From positions 1-64,000 of the forward strand of contig NZ_CP053642.1 in assembly GCF_013177295.1 (NCBI RefSeq): a stretch of 64,000 bases of DNA. The letters run 5' to 3'. A model generated the notes under the pieces. It worked only from the letters and a program-made list of their open reading frames with translations, was not told where the DNA came from and searched no databases. Numbering within the stretch: position 1 is the first letter of the stretch; each line of letters starts with the position of its first letter. The translations under genes were made by a program, and so were the position numbers. Positions 1 through 64,000 of the stretch are shown here, piece by piece. The stretch comes from Actinomyces marmotae. GTDB lineage: Bacteria > Actinomycetota > Actinomycetes > Actinomycetales > Actinomycetaceae.

Positions 1-79
1 CGGCGCTCTGACGGGTCAAACCCCGGTGGCGCTCGAGGGTGAGAAACGGGCCACGTCGGCGGAAAGCGCCCCCGCGCGC

Positions 80-85
80 TAGGCT
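80..85 (+). promoter_or_regulatory. Probable -10 element of the dnaA promoter
   Basis: TAGGCT fits the actinobacterial TANNNT -10 pattern and lies about 40 nt before the dnaA GTG, leaving room for a short leader with the AGGAGAA ribosome site. No convincing -35 hexamer is visible. The rest of bases 1-124 shows no gene. Confidence 0.4.
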
Positions 86-124
86 CGTCGTCCAGATACG
101 TTCATCATCACTCAGGAGAACCAC

Positions 125-1738
125 GTGCTCGAGGACGCGGTCACCAAGTGGCACTCGGCTCTTGAGGTCCTCGCGGCCTCGGGCGAGCTCGGCCAGGGCA
201 AGGTGTCCATCATCCGCATGACCGGGGTCATCGACGTCGATGGCACCCTGGTCCTCGTCGCGGGCTCCTCATTCGCCAAGGACATCATCGACAAGTCCCG
301 CGGCCCCATCGGCCGCGCCCTCATGGCGGCCTGGGGCAGGGAGGTCCCCTTCGAGGTCATGATCGACACCTCCGGGGACTCCGTGCCCCCGCCCCCGCCG
401 TCGGCCCCGAGCGCCGAGCAGAGTCTTCCCGGCAGCCCCTTCATGCCCCCAGTCCCGCCAGCGCCCATCACGCCATCGGCGGTCCACCCCACCGCCGTGG
501 CCGACCCCGGATCGGCGCCGTCGACCCTCTCCCCACCGTCGGCGCCGTCGGGCGCCCCCCTTCCCCAGCCGGCGCCGTCGGCCCTCGTGACGGGGCGCGC
601 CGACTTCGCGATAGGCGGGCGCGGGCCCTCGACAGGGGGCACCGGGGCCAATCCCTTCGCGGCCACGGCGCCCACGAGCCCCGACGGCTCCACCCTCAAC
701 CCGCGCTACACCTTCGACACCTACGTCACCGGCTCTTCCAACCGCTTCGCGCATGCGGCGTCTATCGCCGTCGCCGAGGCCCCGGCCCGCGCTTACAACC
801 CCCTGTTCATCTACGGGGGCTCCGGGTTGGGCAAGACCCACCTCCTCCACGCCATCGGCCACTACGCGCGCACGCTCGACCCCACGACGCGCATCAAGTA
901 CGTCAACTCCGAGGAGTTCACGGCCGACTTCATCGCCGCCGTGCGCGACAACCGCGACAACGGCAGCCTCGACTCATTTAAGCGCCGCTACCGCGACGTC
1001 GACATCCTGCTCGTCGACGACATCCAGTTCCTAGCGGACAAGGAGCAGACCCTCGAGGAGTTCTTCCACACCTTCAACGCCCTCCACTCCGCGGGCAAGC
1101 AGGTGGTCCTCACCTCGGACCAGCCGCCCAAGGCCATGAACAACCTCGACGAGCGCCTGCGCTCGCGCTTCGAGTGGGGCCTGCTCGCCGACGTCCAACC
1201 GCCGGACCTCGAGACCCGCATGGCGATCCTGTCGCTCAAGGCCCGGGCCGAGGGGCTCGACCTTCCCATGGACGTCCTGGAATACATCGCCTCCCGGGTG
1301 ACCACCAACATCCGCGAGCTCGAGGGCGCGCTCATCCGGGTGACCGCCTTCGCCTCGCTCAACCAGCAGACGATCGACCAGACCCTGGCCGAGATGGTCC
1401 TGCGGGACATCATCTCCGACCCCGCCGGCGAGGAGATCACCACCTCCCTCATCATGGCGCAGACGGCGGACTACTTCGGCATCACCGTCGACGACCTGTG
1501 CAGCGCCAACCGCTCGCGCCTCATCGTCCACGCGCGTCACATCGCCATGTACCTGTGCCGCGAGCTGACCGACCTCTCCCTGCCCAAGATCGGCCGAGAG
1601 TTCGGCGGGCGCGACCACACCACCGTCATGAGCGCGGACAAGAAGATCCGCCAGCAGATGGCCGAGCGCCGCTCCACCTTCAACCAGGTCACCGAGATGA
1701 CCAGCCGCATCAAGCAGGCGGCCCTGGAACAGGCCTGA
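125..1738 (+). CDS. dnaA: Chromosomal replication initiator protein DnaA
   Basis: DnaA binds 9-bp DnaA boxes and opens oriC with ATP. The 537-residue product has an N-terminal DnaB/DnaD-interaction domain (about 1-85), a long Pro/Ala/Ser-rich linker (about 88-195) typical of actinobacteria, an AAA+ domain with Walker A GGSGLGKT (near 231-238) and Walker B LLVDDIQF (near 295-302), and a C-terminal DnaA-box-binding helix-turn-helix carrying DHTTVM near residue 497. The GTG start at 125 is preceded by AGGAGAA at a good distance. dnaN follows after a 640-bp gap holding DnaA-box-like sites, the classical oriC arrangement. Confidence 0.98.
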
Positions 1739-2378
1739 CACCCCCTCGCCGAGACCGGTCGAAAATAGGAGCGAGACCGGTCCTCTATCCACAGGCTCGC
1801 ATGGGGACGAGGGCGCTGAGGCCGTTACCGCGCCCTCTGAACCGGTCTCGATCGTCATTTCGACCGGTCTCGGTTGTAGGGGCGGGGCATGAGATTGCCT
1901 TGATTTAGCGGGGATTGACACGACTGTGGGGCCCGTGTGACTCATGTGATCCATGGGATGGTTGATTGTGATCCACGCCTGTGGACAAGCCTGTGGACAC
2001 CGCCGTCGACGCGGTGGACGCCGTGGCCCGGTCTGTGGCGCCCGCCGGACCAAGTTGTGATTCGGCCCCGGGCGCCACTGCGCCTCTCCACCCCTGCCAT
2101 GCCCCGGGGCACCGAACCACTCCCTTGTAGTTCCACATCCGCATCAAGCCGTGGCCAGCGTGTAATCCCGTTTCCCACAGGATCCACACCTCCTACTACA
2201 CCTACCAACCCACTACACGAGCCCGAATCACAAGCCCGGCCAACGAGGCGCTCCGCCTCCTAGCCCGGGCGCCTGGAGGATCGACCCCCATCGCCGCGCT
2301 CGGCTCACGAGGCGCGTCGAGCGCAAACCGTCTACACTCGCCGATGTTGTCTGTCCGCACTCTCCTCAGGGGGCCATA
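1739..2378. other. dnaA-dnaN intergenic region, candidate oriC
   Basis: This 640-bp gap between dnaA and dnaN has no convincing gene. On the reverse strand it contains an exact actinobacterial DnaA box TTGTCCACA (1980-1988) followed directly by GTGTCCACA (1992-2000). Near matches are CTATCCACA (1785-1793), TTTCCCACA (2171-2179) and GGATCCACA (2180-2188). The least GC-rich patch is near 1890-1925. It also carries the inverted GACCGGTC array (1751-1872). A possible -10 for dnaN, TACACT, lies at 2333-2338. Origin function is inferred from position and boxes; a second box cluster lies at 12759-12911. Confidence 0.7.
1751..1872. repeat. 22-bp-phased GACCGGTC repeat, locus A (inverted pair)
   Basis: Two forward units GAGACCGGTC at 1751 and 1773 (22 bp apart) face two inverted units, accggtctcg at 1841 and gaccggtctc at 1862. 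The spacer holds a DnaA-box-like CTATCCACA and an 8-bp inverted repeat GAGGGCGC/GCGCCCTC (1809-1816 and 1830-1837). The same units recur at six other intergenic sites in the window. Confidence 0.9.
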
Positions 2379-3512
2379 GTGAAGCTCAGGGTCGACCGCG
2401 ATGTCCTCGCGGAGGCTGTCACCTGGACAGCCCGCTCCGTTCCCGCCCGCCCGCCCGTGCCCGTCCTGGCCGGCGTGCGACTGGAGGCCTCCGGATCGAC
2501 GTTGGTCCTGGCCTCCTTCGACTACGAGGTCTCCGCCCACTGCGAGGTGCCGGCCGACATCGAGGCCGAGGGTGTTGTCCTCGTCTCTGGGCGCCTGCTC
2601 GCCGACATCGCCAAGGCCCTCCCCGCCAAGCCGGTCGACCTCGAGCTCGAGGGGACCAAGGTGATGGTCACCTGCGGCTCCTCGCGCTTCTCCCTGTCGG
2701 CCATGGCCGCCGACGACTACCCGGCGCTGCCCCCCATGCCCCAAGTGGCCGGCACGATCGACGCCCACGACCTCGCCCAGGCGGTCGCCCAGGTCTCCAT
2801 CGCCGCCTCCCGCGACGAGACCCTGCCGCTGCTCACCTCCATCCAGGTCGACGTCCAGGGCGACGCCCTGACCCTCATGGCCACCGACCGCTACCGGCTC
2901 GCCGTGCGCGAGATGACCTGGACGCCGTCGGACTCCTCCTTGGAGACCACCGCCCTGCTCAAGGCGCGCACGCTGTCCGACGTGGCCAAGTCGCTCACCT
3001 CTTCCGGAGATGTCACCCTCGCCCTGTCCGACGGCGGCGGGACCTCCTCGGGCCTCATCGGCTTCGAGGCCGGCGGGCGCCGCACGACCTCCCTGCTCAC
3101 CGACGGCGACTACCCCCCGGTGCTGCGCCTCTTCCCCGAGCAGACCCTCATCCACGCCACCGTCGGGCGTGAGGAGCTCATGGCCGCGGTGCGGCGCGTC
3201 AGCCTCGTCGCCGAGCGCTCCACCCCGATCCACATGTCGTTCACCCAAGGGACCCTCGCTCTCGAGGCCGGTCAGAGCGATGACGCCCAGGCCTCTGAGA
3301 GCATCGTGGCGCACCTGGAGGGCGACGACATCGCGACGGCCTTCAACCCGGGATACCTCCTCGACGGCCTCGGCGCTATCTCCGACCCCTATGTGCGCCT
3401 TGACTTCACGCACGCCTCCAAGCCCGCGGTCCTGACCGGCATGAGCGCGATCGGCGGCGAGGAGGACTCCTCCTTCCGCTACCTCATCATGCCGATTCGC
3501 TTCGGCGCCTGA
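2379..3512 (+). CDS. dnaN: DNA polymerase III sliding clamp (beta subunit)
   Basis: DnaN forms the ring-shaped dimer that tethers polymerase III and many repair proteins to DNA. The 377-residue length is that of the family, and the three-domain clamp pattern is visible: MKLRVDRDVL at the N-terminus, the ATDRYRLAVRE segment in the middle domain, and a C-terminus ending RYLIMPIRFGA, close to the usual P-(V/I)-R ending. It starts with GTG at 2379 after a weak purine-rich site. It lies between the candidate oriC and recF in the standard order. Confidence 0.97.
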   Translation: MKLRVDRDVLAEAVTWTARSVPARPPVPVLAGVRLEASGSTLVLASFDYEVSAHCEVPADIEAEGVVLVSGRLLADIAKALPAKPVDLELEGTKVMVTCGSSRFSLSAMAADDYPALPPMPQVAGTIDAHDLAQAVAQVSIAASRDETLPLLTSIQVDVQGDALTLMATDRYRLAVREMTWTPSDSSLETTALLKARTLSDVAKSLTSSGDVTLALSDGGGTSSGLIGFEAGGRRTTSLLTDGDYPPVLRLFPEQTLIHATVGREELMAAVRRVSLVAERSTPIHMSFTQGTLALEAGQSDDAQASESIVAHLEGDDIATAFNPGYLLDGLGAISDPYVRLDFTHASKPAVLTGMSAIGGEEDSSFRYLIMPIRFGA

Positions 3513-3562
3513 CCCGGCGCGAGGCCCCGACAACGTTCTCGCGCCATCCTCGCGCGCCGCTC

Positions 3563-4783
3563 GTGTACGTCTCCGACCTGGCACTCGACGACTTCAGGTC
3601 CTATCGGCACCTCGTGGTGGGCCTGGAGCCGGGCATCAGCGCGTTCATCGGCCCCAATGGGCAGGGCAAAACCAATCTCGTCGAGGCGATCGCCTACCTA
3701 TCCACGCTGAGCAGCCACCGCGTGGGCGCTGATCGGGCCCTGGTGCGGCGCGCCGACGACGGCGAGCAGCCCGGCGGCGCCGTCGTGCGGGCCAAGGTGG
3801 TTCACGGCGAACGCCCCAGCGTCATCGAGATCGAGATCATCGCGGGCAGGGCCAACCGCGCCCGCCTCAATCGCGGCGCCTGCCGTCCGCGGGACCTCAC
3901 CGGGATCCTGCGCACCGTCGTCTTCGCGCCAGAGGACCTCGCCCTCGTGCGCGACGAGCCCGGGGTGAGGCGCCGCTTCCTCGACGACCTCGCCGTCATG
4001 CTGCGCCCCGCTCTCGCCGGGACGCGCCTCGAGCACGACAAGATCCTCGCCCAGCGCGCGAGCCTCCTGCGCTCGGCGCGCGCCCACCGGGGCCGGGGCT
4101 CCTCCTCCATGGAATCGATGATGTCCACCCTGGAGGTCTGGGACGCCCAGCTGGCCGCCGCGGCCTCGCGGCTCATCGTCGCGCGAATCGAAGTCGTCAG
4201 GCGCCTGCGCCCCTGGGTCGAGTCCTGCTACGAGGCCGTCTCGGGCAATCAGTCCGAGGCGCGCCTCGCCTACCGCTCCAGCCTCCTGGCTCATGAGGGC
4301 GCCATTGAGCCCGAGCCCGGAACGGGGTGGGATGCGGTGGCCACCGCCGAGAGCGGACTCGCCGACGCCCAGGCGGTGGCCGCCCGCCTGGAGGTGGCGA
4401 TGGGCGGGCTTCACGAGCGTGAGATCGAGCGCGGCGCCAACCTCGTGGGCGCCCACCGCGATGACCTCTCCCTCTTCCTGGGATCCCTGCCAGCCAAGGG
4501 CTTCGCCTCCCACGGCGAGCAGTGGTCGCTGGCGCTGGCACTGCGCCTGGCCTCCTACGAGATGCTCCGGCACGACGTCGATGCCTACGGGGGCGACGGC
4601 GAGCCGGTCCTCATCCTCGATGATGTGTTCGCCTCACTCGATGACAGGCGCCGTCAGGCGTTGGCTTCCATGGTGGTCGGCGCTCAGCAGGTGCTGGTCA
4701 CGGCCGCCGTCGACGCCGACGTGCCGGATGGCCTGGCCGGAGCGCGCTTCCGGGTGGCCGGATCGGAGGTGACCCGTGACTGA
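3563..4783 (+). CDS. recF: DNA replication and repair protein RecF
   Basis: RecF is an SMC-like ATPase that loads RecA at gapped DNA with RecO and RecR. The 406-residue protein has Walker A GPNGQGKTN (near residue 32), the conserved start LALDDFRSYRHL, and a Walker B/D-loop region LILDDVFASLDDRRR near residue 350. It starts with GTG at 3563; no strong ribosome site is visible. Its stop overlaps the start of the next gene by 8 nt, suggesting coupled translation. Confidence 0.96.
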   Translation: MYVSDLALDDFRSYRHLVVGLEPGISAFIGPNGQGKTNLVEAIAYLSTLSSHRVGADRALVRRADDGEQPGGAVVRAKVVHGERPSVIEIEIIAGRANRARLNRGACRPRDLTGILRTVVFAPEDLALVRDEPGVRRRFLDDLAVMLRPALAGTRLEHDKILAQRASLLRSARAHRGRGSSSMESMMSTLEVWDAQLAAAASRLIVARIEVVRRLRPWVESCYEAVSGNQSEARLAYRSSLLAHEGAIEPEPGTGWDAVATAESGLADAQAVAARLEVAMGGLHEREIERGANLVGAHRDDLSLFLGSLPAKGFASHGEQWSLALALRLASYEMLRHDVDAYGGDGEPVLILDDVFASLDDRRRQALASMVVGAQQVLVTAAVDADVPDGLAGARFRVAGSEVTRD

Positions 4784-5447
4784 GGACCAGCCGGGGGCTG
4801 AGGGCGCAGGCGTCGACCACCCCTGCGATCGTGAGGCGGGCGCCGCCGGGGACGGCGCGAGCCTCGCCTCGCGAGCACTGTCCCGCGTGCGGGCCTCCGC
4901 ATTCGAGCGCGGCCACATGCGAGGGCCCGCGCGCTCCAGCGGGCGTCCGGGGGCGGATGACCCCGCGCCCTGGGACGCTCCCCGGCGCCGCGTCGGCGTC
5001 AACGGCGAGGGGGGCGGCGACCCCGAGAGTGAGGACTGGACGGAGCGCGCGCCCGGGCTGGCCACTGATCGCGGCCGCCCCGGCCCCAGCCGTTTCGACC
5101 CGAGGACCGCGAAGAAGGACCTCGCCCGCATGGTCGACCGCAAGGGATGGGCGGGGATGCTCGCAGTGGCCGGCGTCGCCGCCCGCTGGGAGGAGATCGT
5201 GGGCAGGTCTGTCGCCGAGCACTCGCGCGTGGAGTCCTTTGAGCCCGGGCGGATCACCATCCGGGCGTCCTCGTCCAGTTGGGCGCAGCAGTTGCGGCTC
5301 ATGATGCCCACCATCTTGCGGCGCATCAGCGAGGAGGTCGGGGGCGCCGGGGTCGATGTCCATGTGCTGGGCCCGGCCGGGCCCAGCTGGCGCCATGGAC
5401 GCTTCCCCGTGCGCGGCGGGCGCGGCCCCCGCGACACCTACGGCTGA
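4776..5447 (+). CDS. DUF721 family protein (DciA-like)
   Basis: The 223-residue product has a variable, charged N-terminal half and a C-terminal DUF721 domain (about 110-215) with the KGWAGMLAVAGVAARWEEIVG and ISEEVGG segments. Related DciA proteins help load the replicative helicase; in actinobacteria this gene sits between recF and gyrB, as here. The start is GTG at 4776, inside the end of recF. A helicase-loading role is inferred from the family, since no enzymatic motif is visible. Confidence 0.85.
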   Translation: MTEDQPGAEGAGVDHPCDREAGAAGDGASLASRALSRVRASAFERGHMRGPARSSGRPGADDPAPWDAPRRRVGVNGEGGGDPESEDWTERAPGLATDRGRPGPSRFDPRTAKKDLARMVDRKGWAGMLAVAGVAARWEEIVGRSVAEHSRVESFEPGRITIRASSSSWAQQLRLMMPTILRRISEEVGGAGVDVHVLGPAGPSWRHGRFPVRGGRGPRDTYG

Positions 5448-5510
5448 GGCGCGGCGCCGTGGCCGAGGCGAGCCGCGGCGCCGTGGTCGGAGCGCGGGGA
5501 ACGGAGGTGA

Positions 5511-7895
<2,385 letters not shown>

Positions 7896-7970
7896 CCCAC
7901 CGGCCGCCGTCGGCCCCACGCCACCGCCTGGCAAGGCACTCAAGGCACTGAAGGACACTGAAGGATCCAC

Positions 7971-10538
7971 GTGAGCGACGAGACCACCACCCCCACCGGC
8001 ACCCAGGAGCACGACCGCATCCAGCCGGTTGACCTCCAGATGGAGATGCAGCGCTCCTACCTGGACTACGCGATGAGCGTCATCGTCGGGCGCGCCCTTC
8101 CGGACGTGCGCGACGGCCTCAAGCCCGTCCACCGCCGAGTCCTGTACGCCATGTACGACGGCGGGTACCGCCCCAATTCCTCCTTCTCCAAGTCCTCCCG
8201 TGTGGTGGGCGAGGTCATGGGCAACTATCACCCCCACGGTGACGCCGCCATCTACGACGCCCTCGCGCGCCTCGTGCAGTGGTGGTCCCTGCGCTACCCG
8301 CTGGTGGCCGGGCAGGGCAACTTCGGCACTCCCGGCAACCTGGGGCCGGCCGCCCCCAGGTACACCGAGTGCAAGATGGCCCCGCTGGCCATGGAGATGG
8401 TCCGGGACATCGACGAGGAGAGCGTCGACTTCCAGGACAACTACGACGGCAGGAACCAGGAGCCGACGATCCTGCCGGCCCGCTTCCCCAACCTGCTCGT
8501 CAACGGCTCCGAGGGTATCGCGGTGGGCATGGCCACCCGCATCCCCCCGCACAACCTGCGCGAGGTCGCCCGCGGCGTCCAGTGGTTCCTCGACCACCCC
8601 GACGCCACCCGCGAGGAGCTTCTTGAGGCTCTCCTCGAGATCATCCCCGGCCCCGACTTCCCCACCGGCGCCACCATCCTGGGCCGGCGCGGCATCGAGG
8701 ACGCCTACCGCACCGGGCGAGGTTCCATCACCCAGCGGGCCGTCGTCAACGTCGAGGAGATCCAGGGCCGCCAGTGCCTCGTCGTCACCGAGCTGCCCTA
8801 CCAGGTCAACCCGGACAACCTCGCCGACAAGATCGCCCAACTCGTGCGCGACGGGCAGGTGGGCGGCATCGCCGACATCCGCGACGAGACGTCCGGCCGC
8901 ACGGGCCAACGGCTCGTCATCGTCCTCAAGCGCGACGCCGTCGCCAAGGTGGTCCTCAACAACCTCTACAAGCGCACCCCGCTGCAGGACAACTTCCCCG
9001 CCAACATGCTCGCCCTGGTGGACGGGGTGCCCCGCACGCTCAGCATCGACGGCTTCGTGCGCCACTGGGTGGACCACCAGATCGACGTCATCGTGCGCCG
9101 CTCCCGCTACCGCCTGCGCAAGGCCGAGGAGCGCCTGCACATCTTGGAGGGCCTGCTCAAGGCCATCGACGCTCTCGACGCCGTCATCGCCCTCATCCGG
9201 CGCTCGCCGACCACTGAGGAGGCCCGCACCGGCCTCATGGGGCTGCTCGGTGTCGACGAGGCCCAGGCCGAGGCGATCCTGTCCCTCCAGTTGCGCCGCC
9301 TGGCCGCCCTGGAGCGCCTCAAGATCCAGACCGAGGCCGAGGAGCTCAAGGCCAAGGTCGCCGACCTTCGCGACATCATCGCCTCCCCGCAGCGTCAGCG
9401 CGACATCGTTTCCACCGAGCTCGCCGAGATCGTCGACAAGTTCGGCGATGAGCGCCGCACGAGGATCGTCCCCTTCGACGGCGAGATGAGCATGGAGGAC
9501 CTCATTCCCGAGGAGGACGTCGTCGTCACCATCACCCGCTCCGGCTACGCCAAGCGCACCCGCACCGACGCCTACCGCTCCCAGCACCGCGGCGGCAAGG
9601 GCGTGCGCGGCGCCACCCTGCGCGAGGACGACATCGTCCAGCACTTCGGGGTGACCACCACGCACCGCTGGCTGCTGTTCTTCACCAACCTCGGCCGGGT
9701 CTACCGCGCCAAGGCCTACGAGTTGCCCGAGGGCGGCCGCGACTCCAAGGGCCAGCATGTGGCCAACCTGCTCGCCTTCCAGCCCGGCGAGGAGATCGCC
9801 CAGGTCATGGATCTCGGCGCCTACGACCAGGCCGACTACCTCGTGCTGGCCACGCGCCGCGGCCTGGTGAAGAAGACCCGCCTGAGCGAGTACGACTCCA
9901 ACCGCTCGGGCGGCATCATCGCCATTAACCTGCGCGATGACGAGGATGGCAACTCCGATGAGCTCATCTCCGCCTCGCTCCTGTCGGCCGGCCAGGACTT
10001 GCTGCTCGTCTCCCGCCACGGCCAGTCCCTGCGCTTCCACGCCGATGACGCCACCCTGCGCCCCACAGGGCGAGCCACGAGCGGCGTGACCGGGATGCGC
10101 TTCCGGGGGGAGGACTCCCTGCTCGCCATGGGAGTCATCGACCCCTCCTGGGACAACGCCGACCTGTTCGTCGTCACCGAGGGTGGCTTCGCCAAGCGCA
10201 CCAACGTGCGCGACTACCCGGTCAAGGGACGCGGCGGCCTGGGCGTCAAGGTCGCCAATCTCGTCGAGGAGCGGGGCGATCTCGTAGGCGCGCTCGTGAC
10301 CGCCCCCGGTGATGAGGTGATGTGCATCATGGCGTCTGGCAAGGTGGTTCGCTCTGCCATCGCCGAGGTGTCCGTGACCGGCCGCGCCACACAGGGTGTG
10401 ACCTTCGCGAAGCCCGACGACGGCGACCGCATCATCGCGGTGGCCCGGAACGCCGAGCGCGACCTCGATGCTGATGATTCTGCACAGGTCCCCGCCGACA
10501 CGGTAGCGTTGAGCGAGGACGAGAGTGAGGACCAATGA
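7971..10538 (+). CDS. gyrA: DNA gyrase subunit A
   Basis: GyrA cuts and rejoins DNA and wraps it with its C-terminal beta-pinwheel. The 855-residue product shows the catalytic tyrosine in AAPRYTE (Tyr131), the [22 protein letters not shown] entry region, and the GyrA-box-like stretch [11 protein letters not shown] near the C-terminal domain start. In the quinolone-determining region, [10 protein letters not shown], the residue matching E. coli Ser83 is Ala92, while the acidic residue matching Asp87 is kept (Asp96). Start GTG at 7971. It overlaps the next gene by 4 nt (ATGA). Confidence 0.98.
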
Positions 10539-11011
10539 GCCAGCCCGACGCCGCCCAGCCCATGAACGCATCCATCGCGACGAACCCGCCCGCGGTCGGC
10601 GCGGCCAACCCCGGTAAGGGCGGTAAGCAGTCCGCGCTGGGTAGCCCGCGCCGCGTGCGGCTCGTGGTCAACCGAATCGACCCCTGGTCCGTCCTCAAGG
10701 TGTCACTGCTGCTCAACGTGGCGATCGGCATCATGATGGTGGTCGGCGCGGCCGTCGTGTGGTTCATGCTCGACTCGCTGCACGTGTTCTCCCAGATCCA
10801 GGACCTCGTGAGTTCGGTGGTGGAGACCAACTCCAACGCCTTCACCGGCGTCGTGGAGTACATGAAGTTCTCGCGGGCCATCTCGCTGTCCACGATCATC
10901 GCGGTCGTCAATCTCATCCTGAGCACCGCCTTGTGCACGCTCGCGGCCCTGTTGTACAACATCATCGCCTCTCTCGTGGGCGGGATTCATCTCACACTGG
11001 CGGATGACTGA
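10535..11011 (+). CDS. DUF3566 domain-containing membrane protein
   Basis: The 158-residue protein has a hydrophilic N-terminus (about 1-45), then two membrane helices (about 55-82 and 110-150) in the typical DUF3566 arrangement, with the segment [19 protein letters not shown] leading into the first helix. This family is found directly after gyrA across actinobacteria. The function is unknown. The ATG start overlaps the gyrA stop (ATGA), so the two are probably co-translated. Confidence 0.9.
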
Positions 11012-11016
11012 TCGAT

Positions 11017-11044
11017 TTGGTTGTCCCAGACCCGATGGGATAAT
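11017..11044 (+). promoter_or_regulatory. Probable promoter of tRNA-Ile
   Basis: TTGGTT (11017-11022) and GATAAT (11039-11044) are spaced by 16 nt and end 15 nt before the tRNA, a good fit to a housekeeping sigma promoter in this GC-rich setting. Confidence 0.5.
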
Positions 11045-11059
11045 CTCATCCGGTCTCAA

Positions 11060-11133
11060 GGGCCTATAGCTCAGTTGGTTAGAGCGCATCCCTGATAAGG
11101 ATGAGGTCGCTGGTTCGAGTCCAGCTAGGCCCA
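11060..11133 (+). tRNA. tRNA-Ile (anticodon GAU)
   Basis: The acceptor arms GGGCCTA and TAGGCCC pair fully. The D-arm TAGCTCAGTTGGTTAGAGC, an anticodon loop CTGATAA reading GAT, and a T-arm with GGTTCGAGTCC are all present. The discriminator is A and the CCA end is not encoded in full. Confidence 0.97.
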
Positions 11134-11166
11134 CGGCACCGCAGCGCGACGGCGAGGAGGCTCCAC

Positions 11167-11307
11167 ATGAGGAACCGGACAGCCCTGAACGCTGCGGTTT
11201 TCTCGTGCGTGGGCGCGATCGCGTACGCGGCCTGGCTTACGTATGAGGCCGCTCGCAAGGAGCGGGCCGCCTGGGCCGAGGTCACGGACCCGGTCGAGGA
11301 GATCTGA
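11167..11307 (+). CDS. Small DLW-39 family protein
   Basis: This 46-residue protein starts MRNRTALNAAVFSC, has one membrane helix (about 8-28) and ends in AAWAEVTDPVEEI, resembling the conserved DLW(A)EATD ending of DLW-39 proteins, which lie between gyrA and the tRNA-Ile/Ala genes in actinobacteria. ATG 11167 follows GAGGAGG at good spacing, so it is preferred over the longer frame that opens inside tRNA-Ile. The function is unknown. Confidence 0.75.
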   Translation: MRNRTALNAAVFSCVGAIAYAAWLTYEAARKERAAWAEVTDPVEEI

Positions 11308-11319
11308 CCCTCCCGCCGA

Positions 11320-11392
11320 GGGGCCATGGCGCAATTGGTAGCGCACCTGCTTTGCAAGCAGGGGGTTACGGGTTCGAGTCCCGTTGGCTCCA
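11320..11392 (+). tRNA. tRNA-Ala (anticodon UGC)
   Basis: The acceptor GGGGCCA pairs with TGGCTCC (one G-T pair). The anticodon arm CCTGC-TTTGCAA-GCAGG reads TGC, and the T-arm ACGGG-TTCGAGT-CCCGT is perfect. It lies just after the small DLW-39-like gene. Confidence 0.97.
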
Positions 11393-11481
11393 CTCCTGCC
11401 TCCCGCGATGGCGCGGCGCGCATCCACAGTGCTCCTCGACGGCGTGAGCGGGTCCCGAGAGCCTCGGGGCGCCCCAGCGCC

Positions 11482-12075
11482 TCAGGCTGGCCTGGGAAGG
11501 GGACGGCCGGCGATCGTCTCCACCAACTCGAAGGCCTCCTCAAGAGTCGTCTCGATCCCCAGATAGGTGAGGCGGTACAGGACCGTGCCGATCACCATGT
11601 CGATGCTGAGAACCGCCTCAGGGCCGTCCCACTGCCCCGCCTTGATCGCGCGGGAGACGGCATCGATCGCCCCGTCCCGCAGGGGCGCGATCACCCGCTG
11701 CCGATAGGACGCGGCGGCCTCGGGGCGCCCCAGCAGTTCGTGGGCGATCTGGATGACGGCCGGCCCGAGGGGCGGCGTCGCCAGGATCGTGTGCGCCCGC
11801 TGAACATGCGTGGCGAGATCCGCCAGGGGCTCCTCCGTCGCGGGTAAGTGCCGTGGCCCGAGCGCCGCGTCCACCGCGTCCACCGCGAGGTCCAGGAGGG
11901 TCCCCCACCGCCGGTAGATCGTCGACTTGGGGACGCCCGCCGCGGTCGCCAGGGCATCGGCCCGCAGAGCGCCGAGCCCGCCCGAGGCCATGAGGCGCGC
12001 GGCCGCGGTGAGGATCCGCCCGTCGATCCGCGGATCGCGCGGGCGCCCACCGCCTCGTGGCGCGCTCGACTCCAT
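11482..12075 (-). CDS. TetR family transcriptional regulator
   Basis: The 197-residue protein has an N-terminal TetR helix-turn-helix (about 15-60) with AAARLMASGGLGALRADALA and GVPKSTIYRRWG, and a ligand-binding C-terminal domain of the type often seen as TetR_C with a conserved Pro-rich loop (ILATPPLGPAVIQI). It is divergently transcribed from the HXXEE gene, and a palindrome in the shared promoter region is the likely operator. Start ATG 12075 has GGAGGAGGT upstream. The ligand is unknown. Confidence 0.88.
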   Translation of the reverse strand: MESSAPRGGGRPRDPRIDGRILTAAARLMASGGLGALRADALATAAGVPKSTIYRRWGTLLDLAVDAVDAALGPRHLPATEEPLADLATHVQRAHTILATPPLGPAVIQIAHELLGRPEAAASYRQRVIAPLRDGAIDAVSRAIKAGQWDGPEAVLSIDMVIGTVLYRLTYLGIETTLEEAFELVETIAGRPLPRPA

Positions 12076-12151
12076 GGCGACCTCCTCCCATCCCGCGTGG
12101 AGCGCCGTGCCGGCCCCGCAGCGGATTCTTCCAAATGCGCCCGAACAGCGC

Positions 12152-12170
12152 TATCCTAGTTACGCAACTA
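12152..12170. promoter_or_regulatory. Probable TetR operator and -10 for the HXXEE gene
   Basis: TATCCT (12152-12157) is a good -10 for the rightward gene and abuts the inverted repeat TAGTT-ACGC-AACTA (12157-12170). Binding by the divergent TetR protein here would block the promoter. The AT-rich palindrome stands out in the GC-rich context. Confidence 0.6.
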
Positions 12171-12194
12171 ATAGTCGTGCAATCGGGAGGAGCC

Positions 12195-12707
12195 ATGGAC
12201 CGCGTCGACCTAGCCACCGCCGGCCTGTTCTTCTCATGGGCTGCCCACGACCTCGAGGAGTACGTGACGATGCCCTCGGCCTCACGCGAGCTGGCGGAGC
12301 GCATCCCCTGGCTCCCCGAGGAGCTGCGCCGCGATGGCGTATCGCGTGAGCATGTCAGGGTGGCGATGGGCGTCATGGCGGTGCTCTTCGCCGTCGGGTC
12401 CATCCAGGGGCAGCGCAGCCGCGGCCGATCCTGGCTCTATCAGGCGCTCCTGCACGGCTACGGGCTGCACGGCTTCAGCCATCTGGGATCCGCGGCTCTG
12501 TCCCGGGGCTACACCTGCGGCTGTGCGACGGCCCTGCCCATCGTCCTGTCGTCCTGGTTCTGGGCGCGGCGCATGCTGCGCGAGGAGGGAATCGAGGTTC
12601 GCCCCAACTGGTGGGTCATCCCAGCCTTCCCCATCGTTACTGGCATCGCCCACGGCGCCGCCCACCTCGTGACGAGGGGGCGCCAGGGCGGATCTAGCGG
12701 CTCCTGA
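12195..12707 (+). CDS. HXXEE domain-containing membrane protein
   Basis: The 170-residue protein carries the family-defining H-x-x-E-E motif as HDLEEY (His18, Glu21, Glu22) near its N-terminus and several hydrophobic segments with His/Gly-rich loops (LHGYGLHGFSHLGSAALSRG). HXXEE proteins are small membrane proteins of unknown function, frequently paired with a divergent TetR regulator, as here. ATG 12195 follows GGGAGGAG; the frame is open upstream but without a ribosome site. A metal-dependent role is conceivable from the His/Glu residues, but that is inference. Confidence 0.8.
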   Translation: MDRVDLATAGLFFSWAAHDLEEYVTMPSASRELAERIPWLPEELRRDGVSREHVRVAMGVMAVLFAVGSIQGQRSRGRSWLYQALLHGYGLHGFSHLGSAALSRGYTCGCATALPIVLSSWFWARRMLREEGIEVRPNWWVIPAFPIVTGIAHGAAHLVTRGRQGGSSGS

Positions 12708-12758
12708 GCGCTGACGGAACTGGGCGCGCGACCACCTCGCCATCACAGCCGGGCGCGC

Positions 12759-12911
12759 TTGCCCACAGGTTGCGAAGATGCTCGGCCACTAGCCCTGTGG
12801 ATGCCTGTGGACAGTTGAGGGACTGTAATTCCAGGCTTTCCCCATCTGGGGACAGCGCTGTGGAAAACCACAGCGCTGTTCTTCCACATGGTTATCCCCA
12901 ACTGTGGATGA
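12759..12911. other. Cluster of DnaA-box-like sites in a convergent gap
   Basis: Within about 150 bp there are TTGCCCACA (12759-12767), CTGTCCACA (reverse, 12806-12814), TTTTCCACA (reverse, 12859-12867), TTATCCCCA (12892-12900) and TCATCCACA (reverse, 12903-12911), each one base from TTATCCACA or TTGTCCACA, plus weaker copies. A perfect hairpin CAGCGCTGTGG-AAAA-CCACAGCGCTG (12853-12878) lies in the middle and may also terminate the two convergent genes. This could be a DnaA titration or regulatory site, or part of the origin. Confidence 0.55.
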
Positions 12912-12945
12912 ACCACACCGATGTGATTCGTTGGCGAGAAGTCCC

Positions 12946-13806
12946 TCAGAGGCTCGCGAGGCGCAGCGCCACGAGGCCCACCAGCGCCAGCGCCACGGCG
13001 GCGGTGCCAGCCGCTGAGAGCGCCCCCCGGCGCTCGCGAGGCGCCCAGGCGTAGACCGCGGCGACGACGCCCCCGGTGATGAGACCCCCCAGGTGCCCCT
13101 GCCAGGAAATCCCGGCAGCGGTGAAGGAGAAGACCAGGTTGAGCACGAGGATCCCCACGATGCCCGTGGTGTCCCGCCCGAAGCGCCGCTGGATGACGAA
13201 CATCGCGGCGAACAGGCCGAAGACCGCGCCGGAGGCACCCACCGTCCCGGTGAACCAGTCCCGCGATCCCGGTGCGGACAGCCAGTACACGGCCGTTGAC
13301 CCGCCCAGGGCGCTCAGCGCCATGAGCGCGCTGTAGCGCCAGCGGCCGAGCAGGGGTTCCAGGGCCTCGCCCAGCACCCACAGGGCCCACATGTTGAAGG
13401 CCAGGTGCATGATCGAGCCGTGCAGGAGCGCGCTGGTCAGCAGGCGCCACGGCTCAGCGCTCACAAAGACCGGCACGAGAGCGAGCTCCCTGATGACGTT
13501 CAGCCCCATCGCCGTCGAAGCGGGGAGCTTCTGGGCGATGAAGACGACGACGCACACGGCGATGAGCGCCTTGGTGATGAGCGTGGAGCCGTCGGAGAGC
13601 CGGCCGCCGAGGGCCGTCGTCGGGGCCCGGCGCCCGGCGCTGGCGCGAGCGGTGCAGTCCACGCAGTGCACGCCGACAGCGCTGGGCACCTGGCAGGCCG
13701 GGCACACCGGGTGGCCGCAGCGCTGGCAGCGCACGTAGGCCACCCGATCGGGGTGGCGCGGGCAGACCGGCGCGCCTGGGGTACCCGGGCCGCCCACCGC
13801 CGTCAC
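12946..13806 (-). CDS. Rhomboid family intramembrane serine protease with N-terminal zinc finger
   Basis: Rhomboids cleave membrane proteins within the lipid bilayer. The 286-residue product has an N-terminal cysteine/histidine finger (CPRHPDRVAYVRCQRCG, CPACQ, HCVDC, about 15-52), then about six membrane helices. HLAFNMWALWVLG, the active-site GASG (Ser near residue 191) and the GHLGG histidine (near 236) form the rhomboid signature. It starts with GTG, overlapping the cyclophilin stop by 4 nt. The finger-plus-rhomboid layout and the neighbouring cyclophilin are usual in actinobacteria. Confidence 0.93.
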   Translation of the reverse strand: MTAVGGPGTPGAPVCPRHPDRVAYVRCQRCGHPVCPACQVPSAVGVHCVDCTARASAGRRAPTTALGGRLSDGSTLITKALIAVCVVVFIAQKLPASTAMGLNVIRELALVPVFVSAEPWRLLTSALLHGSIMHLAFNMWALWVLGEALEPLLGRWRYSALMALSALGGSTAVYWLSAPGSRDWFTGTVGASGAVFGLFAAMFVIQRRFGRDTTGIVGILVLNLVFSFTAAGISWQGHLGGLITGGVVAAVYAWAPRERRGALSAAGTAAVALALVGLVALRLASL

Positions 13807-14324
13807 TGGACGACGCTCACCGAGGTGATGGTGACCTCCTTGAGAGGACGGTCCGTACGATCCGTCGGCGTCGCCGAGATCGCATCCACGACGGCCTTCG
13901 ACTCGTCGTCGGCGACGGCTCCGAAGATCGTGTGCTTGCCGTGCAGCCAGGCAGTGGGCGCGGTGGTGATGAAGAACTGCGAGCCGTTGGTGCCCTTGCC
14001 CATGTGACGGCCGGCGTTGGCCATGGCCAGGACGTAGGGGGCGTCGAAGGTGAGGCTCGGGTCGATCTCGTCGTCGAAGGTGTAGCCGGGGCCACCGCGG
14101 CCGGTGCCCAGCGGGTCCCCGCCCTGGATCATGAAGTTCGGGATGACCCGGTGGAAGACGACGTCCTTGTACAGGGGCGCGTTGGTCTCCTCACCAGTGC
14201 GCGGATTCGTCCAGGTCCGCGACCCGGTGGCGAGCCCGACGAAGTTCTCAACGGTCACGGGCGCCTGCTCCGGGAAGAGGGTCAGGCGGATGTCTCCGAG
14301 GGTGGTGTGAAGAGTCGCTTCCAT
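13803..14324 (-). CDS. Cyclophilin-type peptidyl-prolyl cis-trans isomerase
   Basis: The 173-residue protein catalyses proline isomerisation in folding. It shows VVFHRVIPNFMIQGGDPLGTG with the catalytic FHR arginine, the ANAGRHMGKGTNGSQFFIT segment and LHGKHTIFGAV. No signal peptide is seen, so it is cytoplasmic. ATG 14324 (MEATLH) was chosen because homologous sequence begins there, although the frame stays open much further upstream. It is probably co-transcribed with the rhomboid gene through a 4-nt overlap. Confidence 0.95.
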   Translation of the reverse strand: MEATLHTTLGDIRLTLFPEQAPVTVENFVGLATGSRTWTNPRTGEETNAPLYKDVVFHRVIPNFMIQGGDPLGTGRGGPGYTFDDEIDPSLTFDAPYVLAMANAGRHMGKGTNGSQFFITTAPTAWLHGKHTIFGAVADDESKAVVDAISATPTDRTDRPLKEVTITSVSVVQ

Positions 14325-14519
14325 GCACCCATGGTCCCATGGGTGGGCGGGCGGGAACCTCTTCGCCCAAGGGTGGCGGAGCGTGTTCACCCCAGGCAAA
14401 ACGCCGCCATCAAGAGCCCCCGCCCGGGCGGGAACAGTGCCACCATGGGTCTCAGTTCGCCTCACGCCGCCCTGGCATCCCGCGACACGACCATTTGAAC
14501 TCCCCAGGAGGAGAGCGCC

Positions 14520-15002
14520 ATGCCTTGCAAGACCGCCGACAAGAGGATCGACTCCGACCACCTCCGTCAGGAGGCCGCCAATCTCGCCGAGGCCATCGCC
14601 GAGCGCGCCGAGCGCGCCGCCGAGTGGGCCGCCCCGCGCGTCGCGCGCGCCGGGGAGAACGTCTCGCGCGCCGCCAAGGAGGCGCAGACGCGTATCGAGC
14701 CCGCTTACAGCGAGGCCCGCGCCCGCGTCGTCGACGACTACCTGCCGCGCGCCCAGCGCGCCGCCGAGGCCGCCCGTGCCGCGATCGCCGAGGCCCCTGC
14801 GCCCGTCGTCGCCCCCAAGAAGCGCCGCTGCCGTCGCGGCCTCAAGGCTCTCGCCTGGGCCACCGTGGTCACCGCCGCCGCCGGCGCCGCCTACATCGCC
14901 TGGCGCCGCAGCCAGCCCGTCGAGGACCCGTGGGCCGAGGAGTACTGGGCCGACTCCGCCGAGGAGGGCGCCGAGCTCCTTGAGGAGGTCACCGGGGCCT
15001 GA
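14520..15002 (+). CDS. Alanine-rich helical membrane-anchored protein, unknown function
   Basis: The 160-residue product has a long charged alpha-helical segment (about 10-95, repeated Ala/Glu/Arg with possible coiled coil), a basic stretch KKRRCRRG, one membrane helix (about 109-125) and an acidic C-terminal tail rich in Glu/Trp/Asp. It resembles the DUF5324-type proteins found between cyclophilin/rhomboid genes and crgA in streptomycetes, but no defining motif can be cited. Start ATG 14520 has AGGAGGAG upstream. It is followed by a strong terminator hairpin. Confidence 0.7.
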   Translation: MPCKTADKRIDSDHLRQEAANLAEAIAERAERAAEWAAPRVARAGENVSRAAKEAQTRIEPAYSEARARVVDDYLPRAQRAAEAARAAIAEAPAPVVAPKKRRCRRGLKALAWATVVTAAAGAAYIAWRRSQPVEDPWAEEYWADSAEEGAELLEEVTGA

Positions 15003-15037
15003 GCCCACCGGCGGATCGCGCCCGTGACCGCATGACG

Positions 15038-15078
15038 ACGACGGCGCCCCCGACCTGCGATGGTGGGGGCGCCGTCGT
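15038..15078. terminator. Bidirectional terminator hairpin
   Basis: CGACGGCGCCCCC (15039-15051) pairs perfectly with GGGGGCGCCGTCG (15065-15077) over a 13-nt loop; a flanking A-T pair extends it. It lies between the helical-protein gene and the convergent crgA. Confidence 0.75.
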
Positions 15079-15134
15079 TGATTATCGCCCGTGCGCGGCG
15101 CTGGCCGCGGGGCCGCAGAGGCCGTTGCGGGGGC

Positions 15135-15497
15135 CTACTTCCAACGCAGCAGGCCGAGGAAGCCGACCATCATGATGATGAAGCCGATGTAGAGGTTCCC
15201 ATTGGACAGCCAGTCGGCGGCGTGGTGGTGGAGGAAGTACGGCAATGGGTACTTCCCCTTGAACAGGTAGGTCACCACGACCCACAGGAGCCCGATGACC
15301 ATGAGCACGACCATCGACGGCGCGTACCAACTGGGGCTGCCGGTGCGCACCACCTTCTGGGGCACGCGCGACACGCGATTGGCCGCCGCGCGCGACTCCT
15401 CCTCGGCGGCCTTCGCCGCCTTGGCCGGGTTGCCGGAGCGCTTGGCTCTGCGCTTCGCGTGGTCATCAGAGTTCTTGAGCTTGTTCAGCAGGGCCAC
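15135..15497 (-). CDS. crgA: Cell division protein CrgA
   Basis: CrgA is a small membrane protein that recruits and regulates FtsZ-ring and peptidoglycan synthesis partners at septum and poles in actinobacteria. The 120-residue product has a basic/Ala-rich cytoplasmic N-terminus (1-50), the family segment SPSWYAPSM leading into helix 1 (about 58-78), a short loop with P.P-aromatic residues and helix 2 (about 98-117). It starts with GTG after GGAGGAGG. Its proximity to the sortase E, PASTA kinase and RodA/PbpA genes matches the usual neighbourhood. Confidence 0.93.
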   Translation of the reverse strand: MALLNKLKNSDDHAKRRAKRSGNPAKAAKAAEEESRAAANRVSRVPQKVVRTGSPSWYAPSMVVLMVIGLLWVVVTYLFKGKYPLPYFLHHHAADWLSNGNLYIGFIIMMVGFLGLLRWK

Positions 15498-15710
15498 GCG
15501 GGCCTCCTCCTAGCATGACGAGCCTGGGGAAGGGCTCGTGCGCGGGCACTAAAACGCTCCTAGCCTAGGGCATGCGCGGCGTCGGGCGAGAGGTGGGACT
15601 GTGATCACGCTTGCCGTTACAAGCAGGGTCGACGCCCTAGACTGGCAGCCGAGCGATGGGCAGGCCATCAGTCCCGCCACGCCCCTGAGGAAAGTCCTGC
15701 GGAAGACGGA

Positions 15711-16481
15711 GTGCGGATGACCAGCATGAGGCACGGCGGAGCGGCGGAGCGCAAGAAGCGCTCGGCGCTCGACATCATGATCACCAGTGTCGGCGAGATC
15801 CTCATCACCGTGGGCCTCGTCATCGCCCTCTTCCTCACCTGGCAGCTGTGGTGGACGAGTCTGGACGCCCAGGAGAAGGCCGCCGCCACGCGCGCCGCCT
15901 TCGAGAGTCAGCAGGTCGACTCCCCCAAGACCGAGGGCGTCAAGCACTATGACGCCCCGCCCGCCGTCTCCCCCGTCGGCAGCGGGGAGACCATCGGCAT
16001 GCTCATCGTCCCCAAGTGGTACGGCAAGACGAACAACAACATGCCCATCCTGGAGGGCACCGCCGCGAACATCCTCGACTCCGCCGTCGCCGGCCACTAC
16101 ACCGAGACCCAGCAGGTGGGCGATATCGGCAACTTCGCCCTCGCCGGCCACCGGCGCACCTCCGGAAACTCCTTCCGGCGCATCGATCTCCTCGAGTCCG
16201 GCGACGAGGTGGTGGTGGCCACCAAGGACACCTGGTACGTCTACACCGTCACCGAGCACGAGATTGTGAACCCGAACGCCGTCGAGGTCATCGCGCCGGT
16301 GCCCCACCATCCCGAGATCGCGGCCACTGATCGCATGCTCACCCTGACCACCTGCCACTCGCTGACAGTCGGCGAGTGGGGCAATGACCACCGGTGGATC
16401 ACCTACGCGAAGCTCTCCTACTGGATGCCCCGCTCCGAGGGCCGCCCGGCCTCGGTCCTCAACGACCCGGAGGTCAACTGA
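15711..16481 (+). CDS. Class E sortase
   Basis: Sortase E is a membrane-bound transpeptidase that attaches surface proteins to the wall in high-GC Gram-positives. The 256-residue protein has an N-terminal basic region and membrane helix (about 22-46), then the sortase barrel. Catalytic His147 lies in FALAGHRRT, Cys215 in LTLTTCHS and Arg228 in DHRWI. The GTG start at 15711 is preceded by GGAAGACGGA; ATG 15717 is an alternative. No LPXTG or LAXTG protein was identified in the window, so its substrates lie elsewhere. The next gene overlaps by 1 nt. Confidence 0.93.
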   Translation: MRMTSMRHGGAAERKKRSALDIMITSVGEILITVGLVIALFLTWQLWWTSLDAQEKAAATRAAFESQQVDSPKTEGVKHYDAPPAVSPVGSGETIGMLIVPKWYGKTNNNMPILEGTAANILDSAVAGHYTETQQVGDIGNFALAGHRRTSGNSFRRIDLLESGDEVVVATKDTWYVYTVTEHEIVNPNAVEVIAPVPHHPEIAATDRMLTLTTCHSLTVGEWGNDHRWITYAKLSYWMPRSEGRPASVLNDPEVN

Positions 16482-16636
16482 TGTACGGATGGATCTGGCG
16501 CCACCTGCCCGGACCGGTGTGGCTGCGCCTCATTGAGGCGCTCGTCCTCGCCGCGCTCGTGGTCCTCGGGCTGTTCGAGTTCGTCTTCCCGTGGGCCAAC
16601 GAGACCTTCCACCTCTCCGGCGAGGCCACCGTCTGA
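16481..16636 (+). CDS. Small membrane protein following sortase E
   Basis: This 51-residue protein begins MYGWIWRHLPGP and has one membrane helix (about 17-40). A small protein with this MYGW(I/L)WRHLPG start commonly follows the class E sortase in actinobacteria. The start overlaps the sortase stop (TGATG), so it is translationally coupled. The function is unknown; a sortase accessory role is inferred from position only. Confidence 0.8.
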   Translation: MYGWIWRHLPGPVWLRLIEALVLAALVVLGLFEFVFPWANETFHLSGEATV

Positions 16637-16689
16637 CCGGGCATCCGCCCGCGGCCTCGCGCCCGCCATCCCCACCCCTCCCCACACGC

Positions 16690-17021
16690 GAGACCGGTCG
16701 AAAATACGAGCGAGACCGGTCGAAATGAGGATCGAGACCGGTTCGGTGAGGTGAATGCTAGCGCTGTGGGGGCGCGTGCTGAGCGCGGATGAGGGGGCTG
16801 CTCACTTAAGGGGCGCGCCTGAGCACGGAGGGGCGCCCGGCAGACTGAGAGTCGCGCTCCCAATGCGCCTCTCGGTGCGCGAGCCACCCGTTGGTGCGCG
16901 AGGCGCCCGTTGACGGGGACGATGCTCGGCGGGAGCGCGGCCGGCTCACTATCGTGCTGTGCTGATCGACCGGTCTCGATCGTATTTTCGACCGGTCTCG
17001 CTCGTGATATCGACCGGTCTC
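16690..17021. repeat. 22-bp-phased GACCGGTC repeat, locus B (inverted pair)
   Basis: Forward units begin at 16690, 16712 and 16734; inverted units begin at 16968, 16990 and 17012, all 22 bp apart. The 224-bp spacer between the arrays is GC-rich with no gene seen. The element fills the 406-bp gap between the small sortase-partner gene and the convergent end of pknB, and aligned facing arrays could pair into a long hairpin. Confidence 0.92.
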
Positions 17022-17042
17022 GGCGGTGAGAGGAGGGGAGGG

Positions 17043-18917
17043 TCAGTTGGAGGTGGCGCCCGTCGACGGGGACGACGATGGATTATTCGGGTCACCCGGC
17101 TTCGGGGCCTTCGGGGAGGTCGTCGTGGGCGCGGGCTGGAAATCGTACTTCTTGTAGTCGATGGTCACCTGCCCCCCGGCGTCCAGGGAGGCCCCGGCGA
17201 CGGGGCTCGTGCCCGTGACCTCGGTGGTGTCCTTCTTGGCAGGGTCGGAGGTCTTCTCCGTGGTCGGGCTGTTGACGTTGTAGGTCAGGCCCGCGTCCTG
17301 CAGCGCCGTCTGCGCCGCCTCCAGGGTCATGCCCTTGATGTCCGGCACGGTGACCCTCCCCGTGGACAGCACGAGCGCCACCGAGCTCCCGCGCTGCACG
17401 GTCGTGTTCGCCGTAGGCTTGGTGCGGATGACCTTGTCCTTGCCGACTTCCGCGGAGTCCTCCGAGGTGGAGGTCCCCACCTTGAGGCCCGCCTTCTCCA
17501 GGGCGTCGCGCGCCTCCTCCTGGGTCTTGCCGGACACGTCGGGAACCTCGACCATGGCGGTGCCCAGGGAGTACTGGACCGTCACCGTGGAGCCAGGAGC
17601 GGCGCCCGTGCCCACAGCCGGGTCGGTGGAGACCGCCCGGCCCGGGGGGATCGTGTTGGAGGCGACGCCGTCGCCCTTGGCGTAGACCAGGCCGACGGAC
17701 TCGATCGCGGCCTTGGCCTCCTGCTCCGACTTGCCCGTGACATCCGGGACGGCGATGGTCGTCGGCGTCGGTGAGGCGGTGGGCTTGGGATCGGCCCCGC
17801 CGAACTTCCCAGAGCTGACCGCCCACGCACCCAGCGCCACCGCGACGAGGAGCGCCGCGATGAGCAGCCACAGTCCGAGGCGGTTCTTGGACGCGCGCTC
17901 ATCATCCTGCTCAGTGGGCATGATCAGGGGCTGCTGGGTCACCGGGGGCGGTGGTGCGGGCGTCTCGGGGCGGGCGGGGCTGAAGGCGTCGGTCTGCTGC
18001 GGGAGCGTCGTCGTCGGGGCGGAGGCCCAGGTGGAGGTCGCGGGCGCGGACACGGCATTGCCCTGCTGCGCGGCCAGGAGGTCGGTGCGCATGTGGGCGG
18101 CATCCCCATAGCGGTCATCGCGCCGCTTGGCCAGCGCCTTGAGGACGACTCGGTCGATCGCCTCCGGGATATCGGCGGCGATCGACGACGGCGGCTTGGG
18201 CACCTCCCGCACATGCTGGTAGGCGATGGCCACGGCGGAGTCGCCTGTGAACGGCGGATGGCCGGTGAGGAGCTCGTAGAGGAGGCAGCCGGTGGAGTAG
18301 AGGTCCGAGCGGGTGTCCACGACCTCCCCGCGGGCCTGCTCCGGGGACAGGTACTGGGCGGTCCCGACGACGGCGTGCTGCTGGGTGACGGTCGCCGCGG
18401 AGTCCTCGATGGCGCGGGCGATGCCGAAATCCATGACCTTCACCGCGCCGGTGGAGGTGATCATGATGTTCCCGGGCTTGATGTCCCGGTGGACGATGCC
18501 GGCGCGGTGGGAGTACTCCAGGGCGTCGAGCACGCCGGTGACGATCTCGACCGCCTCGGGGATCGGCACGGCCTCGCCGTCGCCCAGGAGCTCGCGGACC
18601 GTATGACCCTCCACGTACTCCATGACGATGTACGGGACGGTGCGGCTCGTCCCGTCCGGCTGGACGAGGGTCTCCTCGCCGGAGTCGTAAACGGCGACGA
18701 TCGAGGGATGGTTGAGCGCGGCGGCGGACTGGGCCTCGCGCTGGAAGCGGGTCTGGAACGTGGAGTCGCTGGCCAGGTCCGAGCGCAGGAGCTTGATGGC
18801 GATGACGCGGTTGAGGCGCCGATCGTACCCGAGGCGCACCTCCGCCATGCCGCCACGGCCGATGAGGTCACGGATCTCGTAGCGTTCGGCCAGGATCACG
18901 GGGAACGTGTCGGTCAC
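17043..18917 (-). CDS. pknB: PASTA-domain serine/threonine protein kinase (PknB type)
   Basis: This membrane kinase senses muropeptides or lipid II and phosphorylates cell-division and wall-synthesis proteins. The 624-residue product has a Hanks kinase domain (about 12-275: GRGGMAEV loop, HRDIKPGN catalytic loop near 141, DFGIA), a Pro-rich juxtamembrane segment, one membrane helix (about 345-365) and three extracellular PASTA repeats starting at VPDVTGK, VPDVSGK and VPDIKGM, with a Pro/Ser-rich tail. Three PASTA repeats is one fewer than mycobacterial PknB. The GTG start overlaps the pknA stop (GTGA). Confidence 0.96.
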   Translation of the reverse strand: MTDTFPVILAERYEIRDLIGRGGMAEVRLGYDRRLNRVIAIKLLRSDLASDSTFQTRFQREAQSAAALNHPSIVAVYDSGEETLVQPDGTSRTVPYIVMEYVEGHTVRELLGDGEAVPIPEAVEIVTGVLDALEYSHRAGIVHRDIKPGNIMITSTGAVKVMDFGIARAIEDSAATVTQQHAVVGTAQYLSPEQARGEVVDTRSDLYSTGCLLYELLTGHPPFTGDSAVAIAYQHVREVPKPPSSIAADIPEAIDRVVLKALAKRRDDRYGDAAHMRTDLLAAQQGNAVSAPATSTWASAPTTTLPQQTDAFSPARPETPAPPPPVTQQPLIMPTEQDDERASKNRLGLWLLIAALLVAVALGAWAVSSGKFGGADPKPTASPTPTTIAVPDVTGKSEQEAKAAIESVGLVYAKGDGVASNTIPPGRAVSTDPAVGTGAAPGSTVTVQYSLGTAMVEVPDVSGKTQEEARDALEKAGLKVGTSTSEDSAEVGKDKVIRTKPTANTTVQRGSSVALVLSTGRVTVPDIKGMTLEAAQTALQDAGLTYNVNSPTTEKTSDPAKKDTTEVTGTSPVAGASLDAGGQVTIDYKKYDFQPAPTTTSPKAPKPGDPNNPSSSPSTGATSN

Positions 18918-20389
18918 GGTGCCTCCTTGACTGAGGTGACGGGCACTGGGGCGGGCAATCCGGAGGCCTGCGCGATCAGCTCTGAGCCTGCTTCGCTCAG
19001 GGATCCGGTGGTGGTAGGCGATTGAGGGGCGGCGTCCGTCGTGCCCGGTTGCGCTGAGGCTAGGGTACTCATGAGCGCCACGACGGCGGCAATGAGGATG
19101 AGCACTGCTCCGGCGAGCATGAGCAGGGCCGGCGCGGACAGGCTGCTCAGGAGCGGCAGGCCGAGACGGCCCCGCCCCGAACTGCGGCGGGGGCGACGAG
19201 CATCACGCGCGCGATGGGACACCGGCAGGGCCCGCGCGCGAGAGCCATACGCGCCCCGGCGGGCGCTGTGGATCTTGGAGCGGCGCTCGGGCCAGCGCTC
19301 GGGCGCGGTCTCGACGATCGTGGCGGCCCACTGCGCGGCGCTCGCTGAGGCTCGTGGGCGCTCGGCAGCCCTCGATGGCTTCGAGGACGCCGGCGCGGCG
19401 CTCTCCTCGTCAGTGGCGGCATTGGTCGCCGAGGAGCTGGTCGGCGAGGAGGCCCGGCCCATCCCCGCTGCGCCGCCACCGCCGGCAGTGGAGGCGGCGC
19501 CAGGTCCCTGGGCGGCCCGGCCCGTGGAGGCCCAGGCGAGGTTGTCCTCGGGGTCCCAGTGCTCCTCCGGCAAGTGGATGACGATCCGATCGAGGCGCCG
19601 GGCGAGCTCGCGAGCCGAGGACGGCCGATCGGCGGGCTTCTTGGCCAGCAACTCCATGACGACCTGGCGGACCTCGGGGGGCACGCTCTTGGGCATCTGA
19701 GGCACGGGCTCGTTGACATGCGCGAAGGCGATGTCCACCTGAGTGGACCCGGTGAAGGGGCGGCGGCCCACGAGAGCCTCGTAGGCGATGATCCCCAGGG
19801 CGTAGAGGTCGCCAGAGGGCTGGGCGGCGTTGCCCATCGCCTGCTCGGGTGCCAGGTACTGGGCGGTGCCCATGACCATGCCGGTGGCGGTCATGGGCCG
19901 CTGGTGGGGGCCGGTGGAGATGCCGAAGTCGGTGAGTTTGGCCAGGCCCTCCCGGTTGATGAGGATGTTGGAGGGCTTGACATCGCGGTGGACGACGCCG
20001 GAGTCGTGGACCACCTGGAGGGCGCGGGCCACCTGCGCGAGGATCGGCAGGATCTCCGCGGGCGCCATCGTGCCCTTCTCCTCCAGGATCTCGGACAGGG
20101 GGCGGCCCTGCACGAGCTCCATGATGATCCAGCCCGAGCCCTTGCGCTCCCCGAAGTCCAGGACGACGGCGAGGTTGGGGTGGCGCAGTCCCCGGGAGTT
20201 GGCGGCCTCCGCCCGCAGGCGCGACAGGAAGATCTCATCCCCGGTGAGCTCGGGGCGGAGGATCTTGGCGGCGACGATCCGACCTGAGTTGAGATCGGTG
20301 GCGCGCCAGACCTCCCCCATGCCGCCCAGGGCGATGCGCTCCAGGAGCTGGTAGCGGCCCTGGAGCTCGAACCCCACCTGTGGGATCAC
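18914..20389 (-). CDS. pknA: Serine/threonine protein kinase (PknA type)
   Basis: The 491-residue protein has a Hanks kinase domain (about 10-270) with GGMGEVW, an HRDVKPSN catalytic loop (near 132) and DFGIS, a long Pro/Ser/Ala-rich linker, one membrane helix near residues 420-445 and a short extracellular tail without PASTA domains. This matches PknA, the partner of PknB in the actinobacterial cell-shape operon. The start is GTG, overlapping the pbpA stop by 4 nt. Cross-phosphorylation with PknB and dephosphorylation by PstP are family knowledge. Confidence 0.94.
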   Translation of the reverse strand: MIPQVGFELQGRYQLLERIALGGMGEVWRATDLNSGRIVAAKILRPELTGDEIFLSRLRAEAANSRGLRHPNLAVVLDFGERKGSGWIIMELVQGRPLSEILEEKGTMAPAEILPILAQVARALQVVHDSGVVHRDVKPSNILINREGLAKLTDFGISTGPHQRPMTATGMVMGTAQYLAPEQAMGNAAQPSGDLYALGIIAYEALVGRRPFTGSTQVDIAFAHVNEPVPQMPKSVPPEVRQVVMELLAKKPADRPSSARELARRLDRIVIHLPEEHWDPEDNLAWASTGRAAQGPGAASTAGGGGAAGMGRASSPTSSSATNAATDEESAAPASSKPSRAAERPRASASAAQWAATIVETAPERWPERRSKIHSARRGAYGSRARALPVSHRARDARRPRRSSGRGRLGLPLLSSLSAPALLMLAGAVLILIAAVVALMSTLASAQPGTTDAAPQSPTTTGSLSEAGSELIAQASGLPAPVPVTSVKEAP

Positions 20390-21879
20390 TGGTTCACCGC
20401 CGCGTCGATGACGGCGGCCGCGATCGGGCCCGCCTCCGAGCCGCCGGTGGCGGTGGGTGAGGTCTGCTGGCCGCCGTCGAGAACCACAGCCAGGGCGATG
20501 GACGGCTTGTTGATGTCCGTGCCCGCGAAGCCGACGAACCAGGTGACAGGGCCGCCCTCGTCGGAGCCGGTCTCCGCGGTGCCGGTCTTGCCGGCCACCT
20601 GCACGCCGGCGACCTGCGCGGTGGTCCCGGTGCCGGAGGAGACGGCCTCCTGCATGAGGCCGGTGAGGGTCTTGGCGGTCTTGGCGTCGATCGGGGTGCG
20701 GGCGACCTCGGGGCTCGTCGTCGAGACGACGGACAGATCGGCGTCCAGGGTGCGGGCGACCAGGTACGGCTTCATCTGCTTGCCCTGATTGGCGACCGTG
20801 GCGGCCACCTGCGCCATCTGAAGGGGGGTGACGCGCACGGACTGCTGGCCGATCCCCGCCATGGCGGTCTCCGCGGCGGAGGAGTTGGCCGGGTAGGTGG
20901 AGGCGGTCACCGGGAGGGAGAAGTCGTCCTTGGTGCCGAAGCCCCAGGCCTCGGCCTCCTTGGCCAAGGCGTCATCGCCCACGTCCATGGCGAGACGGGC
21001 GAAGGGCGTGTTGCAGGACTGCGCGAAGGCCGCGGACAGGGTGGCGGTGCCGTTGCCGCAGGACTCGCCCCGGTAGTTGGACAGCGAGTGGTTCGTGCCG
21101 GGAAGTGTGATCGAGTCGGGGGCGTCGAGGGTAGTGGAGGCGGTGACCTTGCCGGCGCGCAGCGCGGCCGAGGTGGTGAGGATCTTGAAGGTCGAGCCCG
21201 GGGGGTAGAGGTCGCCGCCGGTCGCCCGGTTGACCAGTGGCTGGCCGGGATCGGCGGAGTACTGCTCCCAGGCGGCCGATACGGCGGCGGCGTCATGGGA
21301 GGCCAGGACGTTGGGGTCGAAGGAGGGGGAGGAGACGAGCGCCAGGACCGCCCCGGTGGACGGGTCGAGCGCGACGACCGCGCCGCGCCTGCCGCCCAGC
21401 GCGTTCGCGGCGGCCTGCTGGGCCTGGGCGTTGAGGGTCAGGTCCACTGACCCCCCCTCCTGGGAGGCGCCGGTGATGAGGGCCTTCACCCGCGAGGAGA
21501 ACAAGGAGGGATCATCCCCGTTGAGCACCTTGTTCTCGGACTGCTCCATGCCGGTCAACTCGGAGCGGATCGGCGAGGAGTAGCCGGTCACCTGCGCGTA
21601 GAGCGAACCGGAGGAGTAGACGCGCTGGTAGGAGTAGACGTCGTCGGAGGGCTGCGAGGAGGCCACGGGGGAACCGGACACGAGGATCTGGCCGCGATGG
21701 GCCCCGAAGGCGGCGAAGGCCGCGCGCTGGTTGCGCCGGTCGGTGGTCAGACTGCCCTCGGAGGACTCCGACTGCCACAGCGCGGGGCGCGCGAAGCCCT
21801 GCACGCTGGTCACGGACACGGCCAGTGCGAGGAACATGATGGTCACGAGCACGGCCACCTGGTGGATCTGGCGGTTCAT
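20386..21879 (-). CDS. pbpA: Penicillin-binding protein A (class B transpeptidase)
   Basis: PbpA crosslinks peptidoglycan, usually with the RodA-type glycosyltransferase encoded just upstream. The 497-residue protein has an N-terminal membrane helix (about 7-25), a PBP dimerisation region and a transpeptidase domain with SxxK in PGSTFK (Ser near 228), the SxN motif as SCN and KTG as GKTGTAE (near 429). ATG 21879 overlaps the rodA stop (ATGA), and its own stop overlaps pknA. Confidence 0.95.
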   Translation of the reverse strand: MNRQIHQVAVLVTIMFLALAVSVTSVQGFARPALWQSESSEGSLTTDRRNQRAAFAAFGAHRGQILVSGSPVASSQPSDDVYSYQRVYSSGSLYAQVTGYSSPIRSELTGMEQSENKVLNGDDPSLFSSRVKALITGASQEGGSVDLTLNAQAQQAAANALGGRRGAVVALDPSTGAVLALVSSPSFDPNVLASHDAAAVSAAWEQYSADPGQPLVNRATGGDLYPPGSTFKILTTSAALRAGKVTASTTLDAPDSITLPGTNHSLSNYRGESCGNGTATLSAAFAQSCNTPFARLAMDVGDDALAKEAEAWGFGTKDDFSLPVTASTYPANSSAAETAMAGIGQQSVRVTPLQMAQVAATVANQGKQMKPYLVARTLDADLSVVSTTSPEVARTPIDAKTAKTLTGLMQEAVSSGTGTTAQVAGVQVAGKTGTAETGSDEGGPVTWFVGFAGTDINKPSIALAVVLDGGQQTSPTATGGSEAGPIAAAVIDAAVNQ

Positions 21880-23474
21880 GGCTGGACTCCCTCCACTCTT
21901 GGCGTTCCCTGGGGGGCCGTACCGGTCGGGGCGCTGCCCTGTTGCTTGCTCACGCCGTCGGGCGGAGTGTCGATCGTGATGTCCGGATCCTCGTCGAAGG
22001 AGCGCCCCGTGCCCGACGGCGTGCCGGCCGGGCCGTCCGCGCCGTGCATCTCATCGAAGTCGAAATCGGGGTCGAGGACGAGCTTGCGCAGGCCCGCGGG
22101 CAACTCGGCGGTGTCGATGATGCGCGGCGCCGTCGATGGCGGTCGGCGGGCAGCATCGGATAAACGCACGAGGAGCGCGAGGATCACCCAGTTCGCCACC
22201 AGGGAGGATCCGCCGTAGGCCAGGAACGGCATCGTCAGCCCCGTCAGCGGGATGAGGCGGGTCACGCCACCGACGACGACGAAGACCTGCAGCGCGATCG
22301 TGAAGGACAGACCGGTGGCCAGGAGCTTGCCGAAGCCGTCGCGCAGGCTCATGGCGGTGCGCAGACCGCGCTCGATGAGCACGATGTACAGCACGAGGAT
22401 CGCCAGGATGCCGGTCAGACCCAACTCCTCGCCAATGGAGGAGACGATGAAGTCGGAGTTCGCGAAGGGCACGAGCGTGGGGTAGCCCTTGCCCCAGCCC
22501 GAGCCCGTCAGCCCGCCCGAGGCCATCCCGAACAGGGCGTCGGGCAACTGGCGCGACGAGTTCTCATAGACATCCCGATCCATGGCGTGCAGCCAGTTCT
22601 GGATGCGCGCCTGCACGTGGGCCAGGTGCGTGGCGGCGAACCAGGCGGCGGGCACGAACAGGCCGGCGCCGATGATCAGCCAGGAGGGCCGGTCCGTGGC
22701 CACGTACAGGGTCACGACGAACAGGCCGAACAGGAGCAGGGAGGTGCCCAGGTCGCTCTGGGCGACGAGCACCATGATGCTCACCCCCCACACGATGAGC
22801 AGCGGCACGAGGTGGCGGGCCCGGGGCAGGTTCATCCCCATGACCCGGCGCCCCGCCAGGGCGAGGTTGTCGCGGTTGGCCACCAGGAAGGAGGCGAAGA
22901 AGACCGCGAGGAGCACCTTGGTGAGCTCGGCCGGCTGGAAGGACATGGGGCCGAGCCGGATCCAGATTCTCGCGCCATTGATCTGCACGCCCAGGAATGG
23001 GATGAACGGCAGGATGAGGAAGATCAGGCCTGCGACCATCGCCGACCAGTCCCATCGGCGCAGGACGCGGTAGTCGGGGATCATGAGCACCCCGCAGAAC
23101 AGGGCGATGCCCAGGCCGGTCCAGATCGCCTGGCGCGGTCCGACGTAGTACTGCCAGGCCTCGAGGATCTTGTAGGACATGTCGAGGCGGGAGATCATCG
23201 CCAGGCCGATGCCGTTGAGCGCGATGGCGGTGGGCAGGATGACGGGGTCCGCCCAGGGGGCCTTCCACCGCACCCACAGGTGCACGACGATGCCGATGAG
23301 CACGAGGGCCCCGCCGAGCAGGAGGGATTGGGCCGGTGAGGCGCCGGTGCGGTTGAGGGCGGTGAAGACGAAGCCGCTCAGGCCGATGATGACGGCGACG
23401 ACGATGAGCGCGGCCTCCGCCCAGCGTCCCGTGGTGCGGTGCGCGCCTAGGGGGCTGGCAGGGGGCGCGCTCAT
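21876..23474 (-). CDS. rodA: RodA/FtsW family peptidoglycan glycosyltransferase
   Basis: This SEDS protein polymerises lipid II and works with PbpA. About ten membrane helices are visible, with the signature loops LVAQSDLGTSLLLFG and IGEELGLTG, and the late segment VTRLIPLTGLTMPFLAYGGSS. The hydrophilic C-terminus is unusually long (about 85 residues, acidic, Pro-rich). Start ATG 23474 (532 aa) is chosen because the sequence becomes FtsW/RodA-like there; GTG 23510, only 4 nt after the pstP stop, is a real alternative adding 12 residues. The frame is open further but Pro/Arg-rich. Confidence 0.94.
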   Translation of the reverse strand: MSAPPASPLGAHRTTGRWAEAALIVVAVIIGLSGFVFTALNRTGASPAQSLLLGGALVLIGIVVHLWVRWKAPWADPVILPTAIALNGIGLAMISRLDMSYKILEAWQYYVGPRQAIWTGLGIALFCGVLMIPDYRVLRRWDWSAMVAGLIFLILPFIPFLGVQINGARIWIRLGPMSFQPAELTKVLLAVFFASFLVANRDNLALAGRRVMGMNLPRARHLVPLLIVWGVSIMVLVAQSDLGTSLLLFGLFVVTLYVATDRPSWLIIGAGLFVPAAWFAATHLAHVQARIQNWLHAMDRDVYENSSRQLPDALFGMASGGLTGSGWGKGYPTLVPFANSDFIVSSIGEELGLTGILAILVLYIVLIERGLRTAMSLRDGFGKLLATGLSFTIALQVFVVVGGVTRLIPLTGLTMPFLAYGGSSLVANWVILALLVRLSDAARRPPSTAPRIIDTAELPAGLRKLVLDPDFDFDEMHGADGPAGTPSGTGRSFDEDPDITIDTPPDGVSKQQGSAPTGTAPQGTPRVEGVQP

Positions 23475-23514
23475 CGGTTGGCTCTCGGGCCCGCGGGATC
23501 GGAAGCGCACGTGA

Positions 23515-24975
23515 TCACCCTTGCGCGGTCGCCGATGGCGTGGGCTGGGTGGGGGGCGTGGCGGCGGGGGCGGGCGTTGCGGTGCCGGCGGGGGTGGGGG
23601 CTGGCGTCGTCGGGAGGATGGTCGCGGCGGACACCGTCTGGGAGACGTAGGCGCGGGCCTCCTCAAGCGAGCCCTTGGCAACCGTGTCGGCGAGCCGGGA
23701 TCGCATCTCGGCGGTGAGGGCGTCCACCGGTGGAGCGTCATAGGTCTCGACGACGTGGCTCAGGCGGATGAGGCCCACGGACTGCGGGATCCCCTGGTAG
23801 ATGGCGATCCGCTCCTGACCGTTGGCCAGGGTGGTGGTCACGTAGTACTGCCGCTGCGTCCACATGTACCCCAGGCCGAGGGCCGCGGCCAGGGCGGTCA
23901 GAAGGATGAGTGAGGCGACCAGTGAGCGGCGGCCGCGACGGCGCTGGGTCTCGGCGCGCTCGGCCTGCTTGGCTGCCTCCTCGGCGACGAGCTCGCGCTC
24001 GGAACGGCTGGCCTCCTTACCGGCCTTAGGATCAAGGCCCGCCACCAGGGCGGCGGCCTTGGCGGCCGGGGTGTCAGCGGAGCCCGGCGCGGGGCTCGCC
24101 GCGCCATCGGCGCCCTCGTCCTCCTGGCCCTCCTCCCCGGGCTCGGCGTCGGCCGGGGTTCCGGCGCTCTTGGCGCGGGCCGCGGCGGCCAGGGCGCGCC
24201 GGTTGGCGGCCGAGCCGACGACCTGGGCGTCGGACTGGGGCGACTCGTCGTCGTCGACGATGTCGACGATGACGACGGTGACATTGTCCGGGCCGCCGGC
24301 GCGCAGGGCCAGGTCGATGAGCTGGTCGGCGGCCATCTCCGGCTCGGGGATCGAGGTGAGGACCTCGCCGATCGTCTCAGCGGTGACCGGGCCGCACAGG
24401 CCGTCGGAGCACAGGAGCCAGCGGTCCCCGGGGACCGCCTCGCGGATCGACTCGTCGAGCTGGACGTCGCCCTCGGCGTCGCCCAGGACGCGCAGCAGGA
24501 CGGAGCGCTGGGGGTGCCGGCGCGCCTGCTCGCGGGTGAGGCGGCCGGACTCCACGAGGTACTCCACGAAGGTGTGGTCGGTGGTGACCTGGGTGAACTC
24601 GCCGTCGCGCAGGAGGTAGGCGCGTGAGTCGCCGACGTGGACCATGGCGAGCTTGTTGCCGGAGCGCATGAGGCCCACGCAGGTGGTGCCCAGTCCTGAC
24701 AGTTCGGGGTCGGAGGCCGAGCGATTGATGAGCTCGGCATGGGCGTCCTGCACCGCCGAGCGCAGGAGGCTGAGAAGCTCGCCGGCCTGGTGGGAGTCGG
24801 CGTCGAGGGGCGCCAGGTGCTCGATGGCGACCGCCGAGGCGATGTCACCGCCGGCGGGGCCGCCCATGCCGTCGCACAGGACGCACAGGTGGGGGCCCGC
24901 GTAGGCGGAGTCCTGGTTGGACTGCCTCACGAGTCCGATGTCGCTCCGGGCGGCGTAGCGCAGGGAGATCGTCAT
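23515..24975 (-). CDS. pstP: PP2C-type protein phosphatase (PstP)
   Basis: PstP reverses phosphorylation by PknA and PknB. The 486-residue protein has a PP2C domain (about 1-240) with metal-site motifs RSDIGLVRQSNQD, LCDGMGG, HVGDSRAYLLRDG, LLCSDGL and DNVTVVIVD. A charged Ala/Glu-rich linker, one membrane helix (about 370-392) and an extracellular domain with a Pro/Thr-rich end follow. The start ATG 24975 overlaps the fhaB stop (ATGA), so the longer open frame upstream is not used. Confidence 0.95.
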   Translation of the reverse strand: MTISLRYAARSDIGLVRQSNQDSAYAGPHLCVLCDGMGGPAGGDIASAVAIEHLAPLDADSHQAGELLSLLRSAVQDAHAELINRSASDPELSGLGTTCVGLMRSGNKLAMVHVGDSRAYLLRDGEFTQVTTDHTFVEYLVESGRLTREQARRHPQRSVLLRVLGDAEGDVQLDESIREAVPGDRWLLCSDGLCGPVTAETIGEVLTSIPEPEMAADQLIDLALRAGGPDNVTVVIVDIVDDDESPQSDAQVVGSAANRRALAAAARAKSAGTPADAEPGEEGQEDEGADGAASPAPGSADTPAAKAAALVAGLDPKAGKEASRSERELVAEEAAKQAERAETQRRRGRRSLVASLILLTALAAALGLGYMWTQRQYYVTTTLANGQERIAIYQGIPQSVGLIRLSHVVETYDAPPVDALTAEMRSRLADTVAKGSLEEARAYVSQTVSAATILPTTPAPTPAGTATPAPAATPPTQPTPSATAQG

Positions 24976-25469
24976 GGGCGCAGCTCCAAGGTGGTCTGAC
25001 CGATCTTCACGGGCACGCCGATTGGCAGCTCGACGGCCCCGTGCACTGAGCGCCCGCCCAGCATGGTTCCGTTCGTGGAGCCCAGGTCCTCCAGCCACCA
25101 GGACCCGTCCTTGGGGAAGACGCGGGCGTGGCGGGAGGAGGCGTAGGAGTCATCGAGCACGAGGGTTGATGACGGCGATCGGCCGATGATGATCGACGAT
25201 GGGGAGAGTGGGACGGTGGAGCCGGCGAGCGGCCCCTCGGTGATGATGAGACGGCGGGCGTCGTTGCGCCTGGGCGGCGCGGGCGGGGCCTGAGGGGCGG
25301 CCTGGCCCTGCCCCCGCTGCGCGCGGGGAGCGGAGGGGAGCGCGCGCCCGGGGCGCCCGATCGGGATATCGGCCATGTCGCGCTTCAGGACGCGAATGAC
25401 GAGATAGACGAAGACCCACAGCAGGACGATGAACCCCAGCCGCAGAGCAGTGAAGGCCAGCTGGCTCAA
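24972..25469 (-). CDS. fhaB: FHA domain protein FhaB (FipA type), TTG start
   Basis: The 165-residue protein has an N-terminal membrane helix (about 8-28), a Pro/Gln-rich linker and an FHA domain (about 85-162: IIIGRSPSS, SSRHARV, DLGSTNGT). FHA domains bind phosphothreonine and connect PknA/PknB output to the wall-synthesis complex. The start is a rare TTG that overlaps the fhaA stop in the sequence TTGA, matching the 4-nt overlap rule of this operon and beginning with the conserved membrane helix, which makes it convincing. Confidence 0.92.
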   Translation of the reverse strand: MSQLAFTALRLGFIVLLWVFVYLVIRVLKRDMADIPIGRPGRALPSAPRAQRGQGQAAPQAPPAPPRRNDARRLIITEGPLAGSTVPLSPSSIIIGRSPSSTLVLDDSYASSRHARVFPKDGSWWLEDLGSTNGTMLGGRSVHGAVELPIGVPVKIGQTTLELRP

Positions 25470-26188
25470 GTGGCCGCTCCTACGGGTGACGGCGCCTGGT
25501 TGGCGCTCTGAGACCCGTCCCAGAACATGATCCGGGTGCGGCCGATCGTCAGCGTGTTGCCGTCCAGGAGGGTGGCGGCGTCGACCCTGTGGCCCTCGAC
25601 GAAGGTGCCGTTGGTCGAACCGAGATCGGTGGCGATGGCATGGCCCTGGGTCAGGCGGATCTCCAGGTGGCGGCGGGAAACGCCGGAGTCATCGACGATG
25701 ATGTCCGCCTCGCTGCCGCGGCCGATGACCGTGACCTGCCCGGTGAGCAGGTAGCGCTGGCCGTCGATGTCGAGGATCGGCTGGGTCGGCGACGGCGTGG
25801 CGACCTGGGTGGAGGCGCCCCGGCGCGTGGAGGAGTCGACCTCGATGGCCGAGGCCGCGAGGGTGGAGTCGGAGGCGAACACGACCTCCACGGGCCCGAC
25901 GAAGGAGTAGCCCTGCTCGGCGGCGTGGGATGTGGCGACGTCGATGAGCTGGTGGACCATCTCCGCCTCGCCCCAGGCGCGGACTCGCTCGATGGCGGTG
26001 GCTGGGAGCCGGACGCGGAAGTGGTTGGGCACCACGGAGCGGTCGCGCGCGAATGAGGCGGCCCGCTTGTCCATCGTCTCGCGGATCTTGGAGGCGATCT
26101 CGATCGGCTCGATGTCGTCCCCCAGCCGTGACATGGCACGGCTGGTGACGCTCCCAACGCCCTTCTCGAGCTTGTCCAGGAAACCCAT
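25466..26188 (-). CDS. fhaA: FhaA: DUF3662 and FHA domain protein
   Basis: This is the first gene of the seven-gene operon. The 240-residue product has an N-terminal DUF3662 domain (MGFLDKLEKGVGS through about 120) and a C-terminal FHA domain (about 155-225: VIGRGSEADI, SRRHLEI, DLGSTNGT). FhaA-type proteins bind phosphorylated PknB or MurJ-type partners. ATG 26188 follows GGGAGG; the frame upstream is open but unlike the family. A TACGAT -10 (plus coordinates 26252-26257) about 65 nt upstream is a candidate operon promoter. Confidence 0.93.
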   Translation of the reverse strand: MGFLDKLEKGVGSVTSRAMSRLGDDIEPIEIASKIRETMDKRAASFARDRSVVPNHFRVRLPATAIERVRAWGEAEMVHQLIDVATSHAAEQGYSFVGPVEVVFASDSTLAASAIEVDSSTRRGASTQVATPSPTQPILDIDGQRYLLTGQVTVIGRGSEADIIVDDSGVSRRHLEIRLTQGHAIATDLGSTNGTFVEGHRVDAATLLDGNTLTIGRTRIMFWDGSQSANQAPSPVGAAT

Positions 26189-26419
26189 GGACTCAACCTC
26201 CCTGTGTGGGGACTGCTCCCGGCCGCATGAGGCCGGATTCTCTCCGCGCCCATCGTAACCGCTGATCCGGTGCGAGCCGAGTGGGGCGCGTTGCAAGACG
26301 GTCGATATTCGCGGGGCGGCGCCCTCGCGCGAGATCCGGGTGACTGGTGTCACTGCCTGGGGGGAGGCGCTCAATTGGACTCCGGGGGCCTCCAACGGCT
26401 ATCGTCTCTCTCGCTTCTC

Positions 26420-26503
26420 GCGCGAGTGGCGGAATTGGTAGACGCGCACGGTTCAGGTCCGTGTGATCTAACGATCATGGGGGTTCGAGTCCCCCCTCGC
26501 GCA
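26420..26503 (+). tRNA. tRNA-Leu (anticodon CAG)
   Basis: The acceptor GCGCGAG pairs with CTCGCGC. The anticodon stem CACGG/CCGTG encloses TTCAGGT, reading CAG. A long variable arm (GTGATCTAACGATCAT) marks a class II tRNA, and the T-arm GGGGG-TTCGAGT-CCCCC is perfect. A likely promoter is TTGGAC (26375-26380) and TATCGT (26400-26405), with 19 nt between. Confidence 0.97.
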
Positions 26504-26517
26504 CCGAGTACGGTGTG

Positions 26518-26541
26518 GGCCCGGTCCAGATGGACCGGGCC
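26518..26541 (+). terminator. Terminator after tRNA-Leu
   Basis: GGCCCGGTCC-AGAT-GGACCGGGCC is a perfect 10-bp stem with a 4-nt loop followed by TTCGTCGTCG, 15 nt after the tRNA. The U-tract is weak, as is usual in this GC range. Confidence 0.8.
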
Positions 26542-26624
26542 TTCGTCGTCGTCCCGATGATCCCGGTTGCCCGGCCCGCCCCGACCGCTGGCCGCGCGGC
26601 GCGCCGGCGGGGGGCGGGCGCGGC

Positions 26625-27152
26625 TCAGGCGCGGCGTCGGCGCTCGACGAGGCGGGCGACCATCTGGCCGACGGCCGCCCCGCACCAGGAGCCGACGGCG
26701 TTCTGGGCGATGTTGGCCAGGCTCGGCCTGCGCTCGAGGGAGGGGATGAGCTCCTGGGCGACCTCCGCGCCCGCTCCGATGAGGCAGCCCAGCAGCGCCC
26801 ACGCCCACCAGGGCACTCGCGGCCAGGCCAGCGTGAGGATCGCCGTCAGGGGCGCCAGCATGACGAGGTTGAGGGCGACATCCTTGCCCTCCTCGCTCAG
26901 GAAGGGCGGGCCGAGGAAGCTCTTCATGGAGGCGACATCGCCTCCCGAGGGCCAGAGCACCGCCATGAGCACTGCGATCCCGTAGAGGAACGCGAGGGCC
27001 CTCGCCGTTCTCCGGCGGGGGCCGGGCCGGTGGGCGTGCCGTGGCGTGGTCAGCCGATCAGGCCCGAGGTGGGGGAGCCCCTCGGTGGAGTCCGGATCGA
27101 TGTTGCTGGGCGCTCTGACACGGGAGGAGCGCGAGATCATGGGAACGGGCAC
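26625..27152 (-). CDS. VanZ family membrane protein
   Basis: The 175-residue product has four hydrophobic segments and the VanZ-like pattern VALNLVMLAPL, QELIPSLERRPSLANIAQNAVG. VanZ-family proteins are small membrane proteins; the founding member gives low teicoplanin resistance, but most chromosomal members have no known role. The GTG start at 27152 is preceded by TACGCT with 7 nt between, a leaderless-mRNA arrangement, and no ribosome site. The repeat element C lies immediately upstream. Confidence 0.85.
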   Translation of the reverse strand: MPVPMISRSSRVRAPSNIDPDSTEGLPHLGPDRLTTPRHAHRPGPRRRTARALAFLYGIAVLMAVLWPSGGDVASMKSFLGPPFLSEEGKDVALNLVMLAPLTAILTLAWPRVPWWAWALLGCLIGAGAEVAQELIPSLERRPSLANIAQNAVGSWCGAAVGQMVARLVERRRRA

Positions 27153-27214
27153 GCCTCTCAGCGTAGGTGTGGGAAGGGATGGGTTTCGAGACCGTGGAGG
27201 CTCGAAATGGTCAC

Positions 27215-27397
27215 GAGACCGGTCGATCGGGGCGAGACCGGTCGATATTAGGAGCGAGACCGGTCGATATCAGGAGCGAGACCGGTCCGCCATCCACAGG
27301 CCCTCCTAGCCCTTGTGGGGGCGGGAAGGGCCTGTGGAGGACCAACCGGTCTCGATCGTCATTTCGACCGGTCTCGATGCTGTTTTCGACCGGTCTC
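27215..27397. repeat. 22-bp-phased GACCGGTC repeat, locus C (inverted pair with central hairpin)
   Basis: Forward units begin at 27215 (off phase), 27234, 27256 and 27278; inverted units begin at 27344, 27366 and 27388. Between them TCCACAGGCCCT (from 27293) and AGGGCCTGTGGA (to 27338) form a 12-bp inverted repeat. Degenerate half-units flank it near 27188 and inside the ybdD 3' end near 27429. It fills the 265-bp gap between ybdD and the VanZ gene. Confidence 0.93.
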
Positions 27398-27417
27398 GGC
27401 GCGGAGGGGGGTGGGGA

Positions 27418-27642
27418 TCAGCAGCAGCCGGTCTCGATGCTCTGCTCGGCGAGCTCGCGGCGGGCGCGCCAGTACTCCCGCTCGCTCATCGGCTCATGAT
27501 CCGGATGCTCGCGCCGGTGACGGGCGACGTAGCGCTCGTACCCGGATTCGCCGGTGAAGTCCCGCCACATGGCGCGCGCCTGGCGCAAGCCGTCACGCAG
27601 GCCGTTGGGGAGCCCCGTCAGGGCGCGAGTCATCCGAATCAT
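27418..27642 (-). CDS. YbdD/YjiX family protein
   Basis: The 74-residue product shows the small YbdD/YjiX pattern: GYERYVARHRREHPDHEPMSEREYWRARR and a terminal Cys-Cys (ETGCC). Members are encoded directly after cstA or btsT transporters, as here (20-nt gap, same strand), and are thought to support the transporter. The last codons overlap a degenerate GACCGGTC unit, but the CC ending is normal for the family. Confidence 0.9.
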   Translation of the reverse strand: MIRMTRALTGLPNGLRDGLRQARAMWRDFTGESGYERYVARHRREHPDHEPMSEREYWRARRELAEQSIETGCC

Positions 27643-27661
27643 CTCCTTCTCGAGCCGGCTG

Positions 27662-30055
27662 TCAGTGAGCGCCGTGGGGCGCCTGGCCGGGGATGAGCGC
27701 CGGGTCGCCCACGGCCTCGTACTCCTTGACGAGCTTCTTCTGCAGCGGCGAGGCGAGCATCGTGCTCGGCGCGTAGAAGTTGGACTCCTGGTAGGGGTCC
27801 TCGGAGTTCGAGGTGTCGTGCGCGCGGATCGCCTTGATGACCCGCAGGAGCGCCATGATCATGACGAAGGCCACCATGGCCACGAACACGACAGACAGGG
27901 TTCCCTGGATCATCGTGTTGCGCACGACTGCCCGGGTGTCGGCGATCGCCGTGGCGTCGGTGAGCGTGGGCAGGAGCTTCTTGGCGTCGCGCCACTGCTG
28001 GAAGTAGCCCACGCGCGGATCGGTGGAGAAGATCTTGTGCCACGACGCCGTGAAGGTGACCACCGTGTCGAACACCAGCGGGATCATCGGGATCCACACG
28101 TACTTCGTGTAGCCCTTGCGCACCACCATGACCGTGCACACCAGCAGCGCGACGGCCGCGATGAGCTGGTTGGCGATGCCGAAGAGCGGGTAGAGGGTCT
28201 GGATCCCTCCTCGGGGATCGGTCACACCCATGAGCAGCAGCGATCCCCAGGCCGTCACGACGACGGCGGTGGTCGCCCAGGCGCCCACGTGCCAGGAGGG
28301 GTCGCGGAACTTGGGCCAGATGTTGCCCAGCGCGTCGGAGAGCTGGAAGCGCGCCACGCGGGTGACGGCGTCGACGGCCGAGAGGATGAACAGGGCCTCG
28401 AACATGATGGCGAAGTGGTACCAGAATCCCATCATGGCCCGGCCGCCGCCGATCTGGTGGAGGATGTGCGACATCCCGACGCTGAGGGTCGGCGCCCCAC
28501 CGGTGCGCGAGACGATGCTGGGCTCGCCGACGTCGGAGGCCACCTGCTTGAGCGCCTCGGCGCCCGTGAAGGTCTTGGGGTTGCCCGCCTCGTCCCAGGA
28601 GTCCCAGGTGGGCTCCATCCGATTGCCGTGGGCGTCAGTGACGTTGAGGTTCTCGACGGCGGCGTCGGCGATCTCGGCGCGCGCGGCGGCCTTGTCATTG
28701 CCGTTGGCGGCGTTGGCCGAGGCGACGACGCTGGGGCCGGCGAGCTTGTCCATCGAGGCCGGGGAGGTGTTCATCGAGAAGTAGATGCCGGGGCTGAGCG
28801 AGACGGCCGCCGCCAGGGCCATGATCGCCACGAAGGACTCCATGAGCATGCCGGCGTAGCCGATCATGCGGACCTGCGACTCCTTCTGGATCATCTTGGG
28901 GCTGGTGCCCGAGGAGACCATGGCGTGCATGCCGGATAGGGCGCCGCAGGCGATGGTGATGAACAGGAACGGGAAGATGGCGCCGGCGAAGACCGGACCC
29001 TCGGTGTTGCTGGCGAACTCGGAGACGGCGGCCATCTCGACGACGGGGCGCACGATGATGATCCCGATGGCCAGGATCGCGATGGTGCCGACCTTCATGA
29101 AGGTCGAGAGGTAGTCACGCGGGGTGAGCAGCACCCACACCGGCAGGACGGCGGCGAGGAAGCCGTAGATGACCATGGCCCACACGAGCGTCGTGGGGGA
29201 CAGGTGCAGGAACTTGCCGAGGGAGGACTCGGCCACCCACCGGCCGCCGATGATGACGCCGATGAGGATGGCGAAGCCGACGATGGAGACCTGCGTGATG
29301 TTGCCGGGCTGGACGTAGCGCAGCCACAGGCCCATGCCGATGGCGATCGGGATGGTCATGCCGACACTGAAGACGCCCCAGGGGGACTCGGCCAGGGCGT
29401 TGACGCAGACCATCGCGAGGACCGCCAGGACGATCATGAGCATGACGAAGACGACGATCGTGGCGACCGTGCCGCCGATCTTGCCGATCTCATCGGTGGC
29501 CATCTGGCCCAGGGACCGCCCGCCGCGGCGCATGGAGAAGAACAGGACGAGCATGTCCTGCACAGCCCCGGCCACGACGACGCCCAGGATGATCCACAGC
29601 GTTCCCGGCAGATAGCCCATCTGGGCGGCGAGGACCGGCCCGACCAGGGGGCCAGCGCCGGCGATGGCGGCGAAGTGGTGGCCGTAGAGGACCACGCGGT
29701 GCGTCGGGTCGAAGTCGCGGCCGTTGTTGATGCGCTCGGCCGGGGTCGCGTTGGTGTCATCGGGGCGCATGATCCTGCGCTGGATGAACAGGCCGTAGAA
29801 GCGGTAGCCGATGGCATAGGTGCAGATGGCGGTCACCACGAACCAGATCGTGTTGACCCTCTCCCCGCGCGCCACTGCCAACATCCACCAGCCCAGCACT
29901 CCCAGGGCGGTGATGACCACCCAGGTCGCGATGCGCTTGGGGGTCCAGGTGGTGTCCATCCTGGTGCCGACGGGCACGCCAGCTTTGTTCCTGATGATGA
30001 GGCGCTCCTCCTGGGGGGTGTAGGAGGGCAGATCCTTCTGGTCTTGGGAGTTCAT
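27662..30055 (-). CDS. cstA: CstA family carbon-starvation / pyruvate-type transporter
   Basis: The 797-residue protein has about 16-18 membrane helices and the CstA hallmarks: TWTPKRIATWVVI, an N-terminal FYGLFIQRRIM segment, VLYGHHFAAIAGAGPLVGPVLAAQMGYLPG, and SGMHAMVSSGTSPKMI. CstA/BtsT proteins import pyruvate, and some import peptides. ATG 30055 follows AAGGGA at good spacing and is preferred over the GTG 18 nt upstream. It probably forms a unit with the ybdD-like gene. Confidence 0.94.
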   Translation of the reverse strand: MNSQDQKDLPSYTPQEERLIIRNKAGVPVGTRMDTTWTPKRIATWVVITALGVLGWWMLAVARGERVNTIWFVVTAICTYAIGYRFYGLFIQRRIMRPDDTNATPAERINNGRDFDPTHRVVLYGHHFAAIAGAGPLVGPVLAAQMGYLPGTLWIILGVVVAGAVQDMLVLFFSMRRGGRSLGQMATDEIGKIGGTVATIVVFVMLMIVLAVLAMVCVNALAESPWGVFSVGMTIPIAIGMGLWLRYVQPGNITQVSIVGFAILIGVIIGGRWVAESSLGKFLHLSPTTLVWAMVIYGFLAAVLPVWVLLTPRDYLSTFMKVGTIAILAIGIIIVRPVVEMAAVSEFASNTEGPVFAGAIFPFLFITIACGALSGMHAMVSSGTSPKMIQKESQVRMIGYAGMLMESFVAIMALAAAVSLSPGIYFSMNTSPASMDKLAGPSVVASANAANGNDKAAARAEIADAAVENLNVTDAHGNRMEPTWDSWDEAGNPKTFTGAEALKQVASDVGEPSIVSRTGGAPTLSVGMSHILHQIGGGRAMMGFWYHFAIMFEALFILSAVDAVTRVARFQLSDALGNIWPKFRDPSWHVGAWATTAVVVTAWGSLLLMGVTDPRGGIQTLYPLFGIANQLIAAVALLVCTVMVVRKGYTKYVWIPMIPLVFDTVVTFTASWHKIFSTDPRVGYFQQWRDAKKLLPTLTDATAIADTRAVVRNTMIQGTLSVVFVAMVAFVMIMALLRVIKAIRAHDTSNSEDPYQESNFYAPSTMLASPLQKKLVKEYEAVGDPALIPGQAPHGAH

Positions 30056-30145
30056 AGATTCCCTTCTCGGCACTGAGAGAGAGCGTTGCGGGGTGGGACA
30101 TGAGGCGCGCCTGTGATGACGGCCTCGCAGAGCCTACTCATTGTC

Positions 30146-30910
30146 TCAGGGATTGGCCACGTTGACTACGCCAGTGTCAGTAAAACGCGGTGCAGGGGTG
30201 TCAAGTGTGGACAGACGGCGCGGGAGCGGAGCGGGTCCGCCCTGAACCGGTCTCGTTGCTGACAACGACCGGTCTCGGTGGTGATAACTACCGGTCTCGG
30301 CGAGGGGGCTGGGGGCGTGGGGGCCGAGGGAGTCCGGGGTGATGACGGGCAGGACCGACCAGGGGAAGTTGATCCACTTGTCGGTCTCCTTCCAGCAGTA
30401 GTCCGGGGTGAAGACGGAGCGGGGCTTGCGGTAGATGACGGCGCTGCGCGCGTCGACCGGCACCGTCTCATCGCCCAACTCCAGGCCCTGACTGCGCAGG
30501 AGGTCCATGACCAACTTGAGGGTCTTGCCCGAGTCCGCGACGTCGTCGACCACGAGGACTTTCTTGCCCGGCAGCTCGGAGGCGTCCATGAGCGGGGGCA
30601 GGATAACCGGCTCCTCCAGCGTCTCGCCGATGCCGGTGTAGAACTCGACGTTCATCGCGCCCATCGCCTTGATCCCGATGGCGTAGCCGATCGCGCCGGC
30701 CGGGATGAGGCCGCCGCGGGCGATGGCGATGATGAGGTCCGGCATCCAGCCCGAGGCGACGATCTGCGCGCTCAACTCGCGCTCGGCGACGCCGAAGAGC
30801 TCCCAGGTGAGGTTCTCACGGTCCGGGTGGTCGGCGGTGGAGGCGCCGTCGTCGAAGGCCGCGCCGGGGGCGGTGGGAGAGGTCTGGCTGGGGCTGTTCG
30901 CGTTGCTCAC
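30146..30910 (-). CDS. Phosphoribosyltransferase domain protein with repeat-encoded tail
   Basis: The 254-residue frame has a type I phosphoribosyltransferase fold with the PRPP-binding loop VLVVDDVADSGKTL and an upstream IAIARGGLIPAGAIGYAIG, as in purine-salvage or xanthine/hypoxanthine-type enzymes. The exact base is not clear. GTG 30910 is chosen because CAGGAT lies 6 nt upstream (leaderless pattern); the frame stays open to 31075. The homologous part seems to end near FPWSVLPVITPDS. The last 50 or so residues come from the GACCGGTC repeat and flanking DNA, so the original stop may have been displaced. Confidence 0.8.
   Translation of the reverse strand: MSNANSPSQTSPTAPGAAFDDGASTADHPDRENLTWELFGVAERELSAQIVASGWMPDLIIAIARGGLIPAGAIGYAIGIKAMGAMNVEFYTGIGETLEEPVILPPLMDASELPGKKVLVVDDVADSGKTLKLVMDLLRSQGLELGDETVPVDARSAVIYRKPRSVFTPDYCWKETDKWINFPWSVLPVITPDSLGPHAPSPLAETGSYHHRDRSLSATRPVQGGPAPLPRRLSTLDTPAPRFTDTGVVNVANP
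30245..30298 (-). repeat. 22-bp-phased GACCGGTC repeat, locus D (inside a coding 3' end)
   Basis: Three units, aaccggtctc, gaccggtctc and taccggtctc, begin at 30245, 30267 and 30289. They lie within the open C-terminal end of the phosphoribosyltransferase frame and encode the residues ETGSYHHRDRSLSATRP. No opposing array is present here. Confidence 0.9.
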
Positions 30911-31054
30911 GTCGGCATCCTGGGATCGGGACAAAGCGGTTGCGTGTGAATCGTAGTCGGAGGCGCGCGCCGAGGCGAGGCGCCCGGATCGGCCGCGCGC
31001 CGCCGGCCGGGCGTCGCCGTCGGCGTCGTGCTCCTGGGGACGGGCCCGGGGGCA

Positions 31055-31082
31055 CGGGCTCGTCCCTGAGAGCACGAGCCCG
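31055..31082 (-). terminator. Probable purB terminator
   Basis: CGGGCTCGT (31055-31063) and ACGAGCCCG (31074-31082) form a 9-bp stem with a 10-nt loop, 22 nt beyond the purB stop on the minus strand. Confidence 0.6.
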
Positions 31083-31104
31083 GCGCCGCGGGAGGGGATG
31101 GGCC

Positions 31105-32559
31105 TCAGCAGGGCGCGTCGTCGAGGTGCGCGACGAGGGAGGCCGCCAGCCCCGTGTAGGTCGCGGGCGTGAGGGCCAGGAGGCGCGCCTCCACCTCGGT
31201 GGGCATGCCCAGGCCGGCGATGAACTCCCGCATCCCCTCGGCGCTCACCGCGCGGCCGCGGGTCAGCTCCTTGAGGCGCTCATAGGGGTCGGCCATGCCC
31301 GTGGCCCCGGCCACCGACGCCGCCCGCATCGCCTGCTGCACCGGCTCTCCCAGCACCTCCCACGTGGCGTCCAGGTCCTCGGCGAGCCGCGCGGCATCGA
31401 CGTCGAGTCCGGCCAGGCCCCGGCGGATGTTGTCGATGGCCAGCAGGCAGTGGCCCAGGCCGACGCCGATATTGCGCTGCGTCGTCGAATCGGTGAGGTC
31501 GCGCTGGAGGCGGGAGGTCACCAGCGTGGCGGCGAGCGTGTCCAGCAGCGCCCCCGAGACCTCCAGGTTCGCCTCGGCGTTCTCGAAGCGGATCGGGTTG
31601 ACCTTGTGCGGCATCGTCGACGAGCCCGTGGAGCCCTGCGCGCTCAGGCGCTGGCGGAAGTAGCCCAGGGAGATGTAGGTCCAGGCGTCCGTGGCCAGGT
31701 TGTGGGCGATCCGCCCGAAGCGCGCCACGTCGGCGTAGAGCTCGGCCTGCCAGTCGTGGGACTCGATCTGCGTGGTCAGCGGGTTCCAGGTCAGGCCCAG
31801 GTGCTCCACGAAGTCGCGCGCCACCGTCTCCCAGTCGGCCCCCGGCACGGCGACGACGTGCGCCCCGTAGGTGCCGGTGGCGCCGTTGATCTTGCCCAGG
31901 TACTCGGCGGCCTCGACGCGGCGCGCCTGGCGGCCCAGCCGATGGGCGAGCACGGCGAGCTCCTTGCCCAGCGTGGTGGGCGTGGCGGGCTGGCCGTGCG
32001 TGCGCGACAGCATCGCGGCACCGGCGTGCTCGCGCGCCATCGCGCCCAGATCGGCGACGAGCCCGCGGGCTGCCGGGAGCCACACCTCCTGGATCGCTGA
32101 GCGGATGGTCAGGGCGTAGGCGAGGTTGTTGATGTCCTCGGAGGTGCAGAGGATGTGGACGATCTCGCCCATGCCCGGCAGGACAGTGGCCCCGCCGTCG
32201 GCGCCCGTGACCCCGGGGGCCTGGGCCGCGGCGGCGAGGCGGCGCTTGAGCAGGTATTCGACGGCCTTGACGTCGTGGCGGGTCTCGGCCTCGATGGCGG
32301 CGAGCTCGGCGATCTCGTCCGGCCCGAAGGCCTCCACGAGCCCGCGCAGGTAGGCGGTCTCAGCCTCGGTCAGGACGGGCGCCCCGGGGAGCACGCGGTT
32401 GGCGGTGAGGTGGATGAGCCACTCGACCTCCACGTGCAGGCGGGCCCGATTGAGGGCGGCCTCGGAGAGGTGGTTGGTCAGCGGGGCGACGACGGCGCGG
32501 TAGCGGCCATCGAGCGGACCCAGAGCGATGGGGGGAGTCACGGTGGCGAGGTCGACCAT
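31105..32559 (-). CDS. purB: Adenylosuccinate lyase
   Basis: PurB releases fumarate in two steps of purine synthesis (SAICAR to AICAR, adenylosuccinate to AMP). The 484-residue product begins with the PurB-specific LGPLDGRYR and carries the fumarase/aspartase-superfamily signature GSSTMPHKVNPIRFEN; SRTHGQPATPTTLGKE contains an active-site histidine. Length and motifs fit the E. coli-type enzyme. ATG 32559 is preceded by CACAAT with 6 nt between and no ribosome site, suggesting a leaderless transcript. The phosphoribosyltransferase downstream also acts on nucleotide metabolism. Confidence 0.97.
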   Translation of the reverse strand: MVDLATVTPPIALGPLDGRYRAVVAPLTNHLSEAALNRARLHVEVEWLIHLTANRVLPGAPVLTEAETAYLRGLVEAFGPDEIAELAAIEAETRHDVKAVEYLLKRRLAAAAQAPGVTGADGGATVLPGMGEIVHILCTSEDINNLAYALTIRSAIQEVWLPAARGLVADLGAMAREHAGAAMLSRTHGQPATPTTLGKELAVLAHRLGRQARRVEAAEYLGKINGATGTYGAHVVAVPGADWETVARDFVEHLGLTWNPLTTQIESHDWQAELYADVARFGRIAHNLATDAWTYISLGYFRQRLSAQGSTGSSTMPHKVNPIRFENAEANLEVSGALLDTLAATLVTSRLQRDLTDSTTQRNIGVGLGHCLLAIDNIRRGLAGLDVDAARLAEDLDATWEVLGEPVQQAMRAASVAGATGMADPYERLKELTRGRAVSAEGMREFIAGLGMPTEVEARLLALTPATYTGLAASLVAHLDDAPC

Positions 32560-32617
32560 GCGCTCATTGTGGCAGGCGCTGGGCGTCCCGCGCGCTGGGC
32601 GCCCAGCGGGATGGTGG

Positions 32618-33028
32618 TCAGTCCCGCTTCCGGTGGAGGGCGGCGACGACGACCGCCGAGACGACCGAGGTGATGAGCGCGGCCGGGATCGCCCCGGACC
32701 AGCCGTTCACCATCAGCCCCACGGCCAGGCGGTCACCGGCGGCGCCGCTGAGGAGCTCCTCCGTGATCCAGCCCGTCAGTCGCAGCATCGCGCCGTTGAC
32801 CACGAGGGCGAACAGCCCGAAGGTGAGGAGGTACAGGGGGAAGGTCAGCACCTTCGCGACGGGCTTGACCACTGAGTTCACGGCGGCCAGCACCGCGCCG
32901 ATGATGAGGAGGTTGACGATCGCCAGCAGCGTCGTCGCGTTGGCGGGCAGGGACACTGAGGCGGGGAGGAGGCGGGAGGCCAGCCACAGCCCGGCGGCGT
33001 TCCCAACGATCCTGATGGCCAGTTCCAT
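32618..33028 (-). CDS. Phage-holin-family / YvlD-like membrane protein
   Basis: The 136-residue protein has four membrane helices and the PF04020-type segment VNSVVKPVAKVLTFPLYLLTFGLFALVVNGAML. Despite the family name these are chromosomal membrane proteins of unknown function, and no phage gene is nearby. The ATG at 33028 has CAGGAT 6 nt upstream (leaderless pattern). Its stop lies 58 nt from the purB start. Confidence 0.85.
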   Translation of the reverse strand: MELAIRIVGNAAGLWLASRLLPASVSLPANATTLLAIVNLLIIGAVLAAVNSVVKPVAKVLTFPLYLLTFGLFALVVNGAMLRLTGWITEELLSGAAGDRLAVGLMVNGWSGAIPAALITSVVSAVVVAALHRKRD

Positions 33029-33141
33029 GCCTCTATCCTGCCAGCCCCCGCGCGGGCCGCGCAGTGACGGGGCTGCGAGGAGGGTGCGGAGGCGCCCGGG
33101 AGGATGACTGGACCGTGGGCCGCTCTCGCTACGCTCATCCC

Positions 33142-33246
33142 ATGACGTACGACGCCTCGCGCCCCACCGCCGTCGAGCGCCCCACCGCCGAGGCCGGGCG
33201 CCGCTCCGACGCCCTCACCCGCCCGCGCCGCCCGGAGGCGGAATGA
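33142..33246 (+). CDS. Possible 34-residue leader peptide
   Basis: The short frame begins MTYDASRPTAVERP, is hydrophilic and Arg/Pro/Ala-rich, and has no known domain. TACGCT lies 6 nt before the ATG, the same leaderless -10 placement seen at a dozen other genes here, and the stop overlaps the start of the following gene in ATGA. It may act mainly to couple translation of the downstream membrane protein, which has no ribosome site of its own. Confidence 0.45.
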   Translation: MTYDASRPTAVERPTAEAGRRSDALTRPRRPEAE

Positions 33247-33914
33247 GCGAGCCGTCGGGCGGCCGGGCGCCAGGGCCGCCCGAGCCCCCTGCCTGGATCG
33301 CCGAGCTCGTGCCCGTGGCCGATCGCTCCCGAGCGCCCCTGACCACCGCCCTTCCCTGGATCGGCGCCGGAGCCCTCGTCGCGGCGGCCGCTGGCGCCTG
33401 GGCGGCCCGCCTCTCCCCGCGCGACCTGCCCGTAGCGCCCTGGCATGCCGCCCTGCTCCTCCTCGCCGCCGGCGCTGTCCTCGCCCTCGACCGTGACCTG
33501 CCCGCGGACCGCCGTCTGCCCGCGGGCGTGGTCACCGGCACCCGGGTGCTCCTCGTCGACCTCACCGTGAGCGCCCTGTCCCTCGGGCTGTGGATCGGGC
33601 TGCGCCTGTCCGGCGCCCCGCGCGCCCTCATGACCGCCGCGACCTGCGCGGGAGCGGCCGTGGTCATCGGCAACCTCGGGGCCTGGTTGCGCGCGGGCCT
33701 CGGCGCCCGGGCGCGCCGGGCGGCGGCAGCGCTGGCCGTGGTGAGCGCGCTGGCCGTCGTCGTGGCGGGACTCGTGGTGGGCATGGCCGAGGGGCCGCGA
33801 CTGCCGGGCGCCTCCTGGTGGTGGGTGGGCGCGCTGGCCGTCGTCGCCGATGTCGAGGCGGCGCTCGCCGTGCGCCGTGAGCGCGGGGCGCGACGCCGGG
33901 GCGCGGCTGCCTGA
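33243..33914 (+). CDS. Multi-pass membrane protein, unknown function
   Basis: The 223-residue product has a Pro-rich cytoplasmic start (about 1-35) and about six membrane helices separated by short Arg-rich loops. No family motif is recognised. The start ATG 33243 overlaps the preceding small frame by 4 nt. A short GC-rich inverted repeat (CCCCC/GGGGG, near 33920-33938) follows the stop and might terminate it. Confidence 0.65.
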   Translation: MSEPSGGRAPGPPEPPAWIAELVPVADRSRAPLTTALPWIGAGALVAAAAGAWAARLSPRDLPVAPWHAALLLLAAGAVLALDRDLPADRRLPAGVVTGTRVLLVDLTVSALSLGLWIGLRLSGAPRALMTAATCAGAAVVIGNLGAWLRAGLGARARRAAAALAVVSALAVVVAGLVVGMAEGPRLPGASWWWVGALAVVADVEAALAVRRERGARRRGAAA

Positions 33915-34070
33915 GGCTCCCCCGCCCCTGGTGGGGGACGCCTGCGGCGCTCCGGCTCCGCACGGCCCCCGCCCCTTCCCCGTGAACCACAGGCGTCCTC
34001 ATGCATGACCTGTGACGGCCTCTGGGGACGCCTCGCCCAGGGCGCTCCGGGGCCGACCTACCGTCGAGAC

Positions 34071-34283
34071 ATGGCACAACTCGACATCGCGTCGGCCGAC
34101 ACCGAGGTCGACGCCGCATCCGTTCCCTCTGCCGTCCCCGCCAGTTGGACGGGGCTGGCCGCCAACCAGTGCCAGAGCGCCCTGGACTCGGCCGTCCTGC
34201 TCATCCCGGCCCTCCACCCACTCATCGATGCCGCTGCCAGCGCCGCCAAGGACTTCGACGCGATGCGAGGAGGCTCGTCATGA
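34071..34283 (+). CDS. WXG100-like small protein
   Basis: The 70-residue, helix-prone product contains a W-x-G turn in PASWTGLAANQCQSALDSA, dividing two predicted helices, as in ESAT-6/WXG100 proteins. It lacks a signal peptide and the C-terminal YxxxD/E export motif. TACCGT lies 6 nt before ATG 34071, so the mRNA is probably leaderless. The stop overlaps the next start (ATGA), tying it to the large hydrolase. Export by a type VII-like system is an inference; no ESX machinery is in the window. Confidence 0.6.
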   Translation: MAQLDIASADTEVDAASVPSAVPASWTGLAANQCQSALDSAVLLIPALHPLIDAAASAAKDFDAMRGGSS

Positions 34284-36253
34284 CGCCCGTGGCCGCCACG
34301 CTGCTCAGAGCGGACCCCGTCCTGCCGCCCAGCCCCCCGCCGACGGGCCGGGCCCACCGCGCTGAGCCCTCGGCGGATCCCCGTCCCTCGCCCTCACCCA
34401 CCCAGGCGCCGAGCCCCGTGCCGACCGCCCAGGCGCGACCCGCCCCGGTGCCGCCCCCAGGGGCGCCGGTCACCTCCGGTCACAGGTGGGGGATGACCCA
34501 GGGCCGCCCGCTCGTCCTCGTGGCCGGGGGGTCATCCATCTCAGTGAATACGGCGGACCTGGATGCCCTCGCGGCCTCGCTCACCACCGCCGCCAGCCAT
34601 CTCGACACCGCGGCGAAGCATGTGCGCAGCGCCAAGACCGACGCCCAGAACGCGCCCGTCCCGGCGGACATCATCGCCCAGGACCCCAGTTACAACACGG
34701 TGACCGGCGCCCAGACCGGCAGCTCCCTCCTGCCCGACGCCGATTCATCATTCGTCGCGAACCTCGTCGAGCTCCCCGTCGCCGCCTTCGAGCGCAAGCG
34801 CAGCGCCCTCATCTCCGCTTGCGACGCCCTGCTCACGGGCACCGGCTCGCTTAGCGCCGCCTCGAGAGCCCTCACCTCGCTGGCGGCGGACGTGTCGGCC
34901 TGCTCGCTCATGTACACCGACGCCGAGCACGGCGCTACGGTGCGCACGGATGCCGACGTCGGCGCCCGCGTCCACGGCCCGTCCCCGGAGGCCCTCGTGG
35001 CCGGCGTGGCCATTGGGAGCGGGCTGGCGTTCACCGCCGGCGTCTGGCTGCCCACAGCCATCCTCGTCGACATCTTCACCACCTACGGCCTCATGCCCGA
35101 GGACGCCCAGGTGGTCCTGGAGGACCTGCAGCTCCTGCTCAAGAGCGATGTCACCTCGGAGTGGGCCCTGAGCAACATCATCGGGCTGGCCTGCCTCGGC
35201 GCCTGGGCGAGGAAGGGGGAGACCGGCCGGGAGGGAGCCACCATCGAGGAGTTCCTGCGGGTCTCCGCGACTCGGCTCGACGCCAAGGCGACGGCGGAGC
35301 TCCCCGCTGAGGTCCAGGTGGGCAGTCGGAAGGTGCCCACATCCTCCCTCACGCCGATGCAGCGCGTCGCCTACGCCCTGGCGCTCGAATCGGAGAGGGC
35401 CGGGGTCATCCGCCACGGTGAGCCGACCGGCCTGCTCATCGCTCCGCACAACAAGAAAGGCGCCACGGGCACGGCGGTCCGCGTCCCGCCCGGCCCTCAG
35501 GACCCCTTCGGCCTGGGCACCGGCATCGCCGTCCAGGACCTCACCGGCAGCCGGATCGACTCCCCGCCATCCACAGCCTCCGAGCTCCTCGACCACGCCC
35601 AGACCATCAAGGGCCAGGCCCGGGGCGACGGCGCCGGCGCCATCTCGATCCTGCGCACGGACCACGCCGACGGCACGCGCAGCTGGGTGGTCGTCGTGCC
35701 CGGAACCACCGAGTGGACCAGCGGGGATTCCAACCCCCAGGACCTCCAGACCAACCTCCAGGCCGTCTCCGGGCGCCCCACGGACATGGAGGCCGCTGTC
35801 GTCACGGCGATGAGGCAGTCAGGGATCCAGCCGGGCGAGGAGGTTGGGATCTACGGGCACTCCCAGGGCGCGATGACGGCGGTCAACATCGCCTCCGACC
35901 CCGCCCTCACCGAGCGCTACACGATCACGAGCATCCTGACCGCGGGCGGCCCCACCTCCGGGGTGGCCCTGCCGGACGGCGTGCGCGCCCTCCACCTGGA
36001 GTCCACCAGCGACGTCGTGCCCGGGCTGGATGCCTCCACCAACCCGGTCTCCCCCAACCGGGCCACCGCCTACGTCGACACCCGCGGGGGAAGCGCTCAC
36101 ACCGAGTCGGTGTACGCCGACGCCGTGCGCGGCGCTGAGAGCGGTGAGCGGGCCTTCGCTGACTACTCCAAGGACCTCTCCCGCCTCACCGGGGCGCGGG
36201 AGCAGGGGGCCACCACCACCGAGGTGGTCTTCGACGTCACCCGCGAGTCCTGA
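34280..36253 (+). CDS. Alpha/beta hydrolase with WXG-like N-terminal helical region
   Basis: The 657-residue protein has a Pro-rich start (about 14-65), a helical segment VNTADLDALAASLTTAASHL resembling WXG100/EspC-type export domains (about 88-200), a hydrophobic stretch (about 235-265), and a C-terminal lipase-like domain with GHSQG (Ser528) and candidate partners Asp578 (TSDVVPG) and His607 (SAHTES). No classical signal peptide is seen. It is coupled to the WXG100-like gene by ATGA, the arrangement of a type VII chaperone/substrate pair. The likely role is a secreted esterase or lipase; substrate unknown. Confidence 0.7.
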   Translation: MTPVAATLLRADPVLPPSPPPTGRAHRAEPSADPRPSPSPTQAPSPVPTAQARPAPVPPPGAPVTSGHRWGMTQGRPLVLVAGGSSISVNTADLDALAASLTTAASHLDTAAKHVRSAKTDAQNAPVPADIIAQDPSYNTVTGAQTGSSLLPDADSSFVANLVELPVAAFERKRSALISACDALLTGTGSLSAASRALTSLAADVSACSLMYTDAEHGATVRTDADVGARVHGPSPEALVAGVAIGSGLAFTAGVWLPTAILVDIFTTYGLMPEDAQVVLEDLQLLLKSDVTSEWALSNIIGLACLGAWARKGETGREGATIEEFLRVSATRLDAKATAELPAEVQVGSRKVPTSSLTPMQRVAYALALESERAGVIRHGEPTGLLIAPHNKKGATGTAVRVPPGPQDPFGLGTGIAVQDLTGSRIDSPPSTASELLDHAQTIKGQARGDGAGAISILRTDHADGTRSWVVVVPGTTEWTSGDSNPQDLQTNLQAVSGRPTDMEAAVVTAMRQSGIQPGEEVGIYGHSQGAMTAVNIASDPALTERYTITSILTAGGPTSGVALPDGVRALHLESTSDVVPGLDASTNPVSPNRATAYVDTRGGSAHTESVYADAVRGAESGERAFADYSKDLSRLTGAREQGATTTEVVFDVTRES

Positions 36254-36350
36254 CAGCTTCCGGGAGAGCCGGGGCGCGGGCAGCCGGGCGTCGGGCGATC
36301 GGGGGCGGAAGACGGGGCGCGGCAGGGCCCCTTGGTGGGAGGATGCGGCA

Positions 36351-37487
36351 ATGAGCAGCACGAGCACGTCCGCCACGGGCGCCGCAGCGCCTGTTTCCGC
36401 TCCCCCGGCCGTCCCGCTGCGCCGCGGCATCGCGGCCCTGCCGGCCTATGTGCCCGGCGCCCGCCCCCAGGGCGCGGGGATCGCCAAGCTCTCCTCCAAC
36501 GAGTTGCCCTACCCGGTCCAGGACTCCGTCCTCGCCGCCCTCACCGACGCCGCCGCGGGTGTCAATCGCTACCCGGAGATGACCGGCCAGTCGCTGGCCG
36601 AGGCCCTGGCCGCCAGGCACGCCGAGCACGGGATCGACCCCCGGCAGATCGTGCTCGGCAATGGCTCAGTGGCCCTCATCCAGCACCTGCTTGACACGGT
36701 CTGCGAACCGGGTGACGAGGTCGTCATCCCCTGGCGGTCCTTCGAGGCCTACCCGATCTGCGTCGCGGTGGCCGGGGCGCGGGCCGTGCGCGTCCCCGTC
36801 ACCGCCGAGGGCCGCCACGACGTGCCAGCCATGCTCGCCGCCTGCGGGCCAGCCACCCGGGTCATCATGGCCTGCACCCCGAACAACCCGACCGGCCCCG
36901 CCCTCACTGCCGCCGAACTGGAGGCGCTGGTGGATGGCGCCCCCGATGATGTGCTCGTGCTCGTCGACGAGGCCTATCTCGACTTCGTCACCGATCCGGC
37001 GGTCGGCAATGCCCTCGACCTGCTCGCTGACCACCCCGGCCTCGTGGTCTGCCGGACCTTCTCCAAGGCTCACGCCCTGGCCGGCATGAGGGTGGGCTAC
37101 CTCGTGGCAGAGCCGGCGCTGGCCGCGGCGATCCGCTCCGTGACCACGCCTTTCGGGGTGAGCCTGCCCGCGCAGGCCGCTGCCGCTGCCGCCATCGCCC
37201 CGCCGGCCCTGGCCGAGACGGCCAGGCGTGCGCGCGCCGTCGCCGTCGAGCGGGACCGGGTCCTCGCCGCGCTGCGCGATCAGGGCTGGTCGGTTCCGGA
37301 CGCCCAGGGCAACTTCCTGTGGCTGCCCGTGGGCGGGGACGCCGCCGCCCTAGCCGCGCACTTCGAGGCGGCCGGCATCCTCGTGCGGCCCTTCGACGGC
37401 GACGGCGCGCGCGTCAGCATCGGGACGCCAGCGGAGAACGACCGCGTCCTGGCCGCGGCGGCCTCCTGGCCTGGCGAGCGCGCCTGA
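36351..37487 (+). CDS. HisC-family aminotransferase (histidinol-phosphate or aromatic)
   Basis: This PLP-dependent class I/II aminotransferase has 378 residues. PLP-site residues are visible: LGNGSVALIQ, TPNNPTGP, DEAYLDF and the Schiff-base lysine Lys239 in TFSKAHALAGMRVGY. In actinobacteria such stand-alone HisC paralogues often act as phenylalanine aminotransferase (Pat); pheA is present 25 kb away, but the two cannot be told apart by eye. ATG 36351 follows GGGAGGA; the longer open frame overlaps the hydrolase gene and is unlikely. Confidence 0.88.
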   Translation: MSSTSTSATGAAAPVSAPPAVPLRRGIAALPAYVPGARPQGAGIAKLSSNELPYPVQDSVLAALTDAAAGVNRYPEMTGQSLAEALAARHAEHGIDPRQIVLGNGSVALIQHLLDTVCEPGDEVVIPWRSFEAYPICVAVAGARAVRVPVTAEGRHDVPAMLAACGPATRVIMACTPNNPTGPALTAAELEALVDGAPDDVLVLVDEAYLDFVTDPAVGNALDLLADHPGLVVCRTFSKAHALAGMRVGYLVAEPALAAAIRSVTTPFGVSLPAQAAAAAAIAPPALAETARRARAVAVERDRVLAALRDQGWSVPDAQGNFLWLPVGGDAAALAAHFEAAGILVRPFDGDGARVSIGTPAENDRVLAAAASWPGERA

Positions 37488-37518
37488 CTGAGCCGCCTCG
37501 CCCTCATCCCGCCCCCGC

Positions 37519-38448
37519 TCAGGCGATCGTAACGAGGAACAGGGCGCAGAAGACCATCTCCACGATCCCCATCGTCCCCGGCCGCAGGGGCCGGTGCTTG
37601 AGGCGCACCTGGCGCCACTGGAGGGTCGGCATGACCCAGGCGCGGATCGCCAGCACCACCCACAGGATCGCGTGCGCCCACGGGACATATCCCCCGGCCG
37701 CCGCCCAGACGGCGAGCGCGGCGACGACGGCGTGGGCCGCCGTGCACCCCACGAGCAGGCGGGTGTTGAAGCGCTCGCGGATCATCGACTTGATGTACGG
37801 GACCGTCCCCCCGAAATAGGCGGCGATGAGCGCGGTGGCCATCCAGGACCACGCCCATCCCGTGAGTTCGCCATTGGGGCTCGCCCCGGCGAGCGCCGTC
37901 GCCCCCTCGCCGGTGCCGAGGAAGCCGCCCCGACCCTGGACCGCCAGGTGGTAGGTGATGCCGGCCATGAGGCTGGCGGCGGTCGTCGTGGACAGCCCGG
38001 AGGCCAGTGAGCGCTCACGGCCGCGCCACACCTCGTGAGCGGCGATGCCCAGCAGTGGCAGCATCGGGATGGCCCATTGCAGCAGGTAGGGGGCCAGGAG
38101 GATCGTCAGCAGGCCCAACCCCGCGGTGAGCGACGTGTAGGTGGCCATCGGGGGGATGAGGAGGGCGCGCTTGCGGGCCGAGCGCGTGCGCAGCCACTGC
38201 GACCAAGCCCAGTAGGTGAGGTAGCCGTTCCACCAGGCCGGCAGGAGCAGGAGGTTGAGCCAACTCCAGCCGCCGACCACCCAGCCGACCATCGGCGGGA
38301 CGATGAGCATCGCCCACGCCCCGTGCTGGTTGGGAACCCAGGCTCGGCGGCCCGGCTGGCGGCGGATCTGCTCCTGCGTGGGACGGGGCGCGCGGCCGGG
38401 CCGACGGGGAGCCCGCTTCGATGGCGCGGGGGGACGGGTCTGCGTCAT
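37519..38448 (-). CDS. YwiC-like family membrane protein
   Basis: The 309-residue protein has a basic, Pro-rich N-terminus, then WVPNQHGAWAMLIVPPMVG, the conserved opening of YwiC-like proteins, and about nine membrane helices. The family is of unknown function, sometimes near nitrate-respiration genes. TACGCT lies 7 nt before the ATG (leaderless pattern). It converges with the aminotransferase gene with only 31 bp between stops. Confidence 0.85.
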   Translation of the reverse strand: MTQTRPPAPSKRAPRRPGRAPRPTQEQIRRQPGRRAWVPNQHGAWAMLIVPPMVGWVVGGWSWLNLLLLPAWWNGYLTYWAWSQWLRTRSARKRALLIPPMATYTSLTAGLGLLTILLAPYLLQWAIPMLPLLGIAAHEVWRGRERSLASGLSTTTAASLMAGITYHLAVQGRGGFLGTGEGATALAGASPNGELTGWAWSWMATALIAAYFGGTVPYIKSMIRERFNTRLLVGCTAAHAVVAALAVWAAAGGYVPWAHAILWVVLAIRAWVMPTLQWRQVRLKHRPLRPGTMGIVEMVFCALFLVTIA

Positions 38449-38535
38449 GTGAGCCAGCGTACGGGCCCGCTCATCTGCGCGTCAGCACTGTCATCTCCCG
38501 GGAGTCGCGCCGGGGGGCCTGGGATCGGGCAGAGG

Positions 38536-38584
38536 GGCGGTGGCGCCGGTGAGGGGGCCGGCCCGACGAAGCGGCGCCACCGCC
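38536..38584 (-). terminator. Probable pgm terminator
   Basis: GGCGGTGGCGCCG (38536-38548) pairs perfectly with CGGCGCCACCGCC (38572-38584), starting 11 nt beyond the pgm stop. The 23-nt loop has its own GGCCGGCC palindrome. Confidence 0.7.
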
Positions 38585-38595
38585 CAGGTGGTCCG

Positions 38596-40275
38596 TCAGC
38601 TCTTAAGAGCGGAGGCGACGACCTTCTTGGCCTCCTCCTGGACGAGGGCGAGGTGCGCCTCGCCCTTGAAGGACTCGGCGTAGATCTTGTAGACGTCCTC
38701 CGTGCCGGACGGGCGGGCCGCGAACCAGGCGTTCTCGGTGGTCACCTTCAGGCCGCCGATCGGCTGGCCGTTGCCGGGGGCCTTGACGAGGCGCGCGGTG
38801 ATGGGCTCACCGGCGAGTTCGGTGGCCGTGACGTCCTCGGGGGACAGGGCGGCGAGCTTGGCCTTCTCCTCCTTGGAGGCGGCGGCGTCGATGCGCGCGT
38901 AGGCGGAGGCGCCGAAGCGCTCGACCTGCTCGTCGTGGAGCTGGGAGGGCGACTTGCCGGTGACGGCGATGATCTCGCTGGCCAGGAGGGCCAGGATGAT
39001 GCCGTCCTTGTCCGTGGACCACACGGTGCCGTCCTTGCGCAGGAAGGAGGCGCCGGCGCTCTCCTCGCCGCCGAAGCCTACCGAGCCGTCCAGCAGGCCG
39101 GGCACGAAGTGCTTGAAGCCGACGGGCACCTCGACGAGCTCGCGGCCCATCGCGGCCACGACCCGGTCGATGAGGGAGGAGGAGACGAGGGTCTTGCCGA
39201 CCTTCGCGTCGGCTCGCCAGCCGGGGCGGTGCGTGAAGAGGTACTCGATGGCGACGGCCAGGTAGTGGTTGGGGTTCATGAGCCCGTCGGGGGTCACGAT
39301 GCCGTGGCGATCGGAGTCGGCGTCGTTCCCGGTGGCGACGTCGTAGGGGGTGTTGCCCTCGGCGTCGGGGGTCATGGCGGCGCGCAGGGAGGCCATGGCG
39401 TTGGGGGAGGAGCAGTCCATGCGGATCTTGCCGTCCCAGTCCAGCGTCATGAAGGACCAGGCGGGGTCCACGTTCGGGTTGACGACCGTGAGCTCAAGGC
39501 CGTAGCGCTCCCCGATGGCGCCCCAGTAGTCCACGGAGGCCCCGCCCAGCGGGTCGGCGCCGATGCGCACGCCGGCGGCGCGGATGGCCTCCATGTCGAT
39601 GACGCTCTCGAGGTCGGAGACGTAGGTCTCCAGGTAGTCGTGCTTGACGATGTGGGGCCCCTCAAGGGCCTCGGCGATGGGCACGCGCGGCACGTCCCGC
39701 CAGCCGGAGGCGAGCAGTTCATTGGCCCGGGCGGCGATCCAACTCGTGGCGTCGGAGTCGGCGGGGCCGCCGTGCGGCGGGTTGTACTTGAAGCCGCCGT
39801 CGCGCGGCGGGTTGTGGGAGGGGGTGACGACGATGCCGTCGGCCAGGCCGGGGCCGCCGTCGCGCGGGCCGGCCTCGGTGCCCGCACCGTTGGCCAGGAG
39901 GATGGAGTGCGAGACGGCGGGGGTGGGCGTGTAGGAGCCGCGGGCGTCGATGGCGGTGGTGACGCCGGCGCCCACGAGCACCTCGATGGCGGTGCGCCAG
40001 GCGGGCTCGGACAGGGCGTGCGTGTCACGGCCGATGTAGAGGACGCCGTCGGTGCCCTGGGAGCGGCGGTACTCGACGATCGCCGCGGTGGTGGCGACGA
40101 TATGGGCCTCGTTGAAGGCGGTGTCGAGGGAGGAGCCGCGGTGCCCGGAGGTGCCGAAGACCACCTGCTGGGCGGGGTTGGCGGGGTCGGGGACGAGCTC
40201 GTAGTAGGCGGATGTGACCTCGTCGACGTCGATGAGGTCCTCGGGATGGGCAACTGTTCCTGCGCGTGGGTGCAT
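38596..40275 (-). CDS. pgm: Phosphoglucomutase, alpha-D-glucose type
   Basis: Pgm interconverts glucose 1-phosphate and glucose 6-phosphate, feeding glycogen and cell-surface sugar synthesis. The 559-residue length matches the E. coli Pgm type. [10 protein letters not shown] lies near the start, the active-site serine in [12 protein letters not shown], metal-binding DADSDRHG and the sugar-binding GGEESAGAS follow, and the phosphate-binding ARPSGTED is at the end. CACACT lies 6 nt before the ATG, so the transcript is probably leaderless. Confidence 0.96.
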
Positions 40276-40527
40276 GGGGGCAGTGTGTCATGCGCCACCG
40301 CTGCGGCCGAGCATGTCCACCGGGCGGACGGAATCAGCATGGCTAGCGGGACGCTCTCGCCTCCGGGCTCAGATCACCGAGATGCCGGCACCGAGCGCGT
40401 CGGCGAGCGCGTCGGCGATGCCCGGGCGGCTCTGAGGGGCCGCCGGAGCCACCGCCCCGCCCCGGCGCTCTACAGTGTGTGGCAGCGCACCATCGGCGCC
40501 CTGCACCCCGCCCCGGAAGGATCGCCC

Positions 40528-40923
40528 ATGCCCACCCGCATCGCCACCACCCAGGCTCCCGCCGCCGTCGGCCCCTACTCCCAGGGCGTGAGCGCCTCCG
40601 ACGCCCCCGGCTCCCTCGTCTTCGTCTCCGGCCAGGTGCCGCTCGACCCCGCCACCGGCGCGCTCGTCGACGGCGGCATCGCAGCCCAGGCCGAGCGGTC
40701 CCTGAGGAACGTGGGCGCGATCCTCGCCGAGGCCGGCCTGGGCTACGAGCACGTCGTCAAGACCACGGTCCTGCTCGCCGACATCGCCGACTTCGCGGTC
40801 GTCAACGAGGTCTACGCCCGCTACTTCACCGGCGAGGTCCTGCCCGCCCGGGCCGCCTTTGCCGTGGCCGCCCTGCCGCTGGGGGCGCGCGTGGAGATCG
40901 AGGCCATCGCCGTTCGCCCCTGA
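40528..40923 (+). CDS. ridA: RidA family reactive enamine/imine deaminase
   Basis: RidA hydrolyses reactive 2-aminoacrylate and related imines made by PLP enzymes. The 131-residue protein shows the family pattern AVGPYSQGV, VFVSGQVPLDP, the VVKTTVLLADIADF segment, and LPARAAFAVAALPLGARVEIEAIA with the active-site Arg. ATG 40528 follows GGAAGG with 7 nt spacing. The gene stands alone, divergent from pgm. Confidence 0.95.
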   Translation: MPTRIATTQAPAAVGPYSQGVSASDAPGSLVFVSGQVPLDPATGALVDGGIAAQAERSLRNVGAILAEAGLGYEHVVKTTVLLADIADFAVVNEVYARYFTGEVLPARAAFAVAALPLGARVEIEAIAVRP

Positions 40924-40993
40924 GGGGGTTGAGCCGCGGCCGCCCCTTGGAGCCCCTGAAACGTTGGGATTCCTGGCTTGCTAGCCTGCCGCT

Positions 40994-42121
40994 ATGACTT
41001 CCCCGCCCCCGCGATCCTCCGGCGGTCGTGTCCCTCCCGCGCTCGTCACCGACGGCGTCATCGCAGCGATCTTCTTCGCCATCCCTCTGGCCCTCATCAT
41101 CATGCTGGACCTCGATCTGGAGGGCTGGTTCATCGTCGTCGCGCTGGCGGCCCTCGGCGTTCTGATCGTGGAGCACGAGATCGTCGCCCCGCCGCGGCGC
41201 GGCCGCCGGATGCTCCTTAAGGCGCAGGAGTCTTACGCGCGGGCTGAGGCTGACGCCGGGGTCACGAGCGCCGACGCCGCCCGCATCCCCACCGGCGATG
41301 CCCATGGCGCCCAGGTCCTCAAGCGCCTGCGCTGGTACGAGGGGAGGAAGCGCGAGACCGGCGAGGTCCTCGCGGACGTCGGACGGATGCGATGGATCGA
41401 CTGGCACGATCCCGCCCTGAGCGAGGCTGCCGCCAAGCTGAGCGACGACGTCTCCGGCCTGAGCGCCATCAACGACGCCGTCCGCAACGCCGCCACCCTC
41501 CTCACCCGGGCCCCGGGCTGGGAGGACGCCTGGGAGAACGAGTGCGGGCCGTTGCGCGAGGACTTGGACATCTTCCGTGAGCTCTGCCAGGAGGTGGGCG
41601 ACGAGGCTCCGGCCGCCCCCATCGCCGACTCCGAGCTCGGCTGGGCCCGCGCCTGCGGCGCCCGGCTCACCGCCCTGCGCGCCCAGCTCGCCTCCGGGGC
41701 ACTGGCCCCGGGCGCCGCCCTCGATGAGCTCGATGCGATGGCGGCGGAGATCCGCGCCCGCGCCGACGCCCTGGTCCGGCGCGCCCTCGCCGCCGAGGCC
41801 CTGCCCGGAGAGGAGGCGGGGCTCGCGCACTACCGCGAGTACATCGGCACCTGGAAGCTTCCCGATGATGATGACCGCTACGAGTACTCCGGAACCTGGC
41901 AGGGCGACGAGACCGGCGTCAGCCCAACCGCCGGCGAGGACGGGGAGCGGGCGGCGGTCTCCTACAACCCCGCAGCGACCATTCGCCTTCACGACTACTC
42001 CCCGGGCATTCGGGCCGCGGGCATCCGCTGGCAGGGCCTGGCGACGGCGTCGCAGTACTCCAGCCCGATCGAGCGCATCCTGGACGCGTACCTTGAATCG
42101 AGGGGCACGGGTAAGAAGTAG
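40994..42121 (+). CDS. Membrane-anchored protein of unknown function
   Basis: The 375-residue product has a short cytoplasmic start, two adjacent membrane helices (about 18-60) and a long acidic soluble domain rich in Ala, Glu and Asp with conserved-looking Trp residues (MRWIDWHDP, GWEDAWENECG). No family is recognised. TAGCCT lies 6 nt before the ATG with no ribosome site, so it is probably leaderless. The coding signal (GC third positions) is strong throughout. Confidence 0.65.
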   Translation: MTSPPPRSSGGRVPPALVTDGVIAAIFFAIPLALIIMLDLDLEGWFIVVALAALGVLIVEHEIVAPPRRGRRMLLKAQESYARAEADAGVTSADAARIPTGDAHGAQVLKRLRWYEGRKRETGEVLADVGRMRWIDWHDPALSEAAAKLSDDVSGLSAINDAVRNAATLLTRAPGWEDAWENECGPLREDLDIFRELCQEVGDEAPAAPIADSELGWARACGARLTALRAQLASGALAPGAALDELDAMAAEIRARADALVRRALAAEALPGEEAGLAHYREYIGTWKLPDDDDRYEYSGTWQGDETGVSPTAGEDGERAAVSYNPAATIRLHDYSPGIRAAGIRWQGLATASQYSSPIERILDAYLESRGTGKK

Positions 42122-42218
42122 CTGCTGGGGAGCCGCGCCGTGAGTCGAGCCGCGCGGCCGCGCCGACCCCGACGGCGCCCGTGGGGCGGCCGCACGGGCG
42201 CCCGGTAGTCTTGCCCGC

Positions 42219-43091
42219 ATGTCGAAGAAGAAGCGCCAGCGCCGTCAGCCCAACGCCGCCAAGGCCCCCAAGAAGCAGCAGGTCCCCTTCGTCGCCCGCC
42301 CCTTCGAGGGCCTGGCGGACGAGGAGGACCTCGTCGCCATGATGCAGCTCATCCCGGCCGCCACCCTCACCGCCCGCCTCACCGAGGAGCATGGCGGCAC
42401 CGAGATCACCTTCGTGAGCCTCCTGCCCGAGCTCGCCCAGGGCCTCAAGCGCGCCGATGGCGCGGTCCTCATCGCCCTGCAGACCTCCCTCCACTCCGGG
42501 GACGCCTCCCGCGACGTCGCCGCTGCCCTCCAGACCACCCTCGGCCTCGCGCCCGGAACGGGCCTGACCGCCAACGCCCTGCCCGAGCCCGGCCCGCGCC
42601 TGCAGGACATGCTCGACCCCTCCTTCGACTCCGAGTTCACCGTTCACGAGTCCTTCGGCTTCTGGCTCACCGACGAGCAGCGCGAGGACCCGGACACGGT
42701 GCGCGTCATCGAGGAGGCTAAGGGGGACGTCGCGCCCACCGAGCCGGTTCCCGGGGTGCCGCACGCCTACTGGTGCCGCATGAACGGCAAGGAGTTCGTG
42801 CGTTGGGTGCGCGGGGAGGACGAGGATGAGTTCTTCAACGCTTTCGCCCGCGTCCACGCCGCCCGCCAGTCCGACCTCGCCGAGGGGGTGCGCTTCATCG
42901 GCGCCTTCCGCGCCTGCGGCCTGGCGATCCCCGTGTGGGAGCTCCTCCCCGGCACGACGGCGGCCGACCTCACCGAGCCCATGCGGGCCATGGCCGAGCG
43001 CCTCGACGCCGCGCTCGCGGACGACTCGCCGCTCGACGCCGCCGCCCGCCGCGCCAAGGCCGGCATCATCTCCCGCCAGGTGAACCTCTGA
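42219..43091 (+). CDS. DUF5926 family protein
   Basis: The 290-residue soluble protein starts with a Lys/Arg/Gln-rich tail (MSKKKRQRRQ) followed by VPFVARPFEGLADEEDLVAMMQLIPAAT, the recognisable start of the actinobacterial DUF5926 family. The rest includes ESFGFWLTDEQREDPDTV and ends LDAAARRAKAGIISRQVNL. The function is unknown. TAGTCT sits 7 nt before ATG 42219, another leaderless-type start. A large inverted repeat follows the stop. Confidence 0.8.
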   Translation: MSKKKRQRRQPNAAKAPKKQQVPFVARPFEGLADEEDLVAMMQLIPAATLTARLTEEHGGTEITFVSLLPELAQGLKRADGAVLIALQTSLHSGDASRDVAAALQTTLGLAPGTGLTANALPEPGPRLQDMLDPSFDSEFTVHESFGFWLTDEQREDPDTVRVIEEAKGDVAPTEPVPGVPHAYWCRMNGKEFVRWVRGEDEDEFFNAFARVHAARQSDLAEGVRFIGAFRACGLAIPVWELLPGTTAADLTEPMRAMAERLDAALADDSPLDAAARRAKAGIISRQVNL

Positions 43092-43097
43092 GCCGCT

Positions 43098-43200
43098 GAC
43101 AGGCGCGTTCCGCCCCGACAGGTGCCGTCCGCCCCGACAGGTGCGGTGACAACGCGCCTGTCGGCGCTGAGCGCACTTGTCGGGGCGGAACGCACCGGTC
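43098..43200. repeat. 19-bp-phased GACAGGTGC inverted array
   Basis: Three forward units GACAG(G)(T/C)GC begin at 43098, 43117 and 43136 (19 bp apart) and three inverted units GC(A/G)C(C/T)(T/G)GTC begin at 43154, 43173 and 43192 (19 bp apart). A 21-bp arm (43105-43125) pairs with 43173-43193 with one G-T pair. It lies between convergent genes (DUF5926 and the importer ATPase) and could be a bidirectional terminator or a protein-binding array. Confidence 0.9.
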
Positions 43201-43291
43201 GGCGCGCGGCGCGCTGAGCATGAGCTCGGCATGAGCCCGGCGTGAGTTCGTCACGCCTCGCTAGCGCGCCGCGGATCGCCCTCCTCGGTTC

Positions 43292-44464
43292 TCATTGGCC
43301 GCCGTCGGCGGTCGCCTCGGGGAGGACCCAGGCGCGGGAGGCCTCGATGTCGACCATGACGTCGTCGCCCTCGGAGTGGACGGAGGCGGGCTCAGGATCG
43401 GACTCCACGCACAGGATCGTGCCGGCCTCCGTCTCAACCTCGTACTCGACGTGATCGCCGTAGAACACGGAGGACAGCACCCGGCCGTGCGCGCCGATAA
43501 GCTCGCTGCCGGCCGCGCCGCCAGCGGTCCCGCACGGGCTCAGGCGCACCGACTCGGGCCGCACGATCACCGTAACGCCGCCGCCCGAGGACACGTCCTC
43601 ATGGCAGGCCGCCTGGATCGTCGCGCCGAGCACCCGCACCGAGCAGCGCCCGGCGGCGACATCCCGGGCGGTGGCCGCCAGGAAGTTGGCCCGGCCGATG
43701 AAGTCGGCGACGAACGTGCTGGCCGGCCTCCGGTAGATCTCCTCGGGCGTGGCCACCTGCTCGATCCGGCCGGCGTTCATCACCACGATCCGATCCGACA
43801 TCGTCATGGCCTCGGCCTGGTCGTGCGTGACGTAGATCGAGGTGATGCCCATGCGCTGCTGGAGGCGGCGGATCTCCAGGCGCATGCGCACGCGCAGCTT
43901 CGCGTCCAGGTTGGACAGCGGCTCGTCGAAGAGCAGGACCTTGGGGCGCATGACCATGGCGCGGGCCAGGGCCACGCGCTGCTGCTGCCCGCCGGAGAGT
44001 TCGTTCGGCGCGCGATCCGCCAGGGAGTTCAGGTTCATGGAGGTCAGCGCCACCTCCACCTGCTCGCGGATCTCCTCGGGCTTGGTCCGGCGCAGCTTGA
44101 GCCCGTAGGCGATGTTCTCGCGCACGCTCAGGTGGGGGAACAGGGCGTAGGACTGGAAGACCATGGACATGGGCCGCTTGTTGGGCGGCAGGGACACCAT
44201 GTTCTGGCCATCGAGGACCACCTGGCCGGAGGTGGTGTCCTCGAATCCGGCGATCATGCGCAGCGTCGTCGTCTTGCCGCAGCCCGAGGGCCCTAGCAGA
44301 GTGACGAACTCTCCGGGGGCGATGTCGAGGCTGACGCCGTGGACGGCGTAGACATCCTTGCCCCGGTTGGAGAAGACCTTGACGACGTCGCGCAACTCGA
44401 GGTGGCCGGTGGCGGCGGGGCCGCCCTTGGGGCCGGGCGCGGTGGGTGTGGACTGTGTGGGCAT
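43292..44464 (-). CDS. ABC importer ATPase (FbpC/AfuC/PotA type)
   Basis: The 390-residue ATP-binding subunit has Walker A GPSGCGKTT, Q-loop, signature LSGGQQQRVALARAM, Walker B VLLFDEPLSNLDAKLR and H-loop YVTHDQAEA, plus a C-terminal TOBE-like domain (about 290-385). It energises the importer formed by the two upstream genes. ATG 44464 follows AAGGAGG. It is the last gene of a leftward five-gene set beginning with the sensor kinase. Confidence 0.93.
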   Translation of the reverse strand: MPTQSTPTAPGPKGGPAATGHLELRDVVKVFSNRGKDVYAVHGVSLDIAPGEFVTLLGPSGCGKTTTLRMIAGFEDTTSGQVVLDGQNMVSLPPNKRPMSMVFQSYALFPHLSVRENIAYGLKLRRTKPEEIREQVEVALTSMNLNSLADRAPNELSGGQQQRVALARAMVMRPKVLLFDEPLSNLDAKLRVRMRLEIRRLQQRMGITSIYVTHDQAEAMTMSDRIVVMNAGRIEQVATPEEIYRRPASTFVADFIGRANFLAATARDVAAGRCSVRVLGATIQAACHEDVSSGGGVTVIVRPESVRLSPCGTAGGAAGSELIGAHGRVLSSVFYGDHVEYEVETEAGTILCVESDPEPASVHSEGDDVMVDIEASRAWVLPEATADGGQ

Positions 44465-44534
44465 GGGGAGCCTCCTTGGCTCGGTGTGCTCGTAGGGGAT
44501 GCGGGGCGGGGCCGGTGCGGCCGCTTGGCCGGCT

Positions 44535-46307
44535 CTAGCCGGCGTCGCTGCGGGCCTGGCCAGCGCGGCCCCGCATGAGGAGGTTGAGGCCGCCGATGAC
44601 GGTCATGACGATGACGATGAGGATCGTGCAGAAGGCGAAGGCGTTGCCGAAGCGCCCGGCGTCGACCTCCGCGAGGATCTGGGAGGTCATGATCTTCGTG
44701 TGCGGCGTCGTGATGAAGATGATCGGGGACAGCGTCGTCATCGAGCGCGCGAAGGCGTAGACCAGGCCCGTGAGGAACGCCGGCCGGATAAGCGGCAGGG
44801 TGACGCGTCGGAAGGTCTGCGCGCCCGAGGCGCCCAGCGACGTCGAGGCCTCGTCGATCGCCTTGTCGATCTGGTGGAGGGAGGCGATGCCGGAGCGCTG
44901 GCCCGCGGGCATGGAGCGCGCCGTGTACACCATGACGATCGCCAGGGCGCCGCCCATGACGGCCCCGCCCCCGGCCAGCGGCGGGATGATGTTGGCGCCG
45001 AACAACGCCACCGGCTTGTTGAAGGTGACGAGGTAGCCGATGCCGAGGACCGTGCCCGGAACGGCCAGTCCCAGCATTCCGAGGAAGTCGACGATCCCGG
45101 CGCCGCGACGCATGCGCACGACGACCAGCCAGGCCACCAGCATCCCCAGCAGTCCCGCCACCGGGGTGGCCAGGAGTGCCAGGATCGTGGTGTCGACGAT
45201 GGCGTCATTGCCGATGCCCGAGAGCACATAGTTGAAGTGCCGCATGGTGAAGGCGTTGTTGACCCCCAGGATCTCCACGAAGCCGCCGACGACGACCGCG
45301 GCGTAGATGGCCACCACGAGCGCCAGGATCATCCCGCTCACCGCCAGCAGCGGTACGCGGGCCGGCCCGCCCAGGAGCTTGAAGGAGCCGGCCGGCTTGC
45401 CGGTCACTGTGACGGTGGAGGCGTGCTTGGACCAGTACCGCTGCACCAGGAAGACGAGCAGCGAGGGGACGAGCAGCGCGAGGGAGTAGGCGGCGCCGGC
45501 CGCGGTGTTGTACTCGCCGGTGATGGCGATGTAGGCCCGCGAGGCCAGCACCGTGAAGTCCCCACCGATCACCAGGGGGTTGGCCAGGTCCGCGATCGCC
45601 TCGGTGAACAGCAGAAGGAAGGACGCGCCCAGGCCCGGCACGAGCATCGGCAGGGTGACCGTGCGGAACACCGTCCAGCGTGAGGCGCCGAGGGATGCCG
45701 CCGCCTCCTCCATGGCCGGGTCGAGGCTGCGCAGCATCCCCGCCAGGTTCATGTAGGCCACCGGGAAGAAGGACAGCACGAGCACGAGCGTCAGGCCGTT
45801 CAAGCCGTAGATGTTCCAGTGCTGGCCGAGCATCTGGGTGGAGATGATGCCGTTGCGCCCGAACAGGGTGATGGCCGCCGTCGCCACCGCGAAGGGCGGG
45901 GAGACCACGGGCAGCAGGCAGATGAGGTGGAAGAGCCGCTTGCCGCGGAAGCGCACCCGAACCTGCACATAGGCCAGGAGGAAGCCCACGAGTGTCCCGA
46001 CGGCACCCACGACGACTCCCATCAGGAGCGTGTTGAGCACGGTGGTGCGATTCGCCGACGAGCTGACGATGACCCGCAGCACGGCCATGCCCTTGGCGGA
46101 CACGGCCTCGCCGAGGATGCGGCTCAGCGGCAGGAGGACCAGGGCGATGAGAGCGGCCAGGACGACGACGAGGATCGCGATCGTCACGGGGTCCTGCTTG
46201 ACGCGGGTGCGGGCCCGCCGCCCCGCCGATGCCTGGCCGCGGGAGGCAGGATCGGCTGGGGCCGCGGGAGCGGCGCCCCCGGGGGAGGGCAGAGTGATGG
46301 CAGTCAT
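44535..46307 (-). CDS. ABC importer permease, fused double length (FbpB/AfuB type)
   Basis: The 590-residue protein has about 12 membrane helices and two EAA-type loops, one per half (EEAAASLGASRWTVFRTVTLP and DEASTSLGASGAQTFRRVTLP), showing two permease units in one chain, as in FbpB and AfuB. It lies 33 nt downstream of the binding-protein gene on the same strand. Confidence 0.92.
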   Translation of the reverse strand: MTAITLPSPGGAAPAAPADPASRGQASAGRRARTRVKQDPVTIAILVVVLAALIALVLLPLSRILGEAVSAKGMAVLRVIVSSSANRTTVLNTLLMGVVVGAVGTLVGFLLAYVQVRVRFRGKRLFHLICLLPVVSPPFAVATAAITLFGRNGIISTQMLGQHWNIYGLNGLTLVLVLSFFPVAYMNLAGMLRSLDPAMEEAAASLGASRWTVFRTVTLPMLVPGLGASFLLLFTEAIADLANPLVIGGDFTVLASRAYIAITGEYNTAAGAAYSLALLVPSLLVFLVQRYWSKHASTVTVTGKPAGSFKLLGGPARVPLLAVSGMILALVVAIYAAVVVGGFVEILGVNNAFTMRHFNYVLSGIGNDAIVDTTILALLATPVAGLLGMLVAWLVVVRMRRGAGIVDFLGMLGLAVPGTVLGIGYLVTFNKPVALFGANIIPPLAGGGAVMGGALAIVMVYTARSMPAGQRSGIASLHQIDKAIDEASTSLGASGAQTFRRVTLPLIRPAFLTGLVYAFARSMTTLSPIIFITTPHTKIMTSQILAEVDAGRFGNAFAFCTILIVIVMTVIGGLNLLMRGRAGQARSDAG

Positions 46308-46340
46308 AGTGATGTCCTTATGCAGATGCTGACCGCGCCG

Positions 46341-47393
46341 TCACTCCTTGGGGGCGGCGGCGATCTCCTCGTCGAAGCGGGCGGTGAGCTTCGACTTCGC
46401 CTTGGCGGCCGCTGTGAAGTCGTAGTCGACGAGGCTGAGGGAGGCCAGATCCACGCTCTTGTCGCTCACGGTGGCCTCCGGGTTGGTCAGCGCCTGGTAG
46501 GAGCCCACGGTCTGCCCGATGTTCTGAGCCTTGGCGGAAATGGCCCAGTCGATGTACTTCTGCGCCGAGGTCTTGTGCTTCGAGCCCGCCACCAGGGCGA
46601 CACCGCCGACCTCATAGCCCGTGCCCTCCTTGGGGAAGGAGACGACGAGGTCGCTCATGCCCTCTTCCTGGTACTTCACGCAGTCGTGGGAGAAGACCAG
46701 CCCGACGGCGACCTCCCCGCGCCCGGCGATCTGCCCGGGGGCGGTGCCCGACTTGGAGTACTGGAGGACGTTGTTGTGCATCTTCTTCATGTAGTCCATG
46801 CCGGCGTCCTCGCCGCCCAGGCGAGTGGCCTGCGTCCACAGGGTGGTGAACGCGGTGCCGGAGGTCGAGGGGTGGGCGGTGGAGATCTGGCCCTTGAGGG
46901 CGGGGTTGAGGAGGTCGTCCCAGGACTTGGGGACCCCCACCCCGAGCTTGTCGAGCTGGGTCTTGTTGGAGCAGAAGCCGAGCGCGCCGATGTACACGCC
47001 GGTCCAGTTGCCGTCGGCGTCCTTGTACCGGGCGGGGATCTTCTCGGCCTCGGGTGACTTGTAGGGCTCGATGAGCCCCTGGTTCACGGCCTCCCCGTAG
47101 CCGTCGACGGGGCCGCCATGCCACGCGTCGAACTCGGGGCTTTCCTTGGCCGAGGCCAGGCGAGCCACCGTTTCACCGGAGGACAGGCGCACATAGGTGG
47201 CCGGGATGCCGGTGTCGGCGGTGAAGGCCTTGGTCCAGGCCTGGCACAGGTCCTCCATGGCGCCGCAGGCGATGGTGATGGGGCCATCGCCGTCGCCGCC
47301 CGAGGCTGAGTCGGTGGTGCCCGCGCATCCGGCAAGGCTGAGGCTCGCGGTCAAGAGAGCAGCGGTGGTCGCGCGGCGGAGAGGGAAGCGCAT
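46341..47393 (-). CDS. Extracellular solute-binding lipoprotein (AfuA/FbpA type)
   Basis: The 350-residue protein has a lipoprotein signal peptide ending at the lipobox LAGC (Cys23), then the iron/sugar-phosphate binding-protein fold: CQAWTKAFTADTGIPATYVRLSSGETVARL, EFDAWHGG and GQISTAHPSTSGTAFTTLW. The SSGE and D-x-W-x-GG segments recall AfuA, whose characterised members take up sugar phosphates, more than tyrosine-dependent ferric FbpA. The substrate is not certain. A palindrome upstream (47494) may control it. Confidence 0.88.
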   Translation of the reverse strand: MRFPLRRATTAALLTASLSLAGCAGTTDSASGGDGDGPITIACGAMEDLCQAWTKAFTADTGIPATYVRLSSGETVARLASAKESPEFDAWHGGPVDGYGEAVNQGLIEPYKSPEAEKIPARYKDADGNWTGVYIGALGFCSNKTQLDKLGVGVPKSWDDLLNPALKGQISTAHPSTSGTAFTTLWTQATRLGGEDAGMDYMKKMHNNVLQYSKSGTAPGQIAGRGEVAVGLVFSHDCVKYQEEGMSDLVVSFPKEGTGYEVGGVALVAGSKHKTSAQKYIDWAISAKAQNIGQTVGSYQALTNPEATVSDKSVDLASLSLVDYDFTAAAKAKSKLTARFDEEIAAAPKE

Positions 47394-47493
47394 GGGGTTG
47401 CCTTTCTGTTGTCAGCGGCGCCTCATTGCGCCGATCGGATTCATCATGCTCCGTGAGCGCAATCACGATCCATGCCTTGACGATCACGGATGG

Positions 47494-47507
47494 TGACAGT
47501 GCTGTCA
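47494..47507. promoter_or_regulatory. Palindrome upstream of the binding-protein gene
   Basis: TGACAG-TG-CTGTCA is a 6-bp perfect inverted repeat in the 130-bp gap between the response-regulator stop and the binding-protein start. It is a plausible operator, possibly for the adjacent OmpR-type regulator, but inverted rather than direct repeats are less typical for that family. Confidence 0.35.
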
Positions 47508-47523
47508 TGCGCGCCGCCATGCC

Positions 47524-48234
47524 TCACGCGTCGTCGAGCCGGGGCATGAGGTAGCCGCGCCCGCGCGCGGAGATGACGATCTCCGGGCTGATGCCTCGGG
47601 CCTGGAGGTGACGGCGCAGGCGGTAGACGGTGGTGCGCACCATCTCCCTGCCCCCGGAGTCGTCGCTCGTGTCCCAGACCTCACCGAGCAGCTCCTGCCA
47701 GGTGACGACCGTGTCATGGTGGCGGGCCAGCGCCGCCAGCAGCCTGGCCTCGGTGTCCGGCAGTGGGATGGAGCGCCCCGCCCAGGAGACCCGGCCGGTG
47801 AGCGTGGAGACCCGCAGGGGCCCGTTCTCGATCGCCTCCGGGCCCGCCCCTGTGCGCCGGGTGACCGCCCGGGCCCGGAGGGCGAGTTCCCGGGGGGAGA
47901 AGGGCTTGGTCACGTAGTCATCGGCTCCAGCCTCTAGCCCGGCGATCCGGTGGGGCTCGTCGCCCAGCGCCGTCAGGAGGATGACGGGCGCTCCGATCCC
48001 CGCTGCCCGGATGCGGCGGCACAGCTCCACGCCGCTAGCGCCGGGGAGCATGACGTCGAGGATGACGAGGTCGATGGCCTGATTGGACAGGATCGCCCAG
48101 GCCTCCTCGGCGCTGGAGGCGCTCAGGCAGCTGAAGCCCTGGGTCTCCAGCGCGAAGGTGATGATGTAGACCATCTGCGGCTCGTCGTCGACGATCAGCG
48201 CGGTGAGCGATGGCGGGGTCGGGTGCGAGGTCAC
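47524..48234 (-). CDS. OmpR-family response regulator
   Basis: The 236-residue protein has a receiver domain (about 10-125: acidic pair DDE at 16-18, phosphoacceptor Asp60 in LVILDVMLPG, the TKPF lysine) and a C-terminal winged helix (about 140-230, ending ARGRGYLM). The GTG start overlaps the sensor-kinase stop in GTGA. Lying between the kinase and an ABC importer on the same strand, it most likely controls the importer. Confidence 0.93.
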   Translation of the reverse strand: MTSHPTPPSLTALIVDDEPQMVYIITFALETQGFSCLSASSAEEAWAILSNQAIDLVILDVMLPGASGVELCRRIRAAGIGAPVILLTALGDEPHRIAGLEAGADDYVTKPFSPRELALRARAVTRRTGAGPEAIENGPLRVSTLTGRVSWAGRSIPLPDTEARLLAALARHHDTVVTWQELLGEVWDTSDDSGGREMVRTTVYRLRRHLQARGISPEIVISARGRGYLMPRLDDA

Positions 48235-49073
48235 GACGGCTGGCCCTCCTTCGGTGGTGCGTCGCGGCGCAAGGGGAGCGAGAGGTAGACGGTGGTGCCC
48301 TTGGCCATGATCGTGTCGATGAGGACGCCGCCCTCGTGCGCCTCCATGATGCGCTGGGTGACGAGCATGCCCAGGCCCGCGCCTCGGCTCGCCGGGGCGG
48401 CCAGGGGGTTGGTTGTGGCGTACGGCTCGAAGGCCTGGCTGCGCTCGTGGGGGGTCATGCCCGGGCCGTCGTCCATGACGGTGATGAGCGCGTCCTCGGC
48501 CTCGGCGCTGACGCGCACCGTCACGGTGGTGCCTTCAGGGGAGTGGCGCAGGGCGTTGGTGACGGTGTTGGCGATGGCCTGGCGCAGGAGGCGGTGGTCG
48601 GCGTGCGCGCGGATGGGGCGGCCCCGCTCCTCCAGCCGGATCGGGTTGCTCGCCGTGCGGCGCATTTCCTGGATGAGCTCGCGCACGAGGCCGCGCAGCT
48701 CCACGTCCGCCAGGCGCAGGGAGAACAGTTCGTGGCCCAGGCGGGCCTCGGTGAGGAAGTCCTCGGCCATCTGCTGGGCCTGGCGGGCGTTGTCCTGGAT
48801 CGTGTGGACGAAGCGCCGCTGCACCTCGTTGAGTTCCCCAGGGGTCTCCTCGGCGAGGAGTTCGGCGGAGGCGCCGATGAGGGCCAGTGGCGTGCGGATC
48901 TCGTGCGCCAGGACGTCGCGCGGGGTCGCTCGGTCCTGGGCGGTGGCGCGCAGGCGCGCGTTGTCCAGGCGCACCAGACGCAGGAGGTGGCGCTGCCGGG
49001 CGGTGATGCCGCAGGCCGCGGCGAGGACGAGGCACAGGGCTGCCAGAAGCGCGGGGGTCCAGGCGCAGGGCAT
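48231..49073 (-). CDS. Sensor histidine kinase with minimal input region
   Basis: The 280-residue kinase has one N-terminal membrane helix (about 5-25), no extracellular sensor and no clear HAMP, then a HisKA domain with His57 in AHEIRTPLALIG, an N-box NTVTNALRHS and G-boxes DDGPGM and GAGLGM. ATG 49073 is chosen because the membrane helix follows at once; the frame stays open another 387 nt into His/Pro-rich repeat DNA, which is very unlikely to be coding. With no sensor of its own, the signal may come through the membrane or a partner protein. Confidence 0.88.
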   Translation of the reverse strand: MPCAWTPALLAALCLVLAAACGITARQRHLLRLVRLDNARLRATAQDRATPRDVLAHEIRTPLALIGASAELLAEETPGELNEVQRRFVHTIQDNARQAQQMAEDFLTEARLGHELFSLRLADVELRGLVRELIQEMRRTASNPIRLEERGRPIRAHADHRLLRQAIANTVTNALRHSPEGTTVTVRVSAEAEDALITVMDDGPGMTPHERSQAFEPYATTNPLAAPASRGAGLGMLVTQRIMEAHEGGVLIDTIMAKGTTVYLSLPLRRDAPPKEGQPS

Positions 49074-49094
49074 GGGGTCATTGTGCCGCCTCGC

Positions 49095-49531
49095 GCCGAC
49101 AGGCGCGCCCGCGCCGAGAGGTGGCGAGGTGGCGAGGCGCGCCCGCGTGGCGGGGTGGCGGGGTGGCGGTGTGCGGTGGTGGGGTGCGTCCGCGTGGTGG
49201 GGTGGCGCGGTGTGCCTGCGGTGAGAGGTGCTGATTGCGCCGAGTGGTGCGTTCTGCCTGCTCCTCTCGGTGTTGGTGGCACCTGTCGGGGGGAAGGGCA
49301 CCAGTCGGTGCGGGGTGTGCGGTGCGGGGTGTGCGCGCGGTGTGGGGTGTGCCCGCGTGGCGGGGTGGTGGGGTGTGCGGTGGTGGGGTGTGCCCGCGCT
49401 GAGAGGTGCTGATTGCACCGAGTGGTGCGTTCTGCCTGCTCCTCTCGGTGTTGGTGGCACCTGTCGGGGGGAAGGGCGCCAGTCGGTGTGGGGTGCGCGG
49501 TGGTGGGGTGTGGGGTGAGCAGTGCGGGGTG
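49095..49531. repeat. Repeat-rich intergenic region upstream of the kinase gene
   Basis: The 525-bp gap holds two 88-bp copies (49223-49310 and 49401-49488, 178 bp apart, two differences), each with GAGAGGTGC, GCACCTGTCGG-type and CCAGTCGGTG elements related to the 43.1-kb array. The rest is low-complexity, strongly G-biased GTGGGGTG sequence. No gene is supported; frames here are His/Pro- or Arg/Gly-rich artefacts. Confidence 0.85.
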
Positions 49532-49559
49532 CGCGCCGCGCAGTGCGAGGAGCGGCGCG
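49532..49559 (-). terminator. Possible aldolase terminator
   Basis: CGCGCCGC and GCGGCGCG form an 8-bp stem with a 12-nt loop, 39 nt beyond the aldolase stop on the minus strand; no U-tract is seen. Confidence 0.4.
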
Positions 49560-49598
49560 GCGCGGATCAACCCCGCGCCGCGCCGGCCTTGAGCGCGT

Positions 49599-50489
49599 TC
49601 AGGCGATGGAGGCCCGGTAGACGCCGTCGATCGTGGTGGCGAGGGTCGTATCGAACTCCTCCTGGGACTGGCCGTCACTCAGTCCCTCCAGCAGGGCGCG
49701 GGAGAAGGAGGCGATGAGGCCGGGGTTGCGCGACAGGCGCTCGTTGGCCTCCTCGCGCGGGTAGCCACCAGACAGGGCCACGACGCGCGCCACCCTGGGG
49801 TGGGCCATGAGCGGGCTGTAGAAGCCATCCTCGGAGGGGATCGTCAGTTTGAGCATGACGACGGCGTCCTCGGGCAGAGCGTCCAGGCCCGCCGTGAGGG
49901 CGTCGCGCAGCAGCGCCTCGGCCTCGGCCTTATCCGGGGCGCTGATGGAGACCTCGGGCTCGATGATCGGCACGAGCCCCTTGTCCAGGACTCGCCGGGC
50001 CACCTCGAACTGCTGGTTCACCACGGCGGCGACCCCTGCGGGATCGGCGCCGTGGATGACCGAGCGCTCCTTGGTGCCGAAGATGCCCTGGGCGACGGCG
50101 CGGTCGAGTAGGGAGTCGAGCTCGGGCATGGGCTTCATCACCTGGGCGCCGTGGGCGTGCTCGGCCAGGCCCTTGTCGATCTTGAGGAAGGGGACGATTC
50201 CCTTGACGTCCCACAGGTACTCGGCGGTGGGTCGGTTCTCGATGGCGCCGTCCATCGTGCGCTCGAAGAGGATGGCGCCGATGATGCGCTCCGAGGTGAA
50301 TGCGGGAGAGGTGATGACACGGGTCCGCATGGCGTGGACGAGGTCGAACATCTCGGCGTCGTCGCCGTAGCGGTCGGCGCCGATGCCATAGGCGGCCAGG
50401 GCCTTGGGGGTGGAGCCGCCGGACTGGTCGAGGGCGGCGATGAAGCCGGGCGCGGTGCGGATGCGGGCGAGCTGGTCGGGGTTGGGCAT
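49599..50489 (-). CDS. fba: Fructose-bisphosphate aldolase class I
   Basis: The 296-residue Schiff-base aldolase cleaves fructose 1,6-bisphosphate to triose phosphates. LDQSGGSTPKAL near the start, FLKIDKGL, the IIEPEVSI acidic segment and VVMLKLTIPSE with the candidate Schiff-base lysine match the bacterial class I enzyme of Actinomycetaceae and staphylococci. ATG 50489 follows GAGGAAG and is preferred over the 13-residue longer start. An AT-rich inverted motif GTTA-TCAT-TAAC (50543-50554) and a TAGGAT -10 (50527-50532) lie upstream. Confidence 0.94.
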   Translation of the reverse strand: MPNPDQLARIRTAPGFIAALDQSGGSTPKALAAYGIGADRYGDDAEMFDLVHAMRTRVITSPAFTSERIIGAILFERTMDGAIENRPTAEYLWDVKGIVPFLKIDKGLAEHAHGAQVMKPMPELDSLLDRAVAQGIFGTKERSVIHGADPAGVAAVVNQQFEVARRVLDKGLVPIIEPEVSISAPDKAEAEALLRDALTAGLDALPEDAVVMLKLTIPSEDGFYSPLMAHPRVARVVALSGGYPREEANERLSRNPGLIASFSRALLEGLSDGQSQEEFDTTLATTIDGVYRASIA

Positions 50490-50641
50490 GATGCTTCCTC
50501 GCAAGGGATCGGATCGGATGCGTGACATCCTAGCCGAGAACCGTTATCATTAACAGGTCGGCTCCAGTGGTGCGGAGCTCCAGGTGGCCGCCGTCGGAGG
50601 GCTCTCAACCCCCGGCGGCGGCCACCACTCCCTGCTGGCGC

Positions 50642-50673
50642 GAGACCGGTCGAAAACAGCGACGAGACCGGTT
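50642..50673 (+). repeat. 22-bp-phased GACCGGTC repeat, locus E
   Basis: Two forward units, GAGACCGGTC (50642) and GAGACCGGTT (50664), lie between the divergent aldolase and downstream hypothetical genes, with no opposing array. Confidence 0.85.
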
Positions 50674-50796
50674 CGGAACCGCTCGTCACGCCGCTTGGCG
50701 CGCTCCGTCACGCCGCGTCGCGCCCCGTCCTGGCCTACGCTGATTCCCGCGGCGCCCGGCCGTCCTGAGCGCCCCGGCCCTGAAGGAGCGATGCCC

Positions 50797-51426
50797 ATGC
50801 CCGCTGCCGACACCTCCTCCCCGCAGCCGATGTCCCCCGCCGTCGCCCGGCTCGTCGCCGGCGAACTCGACGAGGACCGGACCCGCTCGGCCCAGGAGCA
50901 GTGCGATCAGGCCGCCGAGCTCGTTGACCACGCCGCCCTGGGGCGCGCGGACCTGGCCGCCATCGTCGACGCCGTCTGGCTGGGGGAGTGGGCGGCCACC
51001 ATCCCCACCTTCACCGACACCCCTGCCCCCGCCGTCGCCGCCCGCCGCGCCTGGAAGGCGGGCCTCGACGGCGCCGGCCACCTCCTCCTCCACTCCGGCT
51101 GGCTGACCCACCTCGAGACCGACGACGAGCTCGTCGTCCGGCTGCGCGCCCAGCATCCCGCCCCGACCGGGCAGGCCTGGCAACGGCGCGCCGCGGTGTA
51201 CACGCTGGTCACCGCCCTGCGCTCCGGGCTGGGGGAGTGGGGGGACGCCGGCATGGCGCTCGACGCCGCCCGGCAGGGCTGGGGGCGCCGGTCCGGCACC
51301 GCCCAGGCGATGGCGGCCATGATCGTGGAGGACTTGCCCGCCGCTCAGCAGATCCTCATCGAGGCCGGGCGCCGTGCGGACCGCGCGGCGGAATGGGAGC
51401 GCGTCATGAACGGCGGCCTCCTCTAA
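50797..51426 (+). CDS. Hypothetical cytoplasmic protein
   Basis: The 209-residue product is Ala/Trp-rich, acidic and probably all-helical, with no signal peptide or membrane segment; segments such as IVDAVWLGEWAATIP and HLLLHSGWLTHLETDDELV look structured, but no family is recognised. ATG 50797 is preferred to the ATG 6 nt upstream because GGAG lies 8 nt before it. A TACGCT -10 is seen at 50736-50741. The 321-bp gap that follows (51427-51747) holds no gene, hairpin or repeat that I can support. Confidence 0.6.
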   Translation: MPAADTSSPQPMSPAVARLVAGELDEDRTRSAQEQCDQAAELVDHAALGRADLAAIVDAVWLGEWAATIPTFTDTPAPAVAARRAWKAGLDGAGHLLLHSGWLTHLETDDELVVRLRAQHPAPTGQAWQRRAAVYTLVTALRSGLGEWGDAGMALDAARQGWGRRSGTAQAMAAMIVEDLPAAQQILIEAGRRADRAAEWERVMNGGLL

Positions 51427-51747
51427 CCTCCCCCGGTCGCTGCCCGCGGTCCGGCGGCCCCCGCCCGAAGGCGGCATCCCGCCATCCCCGCGCCACGGGC
51501 CCGCCTGGGCGCCGGTGGGCTGGACTGCCCCCGACGGCGTCGCACGAGCGCCCGGGGCGCGAAAACCAGCACTTATCCGGCCAAACGCCGTGATGGTACC
51601 GTTATCTTCAGCGCCGCCTCATGGGTGGTGCTGCCTCGTCCGAGGATCGAGGACAGCGGCGTCCCCTGCCGCCGCCTTCCCTCTCAGGGACGGCGCGCTC
51701 CCGGGCGCCTCCTCCTCCCTGACGCATCCCCCAAGAAGGACACCGCC

Positions 51748-53838
51748 ATGCAGAAGATGACCCCCGACCTCCTGGGCATGGCCTTCACCCACCCGGTCAT
51801 CCAGGCGGAGGTCGACTCCGCCGGAGTCATCACCATCAACGGCCGGGAAGTGACGCCCGTGAATGGGCAGGCGCCCGCGGTCACCTGCATCAGCGCGGCC
51901 GTGTGGCTCGTGGGCACCCAGTACGGCGACGGGGTCCTCGCCCCCATGCACGTGCGGGACGGCCAGGACTCCCTCTGGTACGTCCTCAAGGGCGACATCA
52001 CCGGGGCGATCCTGCGCGGTCCCAACGACGCCAACTTCAGCCCCATCGACCCGCTCGACGCGATGGCCTTCGCCTCCGACGACCAGTGGGAGGCGCTCGG
52101 CGCGGATGCCCGCAGGACGTGGACCAGCGCGGGAGCCCCGGCCGGGGTGGGCATCGACCCAGATGAGGCCCTCGCCGTCAGCGGGCCCCCCTTGATGGCC
52201 GGCGCCGCGGGCCCGGGTGGAGCGGACGACGCCGAGCCGGCGGACGGAGGGGCCGCGCCCGCCGCGGATCCCGGGCCGGTCCTCCGACTCCCCCCGGAGC
52301 GGCAAGCGCCGCGATCCCCGATGCTCCCGCAGGCGCCGTCGGCCCCGCAGGAGCCCCTGGTTCCGGACACCCGCAGGTACCCGACGGCGTCCTCCGCGCC
52401 CGTCGCCAACGGTTCCTACGGGGTGATGCCGGCGTCCCTCGCGGCAGTGCCCCCGGTGCCCCCCGCGCCTCCTATTCCTCCCGCGCCACCCATGCCCCCC
52501 GCCCCTGCGGCGGAGCCCATCGCCCCCGCCGTGCCCGCCGTGGAGCCCATGCCCATCGCCCCCGCCGCGCCGCAGGACGGGGACCAGCGGATGGGCGGCC
52601 CGGGGGCGCCCGCGCCATCGCGCCGCGACGCCCCCAGGGACATGCCGTCGATCGAGGACGAGGGCGCCGCCGGCGAGGCGCCGGGACGCGGCGGCAGCCG
52701 GGTGTCCCGGCGCGCCGTCCTCGGGGCGGTCGGGGCCGTCGGTGCCGTCGGGGCAGCGGGCGCCGTCGCGGTACTCGCCAAGATGCTGACGGGGTCCTCG
52801 GCATCCCCGGCCGGTTCCGCGTCGACCACTCCGCGACCGAGCGGGACGATCGCGCTGCCCTCCCACTCCGCGCCGTCGCCGCTGAGCCCCAAGGCGGTCT
52901 GGGAGGCCGAGATCAAGCCGCAGACGAGCCCTCTGGCACTGCCCGATGGCGTCGCTATCCTCACGCCGGGCTCGACCCTCGACATCCTCGACGTCAACGG
53001 CGCACCGGCGAGCAGCCAGGCCGCGCCGGCCGACGCCCAGGCCCTCGTGCTGGGAACGATGGATGGCGCCGCGGCCATCTGGGCGGTCACCCCGACCGGG
53101 ATGTCCTGGTACCCGCTGACCGGCACCGTCCTGGGCACGCCCACGAGCGTCACCCCGCCGTCGGGCGCCACGGTGAGTTGGGTCGGGGGCAATCCGCTCT
53201 TCACCCTGCCCGACTCCTCGGCTGCCGGCGTCGACAGCCGGGGCGTCTACACCGTCACCGTGCCCAGCGGGCACACGGCCACCGCGGCCACGGACAGCCA
53301 TGTCCTCATGGTGGACGGCAATGCCCACTACTCGCGGATCTCCCGTGCGGGCGCGGTGGGTGAGGGGACCCTGGTCGGCGACGGCGGGACCGGCGCCGCG
53401 CCGGCCTACATCTGCACAGTGAGCGCTTCGCTGGTGGCCGTGGGCTGGAGCGACGCGACCGGTGGCGCCCTGAGCCTGTTCGGCGTCGACGACGGCTCCC
53501 GCCTCGCCTCGATCACCGGCCTCGACCTTAACTCCCTGCCGACCAGCGTCGTCGGCTTCCCGGAGAGGTCGATCCACGCGGTGGGCCGGCTGGTGATGGA
53601 CGCTGGCGATCAACCCTCCATCACCCTGGCGGCCCTCGCCCCCGCGACCTGCGACGGCGTCTACTACTACGGTCAGACCGAATCCGAGCAGTGGCTCTAC
53701 GCCCGGATGTCCGATCCGACGACGTCCCGGGCGATCGAGGCTGTCTCCCCGGCGATCCCGTGGGGCGGAGTCGGGGACTGCTCCCTCGTCGTGGACTCCG
53801 ACGCCGAGACTTGGAAGGTGTACGCCCTCCTGCACTGA
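51748..53838 (+). CDS. Large protein with internal twin-arginine-like membrane segment, unknown
   Basis: The 696-residue product has a folded N-terminal domain without signal peptide (about 1-150), a Pro/Ala-rich linker (about 150-300), an internal basic-plus-hydrophobic segment SRRAVLGAVGAVGAVG (about 320-345), and a Ser/Thr/Gly-rich C-terminal domain (about 390-690) of repeated beta-strand character that may be a beta-propeller. The likely topology is N-terminus inside, C-terminus outside. The family is unrecognised. ATG 51748 follows GAAGGA. The next gene also encodes a surface protein, and the 10-bp array starts at its stop codon. Confidence 0.65.
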   Translation: MQKMTPDLLGMAFTHPVIQAEVDSAGVITINGREVTPVNGQAPAVTCISAAVWLVGTQYGDGVLAPMHVRDGQDSLWYVLKGDITGAILRGPNDANFSPIDPLDAMAFASDDQWEALGADARRTWTSAGAPAGVGIDPDEALAVSGPPLMAGAAGPGGADDAEPADGGAAPAADPGPVLRLPPERQAPRSPMLPQAPSAPQEPLVPDTRRYPTASSAPVANGSYGVMPASLAAVPPVPPAPPIPPAPPMPPAPAAEPIAPAVPAVEPMPIAPAAPQDGDQRMGGPGAPAPSRRDAPRDMPSIEDEGAAGEAPGRGGSRVSRRAVLGAVGAVGAVGAAGAVAVLAKMLTGSSASPAGSASTTPRPSGTIALPSHSAPSPLSPKAVWEAEIKPQTSPLALPDGVAILTPGSTLDILDVNGAPASSQAAPADAQALVLGTMDGAAAIWAVTPTGMSWYPLTGTVLGTPTSVTPPSGATVSWVGGNPLFTLPDSSAAGVDSRGVYTVTVPSGHTATAATDSHVLMVDGNAHYSRISRAGAVGEGTLVGDGGTGAAPAYICTVSASLVAVGWSDATGGALSLFGVDDGSRLASITGLDLNSLPTSVVGFPERSIHAVGRLVMDAGDQPSITLAALAPATCDGVYYYGQTESEQWLYARMSDPTTSRAIEAVSPAIPWGGVGDCSLVVDSDAETWKVYALLH

Positions 53839-53890
53839 ACTTCTGGGAACCGTGCAGAACCGGACTGAACCGCACTGAACTGCGCTGAAC
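53831..53890 (+). repeat. Six 10-bp units ending in GAAC
   Basis: Starting at the stop codon of the preceding gene, six consecutive decamers end in GAAC (TGCACTGAAC, TTCTGGGAAC, CGTGCAGAAC, CGGACTGAAC, CGCACTGAAC, TGCGCTGAAC). The spacing is one helical turn, and the array ends 5 bp before the -35-like element of the next gene, suggesting a phased binding site for a regulator. Confidence 0.85.
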
Positions 53891-53895
53891 TGCCC

Positions 53896-53924
53896 TTCCG
53901 CCGATGCGGGGAGCCTGCTAGCCT
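53896..53924 (+). promoter_or_regulatory. Probable promoter of the surface-protein gene
   Basis: TTCCGC (53896-53901) and TAGCCT (53919-53924) are 17 nt apart. The -10 is good and the -35 weak, fitting a promoter that needs an activator bound at the adjacent 10-bp array. Confidence 0.45.
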
Positions 53925-53961
53925 CGTTATCAGCCCGTGACACTCCACTCTGGGAGATCCT

Positions 53962-55536
53962 GTGAAGCACCCCATCGCCGGGAACGGCGCTCTCGCTCTC
54001 GCCATCGCCGCCTCCATCGCGGTCATCAGTCCCTCGGCCACTGCCGATAAGACCCCCGAGCCGGGCGTTGGCGCCCCCGTCGACGCCGCTGACCGGGTGG
54101 GCGCGCGGGCCGAGGCCCGCCAGGAGGACCGGGTCGCCGACCAGGCCCGCCCTCAGGACGGCGAGAGGCGGGACCAGCCCCGAGCCGACCTTAAGGATCA
54201 GGGTGACCAGGCGGATCAGGCCGCTGGCGCCGAGGTCCGGGACGCCGAGGTCCGGGACGCGGCCGATCCGCGGGAACACGGGGATCTCCAGGACGATGAG
54301 CCCGCGGACACGGAACGGGAGCGGCGCGGCGAGGCGGGCGACCCCGAGGACCAGGACGGTCTCCCGCGGGCTGCTGACGAGGACGACCCCGGGGAGCGCA
54401 GCGCCCCCCGGCGCGATCGCAATGCCCTTCGCCCTCACGCTCCTCGGGACAAGGATGATGAGGGCGAAGCGGAGCCGAGCCCCGCCCCTGGGGCCCGCCC
54501 CGGTGAGGACGGGGCCCCTAAGACCGACCCGAACGCCGAGACCAGGGAGATCGTCAAAGGCCGGGCGGAGTTCACCGTCCCGGCGGGAGGCGATCTCAGC
54601 CCCCAGCACGAAGAGGGAGTCGGCACCTGGTCCATCGATGAGGACGGGAAGGTCGTCTTCACCCCGGGCCCCGACTTCAAGGACAAGGCCTCCGCGACCT
54701 ATATCGGCGCCGATGGCATCCTCCGCACGCTCACGGCGACCTCCCCCGCGTCGGCCCCGGGCGCTCCCGAGGCCCCGGCGCCTCGGCCTCAGGAGCCGGC
54801 CCCCTCGCCGAAGGACCCCGGCGGTGATCAGGATGGCGGCCATGACGGTGGCGGCCACGGCGGTGGCGGCCACGGCGGTGGCGGCCACGGCGGTGGTGGC
54901 CATGACGGTGACGGCCGCGGTGACGGCGCACCCAGGAGCCCCGCGCCAGGCGCTCCGGGGGCTCCCGCCCCGGAGGCCCCAGAGGCTCCCCCCGTCCCGC
55001 GGGCTCCAGAGGCCCCCTCCGCCCCGGAGATCGCAGCGCCCGCCGCCCCGGCTCCGCAGGAGCCCGCCCCCCAGGCCGACCCTGGCGCCGCGCCCCGGGA
55101 ATCGCTCCCCCTGCCCGCACTGCCGGGAACCACGAACCCCGGCAGCGTCGTCGGCCCCGCGTCGCCCAACCCGGTCCCAGCCGGTCGCGACAGTTCGGCC
55201 AGCGCCGTCGGCCAGGTCCTGCGCGACGCCACCAACCCCTCTCTGGGCGGCGCGCCCAGCCCGCTGGCCTCAAGTGAGGCCCCCAACCCCGTCCCGCAGG
55301 GCGCCACCGGCCCGAGCCCGACCCGGACGCCACGGTCGACCTCGACGACCAACCCCAGTGGCAAGCCGTCGTCGGACCCCGGCTCCCAGCAGGCGGCCCC
55401 CGCCACCCAGGCGGCGGCGAGCGAGAGGGGCAGTGACGGATTGGACATGCTTCCCTGGATCCTCACCCCGGCCGCCCTGGTCGGCGTAGGGGGAGCGGCC
55501 TGGTGGTTCATGGCGGGCAGGCGCTCCGCCTCCTGA
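53962..55536 (+). CDS. Secreted, membrane-anchored surface protein with His-Gly repeats
   Basis: The 524-residue protein has a signal peptide (about 1-28), a very acidic and charged region (about 30-180), a domain resembling CshA-type fibril repeats (about 190-255: GTWSIDEDGKVVFTPGPDF), a His/Gly-rich tandem repeat of GGGGH type (about 290-315), a Pro/Ala-rich stalk and a C-terminal membrane helix ending RRSAS. No LPXTG-type sorting motif precedes the helix. GTG 53962 follows GGGAGA. The His-rich part could bind metal; adhesion or stalk function is inferred. Confidence 0.75.
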   Translation: MKHPIAGNGALALAIAASIAVISPSATADKTPEPGVGAPVDAADRVGARAEARQEDRVADQARPQDGERRDQPRADLKDQGDQADQAAGAEVRDAEVRDAADPREHGDLQDDEPADTERERRGEAGDPEDQDGLPRAADEDDPGERSAPRRDRNALRPHAPRDKDDEGEAEPSPAPGARPGEDGAPKTDPNAETREIVKGRAEFTVPAGGDLSPQHEEGVGTWSIDEDGKVVFTPGPDFKDKASATYIGADGILRTLTATSPASAPGAPEAPAPRPQEPAPSPKDPGGDQDGGHDGGGHGGGGHGGGGHGGGGHDGDGRGDGAPRSPAPGAPGAPAPEAPEAPPVPRAPEAPSAPEIAAPAAPAPQEPAPQADPGAAPRESLPLPALPGTTNPGSVVGPASPNPVPAGRDSSASAVGQVLRDATNPSLGGAPSPLASSEAPNPVPQGATGPSPTRTPRSTSTTNPSGKPSSDPGSQQAAPATQAAASERGSDGLDMLPWILTPAALVGVGGAAWWFMAGRRSAS

Positions 55537-55567
55537 GCGGCGTGCCCCCGTTGCCACGCCCGCGAAC

Positions 55568-55602
55568 GGCGGGGCCCCGAGGCATTGACCCGGGGCCCCG
55601 CC
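55568..55602. terminator. Strong terminator hairpin 1
   Basis: GGCGGGGCCCCG (55568-55579) and CGGGGCCCCGCC (55591-55602) form a perfect 12-bp stem with an 11-nt loop, 32 nt after the surface-protein stop. Confidence 0.75.
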
Positions 55603-55630
55603 GTCCCGTCTTGCGATCGCCTCACCCCAT

Positions 55631-55667
55631 GCTGAGGCCCCGGGCGGTGACTGCCCGGGGCCTCAGC
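55631..55667. terminator. Strong terminator hairpin 2
   Basis: GCTGAGGCCCCGGGC (55631-55645) and GCCCGGGGCCTCAGC (55653-55667) form a perfect 15-bp stem with a 7-nt loop. It acts in series with hairpin 1. The rest of the 421-bp gap to 55957 shows no gene. Confidence 0.75.
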
Positions 55668-55957
55668 GGCTAGGGGCGCGACCGGGCTCAGTCCTGACGC
55701 CGCTGCTGGGCGGGCGCTCATGCGGCCCATTGAGAGGGGTGGCGAGGGGAAAGACGGGGCCCGTCGCCGTTGACGGGTCCCGGCGCCCAGGCTTCCACGC
55801 TCCGGCGACGGTTTCCACCGTCCTTAGAAGCCACCTGGGCAAATGCGTTCAATCCGCAAGCTTTCAGCAACACGGCCGCCCCCGTTGCCGAGCTGAGACC
55901 CGAGGAGGTGGTCATCCGATCCCACACAGGAGCCCCGATCATGACTAGGCTTAGCCT

Positions 55958-56800
55958 GTGAGTCCGTCCTCAGCGCCACGGGCCGATCAACGAGTCGCCG
56001 TGGTCATCCCCGCCAAGGACGAGGCCGACCGCATTGCGGCCACGGTTCGCGCCTGCCGCGCCATCCCGCGAGTCGACCTCGTCGTCGTCGTCGATGATGG
56101 ATCCAGCGACTCCACTCAGAGCGCGGCGCGGTGCGCCGGCGCCGTCACCGTCCGCCACTCGGTGAGCCGGGGCAAGGCCTCCGCCATGGAGACCGGCGCG
56201 GGGGTCGTCGCCATGCGCGACTACGAGGACGGCCCCACCCGCCTCCTGCTCTTCCTCGACGGCGACCTCGGGGACTCCGCCGCCGCCTGCGCCGATCTGG
56301 TCCCGCCGGTGCTTGACGGCGCCGCGGACATGTCCATCGCCGTCCTGCCCAAGCAGGCGGGTGCCGGCGGGCGGGGCCGCGTCGTGCGTGCCGCTCGTCG
56401 CGCCATCGCCGCCACCACCGGCTGGGCGCCGATCGCGCCCCTGTCCGGCCAGCGCTGCCTGACCCGGGCCGCCTACGACGCCGCCCAGCCCTTCGCCGAG
56501 GGCTGGGGCGTGGAGGTCGGCATGACCATCGACGTGCTCGTCGCGGGCCTGACGGTCATCGAGGTCCCCTGCGACATCCAGCACCGCGCCTCCGGCAACG
56601 ACATGGCTGGCAAGCTGCACCGCGCCGCCCAGTACCGCGCCGTCATGCACGCCATCGCCCGGCGCAAGCTCCGCGGCCAGCGCGTGCCGATTCATGCGCG
56701 GGACGAGGGCGCGATCCGCGCGCAGGCGCCCTTCATGGCGTTCCGGGCTGTCAAGCAGGCCGTTGCCCCGGGCGCGCCGCCAGCAGCGCCCGAAGGATGA
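55958..56800 (+). CDS. Family 2 glycosyltransferase
   Basis: The 280-residue enzyme has a GT-A fold: VAVVIPAKDEADRI, VVVDDGSSDST, SRGKASAMETG and the metal-binding LLFLDGDLGD. No membrane helix is obvious. Such enzymes make glycolipids or wall polysaccharide precursors, but the acceptor is not evident. TAGGCT lies 6 nt before the GTG start with no ribosome site (leaderless pattern), within an inverted repeat AGGCT-T-AGCCT. The last 50 bp overlap the convergent membrane-protein gene. Confidence 0.85.
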   Translation: MSPSSAPRADQRVAVVIPAKDEADRIAATVRACRAIPRVDLVVVVDDGSSDSTQSAARCAGAVTVRHSVSRGKASAMETGAGVVAMRDYEDGPTRLLLFLDGDLGDSAAACADLVPPVLDGAADMSIAVLPKQAGAGGRGRVVRAARRAIAATTGWAPIAPLSGQRCLTRAAYDAAQPFAEGWGVEVGMTIDVLVAGLTVIEVPCDIQHRASGNDMAGKLHRAAQYRAVMHAIARRKLRGQRVPIHARDEGAIRAQAPFMAFRAVKQAVAPGAPPAAPEG

Positions 56801-58973
56801 GGGGCGCCGCCGTCGCGGCTGAGATCACGGCCATGGACGGCCCCGAGTCGTTGAGCAGCGTTTCGACGACGACGAGCACTCCCAGCCCCACCAGCGCTGA
56901 CCCGACCCACCGAGGAGCGGCGCGACCCGTGGTGAGCCACCGGTAGGCGGACCGCCCCTCGCGCCACGCCCGGTGCTCCCGGGCCCCCCACCAGGCCGCG
57001 CCGACGACGGTGACCAGCCCGGCCATCAGCGCCGTCAGGGCGAGCGCGCTGCTGAGGAAAGGGGCGATGAGCGCCCCGGCCTTGCGCTCCAGCGTGCCCC
57101 AGGCCGAGCCGTCGGCGAGGCCCGCCGCGAAGCGCCCCAGGTGGGTGCGCCGATCTGCCGGGCGCGCGAGGTCGAGGCCCGCCAGGACCGTCCCGACCAC
57201 CAGCATTCCCGCGACGGCGCCCAGGCCGGCGCGCAGTCGGCCACGTCGGCCCAACTCTGGGGCGGCGAGGGCGACGGCCAGCACCACGAGCACGGGCGCG
57301 AGCGTGAGCGCTCCTCCGAGGTCGGCGCCGAGCCAGGGTGCGCCGTCAAGCGCGAGAGCCCCACCGCCCATGAGCGCCACCAAGCCCAGGGCCCAGCCGC
57401 GGCCGGGAGGCGAGAGGGCTCGGAGCGCGGCGATCGCGATGATGAGCGCGGCGGCGGCGATCGCGAACCCCGTGTTCGACATGCCGTAGAAGCGGCCCGC
57501 GACGACGGCGTCCATGCCCAGGGCCCCATTGAAGGCCAGCGGCGCCCCGAGGGCGGCGTCGAGCAGCCAGGCCAGGGACGTGAGCCCCGCGACGAGCGCC
57601 ACCTCCCCGCGAGGGCGCCCCACGGCCCGGGTGGCGAGGGCGACGAGCCCGGCCAGGGCGCCGCCGATGAACAGGATCGCGGCGAGGGCGGCGGCCGCGG
57701 CGGCCCACGAGGGCTCGTCCGCCGACGCCCCGGCGCGCCACCAGGGAATGACTCCGGACAGGAGCGCGGCGAGCGGCAGGCATGAGGCCGCCAGCGAGGC
57801 CCCGCGCAGAGCGATGAGCGCGCGCGGTCGAGGCGCGCCCCGCAGGGCGAGGGCGGCCGTGAGCGCGAGCGCCCCGGAGGCGGCGACGAGGAGCAGGATC
57901 GACGGGATCGTGGTCAGGTGGGAGGCGCGGGCGCGCAGGGCGCCGTCGGCGAGCTCCTCCACGGCGCGGGACCCCGCGGGGTCGGTAGCGCCCGGCTCCG
58001 CGCTCGCGGCCGGGGGAGGGGAATCGGGCAGGGCGAGGGCGCTGCCGGTCATCCGCGCGGAGGCGCCGCCCGGGTGGGGGCTCCCGGTGAGCGCGGCGAG
58101 GATCGTGGGGGCCAGGTCGGTGAGTTGGATGAGTCCCGCCTGGTGGGTGGAGTCGCCGACGAGCAGGCCGCCGTCGCGGCCCCGCGGGGAGGTGGTGCCC
58201 GCGGGCAGGATGCCGATCTGCGGGCCGGGGCTCTCGGCGTCGGCCACGGAGACGATGACGACCCTCGCCCGCGGCATCGCGGCCAGGACCGCCTCGCGGG
58301 CCCGCGCCAGGGCCGTCACCCGCTGCTCGGCGGTGGTGACCCCGGCGGCGGTGTCGACGAGGGTCAGCCCGCTGGGGCCGGAGGCCAGGAGCTCCTTGAG
58401 GCTGTCGCTGGTCGTGGCGGCCCCGCCCTCGGTGGCCAGCGCGAGGGAGGCGGCATCCCCGATGGCGGTGGCGGGCGCGCCGGCCTTGGCCAGGGCGGTG
58501 GCCAGCGCCCCGGGGCGGGCCTCGTAGCCGGAGCCTCTGGAGGCGGCCAGGGCGGATGCCGCGTCGGGGGCGTCCAGGCAGGCCGGGGCGCCCGGGGTGG
58601 ACGCGGCGCCGGGGGGCAGGGCGCGGGCGCGGGACCCGGCGCCGAGGGTCAGCCAGCCGTCGGCCGGGCAGGTGGCCGGGTTCGCCGAGCGCACGACGAC
58701 GTTGACGGGCTCGCCGCTGCTCGCGGCGTCGAGGAGGGAGCCGGCGTCGCCGGCGGCGGAAGAGGAGGAGCCCGCGATCTCGCGAAGGCCCCCCCAGGTC
58801 AGATCGCGGGTGCCCAGCACGATGACGGGCGCGCGCCCCGCCGTGTCCTGGGTGGAGGCCGCGGAGGACGCGCTGATCATCGCGAGGATCATCCCGAGGA
58901 CGGTGAGCAGGATGATGCCGTAGACCACTGCGCGCGCGAAGCGCTGCTGGGGGTTCCGCCGTCGCCTGCTCAC
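56751..58973 (-). CDS. Large membrane protein with extracytoplasmic domain, unknown
   Basis: The 740-residue product has an N-terminal membrane helix (about 15-37), a large extracellular domain (about 40-345) whose IQLTDLAPTILAALTG segment resembles alkaline-phosphatase-superfamily proteins, and about ten membrane helices in the C-terminal half with Gly/Asn-containing loops (GRFYGMSNTGFAIAAAA). It may handle surface glycopolymers together with the overlapping GT2 gene, but this is speculative. GTG 58973 has TAGGCT 6 nt upstream (leaderless pattern). Confidence 0.7.
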   Translation of the reverse strand: MSRRRRNPQQRFARAVVYGIILLTVLGMILAMISASSAASTQDTAGRAPVIVLGTRDLTWGGLREIAGSSSSAAGDAGSLLDAASSGEPVNVVVRSANPATCPADGWLTLGAGSRARALPPGAASTPGAPACLDAPDAASALAASRGSGYEARPGALATALAKAGAPATAIGDAASLALATEGGAATTSDSLKELLASGPSGLTLVDTAAGVTTAEQRVTALARAREAVLAAMPRARVVIVSVADAESPGPQIGILPAGTTSPRGRDGGLLVGDSTHQAGLIQLTDLAPTILAALTGSPHPGGASARMTGSALALPDSPPPAASAEPGATDPAGSRAVEELADGALRARASHLTTIPSILLLVAASGALALTAALALRGAPRPRALIALRGASLAASCLPLAALLSGVIPWWRAGASADEPSWAAAAAALAAILFIGGALAGLVALATRAVGRPRGEVALVAGLTSLAWLLDAALGAPLAFNGALGMDAVVAGRFYGMSNTGFAIAAAALIIAIAALRALSPPGRGWALGLVALMGGGALALDGAPWLGADLGGALTLAPVLVVLAVALAAPELGRRGRLRAGLGAVAGMLVVGTVLAGLDLARPADRRTHLGRFAAGLADGSAWGTLERKAGALIAPFLSSALALTALMAGLVTVVGAAWWGAREHRAWREGRSAYRWLTTGRAAPRWVGSALVGLGVLVVVETLLNDSGPSMAVISAATAAPLILRALLAARPGQRPA

Positions 58974-58996
58974 CCGAGAAGCCTACGGCCCCCCGC

Positions 58997-59072
58997 GAGA
59001 CCGGTCGAAACCAGCATCGAGACCGGTCGTTATCAAGAGCGAGACCGGTCGAAATGAGGAGCGAGACCGGTT
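58997..59072 (+). repeat. 22-bp-phased GACCGGTC repeat, locus F
   Basis: Four forward units begin at 58997, 59019, 59041 and 59063, exactly 22 bp apart; the last is GAGACCGGTT. They lie in the 165-bp gap between two leftward membrane-protein genes. Confidence 0.92.
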
Positions 59073-59138
59073 CGGAGGGGGGACGGCAGCAGTGCGGGGC
59101 CGCGCGCTGATCGCCCGGCCCCGGCGAAAGAAGCGGGG

Positions 59139-61763
59139 TCAGAAGGCGAGGGCGTGGGCCGCCCTGGTGACGGTCACCTCCGGGTCACCGCTGCCCGACA
59201 GATCGACCGTCCCCGAGAAGGTGTATCTCACCGTCTGGTCCTTCGGGTTCTTGTCCCACGTGGAGGGGTTCCTCCGGTAGGTGAAGACGATCGTGCCGCT
59301 CTTGAAGGTGGAGGCGTCGTCCATGGTCACCGTGCTCGCCGGAGTCGTCACCGAGAGTGACGCCAGGTCCGTGCTCCGCAGCTCGATGGGGCAGGAGCTG
59401 TCGGTATTGGTCGGCGGCGTCACGCAGCTCGTGGCCTTCTCGTTGATCTTGGCCAGGACGTACCGCTTGAGCTCCTCGGTCGGCGCGCCCTCGACGGCGA
59501 GAACGGTCCCCGAGGCCGCGCTGTCGCCGGGCAGGACCGTGACCGAGGATTTATCAGTGGTGATATAGGCGGAGGTCGCCGACGCGCTGGCGATGGGGTA
59601 GATGCCGGGGTACATGTACTGGACGGCGGTCCCGCCGGCGCGCTCCGGGGGCTTGGGCCCCTTGGAACTCTTGCTCGGGTTCTCCAGAGCGACCTCGGTG
59701 CCGCCCACGCTGAGGCCCCCCAATGACTTGGAGGACAGCTGGACGGGCATGGCCAGCGAGGTCTTCACCTTCCAGTTGTTGAGCAGGCCGAAGGACTTGT
59801 CCTTGGAGGAAACGGTGAAGATCCGGGTGAACTTCTCGCCATTGACGGACAGCGTGGCCTCGACCCGCTTCTCATCGTCCCCCTTCCCTTTCTCCTTCTC
59901 CTCGACGTCGACCACCGTGATCCGCGACGTCGCCGCGGACATGGCCGAGTCCGTCAGGAGCGCGCGCTGATCGTTCGACACTCCTGGGTCCACCATGGCC
60001 GTTGCCTCGGAGGCCTTCCCGGCGGCCACGAGATCGAGGTACTTCTCGACCTCCTTCTCAGGCGTGCGCTGGGAGTTGAGCATCTCGACGGCGATGAAGA
60101 AGCCCATGAGGAGCGCGAGGCAGGCGACGACGGCGCCCGTGACCAACTTGAGGCGACGGCGTGCCCGGGGGCTCATGGGGGCCGGGATAGCCGGCGCGGG
60201 GACCGTGCCGGCCACGGCGAGGGCCGCGCCAGCGGGGAATGATCCCGTGTCCGGGGCGCCCAGCGGGAAGGCGCCGGTGCCGGGCGTGCCGAGCGGGAAG
60301 GCGCCGGTGCCGGGACTGGCTGCGGGCGTCCCCGGCGGCGGGGGCGCCGCCGCGGCGATGGGACTGGCTTGGGCGACGGGACCAGCGGAGGCGAGCGGGC
60401 CGGTCGAGGCCACCGGCCCTGCCGCGAACTGGCCGGACGTCATCGGGAGCGCTCCGGTGGCCGGCAGGCCCGCGACCCAGCGGTCGACGGCGGCGCCACC
60501 ACCGATGAGGCGCAGCAGCGAGGCCGCATTGGCGTGGAGCAGGCCGGGGACGTACTCGGCGAGCACGGAGATCACCAGCAGGATGAGCGCGAGTGTGAGG
60601 GAGGACCACCACGACGGGACGAGGGAGAGGCCCGCGCTGTGGGAGCCCAAGCGCGCGACGGAGACGCCGATATGAACCCTCAGGGGAATCAGCAGGTGGA
60701 GTGCCACGATGGCCAGGACGAGGCCCACGGCCGGCATCTGCCAGACGCGCTCGAAGGAGGGCGCGGCCAGGCGCTGGCGACGCGTGCCGATGCGCGCCGC
60801 GGCCACCACCAGGAGCACCAGGATCGCCAGGAACAGGAGGGACGACCAGCCGCCCAGCGCATCCCAGGCCAGGCTCGTCGTCGTCCCGGCGTCGACCGGG
60901 ATGTCGGCGAAGACACCGAAGGCGTCGCGCTGGCTCGCGGAGAGTGACGCTCCGCCGAGCGTGCCCAGGCTGAGCGCGTAGATGAGCAGGTTGCCGAGGT
61001 AGACGGGGATGACGGGGATCGCGTGGGCGGCGTCGTTGAGCGCGGCGCCGACGATGGCGCCCAGCACGACGACGGGGCCGAGGATGACGCCGACGCCCCA
61101 GGCGAGTCCGCCCAGTTCGTGGACCACCCGCTGGATAGCCCCGGGGGTGCGCGCCAGCAAGGCGCTACCAGCGCGTGCGGCTGTCAGCGCGCCGAAGACG
61201 AGGACCCAGACGCTGAGGAGGATCCACCCCGGCGAGGCGTGGATCTCGCCCTTGTCGAGGTCGGGGCTTATCCCGTCGCCGGACACGGAGACGATGCCGG
61301 TCAGGAGGCAGGCGACGACGGCGATGGCCAGTGCTTCCAGGGCCGCGCGCAGGGCGACGGCGCCGAACGGCGCCCAGGACTCGTCCTGGCGCGCGCGGCG
61401 GCGCGCGAGGAGGTGGACCGCCGTCGCCACCGCCGCGAGCGTGCCCAGGGGAAGCATGGACGCCCCGATGGACACCGATCCAACCGAGCCCTCGTCGATG
61501 CCGCCGGTCAGGTGCCCACCCAGGCTGTAGCCCATGGCGACGAGGAGCGGTGAGATTCCCGACGGCGCCTTGTCCACGGAGGGCGCGATGGCCACGAGGA
61601 TGAGGATCGCGGAGATGAGCGCCGTGCCGAGCACCGCCGCGAGGGTCAGCAGGAAGGAGATCTGCGCGGGCGCGCGCCCCAGCGGCGATAGCGCCTGGGA
61701 CACGACGCTCGGCGGCGCCTGAAAGGCCGGCTGATCAGCTGAGACCGTGGATTCATCACTCAT
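59139..61763 (-). CDS. Very large polytopic membrane protein with extracellular C-domain, unknown
   Basis: The 874-residue protein has about ten membrane helices in residues 35-420, a cytoplasmic Pro/Ala/Gly-rich linker with GTGAFPLG repeats (about 430-545), another membrane helix (about 550-572), and an extracellular domain (about 575-874) beginning TPEKEVEKYLDLVAAGKASEATAMVD, which resembles NTF2-like or TcaA-type membrane-attached domains. No enzyme motif is seen. ATG 61763 follows AAAGG. It lies on the same strand as the 740-residue protein, separated from it by repeat F. Confidence 0.7.
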   Translation of the reverse strand: MSDESTVSADQPAFQAPPSVVSQALSPLGRAPAQISFLLTLAAVLGTALISAILILVAIAPSVDKAPSGISPLLVAMGYSLGGHLTGGIDEGSVGSVSIGASMLPLGTLAAVATAVHLLARRRARQDESWAPFGAVALRAALEALAIAVVACLLTGIVSVSGDGISPDLDKGEIHASPGWILLSVWVLVFGALTAARAGSALLARTPGAIQRVVHELGGLAWGVGVILGPVVVLGAIVGAALNDAAHAIPVIPVYLGNLLIYALSLGTLGGASLSASQRDAFGVFADIPVDAGTTTSLAWDALGGWSSLLFLAILVLLVVAAARIGTRRQRLAAPSFERVWQMPAVGLVLAIVALHLLIPLRVHIGVSVARLGSHSAGLSLVPSWWSSLTLALILLVISVLAEYVPGLLHANAASLLRLIGGGAAVDRWVAGLPATGALPMTSGQFAAGPVASTGPLASAGPVAQASPIAAAAPPPPGTPAASPGTGAFPLGTPGTGAFPLGAPDTGSFPAGAALAVAGTVPAPAIPAPMSPRARRRLKLVTGAVVACLALLMGFFIAVEMLNSQRTPEKEVEKYLDLVAAGKASEATAMVDPGVSNDQRALLTDSAMSAATSRITVVDVEEKEKGKGDDEKRVEATLSVNGEKFTRIFTVSSKDKSFGLLNNWKVKTSLAMPVQLSSKSLGGLSVGGTEVALENPSKSSKGPKPPERAGGTAVQYMYPGIYPIASASATSAYITTDKSSVTVLPGDSAASGTVLAVEGAPTEELKRYVLAKINEKATSCVTPPTNTDSSCPIELRSTDLASLSVTTPASTVTMDDASTFKSGTIVFTYRRNPSTWDKNPKDQTVRYTFSGTVDLSGSGDPEVTVTRAAHALAF

Positions 61764-61866
61764 GAGGCGCCTTTGAGGTCGAGGGTGAGGTAGATCGCAT
61801 CATCGCATGAGTCAACCCCTGACGTGCGATGAGTCCGCATTATGGGGATGCGCCCGCCTTCTCCGC

Positions 61867-61920
61867 GAGACCGGTCGAAAATAGGAGCGAGACCGGTCGA
61901 AAATAGGAGCGAGACCGGTC
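61867..61920 (+). repeat. 22-bp-phased GACCGGTC repeat, locus G
   Basis: Three forward units begin at 61867, 61889 and 61911 with identical 12-nt spacers (GAAAATAGGAGC), in the divergent promoter region between the 874-residue protein and pheA. The array ends 36 bp before the pheA -10. Confidence 0.92.
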
Positions 61921-61969
61921 GCGCGGACGGCGGCGACGCGTCGCGACGGGCGCGGATACCCTCGGGCCC

Positions 61970-62905
61970 ATGAGCGCTCCTGTCTGGTCCTTCCTCGGTC
62001 CCGCCGGCACTTTCAGCGAGATGGCCCTGCGTGCCGTCGCGCCCGCGGCCGTCGACGTCGAGCCCTGCCCCGATGTGCCCACCGCCCTGGACCGGGTGCG
62101 CGAGCGCGAGGCCGCCTCCGCCGTCGTCCCCATCGAGAACTCGGTCGAGGGCGGGGTCAACGCCACGATCGACAACCTCATCGCCTCTTCCCCGCTGGTC
62201 ATCACCGCCGAGGTGGCCATCCCCATCACCTTCGTGCTCGCCGGTCGCGCCGGCACCCGCCTGGAGGACGTGCGGGCCGTCTCCACCCACCCCCACGCCT
62301 GGGCGCAGTGCCGCGGCTGGGCCCACGCCAACCTCCCCGACGCCGTCTACGTGGCCGGCACCTCCACCTCCGCCCCCGCCAAGGCGCTGGCCGAGGGCGC
62401 CGAGGCCGGCTTCCAGGCGGTCCTGTGCAACCCGCTGGCCGCCCAGCAGTACGGCCTGGACGTCATCGCCGGCGGCGTGGCGGACAATCCCGACGCCGTG
62501 ACCCGCTTCGTCGTGATCTCCCGGCCCGGGCGGGTCTGCGAGCCGACCGGCGCGGATAAGACGACGCTCATGGTCCAACTCCCGCACGACCGCGCCGGCG
62601 CCCTGCTCGACATGCTTGAGCAGTTCAGCGCCCGCGGGGTCAACCTCTCGCGCATCGAGTCCCGCCCCGTGGGTGATTCCCTGGGCCGCTACCGCTTCAG
62701 CATCGACATCGAGGGGCACATCCGCGAGGAGCGCGTCCAGGCCGCCTTCATCGGCCTGCACCGGACCTGTCCCATGGTCCGCTTCCTCGGCTCCTACCCC
62801 CGGCTCGACGGCCGCCCCGTGGTGGTCAGCGCCGGCACGAGCGACAAGGACTTCACCGTGGCGCGCGCCTGGGTGGCCGACGTTCTCGCTGGCCGCACGC
62901 TGTAG
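61970..62905 (+). CDS. pheA: Prephenate dehydratase
   Basis: This enzyme makes phenylpyruvate in phenylalanine synthesis. The 311-residue stand-alone form has the dehydratase domain (about 5-185: FLGPAGTFSE, PIENSVEGGV and the catalytic TRF motif in AVTRFVVI) and a C-terminal ACT domain (about 200-280) with the phenylalanine-binding LSRIESRPVGD, so feedback inhibition is expected. TACCCT lies 7 nt before the ATG (leaderless pattern). It converges with the kinase gene with 22 bp between stops. Confidence 0.96.
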   Translation: MSAPVWSFLGPAGTFSEMALRAVAPAAVDVEPCPDVPTALDRVREREAASAVVPIENSVEGGVNATIDNLIASSPLVITAEVAIPITFVLAGRAGTRLEDVRAVSTHPHAWAQCRGWAHANLPDAVYVAGTSTSAPAKALAEGAEAGFQAVLCNPLAAQQYGLDVIAGGVADNPDAVTRFVVISRPGRVCEPTGADKTTLMVQLPHDRAGALLDMLEQFSARGVNLSRIESRPVGDSLGRYRFSIDIEGHIREERVQAAFIGLHRTCPMVRFLGSYPRLDGRPVVVSAGTSDKDFTVARAWVADVLAGRTL

Positions 62906-62927
62906 CCGGACCCGGGCTCACCCGCGC

Positions 62928-63920
62928 TCACCCCGTCCGCGGCACCCGGACGGCGACGGCGCCGGGCTCGACGTGCACGCGCGCCCACCTGGCCGGGGCT
63001 AGGACCTCGCCGTCGATCTCCAGCGGGGCGGGCTCGCCCAGGTCCACCACCGCCTCGCGTCCGCGGGCCAACCGCACGTCCGCCAGTCCCCGCCCCGGCG
63101 GTGTGTAGCGGGCGGGCGCGGGCGGCAGGACCTGGCGGGCGAGCGAGGCCCAGCCGACCAGGCCGCGCCTGACGTCGAGCGCGGCCACGTCGAGCGCGCC
63201 GTCGTCCATGCGGGCGTCTGGCAGCAGTCGGATCCCGGCGGGCAGCCGGCCTGAGTTCGCGATGAGCAGGCAGCGGGCACGCGCCTCCTCCCGGGCCCTC
63301 GCGCGCGCCTCCTCCCGGGCCCCGCCGTCGACGGCGATGCGCATCGGCAGGCGCGGCGACCCCAGGCTCCGCACGGCGGCGATCGCGTAGGCCCCCCAGC
63401 CGGCGTGGCGCTTGAGCCCGGCGCGGGTGGCGGCCACGAGCCGGGCGTCGAACCCGATCCCGGTGACCACCAGGCAGGGCTCCGGGGGCGCCCCGGCGGC
63501 CTCCAGCGCGTCCGTGCTCACCCGCAGCAGGTCGATCAGCGCCACCCGGTGCGCCGCCGTGCCCGCCGCCAGGCGCAGCGCCGGCCAGCGGCGCAGCGGG
63601 ATGCCGAGGCCCCGGGCCGCGAGGTTCGCCGTGCCGAGCGGGACGATGCCGAGCTCCACCCCTGCGCGAGGGCCACTGGCCCGGGCGACTCCGTCGGCCA
63701 CGGCGCGCGCGGTCCCATCCCCGCCGGCGGCGATGACGAGTTCCGCGCCGGCCTCCACGGCCCTGGCGGCCTGGCGCGCCCCGTGCTGATCGGGGGTCGT
63801 GGCCGCCCAGTCGACGCGCACCCACCCCGCGGCGCGCAGTTCAGCGGCGAGGGCGGCCCGCAGGCGCGGCGTCGCCCCCCGCTTGGAGGGGTTGATGACG
63901 ACGCAGGCCAGCCCGCCCAT
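62928..63920 (-). CDS. Diacylglycerol kinase-family (DAGK catalytic domain) protein
   Basis: The 330-residue lipid-kinase-like protein has the nucleotide-binding motif VIAAGGDGTARAVADG, LGIVPLGTANLAARGLGIPL and VTGIGFDARLV, as in DgkB/YegS-type soluble lipid kinases. A short tandem duplication gives the odd stretch EEARARAREEARARC, a local expansion between two strands. It lies between pheA and the probable serS, a common actinobacterial order. Whether it phosphorylates diacylglycerol or another lipid is not visible. Confidence 0.9.
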   Translation of the reverse strand: MGGLACVVINPSKRGATPRLRAALAAELRAAGWVRVDWAATTPDQHGARQAARAVEAGAELVIAAGGDGTARAVADGVARASGPRAGVELGIVPLGTANLAARGLGIPLRRWPALRLAAGTAAHRVALIDLLRVSTDALEAAGAPPEPCLVVTGIGFDARLVAATRAGLKRHAGWGAYAIAAVRSLGSPRLPMRIAVDGGAREEARARAREEARARCLLIANSGRLPAGIRLLPDARMDDGALDVAALDVRRGLVGWASLARQVLPPAPARYTPPGRGLADVRLARGREAVVDLGEPAPLEIDGEVLAPARWARVHVEPGAVAVRVPRTG

Positions 63921-63949
63921 TCGGCCGTGCTCAGCTCGGCGCGGCCGAC

Positions 63950-64000
63950 TCAGGCGGCCTCGGCGCTCGCCGTCGGCTCCAGGACCGGCAGCCCGGTGGA
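63950..64000 (-). CDS. serS: C-terminal end of a gene running off the window, probably seryl-tRNA synthetase
   Basis: The frame reads STGLPVLEPTASAEAA and stops at 63950. The TGLPVLEP segment fits a typical seryl-tRNA synthetase C-terminus, and serS commonly lies next to this lipid-kinase gene and pheA in actinobacteria. Only 16 residues are visible, so the assignment rests mainly on synteny. Confidence 0.5.
   Translation of the reverse strand, partial: STGLPVLEPTASAEAA

Follow-up and report, generated by a model that had tools for sequence, protein, structure and literature searches.

The ends of Mu-type transposons carry multiple sites and are mutually inverted, and MITEs are non-autonomous elements that occur in many copies and have inverted ends. 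In Tn7-like elements several transposase sites of ~22 bp flank a variable cargo (PMC8649781). The GTAG and CGTC families of REP/BIME repeats are described as short, high copy and intergenic, with a location near 3′ ends; the REPs are often inverted dimers, can supply stop codons and belong to families that vary by species, and head-to-tail dimers are given there as absent, under-represented or negligible (PMC3733652). DUS are dialects of one core and form inverted pairs near gene ends (PMC3630211).

Here we describe phased arrays of 22-bp units in Actinomyces, which we call a differing form of REP/MITE-like repeats. Like REPs, the arrays are intergenic (104 of 107 in the genome of Actinomyces marmotae, G000, fall outside called genes), lie near 3′ ends and form convergent pairs that equal inverted dimers. 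In contrast to REPs, they consist of direct tandem units phased at 22 bp and have no constant GTAG or CGTC tag, and distant dialects share the step rather than a hairpin. The tetramer directly preceding the first core varies (TCGC in 14, CCGC in 8 and TGAG in 8 of the 107 arrays), with neither GTAG nor CGTC among the 25 commonest tetramers at this place in the same arrays. A GTAG- or CGTC-tagged palindrome of 20–40 bp does not describe the family, many arrays not being palindromes. A further difference from REPs is the lack of a Y1/RAYT transposase: PF01797 has no match in G000, G006 or the genome of A. gaoshouyii (G008), compared with matches in 5 of 14 control genomes, and a link to REP transposases was rejected on these zero counts.

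The paired arrays resemble Tn7- and Mu-type ends in having multiple phased sites of ~22 bp and ends inverted to each other, but they are present in hundreds of copies, many of them empty palindromes or single ends. Their outermost bases are hypervariable, neither a target-site duplication nor a clean empty site was seen in ~0.40 Mb of A. gaoshouyii, and Pfam identified no tnsB-like or other transposase among the interior proteins submitted to it, although L159 holds what we read as a transposase-like remnant. The internally deleted copy L161 recalls MITEs, whereas the interiors of six brackets in distant species are unrelated and the ends are modular, with a variable number of units. The arrays share with DUS the dialects of one core and the inverted pairs near gene ends; they differ in forming phased arrays of 2–6 units at far fewer loci, with no known uptake role. 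Among the literature matches listed, which lie mostly outside subscription journals, none describes the phased array family, and the 6 of 38 listed for DUF6318 or the palindrome GACCGGTC are all unrelated papers.

The window analyzed is a stretch of 64,000 nt, positions 1–64000 of the single-contig G000 genome of 2,419,502 bp, with the gene order dnaA (125–1738), gyrB, gyrA from its left edge. Genes are our own calls from open reading frames and codon usage, not annotations. GACCGGTC has 22 matches in the window against 3.86 expected, a number reached in none of 100 shuffles. The first-pass annotation had reported a repeat family at seven sites in arrays of 2–4 units. All seven sites were found where it had placed them, but its grouping did not hold: array direction had been overlooked, two opposed arrays had been merged at three sites, and the seven sites are in fact ten arrays, with three sites as convergent pairs.

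Array A (1750–1782, forward strand, two units) starts 12 nt past the dnaA stop codon (1738) and is preceded by a C-rich leader. Inside it lies a module resembling a DnaA box, TATCCACAGG (1786–1795, forward), with TCCACAG placed 7 nt past the last core GG, and A is met by the convergent array A′ (1840–1872, reverse, two units). Arrays B (16689–16743, forward) and B′ (16968–17022, reverse) have three units each and also converge; B′ lies 21 nt past the stop of a PASTA kinase gene (17043–18917, reverse). Array C (27214–27287, forward) has four units, and its first step, from 27215 to 27234, is 19 bp, the sole step other than 22 bp among the window arrays. It converges with C′ (27344–27398, reverse, three units), and the inner modules of the two are CATCCACAGG (27291–27300, forward) and CCTCCACAGG (27331–27340, reading on the reverse strand). 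To judge from the alignment, the C–C′ center appears to be inverted in A. gaoshouyii relative to the window.

The other four arrays of the window are D, E and F, which are solo, and G. Array D (30245–30299, reverse, three units) lies within the 3′ end of an open reading frame (30146–30910, reverse), beyond the phosphoribosyltransferase domain (residues 42–186 of 254); the corresponding place in A. gaoshouyii has no array, and gene content differs there. Array E (50641–50673, forward, two units) is retained at the same place in A. gaoshouyii and A. timonensis. Array F (58996–59072, forward) has four units and its A. gaoshouyii counterpart three, and at the place of array G (61866–61920, forward, three units) A. 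gaoshouyii has a compact 68-bp palindrome.

Across the whole G000 genome, the pattern GAGACCGGTC-N12-GAGACCGGT has 189 matches (80 forward, 109 reverse), whereas the reversed control has none. The catalog built from stretches around most of the listed arrays contains 107 arrays with 292 units, 2–6 units each, of which 35 arrays are solo. Because it accepts steps of 18–25 bp (20–24 bp for distant species), larger gaps split arrays. The step is exactly 22 bp in 183 of 185 cases; therefore both the phase and the excess over chance, on which the first-pass annotation had staked a functional family, were found outside the window as well. Each unit consists of a 13-bp conserved core and a 9-bp variable spacer. 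The core CGAGANCGG and the 22-bp step persist across species groups, and the spacers and core position 6 vary, with relatives carrying GACCGGGC, GATCGGTC or GAACGGTA in place of GACCGGTC. The palindrome that had been taken as the conserved core is therefore not essential.

The strict pattern occurs in 7 of 49 genus genomes. When relaxed by one core base (CGAGAYCGG), it occurs in 20 of 49 and in none of the 164 genomes that represent other genera of the family. In G033 the same architecture, with the core GAGAACGG, is found at a DUF6318 cassette, and this dialect gave rise to the general pattern GAGANCGG-N14-GAGANCGG. It matches 569 times in G016, 385 in G033, 332 in G013 (A. israelii), 250 in G009, 197 in G000, 146 in G047 and 82 in G025. 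In total it is found in 29 of the 49 genus genomes and is without a match in 20, a range of 0 to 569 per genome, and its reversed control has no match within the genus. Among the 164 genomes from outside the genus, 12 have 1–2 matches each, 14 in total, compared with 4 reversed-control matches. The array family is thus centered on Actinomyces. Loci L038–L155 of the relatives were chosen by matching the pattern, and presence rates from them are biased for that reason.

The arrays are polar. A C-rich, G-poor leader lies outside the first unit, with the G000 consensus CCCCYNTSRS adjoining the core. Leaders between a stop codon and an array (n = 37) are 64% C and 12% G, compared with 40% and 37% after 135 stops without an array (Mann-Whitney p = 5e-19). 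In 46 arrays without a nearby stop the outer 20 nt are equally C-rich, and the leader therefore belongs to the array. At the opposite side, TCCACAR occurs up to 70 nt inside the last core in 17 of 105 arrays of G000, 7 of 63 of A. gaoshouyii, 15 of 53 of A. denticolens and 6 of 15 of A. timonensis, with 1.2, 0.8, 0.7 and 0.4 expected. These 45 of 236 arrays include cassette copies and are thus not independent; in 34 of the 45 the motif lies exactly 7 nt past the core. On the outer side it is found in no array of any of the four close species, and arrays of distant species have it inside in only 2 of 69 cases. TCCACAR resembles a DnaA box, whose consensus is TTATCCACA.

Neighboring arrays face each other. 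The analysis of pairing and chromosome position took in 80 of 80 forward and 100 of 109 reverse places. Among the 25 G000 neighbors separated by 10 bp to 3 kb, 19 are convergent, six point the same way and none are divergent, and no orientation shuffle out of 20,000 reached 19 convergent pairs. Fifteen more pairs lie less than 10 bp apart, all convergent, as are all nine brackets of distant species (L332, L334, L338, L339, L342, L344, L351, L390 and L314). In compact palindromes found with a strict pattern that excludes decayed copies, the outer units of the two arms are identical without exception (30 of 30: 15 in G000, 11 in A. gaoshouyii and 4 in A. denticolens). The wider G000 catalog gives identical outer spacers in 16 of 17 compact pairs, and at the place of L171 the A. 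gaoshouyii palindrome is decayed, its arms no longer fully matching. For G000 arms separated by 12–400 bp the match is 0.59, no higher than the 0.69 of random pairs, and for longer brackets it is 0.76.

A. gaoshouyii is collinear with the window, mostly at 88–95% identity, and keeps the window arrays in place with alterations by whole 22-bp units (4 to 3, 3 to 2). At 62 orthologous array ends, core positions 1–13 differ by ~2%, a value that is biased by detection at positions 1–10 and unbiased at positions 11–13. The spacer positions 14–22 differ by 21–58% (mean ~37%) and the outer 9 bases by 23%, against ~10% for the DNA 28–81 nt outward; the spacers therefore evolve faster than the DNA flanking them. 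The step is 22 bp in 345 of 352 cases in the four close species, and in distant dialects it is 22 bp in 88 and 23 bp in 6 of 94. Other intergenic DNA has 118 indels per 571 substitutions between the window and A. gaoshouyii. These values agree with the earlier suggestion of selection for a DNA-binding protein on phased sites. Its companion claim, that the arrays are not simple duplications, is only half right, since whole units have also been gained and lost from one species to another.

The spacers are dialects. Their letters are restricted by position: A or T prevails at positions 13, 14 and 16, for example, and at position 18 97% of G000 units have A, against G in 97% of those of A. denticolens. 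Cross-species comparison of four loci shows an element that is in the same place but whose spacers have changed jointly on both arms. One locus is comparable in all four close species, and there A. timonensis also has the core GACCGGGC. The same core is found at some other loci of A. timonensis, but GACCGGTC is retained at others, and the core change is therefore not species-wide. At a locus read as topA/tetR, A. gaoshouyii has a compact palindrome, and in G000 1 kb separates the same arms. The identity of the arms could be accounted for by template switching from one arm to the other, but identity across loci could not, and simple transposition fails to explain why compact palindromes are identical throughout a species at positions that several species share.

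Arrays also delimit cassettes. A DUF6318/PKD-like cassette of ~1.9 kb is present in three full copies with related arrays at both ends, and the copies cease to match within ~10 nt outside their arrays; the fourth copy (L161) is internally deleted. At least one array accompanies the DUF6318 cassette at all 14 loci examined in G000, G006, G042 and G033 (14 of 16 matches, the fourth of G006 and the fifth of G042 being left out), and both ends have one in 8 of the 14, a sample in which L429 is truncated by a contig end. The DUF6318/PKD cassettes bear array ends in two dialects. No array was found at DUF6318 cassettes in any of 13 stretches from six other array-bearing genomes, G047, G025, G016, G009, G023 and G024. 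DUF6318 itself was rejected as a factor acting in trans, as 44 of 49 genomes have it and the array-rich G008 and G013 yield no match. The six bracket interiors from distant species show no mutual similarity.

The conserved core, variable spacer, fixed step and lack of a fold common to all arrays indicate a putative protein that reads one helix face, whereas element ends are suggested by the polarity, the convergent pairing, the cassettes with their ends, the internally deleted copy and the patchy copy number. We therefore tentatively favor the view, which we rate somewhat short of evenly balanced, that the arrays are the polar ends of mobile elements, non-autonomous and for the most part degenerate, and form phased sites for one protein. 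Each array would mark a single polar end of a short element of the mobile type, laid out from outside to inside as a C-rich, G-poor leader, 2–6 phased 22-bp units and an inner edge, which in the species group of G000 often has TCCACAG at a fixed offset. A single DNA-binding protein, probably similar to a transposase or recombinase and acting in trans, may occupy successive units along one face of the helix and bring two convergent ends together. A complete element would be two facing ends with an interior between them, which may consist of a 4-base loop (giving the 68-bp palindrome), of filler or of a cassette like the DUF6318 and PKD-like gene pair, and solo arrays would be leftover ends. Protein and sites may co-evolve, and the dialects would follow from this.

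Several observations count against such elements, among them the lack of a clean empty site, the arrayless DUF6318 stretches and the unrelated bracket interiors noted above. All 19 G000 elements that could be placed on both sides in the A. gaoshouyii stretches compared keep at least one unit there, and eight more align on one side only. Only two units per arm are present in 16 of 17 compact G000 pairs, which is very short for a transposon. No match to the 68-bp palindrome exists in the plasmid or phage collections, and an origin from either was rejected on this basis; the relaxed pattern has one match in each of five viral contigs. It is also conceivable, although we consider it on the unlikely side, that phased polar ends are a genus-level system in which species rewrite the spacers and some core bases in place, with a drive-like or homing spread that would involve no described transposase family.

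A PF00724 oxidoreductase gene is bracketed by arrays in G000. The same gene order is found in G025, G045, G021 and G018, of which G045 and G021 yield none with the general pattern and G018 yields a single match, on another contig, and no core was seen in the two gaps around the gene in G025. The bracketed gene is therefore native rather than cargo, and a simple composite transposon was rejected as an account of every bracket. A native gene between two arrays fits the main rival to element ends, namely that the arrays are host boundaries or terminators. A host protein would polymerize along the units as a polar road-block past genes and stop read-through, and convergent arrays would shield the DNA between them. 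The C-rich leader, which resembles Rho-binding RNA, also speaks for it. So does the proximity to stop codons: in 38 of 70 non-palindromic G000 arrays the outer edge lies within 60 nt of one, compared with 11 of 70 for the inner edge, and the same distance in distant species gives 24 of 44 and 4 of 44. We nevertheless regard such boundaries as unlikely, as more than a third of the non-palindromic arrays (27 of 70) face gene starts, cassettes carry arrays of their own and 20 of the 49 genus genomes are without a match. The 3′ end of a GntR/UTRA regulator gene is followed by an array in the species group of G000 and also in G013, G009 and G023, which favors a boundary (G027 has one good unit there), but G024 and G016 have none after this gene. 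Genes next to arrays mostly differ in distant species, where five of 28 genes with an array after them have a counterpart among the G000 genes compared, and only one of these five is also followed by an array.

The proposal of the first-pass annotation, that the arrays are sites for a nucleoid-associated or chromosome-organizing protein, would accord with the fixed phase, the conserved core, the restricted spacer letters and the more than 100 dispersed arrays outside genes. Array loci also lean mildly toward dnaA (88 loci, with 26, 32, 16 and 14 in successive quartiles; Kolmogorov-Smirnov p = 0.01). However, there is no bias for the replication strand, with 51 arrays co-directional and 60 opposed if the terminus is assumed to be opposite dnaA. 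The element-like signs also speak against it: the arrays are patchy in the genus, and the proposal offers no evident role for convergent ends or for cassettes bearing arrays. We judge it improbable. A replication-polar signal of the KOPS, Chi or Ter type was rejected for want of strand bias, and a role specific to oriC because no array is present downstream of dnaA in G016, G013, G009, G024 or G023.

Folding was considered for REP/BIME-like RNA hairpins, which would act as terminators or stabilizers of mRNA 3′ ends, with the phase as a by-product of unit duplication. The one compact palindrome folds strongly (z = −13.7), as do two of four non-palindromic G000 arrays (z = −4.9 and −5.0). Both arms change together, the elements are close to gene ends, and four arrays have the stop of the neighboring gene inside their first unit, as in a protein ending ETGRK*. 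In contrast, the other two non-palindromic G000 arrays (z = −0.4 and −1.0) and all five arrays of distant dialects (z = −1.8 to 0.0) are not clearly above shuffles, although the latter keep the 22-bp step, which RNA function does not need. RNA structure was thus not borne out as the conserved feature, and this explanation is quite doubtful. Rfam finds three tRNAs only in the window. Finally, an uptake-type signal spread by biased transformation, like the DUS dialects of Neisseriaceae, would account for dialects at shared positions, but it is very improbable, as 88 loci in 2.4 Mb are sparse and DUS are short single motifs rather than phased direct repeats. The inverted pairs near gene ends, as reported for DUS, are a point in its favor (PMC3630211).

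If the reading as element ends is true, the chromosomes of Actinomyces hold ends of an undescribed element of the mobile type, in numbers that reach the hundreds in some genomes. If instead the arrays serve the host, they would represent a new kind of gene-boundary signal. The dialects at shared positions raise the question of how a protein and hundreds of its sites shift specificity together, and of what homogenizes short palindromes that are dispersed over the chromosome.

Within the window, a pair of convergent arrays at 43094-43204 resembles the 22-bp family, but its units (GACAGGTGCGGTCCGCCCC) follow one another at a step of 19 bp. The two arms are 55 nt long, are separated by a gap of 1 nt, and show 82% complementarity. 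A diverged copy of this look-alike is present in A. gaoshouyii. In the array-rich genus genome G016, some arrays are built of two alternating unit types, such as TCGTACCCCGCGC and TCCACTTCCGGCT in the array at 1488-1606 of stretch L337, giving a higher-order period of 44 bp.

Matches to the strict pattern (two core units at a 22-bp step with an N12 spacer) were observed on both strands, 3 bp apart, in contig L042 (2100-2170) and in 19 further contigs, mostly rhizobial. In L042, the one of these 20 contigs in which the layout was inspected, two GAGACCGGTCTC palindromes situated 22 bp apart are followed by a TTGACA hexamer. Judged from its sequence, this palindrome pair ahead of TTGACA resembles a repressor operator.

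The A. marmotae genome contains other repeats as well. A separate dispersed repeat of ~65-110 nt recurs across the stretches around its array loci, with copies in L159 (2104-2190), L200, L203, L191, L201, L202, and L222; the copy in L159 is flanked by the two arrays of that locus. At 49150-49512 of the window there is a pair of GC-rich direct repeats of 162 nt each, which are 85% identical and lie 178 nt apart, start to start.

In A. denticolens, arrays are situated on either side of a gene of 462 codons (stretch L141), whose product reads like a RarA-type ATPase. At the matching place in A. marmotae (stretch L161), this RarA-like protein is seen as a fragment only. In the A. marmotae cassettes, the PKD-like gene adjoins the DUF6318 gene, and DUF6318 is found in 44 of the 49 Actinomyces genomes surveyed, at one to eight copies in each of those 44.
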